The notes below the pieces were generated by a model. It ran no database searches and had not been told where the DNA came from. It worked only from the letters and a program-made list of their open reading frames with translations. The position numbers and the translations under genes are program-made. Shown piece by piece: positions 1 to 46,559 of a stretch of DNA of 46,559 nucleotides. Source of the stretch: Oscillospiraceae bacterium (GTDB taxonomy: Bacteria > Bacillota > Clostridia > Oscillospirales > Oscillospiraceae); contig JAFPWN010000021.1 of the NCBI GenBank assembly GCA_017412765.1, positions 1 through 46,559 of the forward strand, read 5' to 3'. Positions within the stretch are counted from its first letter, which is position 1, and each line of letters starts with the position of its first letter.

Positions 1-70
1 ATTTTCCAGCTATCTGGTCTCGGATAATCTTGACCTTTTCCCGTACTTCAAGCTTTTGTCTTTGTCCCAT
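1..70 (-). CDS. IS3-like transposase OrfA, N-terminus only
   Basis: An ATG at 68-70 on the minus strand opens a frame that runs off the left edge and reads MGQRQKLEVREKVKIIRDQI. A ribosome site AGGGGGAG lies seven bases upstream. The basic start followed by a helix with a K-x-x-I-I-x-x-x-I-x-G-K pattern resembles the first helix of IS3-family OrfA proteins, which carry an N-terminal helix-turn-helix that binds the element ends. Only 23 codons are visible, so the family is inferred from a short stretch and another HTH protein is possible. A strong hairpin immediately upstream holds the ribosome site. Confidence 0.4.
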   Translation of the reverse strand, partial: MGQRQKLEVREKVKIIRDQIAGK

Positions 71-74
71 AAAA

Positions 75-134
75 ATACTCCCCCTATGTTTGACAGTGAT
101 TTTATTCTTTCACTGTCTCTCATAGAGGGAGCAT
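75..134 (-). promoter_or_regulatory. Fold-back structure covering the transposase ribosome site
   Basis: Two nested inverted repeats form one long stem: 75-88 pairs with 121-134 (two mismatches), and GACAGTGA at 92-99 pairs perfectly with TCACTGTC at 110-117. The minus-strand ribosome site AGGGGGAG lies in the outer stem. Transcripts entering from the right would fold and hide it, as known for several IS elements that block translation of read-through RNA. The function is inferred; the pairing is visible. Confidence 0.5.
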
Positions 135-166
135 ATCAAAAGCATAGGGCGATGATTGTTATAAAA

Positions 167-697
167 TTAAAGTTCGAGAAGTTGTTTTTTCTTATAATCA
201 AACTCATCCTGAGTAATTATACCTTCGTCAAGAAGCTGTTTCAACTCCTTTATCTGTTCTGCTGGGGATTTACCGGAAGCCACTTCAGCCTGCCGATTCG
301 CCTCCCTCTCCTTTTGCAGTATTTGGGCTTTTGTTCTTCCGCAGCCGCAAGATGTTACGTAATAGCTGTTTACGCTGCCGCAGTCGCATTTCCATCCGCC
401 TTCGTTGAGTGTGCGCTGATTGGAGAGCCTTGTATTGTATTCAACTTGTGGTGAATACGAGGAAGTGAAATCATTTTCACGTTTCTTTTCAGGCTTTGTC
501 AAAGCGATTATCAGCGCAATCAAACTAAAGAAGAATCCAAACCAAAACCATGTTGTACCTTCCTCGTCATAGCCCCTGTTGATGACAATACTGCGGGTCG
601 CAAAACCCCATATTAGAGACCAAGCTACCAAGACAAAAAATGAAACAAAAAAATATGTTGCTGAAATACTCTCTGCTGACAAATTATTTACCTCCAT
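167..697 (-). CDS. Membrane protein with zinc-ribbon-like segment and C-terminal SHOCT domain
   Basis: This 176-residue protein has two hydrophobic segments (about residues 14-33 and 47-62), a Cys-rich stretch WKCDCG...CGCG at about 100-118, and a C-terminal helical hairpin of the pattern EQIKELKQLLDEGIITQDEF, which is the SHOCT domain, a short oligomerisation module found at the ends of many bacterial membrane proteins. I chose the ATG at 695-697. The frame stays open upstream to a GTG at 797-799, but that extension would be coded by a terminator hairpin and one arm of a large palindrome and looks non-coding. No clear ribosome site precedes the chosen start. Biochemical function unknown. Confidence 0.65.
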   Translation of the reverse strand: MEVNNLSAESISATYFFVSFFVLVAWSLIWGFATRSIVINRGYDEEGTTWFWFGFFFSLIALIIALTKPEKKRENDFTSSYSPQVEYNTRLSNQRTLNEGGWKCDCGSVNSYYVTSCGCGRTKAQILQKEREANRQAEVASGKSPAEQIKELKQLLDEGIITQDEFDYKKKQLLEL

Positions 698-740
698 TTC
701 TTTTGGTTTAGAAAAAATGGTCGCTATCACCTCCAGACAA

Positions 741-768
741 ATAAAAAATGCGCAGCCGAAGCTGCGCA
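741..768 (-). terminator. Rho-independent terminator, minus strand
   Basis: TGCGCAGC (749-756), a four-base loop, and GCTGCGCA (761-768) form a perfect stem. On the minus strand it is followed by TTTTTTAT. It lies between galK and the SHOCT gene and would stop leftward transcripts before the latter. Confidence 0.75.
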
Positions 769-791
769 CGAAAAACGCAAACTCCGATTGC

Positions 792-901
792 TGCGACACA
801 ACTTCATCAATACTTCACACTAAAAGTATGCTGAAAAGAGTATGCGTTTTTACCAAAAAAACTCATACTTTTAGTGTTATACAATATGAAGTTGTGTCGC
901 A
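792..901. repeat. 110-bp imperfect palindrome, MITE-like
   Basis: TGCGACACAACTTCAT at 792-807 is exactly inverted at 886-901. Inside it, CACTAAAAGTATG at 818-830 is exactly inverted at 864-876. The two arm pairs are separated by 10 and 9 unpaired bases, and the centre is A/T rich. No open frame is contained. It could be a miniature inverted-repeat element or a long RNA hairpin. No second copy is seen in the window. Confidence 0.6.
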
Positions 902-936
902 AAATCATTGTATCACGGACATTGCGCGATTGCAAG

Positions 937-975
937 AGAAAAGTAAACAGGCGGGCGCATTTATGCGCCCGCCTG
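937..975 (-). terminator. galK operon terminator
   Basis: CAGGCGGGCGCA (948-959), loop TTTA, TGCGCCCGCCTG (964-975): a perfect 12-bp stem. On the minus strand it is followed by TTTACTTTTCT. It lies 19 bp past the galK stop codon. Confidence 0.85.
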
Positions 976-994
976 ACGTAGAATCAATTTTTAA

Positions 995-2170
995 TTACTC
1001 AACCATCACGCCGCCGTTCGGGTCGATGGCGAGGACGTGGCACGCGCCCTCGCCGAGGGTCGCCTCGATCGCGGTCTTGAAGGAAACGAGCATATCCTTC
1101 GGAACGAACGCCTGAAGCGTACCGGCAAAGCCGCCGCCGTGGACTCTGACAGCACCCCTGCCGCCGAGGAGCTTCTGCGCGAGCGCGAGCGCGAGAGCCA
1201 TATCCTGATGCGCGATGGCGCCGGTGGGAACCACGTTCTGGAGATAGAGCCAGCTTGAGCGGCCGGACTCGTTTGACAGCTCGAGGAAGCGCTCGAAATC
1301 GCCGCGCTTCAGCGCCTCGACCTGCTCCGTTACGCGTCTGTTATCGTCAAAGAAGTGCATCGCGCGCATAACGCCTCTGTCGCCGGCGGCGGCGCGGACC
1401 TCCTTTATGCGGGCGTAGAACTCGTTTTCGTCAACGTCGCGCAGGACGTCTTTTCCGAAGAAAGCGGCGACCGCCTTCATCTCGTCGGTGATGGCGGCGT
1501 ACTCGTGCGTGAGGGCGGCGTGATCGGCGCCGGAGTCGATGATGCACAGCGCGTAGCCGCAGGAGGCAAAGTCGAAGTCTATGCGCTCGACGACGGGCTT
1601 TGCGGGGTCGAGGAAGTCTATGCCGATGATCGCGCCGACAGAGGAGGCAGTCTGATCCATCAGTCCGCAGGGCTTGCCGAAATATACGTTCTCGGCGTAC
1701 TGACCGATCTGCGCGATCTCGACGGCGGAGAGAGCGTTTTTGAAGAAGAGGTGGTTTATAACAGTGCCGATCAGCACCTCAAAGGCGGCGGAGGAGGAGA
1801 GTCCCGAGCCGGGCAGAACGTTCGAAACGCAGTAAGCGTCAAAGCCGCGGAGAATGCAGCCGCGCTGCTGGAATGCAGCCGCAACGCCGCGGATGAGAGC
1901 CTTCGTCGTGCCGAACTCGGCGGTATCGACAAAGAGATCATCCAGAGAGACCTCGCAGAGCGGGTATCCCTCGCTCAGAACGCGGATGCAGTTTTCACCG
2001 TTCAGACTGACAGCGGCGTCGGTGCGGAGATCGACGGCGGCTGCAAGAACCCTGCCGCGCTGGTGGTCCGTGTGGTTGCCTCCGAGCTCGGTGCGGCCGG
2101 GAGCGGAGAAAATATGCTCATAGGGGCGGGAGAAGGTATCCTGAAATGCCTGCTTGAGATGTTCGTACAT
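995..2170 (-). CDS. galK: Galactokinase
   Basis: This 391-residue cytoplasmic GHMP-family kinase phosphorylates galactose to galactose-1-phosphate, the first committed step of the Leloir pathway. Visible signatures are the galactokinase motif PGRTELGGNHTDH at residues 24-36, the ATP-binding loop LPGSGLSSSAAF at 119-130, the catalytic CGLMDQ segment, and the C-terminal glycine motif VHGGGFAGT. Length matches the family (380-400). GGAGGC lies seven bases before the ATG. The gene follows a PHP phosphoesterase gene by 54 bp on the same strand, so the two are probably one operon ended by the hairpin at 948-975. No other Leloir genes are nearby. Confidence 0.95.
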   Translation of the reverse strand: MYEHLKQAFQDTFSRPYEHIFSAPGRTELGGNHTDHQRGRVLAAAVDLRTDAAVSLNGENCIRVLSEGYPLCEVSLDDLFVDTAEFGTTKALIRGVAAAFQQRGCILRGFDAYCVSNVLPGSGLSSSAAFEVLIGTVINHLFFKNALSAVEIAQIGQYAENVYFGKPCGLMDQTASSVGAIIGIDFLDPAKPVVERIDFDFASCGYALCIIDSGADHAALTHEYAAITDEMKAVAAFFGKDVLRDVDENEFYARIKEVRAAAGDRGVMRAMHFFDDNRRVTEQVEALKRGDFERFLELSNESGRSSWLYLQNVVPTGAIAHQDMALALALAQKLLGGRGAVRVHGGGFAGTLQAFVPKDMLVSFKTAIEATLGEGACHVLAIDPNGGVMVE

Positions 2171-2225
2171 GGCAAAGCCTCCAATTTTTATTTCTGTAAA
2201 ATTATAATAAGAAAGACAGCCAAAG

Positions 2226-3101
2226 TCAAGAGACGGGCTTTATATAGCTCACGTCCTCAAGAAAGCGCGTCATACCGGCGGGGAAGGGAGTATCGGCGAA
2301 CATATTCGTATCGCCGAGGTGAACGAGCTTGTTTGTGCCGTGGTAGTCGCTGCCCGCGGTGACGTAGAGCGAGTATTTTTCAGCGAGGGCGAGCGCTTTG
2401 CCTATGAGAAGCGGTGAAAAACCTGAGTAGTACGCCTCGATCCCTTTAAGACCAAAGTCCATGAGCCTGCGCAGGCGCGCGTCCATCTCATCTCCGAGTA
2501 CGAGCTGACCGCCGCTTCCGAAGAAGGGGTGCGCGAGCACCGGGATCCCGCCCGCCTTCAGAATGCCCTCGATAGCCTCCTCCGGCTTGAGGTAGAGATC
2601 CTTGACGTGCAGCTTGTTGATGTAGTCGCGTATAGCAGCGTCCTTCGACTCGGCGTAGCCGAGCTTCGCCATGAGGTTGCCGATGTGCGGCTTGCCGGGG
2701 TTGTCGAGCGCGAGAAGCGCCGCGATCTCCTCCTCGGGAAACTCAAAGCCGAACTCTGTCCTGAGAAAATCGAGTCTGTCCGTGACCTTTCGCATTCTGA
2801 GACTGTGACCGTAATCCACGAGCGAGTGTATCTCCGCGCCGTCGGGATCGTAACCGCAGCCGAGAATGTGATACTGCCCGAGAGAGTCCTTGCAGGAAAA
2901 CTCCGCGCTGCATATAAAGCCGGGGTCGCCCTCCGCGAGAATATCGCGCACCATGAGGCAGCCCTTAACGGCGTCGTGGTCGGAGAGAGCGAAAAGCTCA
3001 ATGCCCTCCTCTTTGACGCGCGCGAGTATTTCGGCGGGGGTGTCGGAGCCGTCCGAAACGGTGGAGTGCATATGAAGATCGAGCTTGCCGGAAAAAGACA
3101 T
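2226..3101 (-). CDS. PHP-domain metal-dependent phosphoesterase
   Basis: This 291-residue PHP (polymerase and histidinol phosphatase) protein carries the metal-ligand series expected of the family: HMHS at residues 10-13, SDHD at 40-43, an acidic residue in AEFS, then KPHIG, LAHP and GSDYHG towards the C-terminus. Related stand-alone proteins (YciV/RNase AM group) dephosphorylate 3',5'-nucleoside bisphosphates or trim 5' ends of RNA. The exact substrate cannot be read from sequence. GGAGG stands ten bases before the ATG. It is the first gene of the leftward operon with galK, from the promoter at 3131-3160. Confidence 0.85.
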   Translation of the reverse strand: MSFSGKLDLHMHSTVSDGSDTPAEILARVKEEGIELFALSDHDAVKGCLMVRDILAEGDPGFICSAEFSCKDSLGQYHILGCGYDPDGAEIHSLVDYGHSLRMRKVTDRLDFLRTEFGFEFPEEEIAALLALDNPGKPHIGNLMAKLGYAESKDAAIRDYINKLHVKDLYLKPEEAIEGILKAGGIPVLAHPFFGSGGQLVLGDEMDARLRRLMDFGLKGIEAYYSGFSPLLIGKALALAEKYSLYVTAGSDYHGTNKLVHLGDTNMFADTPFPAGMTRFLEDVSYIKPVS

Positions 3102-3130
3102 TATCTAACCTCCAAAAAAATATCAAAACT

Positions 3131-3173
3131 ATTGTACCACACATTTGCAATTTTTCGCAATAGGTGCTATTCT
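3131..3173. promoter_or_regulatory. Overlapping divergent promoters
   Basis: Minus strand: TTGCGA (3155-3160 complement), 18-bp spacer, TACAAT (3131-3136 complement), reading into the PHP-galK operon. Plus strand: TTGCAA (3145-3150), 17-bp spacer, TATTCT (3168-3173), reading into the SLH-phosphatase gene. The two overlap, so polymerase binding should be mutually exclusive. Confidence 0.55.
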
Positions 3174-3206
3174 ATAAAATACCGAAAAACAAAAGGAGCA
3201 AGAAAT

Positions 3207-4805
3207 ATGAAAAGATCAGCAAAAATCCTCTGCATAATTCTCTGCCTCGTTATGCTCGTGCCGGCGGCGGATGCGGCAAACGACGGCTATACCGACGTTC
3301 CCGACGGAGCTTGGTACGCGTGGGACGTAAACTACGTTACCGAGACCGGTCTTATGAACGGCGTCGGCGGCTCGCGCTTTGAGCCTGCCGGAACTCTCAC
3401 CCGCGCCCAACTCGTGACGATACTCTGGCGTCTCGCCGGCGAGCCGGTCGTAAATTACATCCTGCCCTACGACGACGTTAAGCAGGACGAATGGTACTCG
3501 GAGGCTGTGCGCTGGGCGGCGGCCGAGAAGATAGCCGACCTGTTCTCCGGCTCGTTCGAGCCGGAAAAGAGCATCGAGCGCGACGAGGCTGCGTATCTTC
3601 TGTGGAACTACGCAAAGCACGCCGGAGCCGACGTCAGCATCGGTGAGAACACGAATATCCTGAGCTACAACGACGCCTTTGACATCTCCGAGGGCCTCGC
3701 CCCCGCGATCCAGTGGGCGTGCGGCGCCGGAGTTATGAACGGCGACGGAAACGGCGACCTCAGACCCAATTCCTCTCTTACGCGAGCCGAGTGCGCGGCG
3801 CTTCTCGGAAGAACGGTGACCGCGCTCAGAACGGGCGATCCGCTCTCGCTGTGGACTGATTCCGCCGAGGCCGCGAAAGCGCTTAAAGAGTACGTTGAGG
3901 CGATCACCGACGAGACGAGCGAAGATTTCATCCCGGAGGTCGACCGAGTTGCCGTTTTTGACCTCGACGGAACTCTCTTCTGCGAGACAGACCCCAACTA
4001 TTTCGATTACACTCTCCTCAAATACCGCGTTCTCGAGGACCCGGAATACAAGGACAAAGCCTCCGATTTCGAGCGCGAGGTCGCAAACAAGATCAAGACC
4101 CAGAACGAAACCGGCGCCTCCTTCTCCGGACTTGAGGTCGATCACGGCAGGGCGGTCGCATCCGCCTTCGCGGGTATGACCGTCGAGGAGTTCAACGCCT
4201 ATATCCAGGAATTCAAGAAGCAGTCTATGCCGAGCTACACCGGTATGAAGCGCGGCGAGGGATGGTATAAGCCGATGCTCCAGGTAGTCGATTACCTCAA
4301 GTCCAACGGCTTTACGGTCTACGTCGTCAGCGGCACCGACCGCCTTATCGTGCGCGGCATCGCGGATCACTCTCCTCTCGGACTTCCGAACCGCCAGATA
4401 ATCGGCTCGGATGAGACCATCGTCTCCTCAAATCAGGGCGGGACCGACGGACTGAGCTACGTCTTTAAGGACGGCAACGAGCTTATCCTCGGCGGCGACT
4501 TCCTCATAAAGAACCTCAAGATGAACAAGGTCTCCGTCATCATGCAGGAGATCGGTCAGCAGCCGGTGCTCTCCTTCGGCAACTCCACCGGCGACAGCAG
4601 CATGGCGGAGTACGTCACCTACGCGAATAAGTACAGATCTCTCGCTTTCATGCTCTGCTGCGACGATACCCTCCGCGAAAACGGAAACGAAGCAAAGGCG
4701 CAGAAGATGAAGGATCTCTGCGAAGAGTTCGACTGGGTGCCGGTTTCGATGAAGGACGACTGGATGACCATCTACGGCTCCGGCGTAACGTACACGGGAA
4801 AGTGA
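3207..4805 (+). CDS. Secreted SLH-domain HAD phosphatase
   Basis: The 532-residue protein begins with a signal peptide (lysines, then hydrophobic residues 8-18, then an AADA-like cleavage region). Three SLH repeats follow at about residues 28-80, 90-145 and 155-205; these bind pyruvylated cell-wall polymers. The rest is a haloacid-dehalogenase fold: motif I FDLDGTLF at about 250, motif II VVSGTD at about 372, and motif IV FGNSTGDSSM at about 456. Aspartate-based phosphatase activity outside the cell is inferred; the substrate is unknown. The start is fixed by AAAGGAG ten bases before the ATG; the frame remains open far upstream only because it runs antisense through the PHP gene. Confidence 0.85.
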   Translation: MKRSAKILCIILCLVMLVPAADAANDGYTDVPDGAWYAWDVNYVTETGLMNGVGGSRFEPAGTLTRAQLVTILWRLAGEPVVNYILPYDDVKQDEWYSEAVRWAAAEKIADLFSGSFEPEKSIERDEAAYLLWNYAKHAGADVSIGENTNILSYNDAFDISEGLAPAIQWACGAGVMNGDGNGDLRPNSSLTRAECAALLGRTVTALRTGDPLSLWTDSAEAAKALKEYVEAITDETSEDFIPEVDRVAVFDLDGTLFCETDPNYFDYTLLKYRVLEDPEYKDKASDFEREVANKIKTQNETGASFSGLEVDHGRAVASAFAGMTVEEFNAYIQEFKKQSMPSYTGMKRGEGWYKPMLQVVDYLKSNGFTVYVVSGTDRLIVRGIADHSPLGLPNRQIIGSDETIVSSNQGGTDGLSYVFKDGNELILGGDFLIKNLKMNKVSVIMQEIGQQPVLSFGNSTGDSSMAEYVTYANKYRSLAFMLCCDDTLRENGNEAKAQKMKDLCEEFDWVPVSMKDDWMTIYGSGVTYTGK

Positions 4806-5064
4806 GCATTTAGCGGGAAGCACATTCGCTTCCCGCTTCAATGCGTCGACAAAGTCTCCGCATCGAACATATTTTGCGCTTTTTGAGCGCAAAATATGAC
4901 GCCTGCGGGCGGGCTATGCGACGTGAAGGGGCCTCTTGGCCGGCCCCTTCACTTAAACCCCGCCACCTTTATCCAACGCTGTTCTTCTTTGTCTACAGTC
5001 TGAAGCGGGAGGCGGGAGCTTACCGCTTTTTCCATAAGTTCACAAAATAATAACAATTCTTCCC
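4806..5064. other. Gene-free stretch with three hairpins
   Basis: No credible gene lies here. Three perfect inverted repeats stand in a row: AGCGGGAAGC (4812-4821 with 4828-4837), CATATTTTGCGC (4868-4879 with 4887-4898) and GTGAAGGGGCC (4923-4933 with 4942-4952). The first follows the phosphatase stop by six bases and may terminate it, although no T-run follows. The others may be RNA structures or terminator remnants. Confidence 0.5.
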
Positions 5065-5123
5065 TTGACATTCTCTGACTTTCGTGGTACATTATGTTAG
5101 CACTCAGGGGAAAAGAGTGCTAA
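5065..5123 (+). promoter_or_regulatory. groESL promoter with CIRCE operator (HrcA)
   Basis: TTGACA (5065-5070), 17-bp spacer, TACATT (5088-5093). Just downstream is TTAGCACTC (5097-5105), a nine-base gap, and GAGTGCTAA (5115-5123), the exact CIRCE consensus to which the heat-shock repressor HrcA binds in Firmicutes. Repression released by heat or misfolded protein is expected. Confidence 0.95.
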
Positions 5124-5163
5124 AGAAAGTTAATAAATGACATTCATATAGGAGGCAATCAAA

Positions 5164-5448
5164 ATGACACTGAAACCCCTGCTGGACAGAGTCGTATTAA
5201 AGCGCACCGCCGCTGAGGAGGTCACGAAATCCGGTATTCTCCTCGCATCGAACGCGCAGGAGAAGCCGCAGGTCTACGAGGTCGTAGCGGTCGGCCCCGG
5301 CGGTATCGTTGACGGCAACGAGATAAAGATGGAGCTCAAGGTCGGCGACCGCGTTATCACCGGCAAGTACACCGGCACCGAGGTCAAGGTGGACGGCGAG
5401 GAGCTCACCGTTGTCCGCCAGAGCGACATTCTCGCAATCGTAGAGTAA
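5164..5448 (+). CDS. groES: Co-chaperonin GroES
   Basis: The 94-residue protein has the family's usual length and sequence: LKPLLDRVVLKR at the N-terminus, the mobile loop region TKSGILL, the roof-loop GPGG segment, and VKVGDRVI-type core strand before the C-terminal SDILAIVE. It forms the heptameric lid of the GroEL folding chamber in the cytoplasm. AGGAGG precedes the ATG. It is the first gene of the CIRCE-controlled operon and is followed by groEL after 18 bp. Confidence 0.97.
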   Translation: MTLKPLLDRVVLKRTAAEEVTKSGILLASNAQEKPQVYEVVAVGPGGIVDGNEIKMELKVGDRVITGKYTGTEVKVDGEELTVVRQSDILAIVE

Positions 5449-5451
5449 TAA

Positions 5452-7095
<1,644 letters not shown>

Positions 7096-7188
7096 TTCCC
7101 GCTTGTCTTTTCCGCCGCGGCTTCGGCTTTTACGGCATTTCTGCGGAGAAAAATGCTTCACAAGCTTTACTTGCAAAGGAGAATAGAA

Positions 7189-7440
7189 ATGGGCTGGCTT
7201 ATTAATCTGATCGTAACCCTCGCTGTCGGCGGCGTGTCCGGCTGGCTTGCGGGCAAGATAATGAAAACCGAAAACTCCCTTGTGATGAACATTATCATAG
7301 GTCTCATCGGAGGCGGAGTTGGCGGAATTGTGATGTCGTTCATCGGTCTCGGCGCAACGAACATCATCGGTGACATTCTCATTTCCGTAGTCGGCGCTTG
7401 CCTCTGCATCTTCGTCTACAACAAGTTCATCAAGAAATAA
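7189..7440 (+). CDS. GlsB/YeaQ/YmgE-family membrane protein
   Basis: This 83-residue protein has three hydrophobic segments rich in glycine (about residues 3-20, 31-52 and 58-75) and the family pattern GWLAGKIM...GLIGGGVGGIV. GlsB/YeaQ (transglycosylase-associated) proteins are small inner-membrane proteins often induced by general stress; the molecular role is not settled. The start at 7189 is set by AAAGGAG eight bases upstream; an in-frame ATG 36 bases earlier has no ribosome site. It lies 93 bp past groEL and may be partly read through from it. Confidence 0.85.
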   Translation: MGWLINLIVTLAVGGVSGWLAGKIMKTENSLVMNIIIGLIGGGVGGIVMSFIGLGATNIIGDILISVVGACLCIFVYNKFIKK

Positions 7441-7454
7441 GCTTTTTATTGGGT

Positions 7455-7604
7455 GCGCCCAAAATACCAAAGCCTGTCATTCCGAGCCGGTGCTCACACC
7501 GGCGTGGGAATCCGTAATATCCTTTATATAAGGGATACGGATCGCCGCGGCTCCTGATCGGAGCCTCGCAATTACACGGTATGGGTATTTTGGGCGCTTT
7601 TTTT
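7455..7604. repeat. Folded intergenic repeat element with terminator-like end
   Basis: GCGCCCAAAATACC (7455-7468) is exactly inverted at 7584-7597, followed by seven T (7598-7604). The interior contains further hairpins: CCGGTG-CTCA-CACCGG (7488-7503 region), a partial pair around 7510-7542, and GGCTCC-N5-GGAGCC (7549-7565). The inner text TGTCATTCCGAGCC...GGCGTGGGAATCCG is of a type seen between genes in many gut Clostridia genomes (recognition from memory). It may end transcription from groEL/glsB. Confidence 0.6.
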
Positions 7605-7615
7605 ATATTACCCCC

Positions 7616-7672
7616 TTGACAAATGCTCTGAAGAGGAATATATTGAATATATGAACAAATGCTCATATATTC
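7616..7672 (+). promoter_or_regulatory. arsR-type promoter and operator
   Basis: TTGACA (7616-7621), 17-bp spacer, TATATT (7639-7644). Abutting it is the palindrome GAATATATGAACA-AA-TGCTCATATATTC (7645-7672, one mismatched pair), which has the 12-2-12 form of ArsR/SmtB-family operators. Metal binding by the regulator should release repression of the downstream efflux operon. Confidence 0.85.
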
Positions 7673-7684
7673 GGAGGTGAGAGA

Positions 7685-8050
7685 ATGATCGATAAGCACG
7701 GCGTTGAGGTCTGCGACGTATTAGACACGCATTTTGACAAGGTGAGCTTCGTGCGGGACAGTATGCCTCCGGAGGACGAGCTGTTCGATCTTGCCGAGCT
7801 GTTCAAGATCTTCGGTGACACGACGCGCATGAAGATACTTTACGCACTCTTTGAGTCGGAGATGTGCGTGTGCGACATCGCGGCGGCGCTCGATATGACG
7901 CAGAGCGCCATAAGCCACCAGCTCCGCCTGATAAAAACGGCGCGGCTCATAAAAAGCCGCAGGCTCGGCAGAACGATCCTCTATTCTCTTGCCGATGACC
8001 ACGTCGCAACCATAATCGGCATGGCGAAGGAGCACCTTGAAGAATTATAA
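7685..8050 (+). CDS. ArsR/SmtB-family metal-sensing repressor (CadC-like)
   Basis: This 121-residue winged-helix repressor shows the core LFKIFGDTTRMKIL, the metal-site helix EMCVCDIA (Cys61 and Cys63) and the recognition helix MTQSAISHQLRLIK. An N-terminal extension with Cys10 recalls CadC, where N-terminal and alpha-3 cysteines bind Cd/Pb/Zn; Asp and His residues in the last helix could form the second zinc site. It sits directly downstream of its likely operator (7645-7672), with GGAGGTGA before the ATG, and upstream of the metallochaperone and P-type ATPase genes. Metal specificity is inferred as Cd/Zn/Pb rather than As. Confidence 0.9.
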   Translation: MIDKHGVEVCDVLDTHFDKVSFVRDSMPPEDELFDLAELFKIFGDTTRMKILYALFESEMCVCDIAAALDMTQSAISHQLRLIKTARLIKSRRLGRTILYSLADDHVATIIGMAKEHLEEL

Positions 8051-8057
8051 CGGGGGT

Positions 8058-8083
8058 AAAGGTTGAAACAAGTTTCAACCTTT
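8058..8083 (+). repeat. Perfect 12-bp inverted repeat after arsR
   Basis: AAAGGTTGAAAC (8058-8069), two bases, GTTTCAACCTTT (8072-8083). It begins eight bases past the arsR stop. There is no T-run, so it is a weak terminator at best; an RNA processing or stability hairpin is equally likely. Confidence 0.6.
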
Positions 8084-8139
8084 CCAAAATCAAAGCCGTT
8101 TTTCTCGCCGCAAGCGGCAACCGAAAAACATGGCACTTT

Positions 8140-8197
8140 ATGACCATTCCTTCTATGGTTGTTTTGTGCCTTTAACATTTGTGAAAGGAATGGTCAT
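8140..8197 (+). promoter_or_regulatory. Leader hairpin that buries the ribosome site of the metallochaperone gene
   Basis: ATGACCATTCCTT (8140-8152) is exactly inverted at 8185-8197. The right arm contains the ribosome site AAAGGA (8184-8189) of the gene starting at 8202. The 32-base loop is U-rich. If folded, the hairpin would limit translation; release by a protein, ligand or opposing pairing is possible but unproven. Confidence 0.55.
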
Positions 8198-8201
8198 AAT
8201 T

Positions 8202-8420
8202 ATGAAAAAGGCATACAAAATCGATATCGACTGCGCAAACTGCGCCGCAAAGGTCGAGGCGGCGGTGAACAAGCTCGAGGGAGTCAAAAAATGCACCGTG
8301 AGCTTTATGACCGGCAAGCTGACGCTTGAGACCGACTCTGACGACCAGACCGGGATCATGAAAGAGGTCATAAAGACCGCGAAGAAGATCGAGCCGGACT
8401 GCGAGATAACCGCAAAATGA
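8202..8420 (+). CDS. Stand-alone HMA-domain metal-binding protein
   Basis: The 72-residue protein is a single heavy-metal-associated (HMA, ferredoxin-like) domain with the metal motif CANCAAKVE at about residues 11-19 (CxxC), followed by the typical LEGV...SFMTGKL strands. Such domains carry soft metal ions in the cytoplasm and normally form the N-terminus of CadA/ZntA ATPases. Here the domain is a separate gene whose stop overlaps the ATPase start by four bases (ATGA), so the two are translationally coupled. The start was chosen at ATG 8202; the ribosome site AAAGGA is a little far (12 bases) and lies inside a hairpin arm. Confidence 0.88.
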   Translation: MKKAYKIDIDCANCAAKVEAAVNKLEGVKKCTVSFMTGKLTLETDSDDQTGIMKEVIKTAKKIEPDCEITAK

Positions 8421-10240
8421 CAAAGCGTGAGAAAAAAGACCTCGCGCGGATAATCGTCTCGGCGGCGCTTCTCATCGTGATAAATTTCATTCCGGTTGAC
8501 GGCTGGGTGAGATTCGCGCTGTATCTCGTTCCGTATCTCATCGTCGGCTTCGAGGTGCTGAAAAAGAGCGCCGTAAACATCGCGCACGGGCAGGTTTTTG
8601 ATGAGAACTTCCTTATGGCGGTGGCGACGATAGGGGCCTTTGCGATAGGCGAGTACAACGAAGCGTGCTTCGTCATGATCTTCTACGAGGTCGGCGAGCT
8701 CTTTGAGCACGTAGCCGTCGGCAAAAGCCGCAAGAGCATAGCCTCGCTCATGGACATCCGCCCCGACACCGCGAATCTTGAACGGGACGGCGAGATCGAG
8801 GAGGCAGACCCCGACGAGGTCGAGATCGGCTCTGTCATCGTCGTGCGCCCGGGCGAGAGAGTGCCGATAGACGGCGAGATAATCGAGGGCGAGACTCTTC
8901 TCGACACCGTCGCGCTCACCGGCGAGGCGGTGCCCCGGAGCGCGCGCGCGGGCGACGCGATAATCTCCGGCTGCGTGAACCTCACCGCCACCGTGCGCGT
9001 TCGCACGACGAAGGAGGCGGGGGAGAGCACGGTCGCAAAAATCCTCGAATTAGTTGAAAATTCCGCCGATAACAAGGCAAAAAGCGAGGATTTCATTACA
9101 AGATTTGCAAAATACTACACGCCGGTCGTGGTAATCGGCGCGGTGCTGCTTGCTATCGTGCCGAGTCTTTTTGACGGGCAGTGGACGAAGTGGATACACC
9201 AGGCGCTGACGTTTCTCGTCATATCCTGCCCCTGCGCGCTCGTTCTGAGCGTGCCGCTGAGCTTTTTCGGCGGCATCGGCGGCGCGAGCAAAAACGGCAT
9301 TCTCATCAAGGGCTCGAACTACCTCGAGGCGCTGTCCAAGACCTCGGCGGCGGTGTTCGACAAGACCGGAACGCTCACAAAGGGCGAGTTCGCGGTTCAG
9401 AAGGTCGAGCCCGCGGGCATGACGGAGAGCGAGCTGCTCGAGCTTGCGGCGTACGCCGAGCTTGACTCCTCGCACCCGATCGCGGAGAGCATCAGAGCCG
9501 CTTACGGCGGCAAAATCGACCGCGAGAGAGTGACCGAGTGGAAAAACGAGGCAGGCAAGGGCGTTACCGCCGTTATCAACGGCGAGAGGGTGCTGTGCGG
9601 AAACGAAAAGCTCCTGCGCGAGGCCGGAATAGAGGTCGGCAGGACCGGGGTACACCTCGCCCGCAACGGCGAGTACGCCGGCTCGATCAAGATAAGCGAC
9701 AGCGTAAAGCCCGGTGCGCGCGAGGCGCTCGAAGCGCTGGGGCGCGGCGGCGTTACGACGATAATGCTCACCGGCGACCATCGGAGCGCGGCGGAGGAGA
9801 TCGCCGCGGAGGTCGGGATCGACGAGTACCACGCGGAGCTTTTACCGCAGGATAAGGTTTCAAAAATCGAGGAAATCATCGAAAAATACGGCAAAACCGG
9901 CAAGGTTTTGTTCTGCGGTGACGGAATAAACGACGCTCCGGTGCTTGCGCGCGCGGATATCGGCGTTGCGATGGGCGCGATGGGGTCTGACGCGGCGATA
10001 GAGGCAAGCGACGTCGTTCTCATGGACGATAAGCTTGAAAAGCTCTCGAAAGCGATAGAGATAAGCCGCAAAACCAATCGAATCGTCACCGAAAATATCG
10101 TCTTTGCCCTCGCCGTAAAGGCGGTCGTGCTCGCGCTCGGACTATTCGGCGCGGCGACGATGTGGGAGGCGGTTTTCGCGGACGTCGGAGTGCTCGTTCT
10201 GTGCATACTGAACGCCATGCGCTGCCTGAGATTTAAATAA
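8417..10240 (+). CDS. Heavy-metal P1B-type ATPase (Cd/Zn/Pb exporter)
   Basis: This 607-residue membrane pump uses ATP to move soft divalent metals out of the cell. It shows the TGE actuator motif at 168-170, the CPC ion-path motif at 271-273 with flanking helices, the phosphorylation loop DKTGTLTKGE from residue 315, the SSHP motif at 351-354 specific to P1B pumps, and GDGINDAPVL in the hinge. CPC plus the arsR-type regulator points to the CadA/ZntA (P1B-2) group. It lacks the N-terminal HMA domain, which is encoded by the preceding overlapping gene. No gene symbol is assigned because the metal is not proven. Confidence 0.92.
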   Translation: MTKREKKDLARIIVSAALLIVINFIPVDGWVRFALYLVPYLIVGFEVLKKSAVNIAHGQVFDENFLMAVATIGAFAIGEYNEACFVMIFYEVGELFEHVAVGKSRKSIASLMDIRPDTANLERDGEIEEADPDEVEIGSVIVVRPGERVPIDGEIIEGETLLDTVALTGEAVPRSARAGDAIISGCVNLTATVRVRTTKEAGESTVAKILELVENSADNKAKSEDFITRFAKYYTPVVVIGAVLLAIVPSLFDGQWTKWIHQALTFLVISCPCALVLSVPLSFFGGIGGASKNGILIKGSNYLEALSKTSAAVFDKTGTLTKGEFAVQKVEPAGMTESELLELAAYAELDSSHPIAESIRAAYGGKIDRERVTEWKNEAGKGVTAVINGERVLCGNEKLLREAGIEVGRTGVHLARNGEYAGSIKISDSVKPGAREALEALGRGGVTTIMLTGDHRSAAEEIAAEVGIDEYHAELLPQDKVSKIEEIIEKYGKTGKVLFCGDGINDAPVLARADIGVAMGAMGSDAAIEASDVVLMDDKLEKLSKAIEISRKTNRIVTENIVFALAVKAVVLALGLFGAATMWEAVFADVGVLVLCILNAMRCLRFK

Positions 10241-10245
10241 GAAAA

Positions 10246-10290
10246 GCGCTGCAGAATGACAAACAGTGTCATTTTGCAGCGCGATTTTTA
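10246..10290. terminator. Bidirectional terminator
   Basis: GCGCTGCA (10246-10253) and TGCAGCGC (10275-10282), with inner AATGACA/TGTCATT arms, form a long stem with one mismatch. Rightward transcripts then meet GATTTTTATT; leftward transcripts meet TTTTCTTATTT. It separates the convergent ATPase and PII-like operons. Confidence 0.85.
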
Positions 10291-10617
10291 TTTCTCTTCC
10301 GGCTTTCTCGGAGTTAAGCCCACCGTCCGGTCGACGGGGAGAGTGAACGCTATGCCCTGACCTGCGGTGTTAAGCCCCGCCGCCTGATAGATGTTAGTCA
10401 GTATCGCGGCGCTCTTTGACTTTTCCGCGAGTATCATAACGACCTCTTTGTCCGGGTTTACCCTGATGCCGTAGAACTCCTCAGCGTCGGAATTCGCAGT
10501 GCCGCGCGCCTTGAAGAGCGTGCCGCCGGTCGCGCCTGCGGCTCTCGCAGCGTCCATCACGGTCTGCGAGAAGCCCGCGTTTATTATCGTGAAAATAAGC
10601 TCGTGTGCGTTATTCAT
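10288..10617 (-). CDS. PII-like regulatory protein (second of pair)
   Basis: The 109-residue protein has the beta-alpha-beta pattern of the PII superfamily: HELIFTIINAGFSQTVMDAA, then GATGGTLFKARGT in the place of the PII T-loop entry, EKEVVMIL-like strand, and GLNTAGQGIAFTLPVDRTVG at the C-terminus. PII proteins are trimeric sensors of ATP/ADP and 2-oxoglutarate that regulate transporters and enzymes; this one lacks the canonical uridylylated T-loop sequence. It overlaps the upstream PII-like gene by eight bases and ends the operon led by the DUF1538 membrane protein, so that protein is the likely partner (inference). GGAGGGA precedes the ATG. Confidence 0.75.
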   Translation of the reverse strand: MNNAHELIFTIINAGFSQTVMDAARAAGATGGTLFKARGTANSDAEEFYGIRVNPDKEVVMILAEKSKSAAILTNIYQAAGLNTAGQGIAFTLPVDRTVGLTPRKPEEK

Positions 10618-10990
10618 TCTGTCCCTCCGTAATTCTCTCGTCGCCGGCCAGGAAGCCGTACACTGTCTTGCCGATGAGGCTTGAAAACGGAACGGCAAAG
10701 GCGATCCCCTTGCCGCCGCGTATCGTGCGGAAGCGCGATTCGAGCGCCTCTGTTATCTCGTCGAGCTTGTCCTCCTGCACAACGCAGAAAACCGCGGTCT
10801 GCTCGTAATCGGAAAGACCGAGCCTTCTCAGCATCGCGCTGTCAGCGGTGCCCTTTACGTGGCAGGCAAACTGAAAGTTGCAGCCGAGGCTCTGCACGAG
10901 GTCGCCGTAAAAGGTGCCCTTGCCGTTCTCGACGATTATAATAAGCAGCTCCAGCTTTACGGGAGCTACGTTTTTGCTTTCTTCAGCCAT
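10610..10990 (-). CDS. PII-like regulatory protein (first of pair)
   Basis: The 126-residue protein begins with a short polar tail and then a PII-like fold: VKLELLIIIVENGKG, an alpha helix, a GCNFQFACHVKGTADS segment at the T-loop position, and GGKGIAFAVPFSSLIG near the C-terminus. It differs clearly from its neighbour (10288-10617) although both follow the same plan, so a hetero-oligomeric pair is possible. It lies 12 bp downstream of the DUF1538 gene and overlaps the next gene. Which metabolite it senses cannot be read from sequence. Confidence 0.72.
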   Translation of the reverse strand: MAEESKNVAPVKLELLIIIVENGKGTFYGDLVQSLGCNFQFACHVKGTADSAMLRRLGLSDYEQTAVFCVVQEDKLDEITEALESRFRTIRGGKGIAFAVPFSSLIGKTVYGFLAGDERITEGQNE

Positions 10991-11002
10991 GCCGGAGCCT
11001 CC

Positions 11003-12526
11003 TTACTCAAAATAGATTATCTGCATATCGTCGGCGGATAGTATGCGGCGCATGGCGCGTTCGCGGCGGATGTGGCTGTGGACTACGCCCCTGAAGCCGA
11101 GCGACTGGATCGTTATGAGCGGCGTCATGGCAACCATCGAAACGACGCCGAACGCCTGACTCAGCACCTCGCTCTCGCCTCTGAGAGCTACGCACGCGCC
11201 GATGCAGAGCGGAAGGATGAAGCTCGAGGTGAGCGGACCGGATGCGACGCCGCCGGAGTCGAAGGCGATCGCCGTGTACATCTTCGGAACGAAGAAGCTC
11301 AGCCCGAGCGAGAGAAGATAGCCGGGAATGAGGTAGTAGAGAAGCGAGAAGCCGAAAATTATGCGGATCACGCTGAGCAGTATCGACACGCCGACGCCGA
11401 CAGACAGCGCGACCATCATCTGCGTCTTGGTCACCGCGCCGGCAGTGACCTCCTCGACCTGCATATTGAGAACGTGAACGGCAGGCTCCGCGAGAACTAC
11501 GACGGCGCCGAGGATAAAGCCGAAGATGCAGACCGCGGGCTCGCTGTTTGCCAGCTGCACTCCGAGGCGGAAGCCGACCGGCATAAAGCCGACGGTCACG
11601 GCGGAGAGGAAGATCACAAGTCCGACAAAGGTGAAGAGAACGCCGATAAGTATCTGAAACAGCCTCTCACGCGGGAGCTTGAGAATGAAAAGCTGGAGCG
11701 CGAAGAAGAACGCGAGTATGAGAGCGAGAGAGCGCGCGACCTCCACAACGGTGCCGAGCACGGTCGAAAGAAGCGACAGCCCGAGGTGTGATTCCATCGA
11801 ATAGTCCGGAAGGGTGTAGCTGAGGTCGCCGGAGGCGGTAATCGAGAGGATGAGCACCGCGAGCACCGGGCCGACCGAACAGAGCGCGATAAGTCCGAAG
11901 CTGTTTTCGTTTGTGTCCTTTCCGCCGATGGTGAGCGCGATACCGACGCCGAGCGCCATTATGAACGGCACTGTGATCGGCCCCGTCGTAACGCCGCCGG
12001 AGTCGAAGGCGAGGGGAAGAAAGTTGCCCTTGCCGACCTCGAGCAGCAGCGCCGCTATCGCAAAGAGCAGCATATAGAAAAACAGCAAAAGGCTCGAAAG
12101 ATCCTTCTTGAATACTATCTTTAAAACGGCGAGCAGCAGAAACAGCCCGACGCCGAAGCCGACGGTAATAATGAGCAGAGTGCCGGGAATAACGGCGCTG
12201 ACCTGGCTTGCGAGAACGCTGAGATCCGGCTCTGCGACGGTTATGAGCAGCCCCATTACGAAGCTGACGCCGAGCAGAATGGAAAGCCTGCGGGATTTTG
12301 TAAGACCCTCTCCGACGTGCTCGCCCATCGGCGTCATAGCGAGATCCGCGCCGAGGTTAAAGAGCCCTATGCCGATTATCAGCATCACCGCTGAAATGAG
12401 AAAAACCGCGAGCTCCTTCGCCGTCAGGTCAACGAGTGGCGTAAAGTAGATGACGAGCACTATGAGAGTGACCGGCAGAACGCTGGTGAGCGCTTCGTGG
12501 AGCTTGATTAAAAGCGCTTTGCGCAT
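11003..12526 (-). CDS. DUF1538 integral membrane protein, putative PII-regulated transporter
   Basis: This 507-residue protein has about a dozen hydrophobic helices and an internal repeat. The signature FDSGGVTTGPITVPF at 174-188 recurs as FDSGGVASGPLTSSF at 422-436, and an AEP-containing helix start occurs about 75 residues before it in the first half and again in the second half. This is the two-domain layout of DUF1538, a family of unknown function that looks like an inverted- or tandem-repeat transporter. AGGAGG precedes the ATG at 12526; a longer in-frame extension has no ribosome site. It leads the operon with two PII-like genes, which suggests control of transport by a PII-type sensor (inference). 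Confidence 0.8.
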   Translation of the reverse strand: MRKALLIKLHEALTSVLPVTLIVLVIYFTPLVDLTAKELAVFLISAVMLIIGIGLFNLGADLAMTPMGEHVGEGLTKSRRLSILLGVSFVMGLLITVAEPDLSVLASQVSAVIPGTLLIITVGFGVGLFLLLAVLKIVFKKDLSSLLLFFYMLLFAIAALLLEVGKGNFLPLAFDSGGVTTGPITVPFIMALGVGIALTIGGKDTNENSFGLIALCSVGPVLAVLILSITASGDLSYTLPDYSMESHLGLSLLSTVLGTVVEVARSLALILAFFFALQLFILKLPRERLFQILIGVLFTFVGLVIFLSAVTVGFMPVGFRLGVQLANSEPAVCIFGFILGAVVVLAEPAVHVLNMQVEEVTAGAVTKTQMMVALSVGVGVSILLSVIRIIFGFSLLYYLIPGYLLSLGLSFFVPKMYTAIAFDSGGVASGPLTSSFILPLCIGACVALRGESEVLSQAFGVVSMVAMTPLITIQSLGFRGVVHSHIRRERAMRRILSADDMQIIYFE

Positions 12527-12557
12527 TACGGAGCCTCCTTTTTCAATATGAATACTT

Positions 12558-12586
12558 ATTATAGCATATTTTCGCAGGACAAACAA
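12558..12586 (-). promoter_or_regulatory. Promoter of the DUF1538-PII operon
   Basis: On the minus strand: TTGTTT (12581-12586 complement), 17-bp spacer, TATAAT (12558-12563 complement). It lies 32 bp before the DUF1538 start codon. Confidence 0.7.
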
Positions 12587-12711
12587 GGGCGGCGGCACAA
12601 AGTTGCACTGAAAAAAGGCGCAAATCAGCATATTTTTTGCCGGATTTACACTTTCTTTTATTATATTTTGTGATATGATAAGCTTTGAAATAAAAAAAGG
12701 AAGTAATTAAA

Positions 12712-14001
12712 ATGCAGGAAACACTGATCTCGCTTTCCGTCGCGCTTATAGCCGGTCTGCTGATGAGCCGACTTGCTAAAAAGCTCAATCTGCCGGCAGT
12801 CACCGCGTATCTTATCGCCGGCCTTATCCTCGGCCCGTTCGCTCTCGGTCTGATCAAGCTGCCGTATATCGGCTTTGCGACGCTTGAGAAGGTCAAGGCA
12901 TACGAAATAGTTAACCAGGTGGCGCTCGGCTTTATCGCGTTTACCATCGGCAACGAGTTCCGCCTCGCGGAGCTCAAGAGCATGGGCAAGGCGGCGATCA
13001 CGGTAGGTATCCTTCAGGCTGTCATTACCACCGTAATCGTCGATATAGCGCTTGTCGTCCTGCACTTCATCATGCCGGACGTACTTTCGATCTCGAGCGC
13101 GATCACCCTCGGCGCGATCGCCGCAGCCACCGCGCCCGCGGCAACGCTAATGGTCGTCCGCCAGTACAAGGCGGAGGGACCGCTCACGAAGCTCCTCCTT
13201 ATGGTCGTCGCCATCGACGACGCCGTCGGTCTTATGCTCTTCTCGCTCTCCTTCGGCATCGCAAAGGCGCTTGAGGTCGGCGCTCTCAGCATAACGAGCG
13301 TAGTGCTTGAGCCGCTCATCGAGATAGTTCTCTCGATCGTTATCGGCGCTCTCGGCGGCGTGCTTCTCAACTTCATCGAGCAGTTCTTCCACTCGAGATC
13401 CAAGCGTATGTCGATCTCTATTGCCGCAGTTATGCTCATCGTCGGCGTAAGTATGCTCGAGTTTGAGGTCGGCGGGGTGAAGGTCGGCTTCTCGCTGCTT
13501 CTCGTCGCCATGATGACCGGAACCGTGTTCTGCAATATCTGCGACACCTCCGAGGAGCTTATGTCGAGGGTCGAGAACTGGACAGCTCCGCTCAATATCC
13601 TCTTCTTCGTGCTCTCCGGCGCGGAGCTTGACCTCGGTATCCTCTCGAATCCGATGGTGCTGATAGTGGGCGTTGTTTACATAATCTTCCGCTCCGCCGG
13701 AAAGTTCAGCGGCGCTTATCTGAGCTGCGCGATGGAGCATACGAGCGACAACATCAAAAAGCACCTCGGCATAACGCTTCTGCCGCAGGCGGGAGTCGCG
13801 CTCGGCATGGCGCTGACTGCGGCGAACCTCTCCGACGGCGCGATGGTGAGAAACGTCGTGCTGTTCAGCGTGCTCGTCTACGAGCTTGTCGGCCCGACCC
13901 TCACGAAGCGCTCGCTGCTCGCCGCCGGCGAGATCAAGCCCGAGGGCAGAAAGTCGGCAAGAAAGGAAAACGAGCCGGCAAAGCCCGTAAGCCTGAAGTA
14001 A
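12712..14001 (+). CDS. CPA2-family cation/proton antiporter
   Basis: This 429-residue protein has about twelve hydrophobic helices from residue 3 to about 400 and the Na+/H+ exchanger (KefB/NapA-like) pattern: LAKKLNLPAVTAYLIAGLIL at the start, GFIAFTIGNEF in helix 4, AAATAPAATLMVVRQY, and DDAVGLMLFSLSFG, whose adjacent aspartates in helix 5-6 are the ion-binding site. Family members exchange Na+ or K+ for protons. The C-terminus ends in a short Lys/Arg-rich tail with no TrkA-N/RCK domain. AAGGAAG lies nine bases before the ATG. Diverges from the DUF1538 operon. Confidence 0.88.
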   Translation: MQETLISLSVALIAGLLMSRLAKKLNLPAVTAYLIAGLILGPFALGLIKLPYIGFATLEKVKAYEIVNQVALGFIAFTIGNEFRLAELKSMGKAAITVGILQAVITTVIVDIALVVLHFIMPDVLSISSAITLGAIAAATAPAATLMVVRQYKAEGPLTKLLLMVVAIDDAVGLMLFSLSFGIAKALEVGALSITSVVLEPLIEIVLSIVIGALGGVLLNFIEQFFHSRSKRMSISIAAVMLIVGVSMLEFEVGGVKVGFSLLLVAMMTGTVFCNICDTSEELMSRVENWTAPLNILFFVLSGAELDLGILSNPMVLIVGVVYIIFRSAGKFSGAYLSCAMEHTSDNIKKHLGITLLPQAGVALGMALTAANLSDGAMVRNVVLFSVLVYELVGPTLTKRSLLAAGEIKPEGRKSARKENEPAKPVSLK

Positions 14002-14010
14002 ATTTTGCAT

Positions 14011-14090
14011 AAAAAAACAGCAGGGTACGATGCTTCAGCCAGTGTCGCCGCCTGAAAAGGCGGGGGCAAAAGGCACATCGTATCCTGCTG
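14011..14090 (-). ncRNA. Putative hairpin small RNA B with own promoter and terminator
   Basis: On the minus strand a promoter (14096-14123) is followed within six bases by a 73-base structure whose outer 15-bp stem pairs 14076-14090 with 14018-14032 (one G-T pair). An inner GC-rich hairpin (CCGCC/GGCGG around 14048-14064) carries a six-base loop. The outer stem is followed by seven T (14011-14017 complement), an intrinsic terminator. No frame is coded. I do not recognise the family; it lacks the SRP and 6S signatures. It could also act only as the antiporter's converging terminator. Confidence 0.55.
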
Positions 14091-14095
14091 AATTT

Positions 14096-14123
14096 ATTAT
14101 AGCATCTGAGAGATAACCGTCAA
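14096..14123 (-). promoter_or_regulatory. Promoter of small RNA B
   Basis: Minus strand: TTGACG (14118-14123 complement), 16-bp spacer, TATAAT (14096-14101 complement). It points at the structure at 14011-14090. Confidence 0.65.
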
Positions 14124-14150
14124 TGGCAAAGTGCCATAATATCATAACAG

Positions 14151-14212
14151 AGGACGAGATCGTAAATACAACGAATGCCGATATCGGCAGGCGAACGTAT
14201 CTCCCTCGTCCT
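14151..14212 (-). ncRNA. Putative hairpin small RNA A
   Basis: AGGACGAG (14151-14158) pairs with CTCGTCCT (14205-14212), extended by GAT/ATC and CGT/ACG pairs with a small bulge; the top carries the self-complementary TGCCGATATCGGCA (14176-14189). A minus-strand promoter ends five bases before it. A small hairpin TGGCA-CTT-TGCCA follows at about 14124-14136, but without a T-run. Overall plan resembles small RNA B. Identity unknown. Confidence 0.45.
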
Positions 14213-14217
14213 ATTCG

Positions 14218-14246
14218 ATGATATCATAAGGAACTATTTTTTTCAA
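14218..14246 (-). promoter_or_regulatory. Promoter of small RNA A
   Basis: Minus strand: TTGAAA (14241-14246 complement), 17-bp spacer, TATCAT (14218-14223 complement). Confidence 0.55.
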
Positions 14247-14264
14247 CATATTAGCGAAGCGGAA

Positions 14265-14314
14265 AAAACTCCAATAATACAGCCCCCGGCACCTGCCGGG
14301 GGCTGTATTATTGG
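14265..14314 (-). terminator. Terminator of the tRNA gene
   Basis: A perfect 20-bp stem pairs 14271-14290 with 14295-14314 around the loop ACCT. On the minus strand it begins within the CCA end of the tRNA remnant and is followed by AGTTTTTT. This is the native terminator of the tRNA into which the phage inserted. Confidence 0.9.
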
Positions 14315-14340
14315 AGCGGATAATGGGAATCGAACCCACC
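14312..14340 (-). other. attL: 3' remnant of a tRNA gene (probably tRNA-Gly)
   Basis: On the minus strand the sequence has a T-arm (GTGGG, loop TTCGATT, CCCAT), the acceptor strand TATCCGC, discriminator T, and encoded CCA at 14312-14314. A GCGGATA...TATCCGC acceptor with discriminator U fits tRNA-Gly (tRNA-Cys is the other option). The variable loop and everything 5' of it are absent: sequence beyond 14341 is integrase. Because the tRNA is on the minus strand, the intact gene should be rebuilt at attR, to the right of the window. The integrase stop lies only ten bases away. Confidence 0.85.
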
Positions 14341-14349
14341 AAAGAAGCG

Positions 14350-15417
14350 CTAAAGCGCTTGATTTTGCTGGGCTGAATTCTGATCGTTAGCATTCTTGTT
14401 AGCATTATTGTAAAAATCGGTAATGCTTTTTACATACTCATCGCGGTCTCCGGCGCTGATATGAGTGTATATTTTCTCGACTGTTCTGGTGTCATGCCAG
14501 CCTCCAAGCTGGGCGCAGATCTTCGCGGGAACATCCAGGTGAAAGCATAAAGACGCAAAAGTATGGCGCAGGCCGTGAGCGCCTATCTCCGGAAGACCTG
14601 CATTTCTGCAGCTGCGATTTACCATCACATAAAGACTGTTCAGAGCCTGGCTGACAACAGGCTGCCTTTCTTCTTTTGCCACCTTCAAAAGCTCGGTAAG
14701 ACGCGGTATCATTATCGGGATCACCCGGCGTGACGTATCAGTTTTGCCGTAATTCTTTACAATGTAATCTCCTTTTTCGTTGAGCACAAGCGCGCGATGA
14801 ACTGAGATAGTTGCTTTCTCGAGGTCTATCTTGTCCCAGCCGAGACCGTAGATCTCTGAGCGGCGCAGAGAGTGCAGGCCGAGAAGAGCGCTGATCTCAA
14901 AGTCCTTGCCCTCGATAGCCTTCATAAAAGGTTTAATCTGTTCGTACTCTAAAAAACTGTGTTCATTCTTTACGACGGTCGGCAACGATAGATTATCGGG
15001 TACCTCGATTTTTGCGGCCTTAAGAGCCGGACGCACGATCCCCCAGGCATTTATAATAGTTTTCGATGACACATCTTTCTCGGTTTCGTCATCAATCATC
15101 TTCTGCAGGTCGATAGATGCAGCAGGGAGCTTCATGTAGTCTTCAAAGCTGTGCTTCATCGTCATGACATATCCGCGTACCGTGGCCGGCGAGCGAGTCT
15201 TCCGGCGGCTCTCAATATAGGCGTCGACTATTTGCCTGAGCGTTAGGTCATTCTTTGCAATACGCCGTTTGCCGTTCTTATACTCAGACTTAACGAGGGC
15301 GGCCTTCGCTTTACACTCCGTTTTGGTCGGTGCGCTCACGGGGATACTTACGCCGTTCAGTCGCAGCTGGATGAAGTAATCTCCGTTTGCAAGTTTTCTG
15401 GGTTCTGGAATATACAT
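14350..15417 (-). CDS. int: Phage integrase, tyrosine recombinase
   Basis: The 355-residue protein has an N-terminal arm-binding domain (about 1-60), a SAM-like core-binding domain (60-150) and a C-terminal catalytic domain. Catalytic residues are visible: Arg185 in LHSLRRSEI, His281 and Arg284 in HGLRHTFAS, His308 in LGGWHDT, and the nucleophile Tyr317 in VEKIYTH. It joins phage attP to the tRNA attB and, with an excisionase, reverses this. It lies against attL, as usual for tRNA-integrating phages. GAGGTAAG precedes the ATG. It diverges from hicAB, sharing a 103-bp control region. Confidence 0.95.
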   Translation of the reverse strand: MYIPEPRKLANGDYFIQLRLNGVSIPVSAPTKTECKAKAALVKSEYKNGKRRIAKNDLTLRQIVDAYIESRRKTRSPATVRGYVMTMKHSFEDYMKLPAASIDLQKMIDDETEKDVSSKTIINAWGIVRPALKAAKIEVPDNLSLPTVVKNEHSFLEYEQIKPFMKAIEGKDFEISALLGLHSLRRSEIYGLGWDKIDLEKATISVHRALVLNEKGDYIVKNYGKTDTSRRVIPIMIPRLTELLKVAKEERQPVVSQALNSLYVMVNRSCRNAGLPEIGAHGLRHTFASLCFHLDVPAKICAQLGGWHDTRTVEKIYTHISAGDRDEYVKSITDFYNNANKNANDQNSAQQNQAL

Positions 15418-15433
15418 TTAGCTTACCTCAATT

Positions 15434-15489
15434 AATACACAAAAAATGTGTATTTTCCTCTTGACAAGTGTGTAAATTTTGTGTATTAT
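15434..15489. promoter_or_regulatory. hicAB promoter and probable HicB operators
   Basis: Plus strand promoter TTGACA (15461-15466), 17-bp spacer, TATTAT (15484-15489). The palindrome AATACACA-N5-TGTGTATT (15434-15454) stands upstream, and two further TGTGTA-like half-sites lie in the spacer and over the -10 (15469-15474, 15480-15486). Autoregulation by HicB, with side effects on the divergent integrase gene, is inferred. Confidence 0.6.
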
Positions 15490-15520
15490 AAGCATAATTA
15501 ATCGAGAAAGGAGTGTGCCG

Positions 15521-15694
15521 ATGAAAACACGCGACCTGATCAAGCTCCTTCTAAGGAATGGATTCAGGCTCGAACGACATGGCGGAAACCACGATATATA
15601 CGTGAGAAACGGCAAAAGAGAGCCCATAGTTCATCATACAGAGACAGAAGAGAAGCTTGCTAAGGCAATTATCAAGCGGCAGGGGCTCAAATGA
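15521..15694 (+). CDS. hicA: HicA-family mRNA interferase toxin
   Basis: The 57-residue protein matches HicA (YcfA), a double-stranded-RNA-binding-fold ribonuclease: KTRDLIKLLLRNGF, then GGNHDIYV with the conserved catalytic His24, and a basic C-terminus. HicA cleaves mRNA independently of ribosome codons and is neutralised by HicB. AAAGGAG precedes the ATG. hicB follows after 100 bp, which is wider than in most hicAB pairs. Position between integrase and the lysogeny region suggests a prophage stabilisation module. Confidence 0.9.
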   Translation: MKTRDLIKLLLRNGFRLERHGGNHDIYVRNGKREPIVHHTETEEKLAKAIIKRQGLK

Positions 15695-15794
15695 GTCCCT
15701 GGCCTCTTCGTTTGATAATTATGTTTTCATTAGCTAGTATTTCTTAGAATAATGTAAACTAAAACAAAAAGGAGAAACGAAAGGAGAAAATGAA

Positions 15795-16193
15795 ATGAAA
15801 GGAGCGTATCCAATAGTTTTAACCAAGGGTGATAAATATATCGTAGTTGATATTCCAGACTTCGATATTAATACCCAAGGGGAAAGCAATGTGGATGCTA
15901 TGGAGATGGCAAGAGACGCCATTGGACTATGTGGTATTTCAATGGAAGATGATCATCAGACCATCCCAGAGCCATCTGATTTACAAACGATACTATCGAA
16001 GTATAATGAGCCTGATCAAATAATTACTCTTGTTGATGTAGATTTCAAAGAGTATAGGAGAAAAAACGACAATCGTACAGTCAGAAGAAATGTTTCACTG
16101 CCGTCATGGCTTGATTTTGAAGCCGAGAAGGCCGGAATAAATGTCTCTGCAGTTCTGCAGGGCGCATTGAAAGAAGCACTCAATATAGGTTAG
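15795..16193 (+). CDS. hicB: HicB-family antitoxin
   Basis: The 132-residue protein has the HicB RNase-H-like domain (YPIVLTKGDKYIVVDIPDF, then GESNVDAMEMARDAIGL) and a C-terminal ribbon-helix-helix-like DNA-binding segment (RRNVSLPSWLDFEAEKAGINVS). It should bind and block HicA and repress the operon through the operators at 15434-15486. AAAGGAG precedes the ATG. Base composition is clearly more A/T-rich than the structural genes, as for the rest of the block to 18.9 kb. Confidence 0.9.
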   Translation: MKGAYPIVLTKGDKYIVVDIPDFDINTQGESNVDAMEMARDAIGLCGISMEDDHQTIPEPSDLQTILSKYNEPDQIITLVDVDFKEYRRKNDNRTVRRNVSLPSWLDFEAEKAGINVSAVLQGALKEALNIG

Positions 16194-16200
16194 CCAATTT

Positions 16201-16230
16201 GCCGCCCGGTGTGATCCCGGGCGGCTTTTT
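16201..16230 (+). terminator. hicAB terminator
   Basis: GCCGCCCGG (16201-16209), seven-base loop, CCGGGCGGC (16217-16225), then TTTTT. It ends hicAB transcription against the converging lysogeny operon. Confidence 0.9.
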
Positions 16231-16570
16231 ATTTATACAGCACATTTATGGCCGCTTTATATTCGCCGTCCTCCTGCCGGATGGCGAGACTTTTATATCC
16301 AGCGAGGTCGGCCATGTGCTCACTGAAATATTCTGCATCGTTAGCGCTGAGCTCACCAACAGGAAAGCCGTTAGCTTTTATCATTATAGTCACATGGTCA
16401 TCATACCTCTGCTCGATCTGGAGATCTATCACATCAAACGGCGGTTTGCGGATCTTAATAAGTCGCAAGGTGTCTTGACGATATTCCACGTCGCAGCGTG
16501 TAAGCTCGAAGCGCTTTATGTTGCCGGCACCATCAACCGTTGGTAGGCCAAGTGTTATTCTGTCTTTCAT
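16229..16570 (-). CDS. Unknown 113-residue prophage protein, last gene of the repressor operon
   Basis: I do not recognise a family. The protein is soluble, mixed alpha/beta, with a central stretch of alternating hydrophobics (DVIDLQIE, HVTIMIKANGFPVGEL) and a last strand EYKAAINVLY. The NG-x-P-VG-x-L turn followed by DAEYF loosely recalls HIRAN-type folds, but this is weak. AAGGAGG stands six bases before the ATG, directly preceded by the recurrent 17-bp palindrome (16583-16599). It is 30 bp behind the DUF4041 gene and so is probably made in lysogens. Confidence 0.6.
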   Translation of the reverse strand: MKDRITLGLPTVDGAGNIKRFELTRCDVEYRQDTLRLIKIRKPPFDVIDLQIEQRYDDHVTIMIKANGFPVGELSANDAEYFSEHMADLAGYKSLAIRQEDGEYKAAINVLYK

Positions 16571-16582
16571 TATGACCTCCTT

Positions 16583-16599
16583 GTGCCCAATTAGGGCGC
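16583..16599. repeat. Recurrent 17-bp palindrome, copy 1
   Basis: GTGCCCAATTAGGGCGC: arms GTGCCC/GGGCGC, one mismatch from perfect. On the minus strand it runs straight into the ribosome site AAGGAGG of the 113-residue protein. See the other copies at 24274, 27225 and 38818. Confidence 0.7.
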
Positions 16600-16600
16600 A

Positions 16601-18118
16601 TTAAGCTATTTCTTCTTCAGGCTGTGAAGTTTCAGCCAAAGCTGCATTGTATTCTTCCCAACGGTGCTTAGCATCAGGATCGGTTTTCATGGCTTCCTCA
16701 ATTGCCATTGTTTCGCGATACTCTGCAGCAGCCGCTTCAATCGTCCAATTTGCGGTTAATCCCATCTTCTCTACCATTTGTTTTATATCTGAGAGGCTAA
16801 CTTTGAAAAACTCTTTTCGTGGGTTAACTTTGTTCATTTGCATCAGCGCAAATGCCTTGTGCAAGGAGGTTTCAAGAGACGGAGCATCGTCACTCTCAAT
16901 TATAGCGTGAACATCAAACGGAAATGGCACCGAAGCATCGCCAAGCTCACGAATACGATCGAGCGGTTCAAGGCGGCGAGTCATTCCGATTTTATATACA
17001 TTTTCGCCGAAGGCACCAATATTTGATATTACATATACATTTCCGTGCTTTGTTTGTTGAGCCATTGACAGGGCTCTTTGATTCTTTTCCTCAGCTTCAG
17101 TTAGTTTCTGCTGTAGATCCGCAAGCTCAGCTTCAAACTTCTCTCGCTGTTCGGCTGAAGCTTGTTCCATTTCAGAGCGCACCTTTTCCATCGCCTTTTG
17201 AAGCATTGCTTCCTCTTTTGCGGCTTCTTTTTGTGCCCGTTCGTACTCACGGCGAGCCTTTTCTTCTTCTCGCATCTGCTCACGGAGCTGCCGCTGTTCT
17301 TCTTGCTGCTGGGCCTTAAGCTCGTTGCAAACAACTGCCCATTTAAGTTCTTCCAGACGAGCCTCAAGGTAATCCTGATTTATGCGGGCATTACGGAAAG
17401 CCTCACCATTGAGGTTAACCAAGCTGTATGCATCTTTAATTTGTTGCTCAAGCTTTCCATAGTTGTCCTTCTTTGTTTTAGAAAGAATAGAATCAACCTT
17501 TCCGTTAAAGGCATCCACAACGAAGTGAATCGCTGTAGATTTTCTTACACGTTCCACATAGTCACAGCTCGCGGCTTCTCCGGCAGAAACCATGGACGCA
17601 CTTCTTGCTCGAGCCTTCTTAAGTTCTTGCCCGGCCTCAGCAAATCCAAAGTCATCTGCAAGCTCATCAAGTACAGAATATGTAGGCTTTAACCATTCAT
17701 CGCCATAGCCATCAATAACATTCTTAATTGCAATAGCAGCTTTTTGATATTCTTCGGATTTTTGCTTTATATCGTAAGCTTCCCCGGCAATATCACGGGC
17801 TTTTTCTTCGGCCTCAGTTACAATTCTCTGTGCTTCCTTGCTAGCCTCATCTAGTTTATTTCGGGCATAGTCCATATCCATCTGAGCGCTTCTCTTGACG
17901 GTATCGACATATTCATCCGCCTGTTTCCGTATATTTGCGCATTCGGCTTCTATGTCAATTATTTGTTGATACTTTACAAGCTCACGAATTCTCTCTGCTG
18001 CAGCCGACATATCGGTGTTATATCGATTCTCTGCTGTAGTGCGCTTTTTCTTTTCTTGCAGCCAAAGGACAAGAAAAACTATAGCAGTTATTAAAAGCAT
18101 AACAACAAGAACAATCAT
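16601..18118 (-). CDS. Membrane-anchored DUF4041 and T5orf172 (GIY-YIG-like) protein
   Basis: The 505-residue protein has an N-terminal membrane helix (residues 2-20), a coiled coil (about 25-125), the DUF4041 region (about 130-265), a second highly charged coiled coil (about 268-350) and a C-terminal T5orf172/MUG113 domain (about 358-450) with NVYVISN, VYKIGMTRR and LETSLHKAF. T5orf172 domains are relatives of GIY-YIG nucleases and are thought to bind or cut DNA. DUF4041 proteins are frequent in prophages; their role is unknown. It lies 28 bp behind the repressor gene on the same strand, so it should be expressed in the lysogen. Superinfection exclusion or another defence role is an inference. 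A/T-rich relative to the phage core. Confidence 0.8.
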   Translation of the reverse strand: MIVLVVMLLITAIVFLVLWLQEKKKRTTAENRYNTDMSAAAERIRELVKYQQIIDIEAECANIRKQADEYVDTVKRSAQMDMDYARNKLDEASKEAQRIVTEAEEKARDIAGEAYDIKQKSEEYQKAAIAIKNVIDGYGDEWLKPTYSVLDELADDFGFAEAGQELKKARARSASMVSAGEAASCDYVERVRKSTAIHFVVDAFNGKVDSILSKTKKDNYGKLEQQIKDAYSLVNLNGEAFRNARINQDYLEARLEELKWAVVCNELKAQQQEEQRQLREQMREEEKARREYERAQKEAAKEEAMLQKAMEKVRSEMEQASAEQREKFEAELADLQQKLTEAEEKNQRALSMAQQTKHGNVYVISNIGAFGENVYKIGMTRRLEPLDRIRELGDASVPFPFDVHAIIESDDAPSLETSLHKAFALMQMNKVNPRKEFFKVSLSDIKQMVEKMGLTANWTIEAAAAEYRETMAIEEAMKTDPDAKHRWEEYNAALAETSQPEEEIA

Positions 18119-18146
18119 TATATACCTCTATTCTCTAAGCCAAATA

Positions 18147-18536
18147 TCAAGCTTCTTCTTTAGCCAGCTCAGATTGATAAGTTTTTTTGTATCTGCCGGA
18201 GGAAACAAGATCTTCGGCATAGTCTATCATTCTCTCTTTTCCTTCGTCATTCATTGATCTGAAGAAATTAAGCAACTTATCTTCTAAGGATGACTTGGAA
18301 ATTTGTTCAACAGCCTTCTCTTGAGGTATTTCAGAAAATGATTCTACTCCGTATATTTTGCAAAGGACGATAAAAGTATCTGAATCAGGCTGGCTGTGAC
18401 CGCTTTCCCAGCCATAAAGAGTCTTTTCGGAGATTGTAATACCGTAGTTCTTGAGGTAATCTATTACCTCTCTAACCGAAATATTTAGCTCTCTTCGCCG
18501 ATTTTTTAAGAAAAGAGCGATTTGTTTTTTGCTCAT
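18147..18536 (-). CDS. XRE-family phage repressor (CI-like)
   Basis: The 129-residue protein has an N-terminal helix-turn-helix (about residues 5-60; ISEKTLYGWESGHSQPDSDT) typical of Xre/Cro-CI repressors, and a helical C-terminal part (LEDKLLNFFRSMNDEGKERM) used for oligomerisation, but no LexA-type self-cleavage domain. It is divergent from the early genes and should hold the lysogenic state by binding the intervening operator. The lack of a peptidase domain suggests induction by a route other than RecA-driven autocleavage. GAGGTGG precedes the ATG. Confidence 0.85.
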   Translation of the reverse strand: MSKKQIALFLKNRRRELNISVREVIDYLKNYGITISEKTLYGWESGHSQPDSDTFIVLCKIYGVESFSEIPQEKAVEQISKSSLEDKLLNFFRSMNDEGKERMIDYAEDLVSSGRYKKTYQSELAKEEA

Positions 18537-18555
18537 AAGACCACCTCTAAAAATT

Positions 18556-18659
18556 AATATAGTGTCTTAATTATCTGTTGTCAATAAATTTTTCTTCAAA
18601 ATAAAGAAAGATTTAGCAAAAAAGTCTTGACATTCTACAAAATGAAGTGTATTTTAGAA
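18556..18659. promoter_or_regulatory. Lysis-lysogeny switch: divergent promoters and operator
   Basis: Leftward promoter: TTGACA (18579-18584 complement), 17-bp spacer, TATATT (18556-18561 complement). Rightward promoter: TTGACA (18627-18632), 17-bp spacer, TATTTT (18650-18655). An inverted repeat TTCTACAAAAT (18633-18643) with ATTTTAGAA (18651-18659) overlaps the rightward promoter core and is the best operator candidate. The region is strongly A/T-rich. Confidence 0.7.
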
Positions 18660-18697
18660 TTAAGTTCTGAGTTTTGAAGAAAGAGGAGGTAGGAAGA

Positions 18698-18913
18698 ATG
18701 CAAATTGCAGAAAAGTTGAAACAGCTTGTAGACGGTAAGGGTGTGACTTATACCTTTATTTCCGAGAAGACAGGTATTCCGGTGAATTCCATCTCTCGCT
18801 CATTTCTTGGGAAAAGAAAATTGCAAGCTGATGAGATGGTAGCTATTTGCTCTGCTGTAGGGATTAATCCAAGCGACTTATATCCTGAATCAATCTCAAC
18901 ACCATCTCAGTAG
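18698..18913 (+). CDS. Small XRE-family regulator (Cro-like)
   Basis: The 71-residue protein is a lone helix-turn-helix domain (KGVTYTFISEKTGIPVNSIS as recognition region), first gene of the rightward early operon and opposite the repressor, hence the Cro position. The start at 18698 is supported by AGAGGAGG; an in-frame ATG 24 bases earlier overlaps this ribosome site. Confidence 0.82.
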   Translation: MQIAEKLKQLVDGKGVTYTFISEKTGIPVNSISRSFLGKRKLQADEMVAICSAVGINPSDLYPESISTPSQ

Positions 18914-18942
18914 TATTTTACCCGATTTCGGAGGCGATAACC

Positions 18943-19401
18943 ATGTACAATAAAACACCGAATGCAATCCAAAGGGCGCGGAACAGTGCCGGTTTTACGC
19001 AGGAAGCCCTTGCGGAACGCGCCGGCTACTCCGACGATACCATCAGAGCATGGGAGAGTGGCGCTCGCAACTGCCCGATCGACGCGCTGGGGATCCTCAG
19101 TGACATCCTGCAGGCGCCATGGCTCACGAGCGTTTATCTGCGCGAGCTGCCGAATAACAGCATCGAAGCTGTTGTTCCTGCCTTTACTCCCGGCCGCCCG
19201 ATAGCGGAGGCTGCGGCGGATTACATTTCCTGCATTCTGGATCTTGTCGACGACAGGTTTGACCGAAAGCTGCTCCGCATGATCGCAGACGGCAAAATCG
19301 ACAAGGATGAAGAGCACGTTTTTGATCAAATCATGAGCGCTTCCGAGAAGCTGATCAAGGCATATTACGAGATGCGTTTTGCCGAGAAGGAGAGAAGATA
19401 G
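18943..19401 (+). CDS. XRE-family HTH protein with helical C-terminus
   Basis: The 152-residue protein has an N-terminal Xre domain (residues 5-60; FTQEALAERAGYSDDTIRAW) and a helical C-terminal domain of unknown role (about 85-150). Similar proteins sit between cro and replication genes of Clostridia phages, where they act as secondary regulators. CGGAGGCG precedes the ATG. GC content rises here to the phage-core level. Exact role unknown. Confidence 0.75.
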   Translation: MYNKTPNAIQRARNSAGFTQEALAERAGYSDDTIRAWESGARNCPIDALGILSDILQAPWLTSVYLRELPNNSIEAVVPAFTPGRPIAEAAADYISCILDLVDDRFDRKLLRMIADGKIDKDEEHVFDQIMSASEKLIKAYYEMRFAEKERR

Positions 19402-19402
19402 C

Positions 19403-19663
19403 ATGCCGAGAATAAAAGGATTTACCGAAGAGCAGAAAAGAGATTATGCCGTCAAGCGCCGCCAGGATGAGATCATCCGAGGTCTGCACGCATACAAAGG
19501 CGTAAACAATCTTACTTATGAGTCAATGGCGAAGCAGGTCGGCATCAGCCACGGAAGCCTTTTCAAGATCATGAAGGGGCAGGGTGCCGGGCTTACGCTC
19601 GACCAATGGCTGCGCGTTGTCAGCCTCGCCGGGCTTGAGGTCACGAGGGAGAACACGATATGA
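19403..19663 (+). CDS. Small HTH DNA-binding protein
   Basis: The 86-residue protein has a helix-turn-helix around residues 33-60 (NLTYESMAKQVGISHGSLFK) after a basic N-terminus. I start it at ATG 19403, just behind the preceding stop; GAGAAGATAGC gives a modest ribosome site and translational coupling is likely. Possible roles are excisionase-like or early regulator; sequence does not decide. Confidence 0.7.
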   Translation: MPRIKGFTEEQKRDYAVKRRQDEIIRGLHAYKGVNNLTYESMAKQVGISHGSLFKIMKGQGAGLTLDQWLRVVSLAGLEVTRENTI

Positions 19664-19679
19664 AAAAGGCAATAAAAAA

Positions 19680-19711
19680 GCACCCGACGGTGCGGGTACA
19701 CCGTCGAGTGC
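19680..19711 (-). terminator. Hairpin with minus-strand T-run
   Basis: GCAC-CGACGGTG pairs with CACCGTCG-GTGC (19680-19692 with 19699-19711; one unpaired base on each side). On the minus strand TTTTTT follows, so it would stop antisense RNA coming from the replication genes. A second small hairpin ATAACC-GAAAA-GGTTAT lies at 19717-19733. A 42-codon frame (19661-19789) spans both but looks like a by-product. Confidence 0.55.
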
Positions 19712-19791
19712 TGTGCAATAACCGAAAAGGTTATCACGAGAACAAAATTATTATAACACAGCGATTTCTATTTTGCAAGGGGGAATAGCCT

Positions 19792-20532
19792 ATGGATCAA
19801 GAAATACAAGTTCAGAGGCTGCCGCCCTATACGCTGGTGTTCAACAGCATCATTCAGGATTCGCGGCTCCGGCTGCCGGTCAGAGCGGTGCTTATCCTTA
19901 TGCTCTCCACGCCGCCGGACTGGGATTTCTCAATCCGCGGAATGGCGAAGATCGCCGGAGTCAACAAAGATACGATGACGAAGATGATCAAGGAGCTTGA
20001 GGACGCCGGCTACGTTACCCGCGAGGATCAGAGCCGCGAGGACGGTCGCTTCGCTCACTCTAAGTACATAATACAGGCGATGCCTGACTCACCGTGTCCG
20101 AAAAATTCGGACACGGAAAACTCTTCACCGTGTCCGAAAAAACCGTGTCCGAAAAATTCGGACGAAATAAATAAACAAGAAATAAATAATATACCCCCTA
20201 TAGTCCCCCAAGGGGGACGTAAGCGGCAGTATAAGACAGCGCCGGACTGGAAGCCGGAGCGTTTTGCCGGACTCTGGCGGTTTTATCCGAGAGGCGAGAA
20301 TAAGCAAGCGGCGATTCGGGCGTGGGACAGGCTTCGGCCGGACGACAGCACGATAGACCGGATGGCAAAGGCATTACAGCGACAAATGCGAAGCAAATCG
20401 TGGCAGGAGGGGATAGGCATTCCCCACCTTGCAACGTGGCTTAACGGTCACCGATGGGAAGACGAGGATAAAGGACCCGTGAATGCCGGAGACAGCTCCG
20501 GTGGCTGGGCGCCCGATCTGGAGGTGATCTGA
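19792..20532 (+). CDS. Winged-helix phage replication initiator
   Basis: The 246-residue protein has an N-terminal winged helix (about residues 20-85; FSIRGMAKIAGVNKDTMTKM as recognition region), a low-complexity linker with a repeated PCPKNSD/PCPKKPCPKNSD segment (about 100-125), and a C-terminal helical domain rich in Trp (FAGLWRFYPRGENKQAAIRAW) like DnaD-type or lambda-O-type loaders. Such proteins bind the phage origin and recruit helicase; the dnaB-like gene follows with a one-base overlap. The linker is encoded by palindromic iterons, so the origin probably lies inside the gene. AGGGGGAA precedes the ATG. Confidence 0.78.
   Translation: MDQEIQVQRLPPYTLVFNSIIQDSRLRLPVRAVLILMLSTPPDWDFSIRGMAKIAGVNKDTMTKMIKELEDAGYVTREDQSREDGRFAHSKYIIQAMPDSPCPKNSDTENSSPCPKKPCPKNSDEINKQEINNIPPIVPQGGRKRQYKTAPDWKPERFAGLWRFYPRGENKQAAIRAWDRLRPDDSTIDRMAKALQRQMRSKSWQEGIGIPHLATWLNGHRWEDEDKGPVNAGDSSGGWAPDLEVI
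20092..20205. other. Candidate phage replication origin (iterons plus A/T-rich tract)
   Basis: The palindrome CCGTGTCCGAA-AAA-TTCGGACACGG (20092-20116) is followed by a half copy CCGTGTCCGAAAA (20128-20140) and a nearly complete third copy (20143-20163). A 35-base A/T-rich tract (20164-20198) comes next. Iterons followed by an A/T-rich unwinding region inside the initiator gene is the lambda ori(O) plan. A GTCCCCC/GGGGGAC hairpin (20203-20218) closes the region. Confidence 0.6.
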
Positions 20533-21878
20533 TGCTGTCAAAGGAAACCAGAGCCGAGTTCGAATATGGCGTTATCGGAGGGCTGATAGAATATCCGCAC
20601 AGAATCAGCCAGGTTGCCGTAAAGCTCAATGCGGATGTATTCAGCAACGAGCTGTGCAGCAATGCGTTCAAAGTTCTCTGCGCTATGGATTTTGAGAAAG
20701 CGCCGATAGATGTGCTCACAGTTAAGGCGCGGTTAAACTGCACTGGAGAATGGATGAAGGGCATAATCGATCTTATGCCAAGTGAGGCGCTGCTTGACAG
20801 CTATGTTGATGCGCTTATTGAGAACGCCAGGCTCGCATCCGTTCAGAGCGATGGTCTTTCTCTCGCCGGAGCGGTCAGCGTTGAGGACGCGCAAAAGATC
20901 ATTGACCGGCTTAACAAGACGATGCTGCCGCCGAAAAGCGCAGCTGTTATCAGCTCGGTGCAAGCAGCGGTTGACGCCTACGCACGCTTGACATCTAAGG
21001 ACAAGCCCGAATATCTCGACTGGGGCTTTAAAGGGATGGCAAATCGCATTTATGCAGAGCGCGGCGATATGATCATCATAGGCGGGTATCCGAGCGCAGG
21101 CAAAACGGCGCTTTCGCTGCAGTTTGCCGCTGCATTTTCGCAGCGCTATCGCGTCGGCTATTTCTCGCTCGAGACCTTGCCGAATAAGCTTGAAGATAGA
21201 ATTCTTTCGCGCCTTGGACGCATACCGATGGCAAAGATAAAGCAACATGATTTTAGCGATGCAGATACAGCCGCACTTGTCAGAGCCTGCTCAGATCTTT
21301 CTATGCTGAAGATTGATTTTATCCCATCCTCCGGAATGACAGTGCGGGAAATCCAGGCAATTGCTATCAGTAATAAATACGACATCGTAATGGTCGATTA
21401 CCTGCAGCTCATTAAGGATGAGTCAAAGGGCAATCGCTACGAGAAGGTCACGAACATATCTCAAGACCTGCATACGATGGCGCAGTCAACGGGAATTACC
21501 GTAATAGCCCTTGCGCAGCTGAGCCGCGCAGAAAAGGTCAACGGCAAACCGAGACCGCCTACGATTGAAGATCTGCGCGAGTCAGGGCAGATCGAGCAGG
21601 ATGCGGATCTCATATTTCTGCTTTACCCGGAGGAGCCGAACGACAACAAGAGCCGGCGTATTCTCAAGGTCGGCAAAAACAAGGAGGGCGAAAAGCTCCT
21701 TCTTACTCTCGACTTTGACAGCGCAACTCAGACCTTTACGGAATCCAGCAATACCGGCGAATCATACCGAAATGTTACCCGCGCTCTTGCTAAGGGCAAA
21801 CGCGAACGCGCCGAAGCTCAGCGCGATCAGATGGCCATCGAGGAGCTTAAGGATGACGATGGCGATTTGCCCTTTTAA
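20532..21878 (+). CDS. DnaB-like replicative helicase
   Basis: The 448-residue protein has a DnaB N-terminal helical domain (about residues 1-110) and a RecA-like ATPase domain: Walker A GGYPSAGKTALS at about 183, Walker B IVMVDYLQLI at about 283, and the ALAQLSR motif that senses ATP, followed by ESGQIEQDADLIFLL. It should unwind the phage origin as a hexamer. It overlaps the initiator gene by one base. Length matches DnaB (440-470). Confidence 0.93.
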   Translation: MLSKETRAEFEYGVIGGLIEYPHRISQVAVKLNADVFSNELCSNAFKVLCAMDFEKAPIDVLTVKARLNCTGEWMKGIIDLMPSEALLDSYVDALIENARLASVQSDGLSLAGAVSVEDAQKIIDRLNKTMLPPKSAAVISSVQAAVDAYARLTSKDKPEYLDWGFKGMANRIYAERGDMIIIGGYPSAGKTALSLQFAAAFSQRYRVGYFSLETLPNKLEDRILSRLGRIPMAKIKQHDFSDADTAALVRACSDLSMLKIDFIPSSGMTVREIQAIAISNKYDIVMVDYLQLIKDESKGNRYEKVTNISQDLHTMAQSTGITVIALAQLSRAEKVNGKPRPPTIEDLRESGQIEQDADLIFLLYPEEPNDNKSRRILKVGKNKEGEKLLLTLDFDSATQTFTESSNTGESYRNVTRALAKGKRERAEAQRDQMAIEELKDDDGDLPF

Positions 21879-21913
21879 CTTTGAAAACTAAATAACCGAA
21901 AGGTGGAAAAATC

Positions 21914-22681
21914 ATGAGAACAATAGCAATACTTAACCTGAAAGGCGGCGTTGCCAAGACCACAACGGTCATCAACACCGCCAGCATTCTGGCTGGGGAC
22001 TATAAGCAGCGGGTACTGCTCATAGACGCCGATAGCCAGTGCAATCTTACCGAGTTTTTTTCGGACGGCAAGCCGTACTGCGGAGATACTCTCGCGGATA
22101 TCCTGAGGGGCTATACCTGGCCTGTGGAAAAAGCACTTCACCCGGTAGGACCCGAGATGAGCCTGACTATTATCCCGGCGAGTGAAACTCTTATGGATCT
22201 TGACCTTACGAAGGCAGAGAGCGGCGAGGTCAATGTTAAAATTCTGAAAGACTGTCTGAATGAAGTCCAGGACGATTACGACTACTGCCTTATCGACTGC
22301 CCGCCGGCATTCAACGCCGCTTCGGCCGCTGCATTGGTAGCCGCCGATGAAGTCGTTATCCCAATAAAGCTTGACGCTTTTTCACTGCGGGGCATGGTCA
22401 ATCTATTCCGACAAATTAAGAATATGCGAGCCATCAATCCTGGAATCCGGGTGACGGGCTGCCTTCCGACAATGTACTACAACTCCAAATCGCTCACCGA
22501 GGCGGTCGAAGTGCTCAAAAAGAATGGCTTGCATGTATTTCATCCTATTCGCAGGTCAAATAAGGTTGACGAGATGACGTTCGCCCAGGAAGCGCTGAAT
22601 ACATATTCTCCTCGCAGCGCCGCCGGCGTTGACTATCGCACGTTTGTAAAGGAGCTTGTGGGAGGTGTGAATAATGGCTGA
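21914..22681 (+). CDS. parA: ParA/Soj-family partition ATPase
   Basis: The 255-residue protein is a Walker-type segregation ATPase with the deviant Walker A KGGVAKTTT (residues 10-18), DADSQCN (motif A'), and LIDCPPAF (Walker B). ParA forms ATP-dependent gradients on the nucleoid that move ParB-bound DNA. AAAGGTGG precedes the ATG. The following parB overlaps by eight bases. Such a pair is expected on plasmids, phage-plasmids or chromosomes and is unusual in an integrated siphophage. Confidence 0.93.
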   Translation: MRTIAILNLKGGVAKTTTVINTASILAGDYKQRVLLIDADSQCNLTEFFSDGKPYCGDTLADILRGYTWPVEKALHPVGPEMSLTIIPASETLMDLDLTKAESGEVNVKILKDCLNEVQDDYDYCLIDCPPAFNAASAAALVAADEVVIPIKLDAFSLRGMVNLFRQIKNMRAINPGIRVTGCLPTMYYNSKSLTEAVEVLKKNGLHVFHPIRRSNKVDEMTFAQEALNTYSPRSAAGVDYRTFVKELVGGVNNG

Positions 22682-24122
22682 AAAGAAAACCGGATTTAAT
22701 CTTGCGGCCGCGCTCGGAGCTGTGCCTAATCTGGACACCGGCAAGGAACAGATCGAGTATATCGACATCGACCGCATTAAGAGCGACGATAAAAACTTCT
22801 ACGAGCTCAGCGCGCTTGACGCTCTTATAGAGAATATTGAACTCGTCGGTCTTATGGACCCTATTCGAGTCAGACCGGACGGCGATGAATACATAATCGT
22901 CAGCGGTCACCGCCGCACAGCTGCACTCAGGAAGCTCTGCGAGTCCGATGATAAATGGCGCTCGGTACCGGCAATCGTGGAGGATGGCAATTCTTCTCCG
23001 GCAATGCAGGAGCTGCGCCTTATATACGCGAACAGCGCAACGCGCGAGATGTCCTCAGTTGATAAGGCAAAGCAGGTCGAGCGCGTGACTGAGCTCCTAT
23101 ATCAGCTGAAGGAGGAGGGCGTTGAGTTTCCCGGGCGCATGCGCGATCACGTCGCTGAGGCGTGCAATATCTCAAAGTCCAAGCTCGCAAGGCTTAAGGT
23201 GATAAACGATAACCTTATCCCGGATATGTGGGAACGCTACAATAAAGGTGAGCTCACGGAGCAGGCAGCGTATACGATAGCGCGGCTTCCACAGAACGTC
23301 CAGGAGGATCTGCAGAAGCTTCAGCCGAAAAAGTCGATATTAGGTGGTTCCGCCGAAAATATCCTGCATAATTATGAAAAATACTATGAGCCTACCTGCG
23401 AATGCCCGGATGGCACTGAATGTAAGCATAAAGAAAAGCGAATAAAGGTAGCAGCCTCTGCTACTAATTCTTGGGATTATTGCGATGGCGGTTGCTGCTT
23501 AAAATGTAACCATTCTTGTAGCTACAGATGTTCTAAGTCTTTGGCGAAAAAAGCTGACGATAAAGCGAAAGAGGGAAAACGCGCAGAAGCTGAAGCGAAA
23601 AAAGCAGCTAAAAAAATTGAATCGGCGCAGGAACAGAGCAGCAGAAATGCCGCTTTCCTTGTTAGCCTTGCAGATAATGCCGGACTTAAAGATGATGCTA
23701 TGATAAAAACTGCTACCTACTATGGTTACGAGCAGCATTCAGTGAAAGACTTGAGACGTTATGCCTCTGGTGATAAACCAATAGCAATTCGCCCTTATGA
23801 TCCAACTCCGCGATTCTCTTTTTCCGGAAACGCTTCGCCGCTTATAGAGACGGCAAAGTTGCTTAAGGTTTCAACAGATTATCTGCTTGGCCTTACAGAA
23901 GATAACGCCCAAACTGCAACAACCGACGAGCCAACGTTCCGCACCGGAGAGCCGCCGAAGGAAGGTACATATTATTGCAAGTTCGACTGCTCCGGTGTGA
24001 TTCTTCATCAGGTTGCGGTCTGGAACTCCTTGTGCAAATGGTGGGCGTTCAAGAAAGGCGCAAAGATCGACGCCGAATGCCTCGGCTGGTATCCTCTGCC
24101 GGAGGACAAAGAGAATGCTTAA
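22674..24122 (+). CDS. parB: ParB-family partition protein with composite C-terminus
   Basis: The 482-residue protein starts like ParB/Spo0J: ParB nuclease-fold domain (about 26-115, with SGHRRTAALRKL at 77-88) and a KorB-like HTH (about 160-220; EACNISKSKLARLKV). Beyond the family norm it carries a Cys-rich cluster (about 240-290; twelve or more Cys, zinc-binding likely), a Lys/Ala helix, an Xre-like end fragment LLKVSTDYLLGL (about 400) and a C-terminal DUF551-like segment with WYPLPED. The middle third is distinctly A/T-rich, suggesting fusion of parts. It should bind centromere-like sites; the recurrent 17-bp palindrome is a candidate. GGGAGGTG precedes the ATG. Confidence 0.85.
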   Translation: MAEKKTGFNLAAALGAVPNLDTGKEQIEYIDIDRIKSDDKNFYELSALDALIENIELVGLMDPIRVRPDGDEYIIVSGHRRTAALRKLCESDDKWRSVPAIVEDGNSSPAMQELRLIYANSATREMSSVDKAKQVERVTELLYQLKEEGVEFPGRMRDHVAEACNISKSKLARLKVINDNLIPDMWERYNKGELTEQAAYTIARLPQNVQEDLQKLQPKKSILGGSAENILHNYEKYYEPTCECPDGTECKHKEKRIKVAASATNSWDYCDGGCCLKCNHSCSYRCSKSLAKKADDKAKEGKRAEAEAKKAAKKIESAQEQSSRNAAFLVSLADNAGLKDDAMIKTATYYGYEQHSVKDLRRYASGDKPIAIRPYDPTPRFSFSGNASPLIETAKLLKVSTDYLLGLTEDNAQTATTDEPTFRTGEPPKEGTYYCKFDCSGVILHQVAVWNSLCKWWAFKKGAKIDAECLGWYPLPEDKENA

Positions 24123-24321
24123 AATCACCGTCATAGTGGCTTGTCCTCCGGGGCAAGCCATAGGAGTTAAAGAAGCTATCGCGATGGATCTTGAAAAGTA
24201 CGGCGATACAAAGGTTACGAATATCGAAGTCATCGAGCCGGAGCAGCTCCGGCTTGAGCTTGAAAACGGCAACGTGCCCAATTCGGGCACAGGAAGGAGA
24301 CTACAATGGAGACCACAATGA
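24115..24321 (+). CDS. Small unknown phage protein
   Basis: The 68-residue protein has a beta-alpha start (KITVIVACPPGQAIGVKEAI) and a charged second half; it resembles nothing I can name. The ATG at 24115 overlaps the parB stop and is served by GGAGGAC. Its C-terminal codons contain a copy of the 17-bp palindrome (24274-24290), and it overlaps the next gene by 16 bases. Confidence 0.6.
   Translation: MLKITVIVACPPGQAIGVKEAIAMDLEKYGDTKVTNIEVIEPEQLRLELENGNVPNSGTGRRLQWRPQ
24274..24290. repeat. Recurrent 17-bp palindrome, copy 2
   Basis: GTGCCCAATTCGGGCAC, perfect arms. It is followed at once by AGGAAGGAG, the ribosome site of the gene at 24306. Confidence 0.8.
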
Positions 24322-24770
24322 TAAAATTCGGAGACAACATTATCCGCGCTGACATGATTAAAGTGATTCAGAAATGCGGCGACCAAATATTAGTCAGGCT
24401 CAGAGGCGAGGAATATGATCTGTTCGCAAATATTTCATTCGATGATGCGGTCGACATTCTTACCTCAGCCGGGCAACTCATTAATCCGCCCGCCGGCGAG
24501 GATCCGGTTCAGTTCATTCTCTCGGATGAAGAGCTGTTTGAAGCGTCGGAGCTGCAGGCGCAGGGCTTTTCTTACATGGCAAGAGACAAAGACGATAAGC
24601 TCTTTGCTTTCGTAAGTAAGCCGAATTATGACGGAGTTTACTGGAGCCCGCAGCCCGAGGACGAGTTAGAGCCTGCTCTTGTCGAGGGTGCTTTCGCATT
24701 TATCAGTGCCGACGATGATGAGCCGACAGCGATCAGTGTCCTGTTCTCTGCGGAGAATTGCGATGAGTAG
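24306..24770 (+). CDS. Unknown acidic phage protein
   Basis: The 154-residue protein is acidic with a small beta-rich N-terminal half (IIRADMIKVIQKCGDQILVRL) and a C-terminal half with repeated acidic clusters. No domain recognised. AGGAAGGAG precedes the ATG, itself preceded by the 17-bp palindrome. The stop overlaps the next start. Confidence 0.65.
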   Translation: METTMIKFGDNIIRADMIKVIQKCGDQILVRLRGEEYDLFANISFDDAVDILTSAGQLINPPAGEDPVQFILSDEELFEASELQAQGFSYMARDKDDKLFAFVSKPNYDGVYWSPQPEDELEPALVEGAFAFISADDDEPTAISVLFSAENCDE

Positions 24771-24972
24771 AGATCCGAAAATTATAGCCGGGAATCTGAA
24801 GCGCTGTTCGGATTATGGAAAATCCTGCAAGGGATGTACATATAAAGACAGACCTTTCTGCGAAAGTAAGCTCATGCGCGACGCGGCGGCTTTAATAAAT
24901 GAGCTGACGAAACCGCAGAATCCAACTTTTGGGAGGACTACCGATGGAGAAGTTGTCAGCAGAAATAATTGA
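24763..24972 (+). CDS. Small Cys-rich phage protein
   Basis: The 69-residue protein carries CSDYGKSCKGCTYKDRPFC, five cysteines at about residues 15-34, in the pattern common among small early proteins of Clostridia phages, followed by a helix KLMRDAAALINEL. Zinc binding is likely; role unknown. The ATG at 24763 overlaps the preceding stop, with CGGAGAA as ribosome site. Confidence 0.65.
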   Translation: MSRDPKIIAGNLKRCSDYGKSCKGCTYKDRPFCESKLMRDAAALINELTKPQNPTFGRTTDGEVVSRNN

Positions 24973-25198
24973 ATTGTCTGAGTTGACTCTCCCTGATTGT
25001 GATACCTGCGCAGATCCAAGCAAACGCCGTTCCGGCGTGATATTTGATGGAGAATTCCCTGGAAGCGTTACACCCATCTATAACTGTGGTAACAATAGGT
25101 GCAAACAGAAGCGCAATGCAATAATGCTAAATTTTTTATGCGGAGGTGTTACAAATGAGACAGATACTATTCAGAGGCAAAGCTGTCGAAAGCGGTGA
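24944..25198 (+). CDS. Small Cys-containing phage protein
   Basis: The 84-residue protein has two CxxC-like pairs (DCDTC at about 19-23, CGNNRC at about 48-53), suggesting a zinc knuckle. GGGAGG precedes the ATG. It overlaps both neighbours (29 and 44 bases); the last residues beyond about 65 may be a read-on over the next gene's ribosome site. Function unknown. Confidence 0.5.
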   Translation: MEKLSAEIIELSELTLPDCDTCADPSKRRSGVIFDGEFPGSVTPIYNCGNNRCKQKRNAIMLNFLCGGVTNETDTIQRQSCRKR

Positions 25199-25553
25199 GT
25201 GGCACTTTGGAATGTGGTGCTACGAGGGGTATAACGCTGATTTTCCGTGTATTATCCCTAATTACATAGATAGAGATGCAATAGCTTTCAACGATTGGGA
25301 AGTTGACACCGAAACTGTCGGGCAGTACACCGGACTTATTGACGCAAACGGAAACAAAATCTTTGAGGGCGATATTGTCACGGGAGCGGATTTTGACGAA
25401 GAGGACGGCTATGCAAAAATCGTATGGGACGAAGAAACCGCAAGATTTAGCATAGAGGCTAAAGGGGTTTCTTTTGACTTTGACAACTATCGTGGCAACG
25501 AGATAGAAGTCATCGGTAATATCCACGACAATCCTGAACTTGTAAGAAGGTAA
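25155..25553 (+). CDS. YopX-family phage protein
   Basis: The 132-residue protein fits the YopX family: N-terminal ILFRGKAVESGEWHFG, central TVGQYTGLIDANGNKIFEGD, and C-terminal NEIEVIGNIHDNPEL. YopX proteins occur in many Firmicutes phages as decameric beta-rich proteins of unknown function. GGAGGTG stands eight bases before ATG 25155. Confidence 0.9.
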   Translation: MRQILFRGKAVESGEWHFGMWCYEGYNADFPCIIPNYIDRDAIAFNDWEVDTETVGQYTGLIDANGNKIFEGDIVTGADFDEEDGYAKIVWDEETARFSIEAKGVSFDFDNYRGNEIEVIGNIHDNPELVRR

Positions 25554-25584
25554 CAACTATTTATTGACGCACGCCGATAGGGCT

Positions 25585-25617
25585 ACGGTCATTATCACAA
25601 CCGGAGGTAATGACCGT
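25585..25617 (+). promoter_or_regulatory. Inverted repeat around the rep ribosome site
   Basis: ACGGTCATTA (25585-25594) is exactly inverted at 25608-25617, directly before the rep ATG. The ribosome site GGAGG (25603-25607) lies in the loop. It may be a translational control hairpin or a Rep binding/nicking site. Confidence 0.6.
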
Positions 25618-26364
25618 ATGCCAAAAAGAAAAAAGATAATAGTTGCCGGAGGGCTGATCCTTGAGACGATTTATCCCGCCATCTATGGCGGCGAGCACCC
25701 GAAGGTCAGAGCTGAAAAGAAAAAGCTCTCATCGGAAGCGCAGCAGCGAATGAATCAGAAATACTCCTGGCAGAAGCTTGAACTAATGCTTGCAGCGAAT
25801 TTCATACCCGGCGACCATGTGTGCGGCGTTACATACGATGATGAGCACCTTCCGGCAACAAGGAAGATAGCCGAGGGCAGGCTGAAACGTTTTCGTGCAG
25901 ATCTCGCCAAATGCTGGAAGCTTAAGGGCAAAAAGCTTGTTATGTTCTGGTGTACCGAGGAGCTCCACGGAATAGGGCGGCTTCACCATCACCTTGTAAT
26001 TAACGCCGCCGGATCTGATGATTACGCTGACATCGCAAGGATATGGGGTCAGGGCGAGGTTGACATCAAGCCTTTGCGAGTTGACAGGGAAAAGAACTAC
26101 GAAACTCTCGCTCGATACATGACAAAGGAAAAGCCGGAGCGCCTCGGTGCCAGAGGCTGGAGCTACACTCGGACGGCAGTCAAGCCGGAGATTGAAACCT
26201 TTGTGGTCGACGATGATACTCCGCTGCAGGTGCCAAGCGGAGCGATGATGTTGGAGGAAGCCTCGGAAACAACGGCATACGGATCCTTCAGATATATTAA
26301 GTATTACGCTCGCAACATTGACCCACGCAAGAGGATAAGAGCGAAGCGCCGGCGCCGAAAGTAA
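25618..26364 (+). CDS. HUH-type rolling-circle replication protein (ORF2/G2P-like Rep)
   Basis: The 248-residue protein carries the HUH metal motif in GRLHHHLVIN (His at about 122-124) and a candidate nicking tyrosine in NYETLARYMTKE (Tyr at about 160 and 167), the layout of rolling-circle Rep proteins of the phage G2P/ORF2 group. These nick one DNA strand and stay covalently attached to the 5' end. The C-terminus is very basic (RKRIRAKRRRRK). The start at ATG 25618 follows GGAGG. It is unusual beside a theta-type initiator and DnaB. Together with the next gene it is flanked by similar sequence at 25578 and 26613. Confidence 0.82.
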   Translation: MPKRKKIIVAGGLILETIYPAIYGGEHPKVRAEKKKLSSEAQQRMNQKYSWQKLELMLAANFIPGDHVCGVTYDDEHLPATRKIAEGRLKRFRADLAKCWKLKGKKLVMFWCTEELHGIGRLHHHLVINAAGSDDYADIARIWGQGEVDIKPLRVDREKNYETLARYMTKEKPERLGARGWSYTRTAVKPEIETFVVDDDTPLQVPSGAMMLEEASETTAYGSFRYIKYYARNIDPRKRIRAKRRRRK

Positions 26365-26426
26365 CCTTTTTTAGATTTTTCTGACTTGAAAAATATATTA
26401 TTCTTAGGAGAAAGGACTGTTTTGTA

Positions 26427-26615
26427 TTGCAAAAGATCCTGTCATGTGGTAAAATACTACCCGTAGAGGGCGATTGGCTCGCCTGCCCGGCGTGCCGCAA
26501 GAACAAGCGGCTCATGCGGATCACGCCGAAGACAGAAGGTCATAACATCGTGGCCTACTGCCGAGCCTGTAAACGAGAAATCAAAATCGATGTCATTCAA
26601 GACGAGAGCCAATAA
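26427..26615 (+). CDS. Cys-rich KTR-like zinc-ribbon protein
   Basis: The 62-residue protein has two CxxC knuckles, LACPACRKNKRLMRI and AYCRACKREIKIDV, the pattern of the Cys-rich KTR family of small phage and conjugative-element proteins. Start is a TTG at 26427 with GGAGAAAGGA ahead of it; no ATG or GTG in frame is better placed. Function unknown. Confidence 0.75.
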   Translation: MQKILSCGKILPVEGDWLACPACRKNKRLMRITPKTEGHNIVAYCRACKREIKIDVIQDESQ

Positions 26616-26658
26616 GGCCACAGTCATTACGCGAATTGCGTTGACTGTGGCCTTTTTT
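26614..26658 (+). terminator. Terminator of the early operon
   Basis: AAGGCCACAGTC (26614-26625) pairs with GACTGTGGCCTT (26643-26654), with an inner ACGC/GCGT pair, then TTTTTT. It separates early from packaging genes. The left arm resembles the sequence at 25578-25596. Confidence 0.88.
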
Positions 26659-26684
26659 GTTTTGTCCTGTGGAGGTGATAGCCC

Positions 26685-27050
26685 GTGGCGACGAAACCGC
26701 TGAGGCCCTGCCGGCATCCGGGATGCCCGGCTCTTACGCGGGACGGCTGGTGTGACAAGCATAAGCCGAAGCACCAGCGCCGCGTAAGCAGCGATTATCA
26801 CGGCTGGTACAACCTGCCGATCTTGAAGAACAAGCTCAGACCGGAGCACCTGCTTCGGGAGCCTTTTTGTCGCGTGTGCGCGCAGGCAGGCGTGCGGACG
26901 AAGGCCGAGGTTGTCGACCATATCCGGCCGTTCCGCGGGGACTGGGAACTGTTCGTAAACCCCGCAAATTACCAAAGTTTATGCAAGTATCACCACGACC
27001 AGAAGACGATGCGGGAGCGCCTTGCTGATCAGCGTGAAGCGAAGGCATAA
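26685..27050 (+). CDS. HNH endonuclease
   Basis: The 121-residue protein has an N-terminal zinc knuckle (CRHPGCP...CDKH), then the HNH core: CRVCAQAG, VVDHIRPFRGD, NYQSLCKYHHDQKT. HNH proteins just upstream of terminase genes are needed for cos cleavage and packaging in HK97-like phages. GTG start at 26685 with GGAGGTGA ahead. Confidence 0.9.
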   Translation: MATKPLRPCRHPGCPALTRDGWCDKHKPKHQRRVSSDYHGWYNLPILKNKLRPEHLLREPFCRVCAQAGVRTKAEVVDHIRPFRGDWELFVNPANYQSLCKYHHDQKTMRERLADQREAKA

Positions 27051-27224
27051 CTACGTATGCGCTCCGGTGCACGTGAGCGTGTGAAGCGTATAGCGCGAGC
27101 GCGTGTGCGCGGCCCCTTCGGGGCGAAACCCTCCCCCCGGAGACAAAAAGTTTTGGGTGGGGCTACCGGATACCCCGTGTCCACTCGTTTGTGAGAAAAA
27201 TTCCCCAATCGAAAAATCCGAAAT
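27051..27224. other. Gene-free GC-rich stretch, possible cos region
   Basis: No credible gene. It contains alternating GCGC tracts (27060-27110), a GGCCCC-TTC-GGGGC hairpin (27110-27124), and a C-run/G-run pair (CCCTCCCCCC at 27129 with GGGTGGGG at 27155). It lies between HNH and small terminase, where cos lies in related phages; the cut site cannot be read. Confidence 0.4.
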
Positions 27225-27241
27225 GTGCCCGAATCGGGCAC
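27225..27241. repeat. Recurrent 17-bp palindrome, copy 3
   Basis: GTGCCCGAATCGGGCAC; perfect arms, in fact palindromic except for the centre. Nine bases downstream is GGAGG, the ribosome site of the small terminase gene. Confidence 0.8.
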
Positions 27242-27261
27242 AAGTGAATGGAGGTGCAGCA

Positions 27262-27768
27262 ATGCCGAAGAGCCCGAAGCCCGTTGAGAATATGACCAAG
27301 CATCTGACCCAGGATGAACGCGAAGCGCGAACTGCGGCCGAGGAGGAATTCATTCCGAGGCGTGCGGAGGTGATATTGATTATGCCTCCCGGTATGAGCC
27401 TCAAGGCAAAAACCTACTGGAAGAGCATCCTTCAGCGGCTTGAAGATAGCGGGACGATGCTCCTTGATGACCTGGACTCTGAGACATTCGGCCTTTACTG
27501 CAATCTTCTCGCCCGGCGCGACCGGCTCGATAGCGTCTGCAATCAGCTGATGAGCAGACTGTCCAAGGCGAAGGATAGCGCTGATCAGAACCTTGAGGTC
27601 ATTGAGAAGCTTGACGGAGTTATGGCGAAGCTCTCGAAGATGGAAACACTCATCCTTCAGTACGCAGAGAAGCTCGGCATGACGCCGTCCGGCCGGATCC
27701 GGCTTGCACAGAAGAAGGCTGCGAAAATAGCGGCTGATTTGGATACTGATGACTTGTTTGGAGATTAG
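27262..27768 (+). CDS. terS: Phage terminase small subunit, P27 family
   Basis: The 168-residue protein matches P27-type small terminase: PPGMSLKAKTYWKSILQRLEDSG after the start, a central helical region, then the conserved YAEKLGMTPSGRIRL and C-terminal DDLFGD. It recognises phage DNA and delivers it to the large subunit. GGAGG precedes ATG 27262; the frame is open further upstream but without coding character. Confidence 0.9.
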   Translation: MPKSPKPVENMTKHLTQDEREARTAAEEEFIPRRAEVILIMPPGMSLKAKTYWKSILQRLEDSGTMLLDDLDSETFGLYCNLLARRDRLDSVCNQLMSRLSKAKDSADQNLEVIEKLDGVMAKLSKMETLILQYAEKLGMTPSGRIRLAQKKAAKIAADLDTDDLFGD

Positions 27769-27770
27769 CT

Positions 27771-28046
27771 ATGAATGAAATAATAAAACGCGCTCTCAAA
27801 AAAGGCTACCGCCCGGCAGAGCCGAAGCTCTACCCTCCCGATATTCGTAAGACCATTCCGAAAAGCTATTCCGATGAGGAAATCGAGTTTGGAGAGGCAT
27901 TTCTCGTCTATACACGGTACTACGGATATGACCGCAGTCAGGCATTCAGCCGTGAGCTCGTGAATCTGCCGCCGTATTACACGCTGAAACGTGCCGCAAG
28001 GTACATCCTGCGCTGCATAGCCCGCGACAGACGGAGGGCTGGCTAA
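27771..28046 (+). CDS. Small basic phage protein
   Basis: The 91-residue basic protein has no domain I recognise. It has a Tyr-rich centre (FLVYTRYYGYDRSQAF) and an Arg-rich end. It is tightly packed between small terminase and methyltransferase genes, its stop TAA sharing a base with the next ATG. A packaging or nuclease-accessory role is only guessed from position. Confidence 0.6.
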   Translation: MNEIIKRALKKGYRPAEPKLYPPDIRKTIPKSYSDEEIEFGEAFLVYTRYYGYDRSQAFSRELVNLPPYYTLKRAARYILRCIARDRRRAG

Positions 28047-29296
28047 TGAATACTGTTACGAAGCTTGAGATGCACGATATTAACGCGCTTGTGCCATACG
28101 CTCAGAATGCAAGAACGCACTCTCCGGAGCAGGTTGCGCAGCTTCGTGGGAGCCTGCGCGAATTCGGTTTTGTGGCGCCGGTGCTTATCGACGCCGACGG
28201 CAATATCATAGCCGGTCACGGAAGAGTCCTCGCCGCAAAGGCGGAAGGTTTTGCCGAAGTGCCCTGTGTGCTCGTCGAACATTTGAGCGACCTTCAGCGC
28301 AAGGCATATATCCTGGCGGATAATCGACTTGCCGAAGCGGCCGGCTGGGATAAGGAACTCGTTTCAATGGAGCTGGAGACGCTCCGCGAAGCCGGTTTTG
28401 ATGTTAATCTGACGGGTTTTTCTGAGAATGACATCATTCTTGATGAGATGTCAGATCTCACCGAGGATGATTTTGAAGTTCAGCTTCCGGCTGAGCCAAA
28501 GTCAAAGCGAGGCGAAATCTACCAGCTTGGCAATCATCGCCTAATGTGCGGCGACGCTACCAGCGAGGCTGACGTTAATGCTCTGATGGACGGGGCAATC
28601 GCCGACCTCTTACTTACGGATCCACCTTACAACGTGAATGTAACCGGCGGTACCGGCGAGCACCTGAAAATCGAGAATGACAATCAGAGCGATGTTGAAT
28701 TTGAAGCCTTTCTTCAAAAATTCTTAACTTTCGCCGTGTCCGTCCTCGCCCCAGGCGCAAGCTTTTATATTTGGCATCCGGATGGAGAACAAGGTCGAGC
28801 ATTCCGCAATGCGCTGCACGCTGTAGGACTTGCAGTCCGTCAATGCCTCATCTGGGTCAAGAACGTCGCAGTTTTATCCAGGCAGGATTACCATTGGCAG
28901 CATGAGCCTTGCCTGCATGGCGAGGTTGAAGCCCTGGAGTTGCCGGAAACATGGAACGCTCACGAGGCTTGCCTTTACGGCTGGAAGGACGGAAAGAAGC
29001 ACCGCTGGTGCTCGGACAGAAAGCAGACGACTATTCTTGAGTTTGATAAGCCGGCACGTAATGCAGATCATCCAACGATGAAGCCGGTGCTGCTCTTTGC
29101 GTATCAGATTCAGAACTCCACGCTTCCTGGAGCACTGATTTATGATCCGTTTGCCGGTAGCGGCACAACGATAATCGCAGCCGAGAAGCTTGGCCGCAGC
29201 GCTTATGTTATGGAATACGATCCTCGTTATGTTGATGTCATAATTGCCCGATGGGAGGCGCTGACCGGCGAAAAGGCGGTGCTCCTAAGTGGCTAA
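28046..29296 (+). CDS. DNA methyltransferase with ParB-like N-terminal domain
   Basis: The 416-residue protein joins a ParB/Srx-fold domain (about residues 5-105; IIAGHGRVLAAKAEG) to an N6-adenine/N4-cytosine methyltransferase with the catalytic TDPPYNV at about 191-197 and the AdoMet motif DPFAGSGTTIIAAEKLGR near the end. The order DPPY before FAGSG marks the beta class. Phage-borne versions modify their own DNA against host restriction. No restriction enzyme gene is adjacent. Confidence 0.92.
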   Translation: MNTVTKLEMHDINALVPYAQNARTHSPEQVAQLRGSLREFGFVAPVLIDADGNIIAGHGRVLAAKAEGFAEVPCVLVEHLSDLQRKAYILADNRLAEAAGWDKELVSMELETLREAGFDVNLTGFSENDIILDEMSDLTEDDFEVQLPAEPKSKRGEIYQLGNHRLMCGDATSEADVNALMDGAIADLLLTDPPYNVNVTGGTGEHLKIENDNQSDVEFEAFLQKFLTFAVSVLAPGASFYIWHPDGEQGRAFRNALHAVGLAVRQCLIWVKNVAVLSRQDYHWQHEPCLHGEVEALELPETWNAHEACLYGWKDGKKHRWCSDRKQTTILEFDKPARNADHPTMKPVLLFAYQIQNSTLPGALIYDPFAGSGTTIIAAEKLGRSAYVMEYDPRYVDVIIARWEALTGEKAVLLSG

Positions 29297-29744
29297 GCTA
29301 AAGAAGAGCGTTTCGGAGCTACGAGAGAGCGGAAGTCGGCACTACACTAAGGAGCAGCTTGAAGAGCGGGAGGACGGCGAAAGCGCTTTTAATGTTTCAG
29401 CCGAGATAGAACCACCAAGCTATTTGCAGTCAGCCTTGAAAGACCGCTTTACGAAGATTGCGTCAATTCTTGCAAAAAGCGGAAAGGTCACATCGTTACA
29501 TAGTGATGTGCTTGCGCGGTACCTGATAGCAGAGCAGAACTATCTCCGCGCAACAAACAAAGTAACATCGGCAATAAATGCCGGAGCTTCGGACGACGCA
29601 AACCGCTGGAGCGCTATTCAGGACAGATACTTTAAGCAGATGCGGTCTTGTGAAGCTGATCTCGGAATCGCTGGCAAAAATGTCGTTGTGCAGATGGTCA
29701 CTCCCTCAATAGCAGCTGAGGAGGATGATTTGTTTGGCTCGTAA
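29289..29744 (+). CDS. Second P27-like terminase small subunit
   Basis: The 151-residue protein also follows the small-terminase plan: VSELRESGSRHYTKEQ at the N-terminus, a long helix with LHSDVLARYLIAEQNYL, a paired helix, CEADLGIAG, and the end EEDDLFGS just like the P27 protein at 27262. GTG start overlapping the methyltransferase stop. It directly precedes and overlaps the large subunit, so it may be the functional partner, with the first a paralogue. Confidence 0.75.
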   Translation: MAKLKKSVSELRESGSRHYTKEQLEEREDGESAFNVSAEIEPPSYLQSALKDRFTKIASILAKSGKVTSLHSDVLARYLIAEQNYLRATNKVTSAINAGASDDANRWSAIQDRYFKQMRSCEADLGIAGKNVVVQMVTPSIAAEEDDLFGS

Positions 29745-31533
29745 TCCTTCCGGTCTGCATCATCCAGTTTCGGTTTATGCGAAGCAGGTGGTTTACGGTA
29801 AGCTCCGTGACCAGTGCTGCGAGTACGAAATAAAAGCCTGCGAGCGACATCTCCGGGACCTTAAACGCCAGGGCAAAAAAGATTTCCCTTATGTGTTCGA
29901 CACTACCCGCGCAGACCGCATAATCCGCTGGTTCGGACAGTGCATTCAAGCGCGAGGCGTTGAAGCCGGCAAACCTATCACGCTGCAGCCCTGGCAGATT
30001 TTTGATCTCGGCTGCACTTATGGATGGGTAGAAAAAGACTCCGGCGCCCGGCGCTTTTCCCGCACTTACAACAAGCGAGCGCGCGGTAACTTCAAGAGTA
30101 CCGAAAAGTCCGGCCAGGCGCTTTACCACATGTGCGCTGATGCCGTTTATCCTCCGTACCATCCGGAGGAGGCCGTGTTCGAGCAGGAGCCTGAGGTTGA
30201 GTGTGCTGCCGTTGACCGCGGTCAGGCGATGCGCGTATTTGGCGACGCGAAGAAGATTGCGGCACGCTCAGAGAACATTGCCAAGCGCCTTATAATCCCG
30301 CGCTCCAATCCGGTTGTACATAAAACCCGCGGCGGCTTTATGCGGGCGCTGTCCAAGGATACAAAGAATAAGGACTCCGGTGCGCCCAGCTATTTTGTAG
30401 TAGACGAGTATCACGCTCATCCGACTTCTGCTATTTATGACCTGGGAAAAAGCTCCTTCGGTAAGCGCGTTCAGCCTTTGCTAGACGTGATCACGACAGC
30501 CGGCGACGATGCAGAGTCAAAACCGTGCTTCAAGGAAGAAGAGTACGCGAGGCTTATTCTGGACGGTAGCGAAGTAAACGAGAACTACTTCGTTATGATC
30601 CGCGAGATCGACGATGGCGACAATCCTCACGATGAGCGCTGCTGGTGCAAGGCAAATCCCTGCCTCAGATATCCAAATGATTACTCCAAATATCTTCTCA
30701 AGGAGATCAGAGAGGAGCACCAGTCGGCTTACGGCGCAAACGATCCCGACAAGATCCGCAACTTCCTTACGCGCCGTATGTGCCGCTGGCAGACCGGCAG
30801 CGTAAACCGCTATCTCGATGAAATCTGCATGAAAAAGGCGAAGACCGCGCAGATAAGCGCCGAGGCATTTGCCAAGCTCACGGACAACCTTGAAGTATGG
30901 TGCGGCTTCGACCTCGGCAAGCGCATAGATCTTTCCGGCGCCGGCGCTGTTTTTCTTCTTACGGATGGGAGAATAGCTATCAAGGCAAGCGGCTTTATGC
31001 CGGAAAACCGCGCAGAGCAACATGAAAAGACGGACAGAGTGCCTTATAAGAGCTGGGCGAAAAGCGGCTGGTGTACGCTCACGCCCGGCGACGTCACGGA
31101 TAACAGCTACATCGAGAACTGGATCTGCGAGAACGAACGGGAGCACAGCTGGCAGATCGTAGAAGTGGATTACGACGGGCACAATGCGACCGACCTCGCA
31201 ATCAAAATGTGCGAGGAACGTGGACGCGATGATTTCTGCGTGGAAATATCGCAGACCTGCGCCGGTCAGAATCTCGCGGTCAAAACGTTCAGAGAGATGC
31301 TCATGCAGGATAAAATCGTAATCGAGTTTAATCCGCTGTTTATCTGGTGCCTTGCGAATGCCGTTGAAGTACAGAACAACTACGGCGATATAAAGCTGTC
31401 TAAACGGCACAAGGACGATACCCAGCGCATTGACCCGGTCGCGGCTGTTATGAATGCTCTTGCAAGAGCACTGATTCGCAGAAACAATCCTTCGCTTGGT
31501 GACAGACTTGACGGAGGCGATTATTCCATGTAG
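29734..31533 (+). CDS. terL: Phage terminase large subunit
   Basis: The 599-residue packaging motor has an ATPase with the Walker-A-like RARGNFKST at about residue 115 and Walker B FVVDEYHAH at about 225, and a C-terminal nuclease domain with the metal Asp in VDYDGHNATDLA. I prefer the TTG at 29734 (giving MARNPSGLHHPV), nine bases after GAGGAGG; the in-frame ATG at 29725 lies inside that ribosome site. It overlaps the second small-terminase gene by 11 bases. Confidence 0.93.
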   Translation: MARNPSGLHHPVSVYAKQVVYGKLRDQCCEYEIKACERHLRDLKRQGKKDFPYVFDTTRADRIIRWFGQCIQARGVEAGKPITLQPWQIFDLGCTYGWVEKDSGARRFSRTYNKRARGNFKSTEKSGQALYHMCADAVYPPYHPEEAVFEQEPEVECAAVDRGQAMRVFGDAKKIAARSENIAKRLIIPRSNPVVHKTRGGFMRALSKDTKNKDSGAPSYFVVDEYHAHPTSAIYDLGKSSFGKRVQPLLDVITTAGDDAESKPCFKEEEYARLILDGSEVNENYFVMIREIDDGDNPHDERCWCKANPCLRYPNDYSKYLLKEIREEHQSAYGANDPDKIRNFLTRRMCRWQTGSVNRYLDEICMKKAKTAQISAEAFAKLTDNLEVWCGFDLGKRIDLSGAGAVFLLTDGRIAIKASGFMPENRAEQHEKTDRVPYKSWAKSGWCTLTPGDVTDNSYIENWICENEREHSWQIVEVDYDGHNATDLAIKMCEERGRDDFCVEISQTCAGQNLAVKTFREMLMQDKIVIEFNPLFIWCLANAVEVQNNYGDIKLSKRHKDDTQRIDPVAAVMNALARALIRRNNPSLGDRLDGGDYSM

Positions 31534-31542
31534 GAGGCGAAT

Positions 31543-31719
31543 ATGAAAAAGATAATCAAAACACTCACATTGCCGGACGCTGCGCTTATCATCGGCATCG
31601 TTCTGATAACGACGGGAGCGGCCATCTTGCATATTGCGGCCGGATTCATCACCGGCGGCGTTCTGCTGACGGCTGTGAGCATCTTCGGAGGAGGTGACGG
31701 CGGTGAGCCTGACAAGTAA
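31543..31719 (+). CDS. Small membrane protein between terminase and portal
   Basis: The 58-residue frame has two hydrophobic helices (about 11-30 and 33-48) separated by a short turn, and an acidic Gly-rich tail. AGGAGG stands seven bases before the ATG, and it overlaps the portal start. Small two-helix proteins at this site are common in HK97-like phages (DUF1056-type); role unknown. Confidence 0.7.
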   Translation: MKKIIKTLTLPDAALIIGIVLITTGAAILHIAAGFITGGVLLTAVSIFGGGDGGEPDK

Positions 31720-32992
31720 TATTCTTTCGGTTTTCAGATCAAACCGAAGCTTACGAAACGAAGCCTCTGTGTCCTCTCTCAACGCTCTCGGCGGTTCGTA
31801 TCAGCTCGGAGGCGTCGCAGATCCGGAGACAGCTCGAAAGCTCTCGGCAGTTGATGCCTGCATCGAGATCCTCAGCAATTCCATCGCGAAGCTGCCAAAC
31901 TATGCAATGATGACTGACACGCGAGAGCGGGTTGATCATTACCTCCTGCAGCTGCTCAATAATCGACCGAACGAGGCGATGACGCCGTTTATCCGTAAAA
32001 AGATTATCGAGACAAGCCGCCTTGAGACAGGCAATGGTTATGACTGGATCCTTCGGGATCCTCGTTCCGGCAAGGTGGTCGAGCTTTTGCCGATCCCAGG
32101 AAATCTTGTCACACCGTGGCGCGACAGGCTCGGTCACGTGTGGTACACGGTGCTGCACCCTCTTAGCGGCGAGCCTATGATTCTTGACAATCAGGACGTA
32201 TGCCATTACAAGGGCGCGACGAGAGACGGCCTCAGCGGCATCTCAATCCTCCGGAGAGCCGCCGAGGTCGTAGGAGCAGCGAAGGCGGCCCAGGAATACG
32301 ACCGCACCTACTATGAAAACGGAGGACAGCCGAGCGGGGTTCTTGAAACCGCCGCAGACATCGGCGGTTATGCGAAGGATTCAACCGGCGCAGTGCTGCG
32401 CGACAGCAACGGTAATGCAGTCACAAAGAAGGAGCTCCTGCGACGAGAATGGGAGCGCGTACACGCCGGACCGAAAAACGGCCACCGGATCGCGATTCTT
32501 GACCTCGGTCTTAAGTACACGCCGATGAGTGCGGCGTCAAACCGCGACGCTCAGTTTATAGAGAACAAGGAGATGTCCGTCAGAGATATCGCGAGGTTCT
32601 TCGGCGTGCCTCTCTACAAGCTTCAGGAGGGCAAGCAGAGCTACAGTTCAAACGAGCAAAACGCCATCGAGTACGTCGTAAGTACGCTGCACCCGACTGT
32701 GACGCAGTACGAGGAGGAGCAGACCTATAAGCTTCTCACAGATTCGGAGCTTAAAACCGGCCTGCAGCTGAAGATAAACATGATGGCTGAGCTGAAGGGC
32801 GACACAACAAGCCGGGGCGCGTGGTATAAGAATATGCGCGACAACGGCGTTTTCAGCGTAAACGATATCAGAGCACTCGAGGATCTTCCGGACGTTGAGG
32901 GCGGCGATGAACGGCAGGCAAGCCTTAACTACGTGCCGCTCAGTGACTGGAAGAGATTGAGCGAAAATCGAAACAGAGGTGAAAATAAATGA
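31703..32992 (+). CDS. HK97-family portal protein
   Basis: The 429-residue protein matches HK97 gp3-type portals: SAVDACIEILSNSIAKLPN near the N-terminus, YHYLLQLLNNRPNE-type segment, GNGYDWILRD, ISILRRAAEVVGAAKAAQEY and the crown region SVRDIARFFGVPLYKL. It forms the dodecameric DNA entry ring. I take GTG 31703 as start, behind GGAGGAGG; an in-frame GTG at 31694 lies within that site. Confidence 0.93.
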   Translation: MSLTSNILSVFRSNRSLRNEASVSSLNALGGSYQLGGVADPETARKLSAVDACIEILSNSIAKLPNYAMMTDTRERVDHYLLQLLNNRPNEAMTPFIRKKIIETSRLETGNGYDWILRDPRSGKVVELLPIPGNLVTPWRDRLGHVWYTVLHPLSGEPMILDNQDVCHYKGATRDGLSGISILRRAAEVVGAAKAAQEYDRTYYENGGQPSGVLETAADIGGYAKDSTGAVLRDSNGNAVTKKELLRREWERVHAGPKNGHRIAILDLGLKYTPMSAASNRDAQFIENKEMSVRDIARFFGVPLYKLQEGKQSYSSNEQNAIEYVVSTLHPTVTQYEEEQTYKLLTDSELKTGLQLKINMMAELKGDTTSRGAWYKNMRDNGVFSVNDIRALEDLPDVEGGDERQASLNYVPLSDWKRLSENRNRGENK

Positions 32993-33771
32993 GAGTAAGC
33001 GTCAACGGCGAAATCTGCGCCGATGAATGGAAGTGGCTTTTTGACTGGTACGGTATCCCTGCCTTCTGTCCGATGATGATGAGGAAAGCGATAGAGGATA
33101 ATCCCGAGGGCGAGGAGCTCATTGTAGAGATTAATTCCTGCGGCGGAAGCGTTTTCGCCGGCTTTGAAATCTACAGCATACTGCAGAAGGCGACGTGCGC
33201 AACGGTCGCAGAGGTTCAGAGTCTTGCGGCTTCGGCTGCTTCGACTATCATGGTGGCTTGCAGCAAGATCGTTCTCTCGCCGGTTGCGCAGGTGATGATC
33301 CATCTTCCCAGCGCATCAACCGAGGGTGATGTCCACGACCACGAACAGAGCGTCCGGATCCTTACGAGCCTCAAAGAGTCTATTCTTAACGCCTATGAGC
33401 TCAGATGCGGAGGCAAAACCACACGCGAGCGCCTTAACTCGCTTATGGAAGCTGAAAGCTGGCTGTATCCGCAGGAGACTATCGCCCTCGGCCTTGCTGA
33501 TGAGATTATGGGCGATGAAAATAATAAGCTTTCTGACCTGCCTCAAAACATCAGAAACGCTGTCGGCGGCGGCATCCGCGCGATAGCGAATTCTGCGGGA
33601 AACGCTGACCTCGCTTCTCTCCTCAAACGTTATGAGGAGGCCGTCAGAAACGGAGCAGAGCCCGCAGAGGGACATCCCGTTATAAGTGAGAAACCCGGCG
33701 CGGAGCCGGTCTCAAATAATCCTGTATGGAGCCGCAAGGCCCGTCTGGAAATCGAAAAAAACAGATTCTAA
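32989..33771 (+). CDS. ClpP-like prohead protease
   Basis: The 260-residue protein has the ClpP/S49-type fold used by many phages for capsid maturation: IVEINSCGGSVFAGFEIYS (substrate groove), the nucleophile in SLAASAASTI, the catalytic His in VMIHLPS, and a downstream Asp region. The C-terminal 60 residues are disordered and may act as scaffold. ATG overlaps the portal stop by four bases. Confidence 0.92.
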   Translation: MRVSVNGEICADEWKWLFDWYGIPAFCPMMMRKAIEDNPEGEELIVEINSCGGSVFAGFEIYSILQKATCATVAEVQSLAASAASTIMVACSKIVLSPVAQVMIHLPSASTEGDVHDHEQSVRILTSLKESILNAYELRCGGKTTRERLNSLMEAESWLYPQETIALGLADEIMGDENNKLSDLPQNIRNAVGGGIRAIANSAGNADLASLLKRYEEAVRNGAEPAEGHPVISEKPGAEPVSNNPVWSRKARLEIEKNRF

Positions 33772-33784
33772 GGAGGATCACACA

Positions 33785-35047
33785 ATGAAACGTAAACTGA
33801 TCGATCTCACAAACCAGCGCAACGCGGCACTCCAGGAAGCGGAGACCGCGCTCAACGCGAACGACACTGCTGCCTATGACCGCGCGATGGAGCGCGTGCA
33901 CAATCTCAATACGGAGATGGAGCGCGTCCAGGACCTTATCAGCGAGCAGGCACGCCAGGCACTCGATGCGGTACCCTCTGCCGGCGAGGTCAGAGATGCC
34001 GCCGAAGAGCGTGCGAATATTCTCAGAAACGGCGGCGCCATCACTTTCTCCGCAATTGAGACGCTTCGCGGACTCAGAAACGCTGCCGGCGATGGTACGC
34101 TTGTTTCCGGCAGCATCGTGCAGCCGACCGGAACTTCCGGTAACGTAAATGACAACCTCGGCGCAAGCGTCCTTCCCAGTCTTGTCCGCGTTGAGGATAT
34201 GACCGGACTCGGCTCCTGGGATGAGCCCTATCTCATCAGCGATCCCACGGTTGCCGTCGGCAAGCCCGAAACTGTCGCCGGCACCTCCCGTACAAGGAGC
34301 GAACCCACATTCGGCTATGCTCAGATCAAGCCTTACGAGGTCAGCATCACAAGCTATATCGACCGCAACATCGCAAACCTCTCTCCGGTCGCGTACATGG
34401 CAAAGGTGCAGAGAGCCGCAATGCGCGCTCTCCTCAACAAAATCGCGGCGCTTATCCTCCTCGGCGACAGCGAGGAGACAAGGGTTATGTACGGCATGCT
34501 CAACGGTGCCGATAAGAACGGCACCAGCCTCGTCAAGACCGTCAATGCTACGGTCGCATCCTCCAAAGGCAAGATCGACGAGAACCTTCTTACCCAGATG
34601 TTCTTCGCCTATGGCAATGATTACGAGGTCGGCGGCAATGCAATGCTCTTCTGCAACAAGACTGACCTCAAGGCGTGGGGTTCTCTCCGCGGCACAAACG
34701 AGAAGCGCCGCATCTTCGATATCGCGCCGCTCGCCGGCCAGGCAAACCGCGGTACTATTGCCGACGGCGGCATGATCATTCCTTACCTCCTCGATCCTTC
34801 GCTCACCGCAGTAGACGGTACCGATCAGGCTGCCTCCACTGGAGCCGACAAGCTCTGCGCCATCTACGGCGATCCGCAGAATTACCTTCTCGGTCTCTTC
34901 GGAAATTACACCATTCGCATCGATGAGCACGTCAAGAGCGTCGAACGCCTGCACACTATCCTCGGTGATGCGGTTGTCGGCGGCAACGTCGTGGCGAAGG
35001 ATGGTTTCGTCGTGGCGAAGATCCCGAAGGCAGCTGCGGCAGGCTAA
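33785..35047 (+). CDS. Major capsid protein, HK97 fold
   Basis: The 420-residue protein begins with a helical delta region (about residues 1-85, LNANDTAAYDRAMERVHNL), expected to be removed by the protease, then the HK97 core: GTLVSGSIVQPT, VRVEDMTGLGSWD, RTRSEPTFGYAQIKPYEVSI, and the C-terminal A-domain with GGNVVAKDGFVVAK. AAGGAGG precedes ATG 33785. Confidence 0.94.
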   Translation: MKRKLIDLTNQRNAALQEAETALNANDTAAYDRAMERVHNLNTEMERVQDLISEQARQALDAVPSAGEVRDAAEERANILRNGGAITFSAIETLRGLRNAAGDGTLVSGSIVQPTGTSGNVNDNLGASVLPSLVRVEDMTGLGSWDEPYLISDPTVAVGKPETVAGTSRTRSEPTFGYAQIKPYEVSITSYIDRNIANLSPVAYMAKVQRAAMRALLNKIAALILLGDSEETRVMYGMLNGADKNGTSLVKTVNATVASSKGKIDENLLTQMFFAYGNDYEVGGNAMLFCNKTDLKAWGSLRGTNEKRRIFDIAPLAGQANRGTIADGGMIIPYLLDPSLTAVDGTDQAASTGADKLCAIYGDPQNYLLGLFGNYTIRIDEHVKSVERLHTILGDAVVGGNVVAKDGFVVAKIPKAAAAG

Positions 35048-35058
35048 GGTGATAACAT

Positions 35059-35349
35059 ATGACGATAACGCCTGAGATCATTGCCGGCGTTAAAAGCTAT
35101 ATGCACGCCGAAGATGAGGCTGATGCGGTTATCCTTCCACTTATCATGGCTGCTGTGGAATATCTCGACCACGCCGGTATTGAGGCGCCGGAAACCCAGG
35201 AAGAGAGCGAGAGCTATATGCTCTGTGTAAAGGCGCTCACGCTGCACTACTACGATCATCGTGATTCGGTGAACGGCGAGGCGCCGATTCCACTGGGACT
35301 GCGGCCGATCATCAATCAGCTGAAACTTTGCAGTATCGCGAACAGATAG
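35059..35349 (+). CDS. Head-tail connector (gp6-like)
   Basis: The 96-residue protein matches phage gp6-like connectors: ITPEIIAGVKSYMHAEDEADA, a central helix, then LCVKALTLHYYDHRD and an end LRPIINQLK. It sits on the portal ring in the head-tail interface. A terminator follows directly (35365-35403). Confidence 0.88.
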   Translation: MTITPEIIAGVKSYMHAEDEADAVILPLIMAAVEYLDHAGIEAPETQEESESYMLCVKALTLHYYDHRDSVNGEAPIPLGLRPIINQLKLCSIANR

Positions 35350-35364
35350 GGACGTGAGCCATTA

Positions 35365-35403
35365 GGGCAGGAAACGCACACAGCTGCGTTTCCTGCCCTT
35401 TTT
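35365..35403 (+). terminator. Strong terminator inside the morphogenesis operon
   Basis: GGGCAGGAAACGCA (35365-35378), six-base loop, TGCGTTTCCTGCCC (35385-35398), then TTTTT. A perfect 14-bp stem between connector and head-closure genes; later genes would need antitermination, partial read-through or their own promoter. Confidence 0.85.
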
Positions 35404-35422
35404 CGTTAGGAGGTGTTGTAAC

Positions 35423-35758
35423 TTGATAGACGCCGGAAAACTGCGTCACAGGGTCGTTTTTGAGTGCTTCACGGGGAATACGGACGAGTTCGGCGGAGCG
35501 ATGGATTACGATGATACCGAGTGGTCGCTTTTCCGTTCGTGCTATGCGGCGATTGATCCGACAAGCGGCCGCGAGTTTTACGAGGCTCATCAGAGCCAGA
35601 GCGAGGTTACTCACAAAATCCGGTGCCGTTACTTCGCCGGTCTTAAACCTTCGATGCGCATCCGTTACGGCGAGAGGATCTTCAAGATCATCTCCGTTAT
35701 CGACTGGGAGGAGCGCCATGAGAGCTTCCTTATAATGGCGAAGGAGTTGGTGCGATGA
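35423..35758 (+). CDS. Phage head closure protein
   Basis: The 111-residue beta-rich protein fits the SPP1 gp16 / HK97 gp7 head-completion family: DAGKLRHRVVFE at the start, DYDDTEWSLFRSCYAAIDPTSG, then YGERIFKIISVID. TTG start at 35423 with AGGAGG ten bases ahead. It overlaps the next gene by four bases. Confidence 0.9.
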   Translation: MIDAGKLRHRVVFECFTGNTDEFGGAMDYDDTEWSLFRSCYAAIDPTSGREFYEAHQSQSEVTHKIRCRYFAGLKPSMRIRYGERIFKIISVIDWEERHESFLIMAKELVR

Positions 35759-36234
35759 TTACTCATTACAGCTCAAATGATCTTAAGGACCTTGCTAAGG
35801 CGCTTTCTCGTACCGGCAAGAAGGTAACCAAGATTGTTACTAAGGCTGCAGGCAAGGGTACGACTATTGTGCGCCGACGCACTAAACCGAAAATCCCGGT
35901 CGGAGAAACCGGCGAGCTTCGCAAGGGCATCATCCGAAAGGCCGAGCGCTCTCGAACAAAAGGAAAAAAGGTTTACGACCTTATGTTCGACCCCAAAAAG
36001 AACGATATCTTTCAGAAGCCTGTCAAGAACCCCGGAGAAGCCGGAAGCACGAATACAAAGGGCGGTCATGCCTATTACCCGAAAAGCGTTGACGCTGGTT
36101 TTATTACGAGAGATAAAGGCTGGGTGCCCGGTTATCACTTCATGGCGGAAGGCGCCGAAGAGGCGTTTCCGGAAGCCAGGAAGAAGATGATCGATACCAC
36201 AATGGATGAGATTGAGAAGGAGCTGGCCAAATGA
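35755..36234 (+). CDS. HK97 gp10-family tail completion protein
   Basis: The 159-residue basic protein matches the gp10 family: LKDLAKALSRTGKKVTKIVTKAA at the N-terminus, PVGETGELRKGI, GGHAYYPKSVDAGF, and a final helix. Such proteins stopper the tail tube at the neck. It overlaps both neighbours by four bases. Confidence 0.88.
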   Translation: MITHYSSNDLKDLAKALSRTGKKVTKIVTKAAGKGTTIVRRRTKPKIPVGETGELRKGIIRKAERSRTKGKKVYDLMFDPKKNDIFQKPVKNPGEAGSTNTKGGHAYYPKSVDAGFITRDKGWVPGYHFMAEGAEEAFPEARKKMIDTTMDEIEKELAK

Positions 36235-36617
36235 CCGTCGAAGAGATAATTAAAAACCAAATGGAGCGCTGCTCCAACGTCAGCAACAAGGTCTTTTCGC
36301 TCACGAGCATCAAGGATGAGCGGCCGCCTTATGTGCTCTATGTCACCGAGAAATCTGACGAGGTGGACGATCTTGACGGCGGTACCGGACTTCTGTCCGA
36401 AGATTTCTCTGTGTACATTGTCGCCCGGTCGGTGCCGGAGCTCGTTAATCTTTCCAAGGTTATCCGCGGACTGCTCATTAGTTTGCGGGAAACTCAGACC
36501 GAAGATATTTACATCGAAAACGTAACAGTCAAACAAACCGCGCCGGATGACCGTGCACGGGAAACCACATTCTGCAGTCGTGTTTACGACCTGCATATTG
36601 ATTATCAGGAGGTATAA
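36231..36617 (+). CDS. Tail terminator/completion protein (gp17-like)
   Basis: The 128-residue protein has the alpha/beta layout of minor tail-completion proteins: N-terminal helix TVEEIIKNQMERC, a strand PPYVLYVTEKS, a second strand-helix unit FSVYIVARSVPELVNLSKVIR and a last strand. Identification rests mainly on position between gp10 and the tail tube gene. Confidence 0.7.
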   Translation: MTVEEIIKNQMERCSNVSNKVFSLTSIKDERPPYVLYVTEKSDEVDDLDGGTGLLSEDFSVYIVARSVPELVNLSKVIRGLLISLRETQTEDIYIENVTVKQTAPDDRARETTFCSRVYDLHIDYQEV

Positions 36618-36619
36618 AA

Positions 36620-37111
36620 ATGAAATCCAGAACTCTGGGCTCTAAGCTCTTTGCAAACGCAAAGAAAATCGGCGGTGTCCGCACCGTCAACGGCGTGGAT
36701 ATCAGCGCCGAAACCATCGACGAGACTACCTGGGACAACGAGGACGGCTACAAGTCTTTCGAGCCCGGCTTCATTGACGGCGGCGAGGTCACCGTATCCG
36801 GTCTTTATGATAATGCCAGTGAGGGACAGTCCTCTATTATGACGGCAATCGAGGCAGGATACGTCCTGCCATGTCATATCGACTTCCCCACGAAGCAAGG
36901 AAAGAGCTGGGTGTTCGCCGGCGCTCCGACGCGGTTTGCTACCGGCTTTGATATGAACGACGCGATCACCTTCGACGCAACGTTTAAGGTCAGCGGAAAA
37001 CCGTACATATGCGCCACGTCTGAGGTGGACACATACATAGCCCAGCTCACAGACGTTTACACCGGCGCGGCAGCTGCATCTGCGCAGTCCGGAGGCAACG
37101 GCAATGGCTGA
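36620..37111 (+). CDS. Major tail tube protein
   Basis: The 163-residue protein matches siphophage tail-tube proteins: LGSKLFANAKKIGGVRTVNG, then DNEDGYKSFEPGFIDGGEVT, a central FPTKQGKSWVFAG, and FDATFKVSGKPYI. AGGAGG precedes the ATG. The presence of a tube gene without a sheath gene defines a siphovirus. Confidence 0.9.
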   Translation: MKSRTLGSKLFANAKKIGGVRTVNGVDISAETIDETTWDNEDGYKSFEPGFIDGGEVTVSGLYDNASEGQSSIMTAIEAGYVLPCHIDFPTKQGKSWVFAGAPTRFATGFDMNDAITFDATFKVSGKPYICATSEVDTYIAQLTDVYTGAAAASAQSGGNGNG

Positions 37112-37475
37112 TAAACACAATGACACTGTCTTTATCAACCTCGATAAGCCCTATGAGGTAACGTTTTCACACGTTGCCATCAAGCGCTTCTCTGCAATTC
37201 ACGAACTTTCAGTCAATCAGATCGTTGCGGCGGTAGCGCGTTATGATCTCGCTACTGACATCATATTCCTGAGTCTCAACGGTACGAATCCCACAATGAC
37301 CCGCGAGGATCTCGACAAGCTCATCGAGAAGGAGTTTGATCGCGGAAACATGACGTTCACCGATGTCATCAGCATCGCTGCCGATGCCGTTGCAAACGCA
37401 TTCGGCATCGAGGAGGGCGAAGAGCGCGCAGAAGATGTAGAAAACCCCAGGAAGGCGGCTGGGACTGGCGAGTAA
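37104..37475 (+). CDS. Tail assembly chaperone (G-type, unshifted form)
   Basis: The 123-residue protein begins with a beta-rich region (FINLDKPYEVTFSHVAIKRF), then helices typical of gpG-like chaperones that coat the tape measure. The in-frame stop at 37473-37475 is bypassed by a -1 frameshift at 37442-37448 to give the longer G-T protein. It overlaps the tail tube gene by eight bases. Confidence 0.88.
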   Translation: MADKHNDTVFINLDKPYEVTFSHVAIKRFSAIHELSVNQIVAAVARYDLATDIIFLSLNGTNPTMTREDLDKLIEKEFDRGNMTFTDVISIAADAVANAFGIEEGEERAEDVENPRKAAGTGE

Positions 37476-37492
37476 GCCTGTCCCTTGCCGCC
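37442..37492 (+). promoter_or_regulatory. Programmed -1 ribosomal frameshift signal
   Basis: The heptamer A-AAC-CCC (37442-37448) fits X-XXY-YYZ in the zero frame. After five bases a stem follows: GGCGGC-T-GGGAC (37454-37465) with GTCCC-TT-GCCGCC (37480-37492), 11 bp. The zero-frame stop lies in the loop. The -1 frame is open to 37768. Confidence 0.88.
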
Positions 37493-37768
37493 GATCTCGG
37501 CATCTCCCTCTCGGAATGGGAACGCATGACGCCTGCGCAGCTTACGATCTACGCCGAGGCTGCCGCAGAGAAGCGCAAGGTCGAGAGGGAGAACAAGAAC
37601 CGCGATATTTATAACCTGTCTGTTCTTATCCGCCAGCAGATATGGAGTAAAAAACTCGTTGAGTACGAGGATGTGTTCCCGGATGAGGAAAAAGAGGCTG
37701 ACGATGATGAGTTCTTTAACTACATCTGCGCGCTCAACCGTCAATTCGGCGGAGAGGAGGTGTTTTAG
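37448..37768 (+). CDS. Frameshift-encoded T extension of the tail assembly chaperone
   Basis: This frame has no convincing start of its own and is read after the -1 shift; the full G-T product would be about 221 residues from 37104. It begins QEGGWDWRVSLSLAADLGIS, contains LSEWERMTPAQLTIYAEAAAE, and ends in an acidic, helical tail. The T part recruits tail tube protein in the lambda system. It touches the tape measure start (GTG at 37768). Confidence 0.85.
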   Translation, partial: QEGGWDWRVSLSLAADLGISLSEWERMTPAQLTIYAEAAAEKRKVERENKNRDIYNLSVLIRQQIWSKKLVEYEDVFPDEEKEADDDEFFNYICALNRQFGGEEVF

Positions 37769-38937
37769 TGAGCGTAGTAAGAAATGACATAGTCCGCGTT
37801 GGTGCGGACTTTTCTCCCTTTATAAAGGGCACAAAGCAAGGCGAAAAGGCCGTTGCTTCTTTTAACCTATCCTCAAATAAGGTTTTCAGCCGGCTCAAGA
37901 GCTTCGGCAAGGCTGCTATGGCTGCAGTTTCGGTCACTGCTGTCATTGCTGCGGCAAATAAGTGCAAAGAGGCTTATGAGTCGCAGGCTGAGGCTAACGC
38001 GAAGCTTGAGCACGTCATGAGTCACTCGATGGGCGCGAGAGCCGAGGAAATCGCATCCGTCAAGGATCTGACCGACGCTCAGCAGTCTCTCGGCGTTATC
38101 AGCGCAGATATACAGGCTGCAGGAGCCCAGGAGCTCGCGACCTATGTTTCTATGACCGGTACTCTTAAGAAGCTCATACCGGTCATGAACGATATGACAG
38201 CGCAGCAGTACGGCTACAACGCCACGGCAGAAAACGCCGTCGGCATCGCAACGATGCTCGGCAAGGTCATGAACGGACAGACCGGTGCGCTTTCTCGTTA
38301 CGGTTACAGTTTTACCGAAGCTCAGGCAAAGGTGCTGAAGTACGGCAACGAAGAGGAACGCGTTGCCGTACTTGCTGACGTCGTATCCGCCTCAGTAGGC
38401 GGCATGAACGAAGCTCTTGCACAGACTCCTACCGGTCGCCTGCAGCAGGTAAAAAATCGCCTTGACGATATTCAGGCGAGTTTCGGCGCCGCGGTTACGA
38501 ACATCGAGGTGCTTTTCCTTCCGGCGCTGAACACAGTTAATAACGTGCTTGCCGGGATGGCCAATCTTGCGAATATGGTCGCGCAGGCCTTTGTCAATGT
38601 GTTCGGCGGCGCGGCTGCTGCTGCCGGCAATGCGGTCACCTACACCGGTGCCGCAACGAGCGGAGTCGATGATCTTACCGAGTCGCTCAATGAGGCGGGC
38701 GGAGCGGCCGATAGGCTCGGCACTGCCGGCTTTGATACGCTGCAGAAGCTCTCCGGAACGTCATCCGGAGGCGGCAGCGGCGGATCCGCGGGAAGTGGCG
38801 CTTCGATAACCTCAATTGTGCCCAATTTGGGCACAACACAGTTTGAAACGCCGGAGAGTCTTAAGAAGCTCGAAGAGTTCCTTGGAAGGATTAAGGAGAA
38901 GGTTAATTCCCTTGTCCCAGGACGCAAAATGGCTTGA
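37768..38937 (+). CDS. Tail tape measure protein (short)
   Basis: The 389-residue protein is helical: KGTKQGEKAVASFNLSS at the start, a hydrophobic helix about residues 48-66, long Ala/Gln-rich helices with QQVKNRLDDIQASFG, a Gly/Ala-rich hydrophobic stretch near 270-290, and a Gly/Ser linker GGGSGGSAGSG near 335-345. At roughly 1.5 Angstrom per residue it would set a tail of about 60 nm, short for a siphophage. It ends in TGA-C, and a second frame continues (38912-39112). A 17-bp palindrome copy lies in its coding sequence. GTG start behind GGAGGTG. Confidence 0.82.
   Translation: MSVVRNDIVRVGADFSPFIKGTKQGEKAVASFNLSSNKVFSRLKSFGKAAMAAVSVTAVIAAANKCKEAYESQAEANAKLEHVMSHSMGARAEEIASVKDLTDAQQSLGVISADIQAAGAQELATYVSMTGTLKKLIPVMNDMTAQQYGYNATAENAVGIATMLGKVMNGQTGALSRYGYSFTEAQAKVLKYGNEEERVAVLADVVSASVGGMNEALAQTPTGRLQQVKNRLDDIQASFGAAVTNIEVLFLPALNTVNNVLAGMANLANMVAQAFVNVFGGAAAAAGNAVTYTGAATSGVDDLTESLNEAGGAADRLGTAGFDTLQKLSGTSSGGGSGGSAGSGASITSIVPNLGTTQFETPESLKKLEEFLGRIKEKVNSLVPGRKMA
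38818..38834. repeat. Recurrent 17-bp palindrome, copy 4
   Basis: GTGCCCAATTTGGGCAC, perfect arms, inside the tape measure gene (codes for a VPNLGT segment). It is the only copy not next to a ribosome site. Confidence 0.8.
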
Positions 38938-39112
38938 CGCCCTCGCCAGCCGCATAAGAGGCAATTCAAGCGATCCTCAGCTGATAGCTATGCTCCGCAC
39001 AATTCTGCAGTATCTCAGGGCGCCGACGCCTATCGTCTGGAATGACCGCGAGCTCGGAAAGATGACGCGGGATATTAACCGGCGCGAAGCCGCGATTTCG
39101 GGGGTGGGATGA
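38912..39112 (+). CDS. Small protein resembling a tape measure C-terminus
   Basis: The 66-residue frame (TTG start at 38912, with AAGGAG somewhat far upstream) overlaps the end of the tape measure gene in the +1 frame. Its end, IVWNDRELGKMTRDINRREA, resembles the conserved tail of tape measure proteins that binds the tail tip. It may be translated on its own, or joined to the tape measure by a +1 shift at GCT-TGA-C (38932-38938). Confidence 0.6.
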   Translation: MSQDAKWLDALASRIRGNSSDPQLIAMLRTILQYLRAPTPIVWNDRELGKMTRDINRREAAISGVG

Positions 39113-39495
39113 TGTCAACGAATCCATACCCGCCCACGTTTATCATCGATGGCGTAGATTTCACAGGGATGGTCGCCTATGACGGATTCGACTGGGAACG
39201 AAATGACATCGAGGCGGAGACTGCAGGCCGGCACACGCTTGACGTCCTGATGAAGCGAGCTGTGCTCGCTGACAAGCGCGGCCTTGTCGTTACTCCGATC
39301 AGAGCACCATTTTCCAGATCGAGGGAGCTTGCGTTAGCCCTTCATAAAACCTATCTGACAATTACCTACCTCGACCAGGAAGACGGCGTCATCACAAAGC
39401 AGTTTTACGGTACGCAGGTGCGCTCCAAGATCCACGGCAGGCTTCACGGCGTGACATACTCAACGATTCAGCCGTTTACACTTGTGGAGGTGTAA
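39109..39495 (+). CDS. Minor tail protein, distal-tail region
   Basis: The 128-residue beta-rich protein starts PPTFIIDGVDFTGMVAYDGFDWERND and ends VTYSTIQPFTLVEV. Small beta proteins in this position follow the tape measure in many Clostridia phages (DUF6711-like). It likely belongs to the tail tip. Start could be either of two adjacent ATG codons. Confidence 0.7.
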   Translation: MMSTNPYPPTFIIDGVDFTGMVAYDGFDWERNDIEAETAGRHTLDVLMKRAVLADKRGLVVTPIRAPFSRSRELALALHKTYLTITYLDQEDGVITKQFYGTQVRSKIHGRLHGVTYSTIQPFTLVEV

Positions 39496-39496
39496 G

Positions 39497-41230
39497 ATGC
39501 AGGAAGTTTCTCAAAAATTCAATGATCTCTGGAGCACTCCAGGCAAGCTCACTGATGTCAAGTTCACAATTAACGACGTTGAATACCTCAATGACGCAAT
39601 CTATCCTTCGGCTCTCAGCCGGAGGATGTTTGCAAATGATGAGCCAGCTGTCGGCAGTGTAGTGCAGAGTACGTTTTCGAGCTCAGTCGTTCTGAAGAGC
39701 GATATTCCGAAGCATGCGACGGTCAAGGTCTATAACCGAGTTGTCCATCCGGATAACGGCGAAGCTTCGGAGTGGATCCGGCGCGGTGAGTTCTACATTA
39801 ACTCCCGCAGGGGCTACACCGCCGGCTCTGTGCTTGAATTCGCTGCGAAGGATGCGATAGGTAAGACAAACAAGTCATATAAGGATTACACCGGCTTCAC
39901 GTCATGGCCGCAAAATGAGAATGCGGTCGTTGCCGAGATAGCGCAGATTATCGGAGTAACAGTTGACGTTCGCACAGTTCTTGCCGGTTATTCGGTGCCG
40001 TATCCTAATGACTATACAATGCGCGAGATCCTCGGATATATCGCCGCGGCAAACGGCGGCAACTGGACAATTACAGATGTCAGCACGCTGCGGCTTGTAA
40101 AGCTTACAGGCAACGCAGATGATCTTAATATCGGCAATCGCGCGGCGTCGTTTGTGAGCCTTGGTGATACTGGAGCTTATACAGGAGTCACAATCTGGTG
40201 GGATGACGATAACGCTTTTTCCGCCGGCAATGATTCCGGGACTGTTCTTGAGTGTGACTGTCCTTGGGCTACGCAGACCATGGCAGATAATTTGTTGCTT
40301 CAGGTCAGCGGACTTAGCCTCCGCGCATACACCGCCTCGCTTACCGACGTATCACCGGCTGCAGAGCTCGGCGACGTCGTCATTATCGAAGGGGTACGCT
40401 GTGTACTCAACGATTATGACGTCAGTCTCGACGGCACCCATCAGCCGAGCATATCCTCTCCTGCGTTGAGCGAGGCAGACGAGGACTATGAGCCGGAGCT
40501 GCAGCGCCAGATGCGGCGTGCCGTGAAGCTCGGGCAGAGCTATTACGGCACGAAGATAACGCGCGAGAATGGTCTTGTAATCGAAAAAACCGACGGGACC
40601 GATACCGAAGCAAGCGTTACGCTGAACGCCGATGAGCTGGCGTTCCGGTCAAACGAGAACGGCGTTATGCGCGATAAGCTGTATTTTGACCCTGTTACCG
40701 GGCAGTATGTTTTTGACGGCAAGATAACCGTGCGCGACGGCTCGATAGAGTTTATCGGCGGTGCGTCATTTACGCAGGTGAGGTATTCGACCGATCCGCA
40801 GGCGACCGTTCCCGGCGGCTGGAGCGATGCGTGGGATCCCGAGTGGGATGACGGCTCGACAAGAGTCTTTGCGATCTACTCATATAACGGCGGCACGGAT
40901 TGGACTGATCCTGTAATGATACAGGGCGCTGACGGAGACGCCGGGGAATCTCCGATAACCGTTTCTTTGTTTTCGACGGCAGGAACCGTCATCTCTCAGG
41001 GGGTTACATCCACACGGATCTACGCCGTCGTTATGCAGGGCGGCGTGGATATTACGCTGAACATCAGCTATCTTCGTTTTTCGTGGCACAAATATTTCAA
41101 AGACGGAACTGAAGATCTTAATTGGCATCCAACTTACACTTATGAGGGACGGCGCGATTCGATCAACGTGTCAGAGTCGGATATCGCCTCAACAGCAACG
41201 TTTACTTGTTTAATTGAGGAGGAAAGTTAA
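39497..41230 (+). CDS. Tail-tip / baseplate structural protein
   Basis: The 577-residue protein has an N-terminal tail-hub-like part (about 1-320; INDVEYLNDAIYPSALSRRMF, YTMREILGYIAAANGGNWTI, ELGDVVIIEGVRCVLNDYDV) like gp27/Tal modules, then a coiled linker (EPELQRQMRRAVKLGQSYYGT) and a C-terminal half with a DKLYFDPVTGQYVFDGKITV strand and Trp-rich repeat-like segments (GGWSDAWDPEWDDG, GGTDWTDPV). It connects tail tube to fibre proteins. ATG 39497 follows GGAGGTG; it overlaps the next frame only slightly. Confidence 0.75.
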   Translation: MQEVSQKFNDLWSTPGKLTDVKFTINDVEYLNDAIYPSALSRRMFANDEPAVGSVVQSTFSSSVVLKSDIPKHATVKVYNRVVHPDNGEASEWIRRGEFYINSRRGYTAGSVLEFAAKDAIGKTNKSYKDYTGFTSWPQNENAVVAEIAQIIGVTVDVRTVLAGYSVPYPNDYTMREILGYIAAANGGNWTITDVSTLRLVKLTGNADDLNIGNRAASFVSLGDTGAYTGVTIWWDDDNAFSAGNDSGTVLECDCPWATQTMADNLLLQVSGLSLRAYTASLTDVSPAAELGDVVIIEGVRCVLNDYDVSLDGTHQPSISSPALSEADEDYEPELQRQMRRAVKLGQSYYGTKITRENGLVIEKTDGTDTEASVTLNADELAFRSNENGVMRDKLYFDPVTGQYVFDGKITVRDGSIEFIGGASFTQVRYSTDPQATVPGGWSDAWDPEWDDGSTRVFAIYSYNGGTDWTDPVMIQGADGDAGESPITVSLFSTAGTVISQGVTSTRIYAVVMQGGVDITLNISYLRFSWHKYFKDGTEDLNWHPTYTYEGRRDSINVSESDIASTATFTCLIEEES

Positions 41231-41231
41231 A

Positions 41232-43055
41232 TTGGCTACTGTAGCTCAAGGTCAAATTACAATCGTTGATATGAATGATCAGCCCGCGCTGTTAATGAAT
41301 ATCGACTCGACAAAGACAAAAACTTTTACAAAGACTTTTATCCCGACGGGGCAGGGGGCAGGAACCTATACCTATGCGCCTGCGCTCGGCACGGGTGGAA
41401 GCAATCCGCTGGTGCTGACGCCGAGGTTGTATCTTGCGGGCAGCAACACGGAGCTTTTTGCGGCGGGCACGGGCGGCAAGCTGCGATTTGACGGCTGGGA
41501 CATTACCATCGACGGCACGACGTACACAATCTCGGCAAACGCAAGCGACGCATTACCTTCCGGGCTGCCGACGGGCATCTCGTTCAATGATCTGGGGCCG
41601 ACCGGCAAAAAGTTCACCCGCGCTCAAATCGCGATCACCGCAAACAGTGCTCTCGGCTCGTCGTTTTACGCAAAGGCAAAGGCTACGTACTCATATTCGG
41701 GCAGCGCAAGCTTTGCCGACGGCATTCCGGTAAGCGCGGATATAACGGTTACGACTATACTTACAAACAACGCAAGCTATATCTGCGATCTGACAAATAC
41801 GAACCATGCGTTCCCGGTGTCGTGGGAGGAGGACGCGCAGGGCAGGCAGATAGGCACGTTGAGAGCCGGAGCTACCGCAGACATCTATGCCGACGTATCT
41901 TACGGAGATACCGTTATAAATGATTATACGATCTCCGCAAATCTGGGAGGCGACACAAGATTCACCGCTTCGGCTCTTTCGGGCGGCACACGGCCGGGCG
42001 TTCGGATAACGGTAAATCAGGACGCTTCGATAGGTCAGAGCGATTCCGAGGGAGCTGCGGGAGACCCGTCTGACAGCGGCACGTTTACGATAACCGTAAC
42101 GGCTCCGGGAAACGGTCCGAGCTTTGCGAAGATATTCTCATGGTCTGCCGCAGGCGAGGGCGTCAACGGCGCGGACGGCGTCAGCTACGATCTCGGCGTA
42201 TCTCCGAAGCGCGTTACTCTGAATCCGAACAGCAGCGGACAATACACCGAAACCGGAACGATCACGCTTACGCCGCGAAAATTCAGCGGCGGTTCTCTCG
42301 TGGCGTGGACGGATTACACTATTGCCTACAAATACGGCAGCAACAATTATCAGGCATTGAGCGGCAACACGTTTACGTACAGCGCATCTACGCTCGGGGA
42401 TATACATTTCCGTCTGTTTGCCGGAACCGGGGCAAGCGTGGACGTCACGGGCTCCGATTACCTTGACGAAGAGACCGCTTACGTCGAAAAAGCTCCGCTT
42501 GACAGCTGTCATCTCGCTATTGAGCCCGAGAGCGGAAAATCGCTGTATTTCCGCAATGCTGTGGGGAATGAAACCATTACTCTTTACGCCAAGTTCTACG
42601 TGAACGGCAGCCTGCAAAACTCGCCTGCTTGCCAGTGGTACAAGAACGGCACCGCAATTTCCGGCGCAACGAGCGCAAGCTACGTCGTCTCCGCCAATAA
42701 TGTTACAAGTTCGGCGTACTTTGCCTGCCGCATTACCCATCAGGGGACGTCGTATGAGGACGGCGTTACGATCGTTGACTATGATGACCCATATCAGGTT
42801 GAAATCATTTCGTCCAATGGTACGGTGCTTGTAAACGGCACAGGCTCGACCAATCTGACCTGTAAGCTGTACAGATATAACGCATCCTCCGGAACGATAG
42901 CCGAGGTGGATTCCGCCGGAACCTCGTTTACTTATACGTGGACAAAGGGCGGGCAAACCTTTTCCGGAAATACCGGTAAAACGATCACAGTGCAAGCCTC
43001 AGATATTGACGGCACCGCGCTCTATGCCTGCACTGTTTCGGATTCCGGCACATAA
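41232..43055 (+). CDS. Tail protein with immunoglobulin-like domains
   Basis: The 607-residue protein has a short N-terminal motif ATVAQGQITIVDMNDQP, then beta-sandwich repeats, and two C-terminal Ig-like domains (CQWYKNGTAISGATSASYVV at about 465-485 and YTWTKGGQTFSGNTGKTIT near 575). Ig-like domains on phage tails bind carbohydrates weakly. TTG start at 41232 behind GAGGAGG; the last codons of the preceding gene overlap this ribosome site. Confidence 0.78.
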   Translation: MATVAQGQITIVDMNDQPALLMNIDSTKTKTFTKTFIPTGQGAGTYTYAPALGTGGSNPLVLTPRLYLAGSNTELFAAGTGGKLRFDGWDITIDGTTYTISANASDALPSGLPTGISFNDLGPTGKKFTRAQIAITANSALGSSFYAKAKATYSYSGSASFADGIPVSADITVTTILTNNASYICDLTNTNHAFPVSWEEDAQGRQIGTLRAGATADIYADVSYGDTVINDYTISANLGGDTRFTASALSGGTRPGVRITVNQDASIGQSDSEGAAGDPSDSGTFTITVTAPGNGPSFAKIFSWSAAGEGVNGADGVSYDLGVSPKRVTLNPNSSGQYTETGTITLTPRKFSGGSLVAWTDYTIAYKYGSNNYQALSGNTFTYSASTLGDIHFRLFAGTGASVDVTGSDYLDEETAYVEKAPLDSCHLAIEPESGKSLYFRNAVGNETITLYAKFYVNGSLQNSPACQWYKNGTAISGATSASYVVSANNVTSSAYFACRITHQGTSYEDGVTIVDYDDPYQVEIISSNGTVLVNGTGSTNLTCKLYRYNASSGTIAEVDSAGTSFTYTWTKGGQTFSGNTGKTITVQASDIDGTALYACTVSDSGT

Positions 43056-43067
43056 GGAGGCGCTGCT

Positions 43068-44945
43068 ATGGCCGTAATTGCCGAAGGGCAGATAACCCTT
43101 GCACGGGTCGAATCCGGGCGCACCGTGTCAGCCTATAAACGCGCGGCGGACAGCACGACTCCGGCGGCACCGACCTCGACGGACAGCTTTCCGACAGGAT
43201 GGACGGCTGCTCCGAGCGGAGTTGACAAAAACTATCCATATGAATTTGTGTCGCAGAGCTTGCTTACCGGAGATACATACGGAAGCTGGTCAACTCCCGC
43301 AGTATATGCCGTATATACGGCCGCGAGGACTGTATCAATATATAAGCTCGCAAGCACCAACACTGCGCCGGCAACTCCTACCGGAGGGGGTACTTCCATT
43401 CCCTCCGGCTGGTCTGACACGATTCCCGCGTTTACGCAGAGCAATCCCTATGTGTTTATCTCGCAGACTACGCTTGAGGGCAACACATACGGGACGTGGA
43501 GCGCGCCGGTCTTATATACTTACGATCCCACAAACGACGACGCAATGTTTGCCGCGCTGACTGACAGCGGGAATAAGGTCGGTATATTCTCGTCGGGCAG
43601 CATCAGCGGAAGCACCAAGCTCTTTGTCAATGCCGACTATATCAAGGCCGGTAAGCTCGTTGTAAAGGACGCGCAGGAGAACGTAATATTTCAAGCCGAT
43701 ATTGATAACAACAGCACTAACCTTGCGGGATGGATAGCCGCCAACGGGAAGTTTTATTCCGGCTCCGGCAGCAGTTACGTCGAGCTCAACAGCGACAGTT
43801 CAGATTCTCACGCGATAATGGCCGGAGGCAGCACGTCCGCAAATGCGCGGTTCCTGCTTGGTAAAGACGGCAGCCTTACGCTAAAGGACAGCAACGGCGA
43901 CAGGGCGCTGTATTTTGACAGCGATAAGCGGAGCTTTGTATTTAACGGAGTCCTCGGCTCCGGAGCAACGTACACAGACAGCCTTTATGCCGAGCAGGGC
44001 AACGTTGCGGATATTACGGTCAGCCGTCTTGACACGGGTGATTATATAGCGCGATACCTGACCCGCAATATAGCCGATCTGAACCATGTCAGGATAACGT
44101 CGGATTCGAGCGGACTGCCGCATATCTATTTGGTAGCATCTGCTGTAAAAAGATATTATGCGTCCGGCACGGGCAGAGAACGGCTTACAAACTCGTCCGG
44201 AACCGCGCTCTATTGGACGGACGAGCTGATGACCGCTACCACCACGTCGGCAACGTCTTACCCCGCATATATCGGGGTAACAACCCTCAAGAACCCCTAC
44301 GATGAATCAATGTATTGGTCGCAGGATATATCCGGCGCAACGATAACGGACGGCTATCCGTATATAAACGGAGTGCGTATCTACACGACCGGTACGAACA
44401 CAAATCACCCCGTTATCGTATGGGACTATGAGGATCAGAACAAGGCCGATCTGACGTTCGTGCTCAACTCGTCCAACGGGTACTACGAACCGCGGCTCGT
44501 CCTCGGCGCCGGAGATCAGAACGGTACCGCGAAGGGCTACATATACAAGGGCGCAAACGGGCTTGACATTGTTTACGACCGTGGAAATTCTGCAGGCGAG
44601 CTGGCTCTCAGACTGAATGAGAGCGGCAACGTGCAGAAGTCGCTTACAAGCAACGGCACGACGATACAAGGAGCGGTTGCAGGAATGTTGGTCTTTGAGA
44701 ATATCACGGTGACCGAGTCGAGTTGGACGGAAGAAGCGACACCGACATTTACGAGCTACCCCTATGCGGCGCAGCTTACCTGTCAGGGTGCGACAAGCGC
44801 AATGGGCGGCGAGGTCATATTCTCCCCGGACGACGTCGGAAGCGGCAAGCTTGCCACGGCAGCGCAGAGCGGAACGAACAAGGTCACTATATATGCAACC
44901 GAACCAATGGATGTCACAGTTCTTCGAATTGAATTGAGGTTTTGA
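43068..44945 (+). CDS. Tail fibre / receptor-binding protein
   Basis: The 625-residue protein shares the N-terminal motif VIAEGQITLARVESGR with the preceding protein. It then has two tandem copies of a Tyr/Trp repeat (about residues 20-85 and 88-150), a segment FVNADYIKAGKLVVKD and DNNSTNLAGWIAANGKFYSG characteristic of the J-like central fibre C-terminus of siphophages, and beta-rich distal domains. Receptor binding is inferred. AGGAGG precedes the ATG. Confidence 0.8.
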   Translation: MAVIAEGQITLARVESGRTVSAYKRAADSTTPAAPTSTDSFPTGWTAAPSGVDKNYPYEFVSQSLLTGDTYGSWSTPAVYAVYTAARTVSIYKLASTNTAPATPTGGGTSIPSGWSDTIPAFTQSNPYVFISQTTLEGNTYGTWSAPVLYTYDPTNDDAMFAALTDSGNKVGIFSSGSISGSTKLFVNADYIKAGKLVVKDAQENVIFQADIDNNSTNLAGWIAANGKFYSGSGSSYVELNSDSSDSHAIMAGGSTSANARFLLGKDGSLTLKDSNGDRALYFDSDKRSFVFNGVLGSGATYTDSLYAEQGNVADITVSRLDTGDYIARYLTRNIADLNHVRITSDSSGLPHIYLVASAVKRYYASGTGRERLTNSSGTALYWTDELMTATTTSATSYPAYIGVTTLKNPYDESMYWSQDISGATITDGYPYINGVRIYTTGTNTNHPVIVWDYEDQNKADLTFVLNSSNGYYEPRLVLGAGDQNGTAKGYIYKGANGLDIVYDRGNSAGELALRLNESGNVQKSLTSNGTTIQGAVAGMLVFENITVTESSWTEEATPTFTSYPYAAQLTCQGATSAMGGEVIFSPDDVGSGKLATAAQSGTNKVTIYATEPMDVTVLRIELRF

Positions 44946-44946
44946 T

Positions 44947-45744
44947 ATGGCGTGGTTAAGAGCAGTTGCGGGACAGAACACCCCGACATCTTTCAAAGTC
45001 GAATATAACCTTACCGGGCTGACAACTACCGGCTCGGATACTGCTCCCGCGTATGGCGAGTTCACGTTCGTGCTTGCGGGCAGCGGCAACAGAGTGCCGC
45101 CGGCTACAATAAATATTTACTGCGACGGTACGTTGCTTACTTCAAATACGGACTACACGTACAACCGGAATACCGGAGAAGTGAAAATCAAGAGAGTCGC
45201 AGGCAACATCCTCGTCGAGGCGGTCGGAGTTGTCGCCGCTGCTATCTGGAGCCCGGCTGCGGGTTATACTTACTTTGCAATATTCCAACTCTCAGGCAAA
45301 TATCGGATATGCTGGTATAGTTCAGTTCCTGAAAATGAATGGAAACCAGTCTATGGTACTGCATCAATTTCGTATGCAAGTATAATTACCGTGACCCCCT
45401 ACGTAGGGCTTAGAGGCTATTTATATTATAGCCAAGAGTTCAATACAATCGACGCTGCAATTAACGCCATGTACCGAGAAGAAGCGGCACAATATGTACA
45501 AGCGAGTTCGTTAACGGTGTATCAAGGGGCAGGCCGTTCAGGTGTTAACAGCGCAACCGCAACTATAGGCGGATTGTGGCCGAATAGAGTGATAGCGACA
45601 AATGCGTCGGTTCCCATATATGCACTGACATATTACGAAATGACTGCTAATCGGTCCACAACCAATAGCAGCAGCTCTTACAGTTCAACGCCGTCTGTGC
45701 CTGAACAATATGTGGAATATAGCAATATAAACATTCAGTCTTGA
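44947..45744 (+). CDS. Unknown tail-associated protein
   Basis: The 265-residue protein is rich in Ser, Thr and aromatic residues and predicted beta-rich (FTFVLAGSGNRVPPATINIYCDGTLL). No catalytic motif is recognised. It begins one base after the fibre gene stop and carries a lower-GC second half (45260 onwards), suggesting exchange of a host-range module. No clear ribosome site: coupling to the fibre gene is likely. Confidence 0.65.
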   Translation: MAWLRAVAGQNTPTSFKVEYNLTGLTTTGSDTAPAYGEFTFVLAGSGNRVPPATINIYCDGTLLTSNTDYTYNRNTGEVKIKRVAGNILVEAVGVVAAAIWSPAAGYTYFAIFQLSGKYRICWYSSVPENEWKPVYGTASISYASIITVTPYVGLRGYLYYSQEFNTIDAAINAMYREEAAQYVQASSLTVYQGAGRSGVNSATATIGGLWPNRVIATNASVPIYALTYYEMTANRSTTNSSSSYSSTPSVPEQYVEYSNINIQS

Positions 45745-45754
45745 GGTGAGATCA

Positions 45755-46276
45755 TTGGCATTTTTAGCAACAAACGCAATTAAAATACAGCGTTCGGCTG
45801 CGGTCACGGAGGAATTGGAAGTAACAGAGAACGGTACATACACGCCCTCGAGCGGGGTTGACGGATTTGATTCTGTTACAGTAAATGTAAGCGGAGGCGA
45901 TCCCGTTTGGAAACCTGTTACTCCTATCAATCTAGGTTCGGGTAGTTTTATTTCAAGCGGCAACTCACTCGAAATCGGGCGCACTGATTGGCCGAATTAT
46001 TACGCCGTTGCGCTGGATTTACAGACGTTAGCTGGTAAAATTATCTACATCGACAACTCTGACAACAATCGTAACTACTGGGGATTATACACCTCGCTGA
46101 GTACTGGTCAAGCTATTACATATCCAAGTACGCGCGAATTACAATCAAATGGAAAGCTCATCTTTTATGCGAATGATTTTTATAGGTTAGCGCAATATCT
46201 GGTCTATGACTTTACGACAAGCAGTCAGAGTCAACCTGCCATTTCCGCAATGAACGTTACTGCTCCATCAGCATAA
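45755..46276 (+). CDS. Tail protein with ENGTY-type beta repeat
   Basis: The 173-residue protein contains ELEVTENGTYTPSSGVDGF followed by VTVNVSG, a repeat common in tail and surface proteins of Clostridia phages that forms a small beta module. The C-terminal 110 residues are unrecognised. TTG start at 45755 with GAGGTGA ahead. A/T-rich like the preceding half gene. Confidence 0.65.
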   Translation: MAFLATNAIKIQRSAAVTEELEVTENGTYTPSSGVDGFDSVTVNVSGGDPVWKPVTPINLGSGSFISSGNSLEIGRTDWPNYYAVALDLQTLAGKIIYIDNSDNNRNYWGLYTSLSTGQAITYPSTRELQSNGKLIFYANDFYRLAQYLVYDFTTSSQSQPAISAMNVTAPSA

Positions 46277-46400
46277 ATTAGTGGCAATGTAGTTTGAAAC
46301 TAAACAGTACAGATGACAGGCAGCTATTTCATGCGGCTTTTTGGCGGTCGCGGCTGTCATGAACGCGATTTTAATACTACTTATGAAAGGATAAAAAATA
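46277..46400. other. Short intergenic region before holin
   Basis: No gene seen. An inverted repeat ATGACAG (46313-46319) / CTGTCAT (46354-46360) and a small TAGTTT-G-AAACTA palindrome near 46291 could mark a terminator or promoter border between tail and lysis modules. No T-run follows. Confidence 0.35.
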
Positions 46401-46559
46401 ATGAACGATAAAGTAATCTCAATCACGGGGACGGCGTTTCTGACGCTCGTTCTCGCCTACTTCAAGGCGCTGGCGGTGCCGGTCATCATGCTCGCGGTGC
46501 TTATGCTGCTCGATTACATCTCGGGCGTTGTCGAGGCGTGGGTACATAACACTATGTCA
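46401..46559 (+). CDS. Phage holin, N-terminus only
   Basis: The first 53 residues have two hydrophobic helices (about 8-24 and 26-42) with LDYISGVVEAWVHNT, the pattern of the toxin-secretion/phage-lysis holin family (Phage_holin_4). Holins open the membrane for the endolysin, whose gene should follow beyond the window. GAAAGGA precedes the ATG. The gene is cut by the window end. Confidence 0.88.
   Translation, partial: MNDKVISITGTAFLTLVLAYFKALAVPVIMLAVLMLLDYISGVVEAWVHNTMS

Follow-up and report, generated by a model that had tools for sequence, protein, structure and literature searches.

Along the genomes of a gut-bacterial virus and its relatives, a 17-bp palindrome recurs at dispersed positions, which raises the question of what reads it. 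We approached this question from the prophage part of a 46,559-nucleotide stretch of Oscillospiraceae DNA (the whole stretch analysed, hereafter the window). Because most relatives carry a copy of the palindrome inside the first codons of the gene for a ParB protein, the virus's own ParABS system most likely docks there.

Distribution of the palindrome

A motif scan of the window identified three exact copies of GTGCCC-N5-GGGCAC and one near copy (17 bp), at the positions reported in a preliminary description of this DNA, and agreed with that description that the first 14 kb contain none. The exact site GTGCCCAATTCGGGCAC (24274..24290) adjoins the ribosome site of the gene at 24306, GTGCCCGAATCGGGCAC (27225..27241) lies 5' of the terminase small subunit start at 27262, and GTGCCCAATTTGGGCAC (38818..38834) is in frame within a tape-measure-like ORF. 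The near copy GTGCCCAATTAGGGCGC (16583..16599) has one mismatch and adjoins the ribosome site of a minus-strand gene (16229-16570). Adjacency to ribosome sites, also described earlier, holds for 16583, 24274 and 27225, with the copy inside the tape-measure-like ORF as the exception.

Two copies had been overlooked. A degenerate copy, GTGCCTAATCTGGACAC (22722..22738), is located in the 5' codons of parB (VPNLDT) and has two mismatches to GTGCCC-N5-GGGCAC and one to GTGYCC-N5-GGRCAC, while a further copy of the wider form is found at position 743 of contig C3, at the lysin end in the right end of the prophage. The prophage is integrated at tRNA-Gly, with an attL repeat (the 3' part of the tRNA gene) at 14304..14340 whose partner at C3:927-963 identifies C3:1-963 as the right end of the window prophage. 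In the sister phage L023 the counterpart of the 16583 site is perfect, orthologs of the 24274 site (with an altered centre) and of the 27225 site are present, and the in-parB copy is identical to the degenerate one of the window.

Chance had been judged an unlikely source of the repeats, and a fixed 12-base match is indeed expected only 0.003 times per 46.6 kb. The 2,278,638-base genome (2.28 Mb) contains four exact copies, three within the window's prophage (binomial p = 1.1e-5) and the fourth within a prophage remnant, leaving 0 exact copies elsewhere in the host genome. A shuffle test tolerated two mismatches and was far weaker, five matches being reached in 4 of 100 shuffles. The site proved wider than first described, GTGYCC-RANTY-GGRCAC with half-site GTGYCCRA, and all five copies of GTGYCC-N5-GGRCAC in the whole genome (5/5) fall in the window prophage, its split-off right end (C3) or the remnant. 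Among related phages with a homologous ParB, the exact GTGCCC-N5-GGGCAC occurs in 3/4 records and the wider GTGYCC form in 4/4. The preliminary description had named frequency in the host chromosome and presence in related phages as checks that could refute it, and the outcome was largely in its favour. A plasmid search gave six records.

ParA and ParB of the prophage

The prophage encodes on its plus strand a ParA-type deviant Walker ATPase of 255 aa (21914..22681; AAA_31, E 7.5e-41; phrog_164 ParA-like, 184 bits), whose gene adjoins that of the proposed binder, a 482-aa ParB (22674..24122, plus strand) assigned by profile, PDB-profile and Foldseek matches. ParB consists of a ParB_N/CTPase-type fold (ParB_N, 27.5 bits at a cut-off of 26.3) and a helix-turn-helix, followed by a Cys-rich and a further C-terminal part. 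Its PDB profile matches are Noc, ParB and Spo0J, and the best solved-structure matches to its fold (Foldseek) are ParB (ParB-CDP), Noc, KorB and Spo0J. Residues 16-23, which are encoded by the site, have a pLDDT below 50.

A site locked into parB codons

We compared 69 non-redundant parB loci, obtained from 89 by collapsing those more than 90% identical, with hits below 150 bits excluded (among them L005, which has an exact in-parB site). In 55/69 the 5' codons of parB contain an exact in-frame copy, with counting limited to 330 nt from the called ORF start; this rule misses L009, whose ORF begins far upstream, despite its exact site at 10037. Exact copies elsewhere occur in 58/69 of the same clusters, and three loci with ParB (L082, L085 and L087) have no recognisable in-parB copy. 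Across the 61 loci found through ParB (1.0 Mb, duplicates included), 194 sites have an arm spacing of 5, and each other spacing from 0 to 14 yields 0 to 5; the reversed pattern yields 0, and 179 other arm permutations average 1.9.

Codon usage at the in-parB copy is locked to the palindrome, revealing a constraint at the DNA level. Valine is encoded by GTG in 61/61 cases (background 50%), serine by TCC in 39/41 (33%), proline by CCC in 19/20 (33%), aspartate by GAC in 44/44 (58%) and glycine by GGC in 17/17 (47%). Moreover, the in-parB copy resembles the other copies of its own phage (51 phages), most strongly seen as a correlation at position 4 (rho 0.79) and position 7 (rho 0.63) that was equalled in 0/2000 permutations. 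The degenerate in-parB copies of the window phage and L023 count against recognition by ParB.

The palindrome type also co-varies with the ParB lineage. Three of four lineages chosen for absent GTGYCC sites (L148, L114 and L123) carry a different palindrome, each with a copy of its own within parB, and in L148, L032 and L055 the in-parB copy falls in another reading frame. The site types seen are GTGYCC, GTGTTC, mixed GTGTYC, GGTCC and GGTTC; 74 proteins were taken for this in-parB comparison and 70 scored, the other four being without the NF[YWF] landmark. For the ParB-like protein of G284 (118 bits) no recognisable site was found.

Proposed function and its alternatives

The comparative evidence favours the earlier proposal of parS-like sites for the prophage's own ParA and ParB, and we put the probability at roughly 0.8 that GTGYCC-RANTY-GGRCAC is a parS-type recognition and loading site of this dedicated pair. 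The helix-turn-helix of a ParB dimer would recognise both half-sites, and with CTP the dimer would form a closed, sliding clamp like those of known ParB proteins. One site in parB and a few dispersed ones could then let a ParB-coated body form on the phage circle after excision or during replication, for distribution by ParA. As the element is an integrated prophage, its need for partition is indirect, which counts against this model. Clamps loaded between genes may also affect transcription.

This last possibility leads to the alternative that ParB is chiefly a regulator of phage genes and resembles KorB of RK2 in this respect, with intergenic clamps repressing or timing lytic transcription and partition secondary, which we regard as rather unlikely. 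We observed that a ribosome site and start follow within 50 nt at 69 of the 144 sites outside parB, versus 17% of 1440 random positions, and within 10 nt at 46 of those 69. The sop system of phage N15 is reportedly an aid to late gene expression. The fold matches of the phage ParB include KorB structures, and KorB silences from distal operators through sliding (PMC11790492). However, the placement may be passive, as compact phage genomes have much of their free space just upstream of ribosome sites; sites also occur within coding sequence (38818, parB and the lysin end at C3:743), and a site in L023 persists without a neighbouring gene start.

A second alternative makes ParB a passenger and assigns binding to another conserved phage protein, such as the HUH Rep-like protein (25564-26364), an HTH_36 initiator or a DnaB-linked factor. 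HUH homologues occur in 27/31 ParB loci flanked on each side by 8 kb or more (clusters, window and L023 excluded); ParB is present in 31/31 by selection, so that its universality there proves nothing. Five fetched stretches (L069, L073, L074, L075 and L077) likewise combine sites with HUH and have no ParB, and G004, with six sites and no ParB, points the same way. By contrast, clusters with HUH and no ParB are mostly site-free, and the in-parB copy follows the ParB lineage, making this alternative improbable.

The HUH protein was considered as the binder because of those five stretches, but loci selected by HUH favoured ParB: sites are present in 18/20 clusters with ParB versus 1/14 without (p = 1.4e-6). 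Here 58 loci were collapsed to 49 at more than 95% identity, a step in which L107 (three sites, no ParB) was lost and whose reversal for L107 gives 2/15 without ParB; a further 15 HUH clusters, whose upstream DNA is short, were kept out of both counts, and six of them have sites. The initiator was likewise rejected as binder, as the repeats in its gene vary between phages: among 27 loci, four GTGYCCRA half-sites occur in the window phage and L023 only, and one or two in four others. In a terminase scan, all seven loci were without HUH, ParB and sites, and a DnaB scan gave two loci, both with ParB and one site each.

A survey of 300 genomes detected the motif in 16/19 with a strong ParB (E < 1e-25, a cut that we chose) versus 29/281 others (p = 3.4e-12), and the reversed pattern in 7; as at most five ParB candidates were scored per genome, the ParB negatives are soft. 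We fetched nine of the 29 genomes in which the motif occurs without a strong ParB. In one, the G004 prophage has six sites, and ParAB was not found in the 34 kb fetched nor a strong ParB in the assembly. L073, L074, L075 and L077 have two to three sites with no ParB detected in stretches of only 13.5-18 kb, outside which ParB could lie. L099 and L107 (one and three sites, respectively) have ParA and a DUF3102-like gene replacing ParB, and L135 has one GTGTTC-type site and no ParB. The palindrome is replicon-specific and linked to its own ParB, as in ParABS systems, by a statistical association with exceptions such as G004.

Two other readings in the preliminary description fit less well, and we consider both very improbable. 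Dispersed intergenic sites resemble known stoperators, but if the phage repressor (18147-18536) used them as operators or stoperators, the codon-locked copy in parB would be unexplained, and a repressor homologue is found in only 3/31 site-bearing loci. RNA hairpins in 5'-UTRs that set translation would suit the roughly half of sites outside parB near a ribosome site, but positions 4/14 show non-pairing C..A as often as wobble T..G (22 and 17 of 199), L023 keeps a perfect site though the gene start is lost, and copies lie within parB and other genes.

Implications and comparison with known systems

A single short DNA stretch at the 5' end of parB would serve as both code and probable binding site, in different reading frames among lineages. 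More tentatively, and with considerable doubt, the phages may represent an apparently undescribed, large Oscillospiraceae ParABS family with its centromere within the parB 5' codons, in which protein and DNA address evolve and travel as one cassette and dispersed copies let clamps control how the excised phage segregates as well as when its genes are expressed. The phages offer numerous naturally matched ParB proteins and putative parS sites, of several specificities and often readable from one gene, which make the evolution of ParB-DNA specificity directly testable and may supply new orthogonal ParB/parS tags. They also raise the question of why integrating phages retain a partition machine.

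The Sop system of N15 is likewise of ParA/ParB type and carried by a phage, and its four palindromic IR binding sites are scattered over the phage genome. The N15 prophage is a linear plasmid, whereas the window prophage is integrated at tRNA-Gly, and the site sequences differ, N15 IR oligonucleotides having GTGCGACC arms (PMC7205306). Sites within parB codons are a feature of most relatives of the window phage, and the passages of PMC7205306 consulted describe none for N15.

The likeness to KorB lies in the fold match to the phage ParB. On RK2, OB sites number roughly a dozen and are dispersed. KorB is a ParB-family CTP clamp whose OB operators, proximal or distal to promoters, are 16 bp and of another sequence (PMC11790492), in contrast to the 17-bp site on the phage.

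With chromosomal Spo0J and Noc the phage ParB shares the ParB_N domain and fold, but it falls under the cut-off of the canonical ParB model TIGR00180 (36.5 vs 58.45 bits). In Bacillus subtilis a parS lies within the spo0J gene. We rejected the phage palindrome as a member of the chromosomal parS family, as its sequence differs from the chromosomal-type consensus TGTTYCACGTGRAACA, of which the genome carries two copies elsewhere, both at C36 and with one mismatch each.

Partition modules on elements that also integrate have precedents in SrpMRC of SXT/R391 ICEs (PMC4489591), an actin-type system unlike the ParABS of the window phage, and in the ParABS of integrating actinobacteriophages (PMC11652158).

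Distribution of the palindrome in the genome

The preliminary description had counted four copies of GTGCCC-N5-GGGCAC in the prophage and none in the 14 kb of chromosome, and a motif scan of the window bears out both statements: the copies at 24274, 27225 and 38818 are exact, that at 16583 has one mismatch, and the first 14 kb hold zero. The whole genome (74 contigs, 2,278,638 bases) contains four exact copies, the three in the window and one on another contig (C30:5403); widening the arms to GTGYCC/GGRCAC adds a fifth, at C3:743, and the reversed pattern of the widened arms has no match genome-wide. Contig C3 has an endolysin gene near its start, and its site lies within the last codons of this lysin. 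Window 14304-14340 matches C3:927-963, the repeat being the 3' part of a tRNA-Gly gene, which indicates that the prophage integrated in tRNA-Gly and that C3:1-963 is its right end. The C30 copy is retained exactly in a holin-lysin segment (C30:4661-5619, equal to L007:4661-5619 of genome G000) that adjoins tRNA-Arg; given its 89% identity to C3:1-960 and flanking genes that look host-like in the ORF list, we take this segment for a prophage remnant.

Sites accompany ParB in related phages

The window ParB (22674-24122, + strand, 482 aa) scores above the Pfam cut-off for ParB_N and below the canonical TIGR00180 model. Its best PHROG match is a family with no assigned function and the next a ParB-like partition protein, and Foldseek matches it to ParB-CDP, Noc, KorB and Spo0J structures. 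A tblastn search with this protein returned four phage records, and all four carry the wider pattern GTGYCC-N5-GGRCAC, with between two and five exact copies per record, as expected if phages with a homologous ParB share the site; in each, one copy occupies the first parB codons, read as V-[SP]-x-x-[DG]-T. Searches with patterns drawn from a ParB alignment yielded 61 loci, 15 of them viral and 46 from genomes; the genome patterns avoid the palindrome, and a single viral one overlaps it, at the final two residues. Together the loci span 1.0 Mb and contain 194 sites (duplicates included). Spacings other than five (0 to 14) gave 0 to 5 matches each, the reversed pattern none and 179 other arm permutations a mean of 1.9 (duplicates included), the highest-scoring permutations overlapping the true site in sequence. 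When 89 ParB loci, including HUH-derived and further loci, were reduced to 69 clusters at 90% identity, 55 had an exact in-frame site at the parB start, and one or more exact sites occurred elsewhere in 58.

Loci selected by an HUH-type replication protein were chosen independently of ParB and of the sites. Among these, sites occurred in 18 of 20 clusters with ParB versus 1 of 14 without, the latter restricted to those with 6 kb or more of upstream sequence (p = 1.4e-6; 2/15 if L107, a locus with three sites and no ParB that collapsed into another HUH cluster, is counted back). Leaving out in-parB copies gave 14/20 versus 1/14 (p = 3.6e-4). Fifteen further HUH clusters fell outside this comparison, six of them with sites. 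Across 300 host-family genomes, GTGYCCRANTYGGRCAC was present in 16 of the 19 that encode a strong ParB versus 29 of the 281 others, and the reversed pattern in seven. The three strong-ParB genomes without it comprise one with GTGTTC-type sites (G189), one with a weak ParB (G284) and a 5.5-kb contig whose in-parB site has one mismatch (G129).

Of the 29 motif-bearing genomes without a strong ParB, nine were retrieved, in ten stretches (L069-L078). Nine of these stretches yielded no ParB homologue at E 1e-4; L078 has a distant one (34.5 bits) adjoining a ParA. Most homologues recognised in L071 are of late genes, and its ParB may therefore be located elsewhere. The clearest exception is G004 (L069 and L070, G004:C18:8000-42000), where a prophage with integrase, repressor, initiator, DnaB and HUH genes has six intact sites and no ParAB; it may have lost ParAB recently, or a different protein may bind the sites. 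At eight ParB-lacking loci in sister phages (L089, at 4592-5557, L104, L106, L108, L124, L125, L099 and L107), ParA is followed by a DUF3102-like protein in place of ParB, called by Pfam for L089 and L108 and by the look of the sequence for the others, which may be a different ParA partner. When repeated palindromes were sought, none was prominent in L089, and the only pairs in L106 were unrelated.

The site is locked into parB and varies with its lineage

The peptide V[SP]xx[DG][TP] is found in 61 of 69 ParB clusters with nearly invariant codons: Val is GTG in 61/61 (background 50%), Ser TCC in 39/41 (33%), Pro CCC in 19/20 (33%), Asp GAC in 44/44 (58%) and Gly GGC in 17/17 (47%), and codon four has G at its third base in 60/61. 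Upstream of the NFY motif, the top-scoring 17-base palindrome pairs at 7 or 8 of 8 positions in 51 of 70 parB genes (in three of these, L018, L087 and L090, it is not the site), compared with 98 of 1290 windows elsewhere in the same genes. In an AlphaFold2 model the site-coded residues 16-23 have pLDDT <50, a stretch that could tolerate a constraint imposed by DNA.

Both kinds of site, inside parB and elsewhere, are present in 51 phages, and there the in-parB copy is closer to the other copies of its own phage than to those of other phages (0/2000 permutations; rho 0.79 at position 4 and 0.63 at position 7), a likeness that shared base composition could partly raise. For four ParB lineages that have no exact GTGYCC site, a search was made for palindromes of another type. 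GTGTTC-N5-GAACAC occurs four times in L148, including a copy in parB that is read in a different frame (as SVQVEH). In L114 and in L117, a near copy of it, parB contains GTGTCCGATTCGGACCC, and related sites of the GGTCC type lie elsewhere; parB of L123 contains GGTTCA-N3-TGAACC, which recurs at two further places. The search yielded none in L150, whose ParB scores only 118 bits. L032 and L055 carry a mixed form, GTGTCCAAATTGAACAC, in parB in a different frame (VQIEH), with exact GTGTCC sites elsewhere and further GTGTYC..GRACAC copies outside parB, and no in-parB copy was recognisable in L082, L085 and L087. The sister phage L023 keeps the arms of three orthologous sites with changed centres, has a perfect site at the 16583 place where the adjoining ~285 bp including the gene start are missing, and shares the window's degenerate in-parB copy (22722-22738).

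Neighbouring prophage genes

The replication-initiator gene contains GTGTCCGAAAAATTCGGACAC repeats (20090-20170), probably origin iterons, whose core CCGTGTCC is like the ParB half-site in the window phage and different in most relatives. The HUH-type replication protein (25564-26364; PF23343; phrog_3584) has homologues in 27 of 31 relatives; its presence beside an initiator and a DnaB helicase makes two replication modes possible. Between the two terminase-small-subunit-like genes lies another ParB_N protein, encoded as a fusion with an N6/N4 DNA methylase (28046-29296). A HicB-like antitoxin (15522-16193) adjoins the integrase, preceded by a small ORF that we take to resemble HicA.

Function of the sites and comparison with known systems

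The suggestion that the palindromes are parS-like is favoured by their association with ParB in relatives, their fixation in parB codons and their co-variation with ParB lineage. From these sequence comparisons we propose, with a probability of about 0.8, that they are ParB loading sites. Their main role would be somewhat more probably than otherwise the partition of the excised phage. Upstream of parB, sites are frequent at 5-8 kb, rare from 5 to 2 kb and absent in the last 2 kb; downstream they spread over 1-11 kb. Regulation as the main role is a less probable alternative; 69 of 144 sites outside parB lie near a ribosome site versus 17% of random places, so a regulatory side role is possible. 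The phage repressor was rejected as the binder, having homologues in 3 of 31 loci. An RNA hairpin was likewise rejected because at positions 4/14 of 199 sites (T-A 112, C-G 48) unpaired C-A occurs 22 times versus 17 for T-G. At positions 7/11 the counts are A-T 96, G-C 39, A-C 30, G-T 29 and others 5; either half-site obeys GTGYCCRA independently of its partner, a pattern that would suit a protein dimer bound to DNA.

The genome's own two chromosomal-type parS-like sites differ from the phage site. Six site strings had no match in 5.39 million open-access papers, a corpus that mostly excludes subscription papers, and no account of such a phage system was among the matches listed on phage ParB/parS, Flavonifractor phage ParAB, parS within parB or prophage ParABS. 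We regard a ParABS variant with one site inside parB and further copies dispersed through the phage as new.
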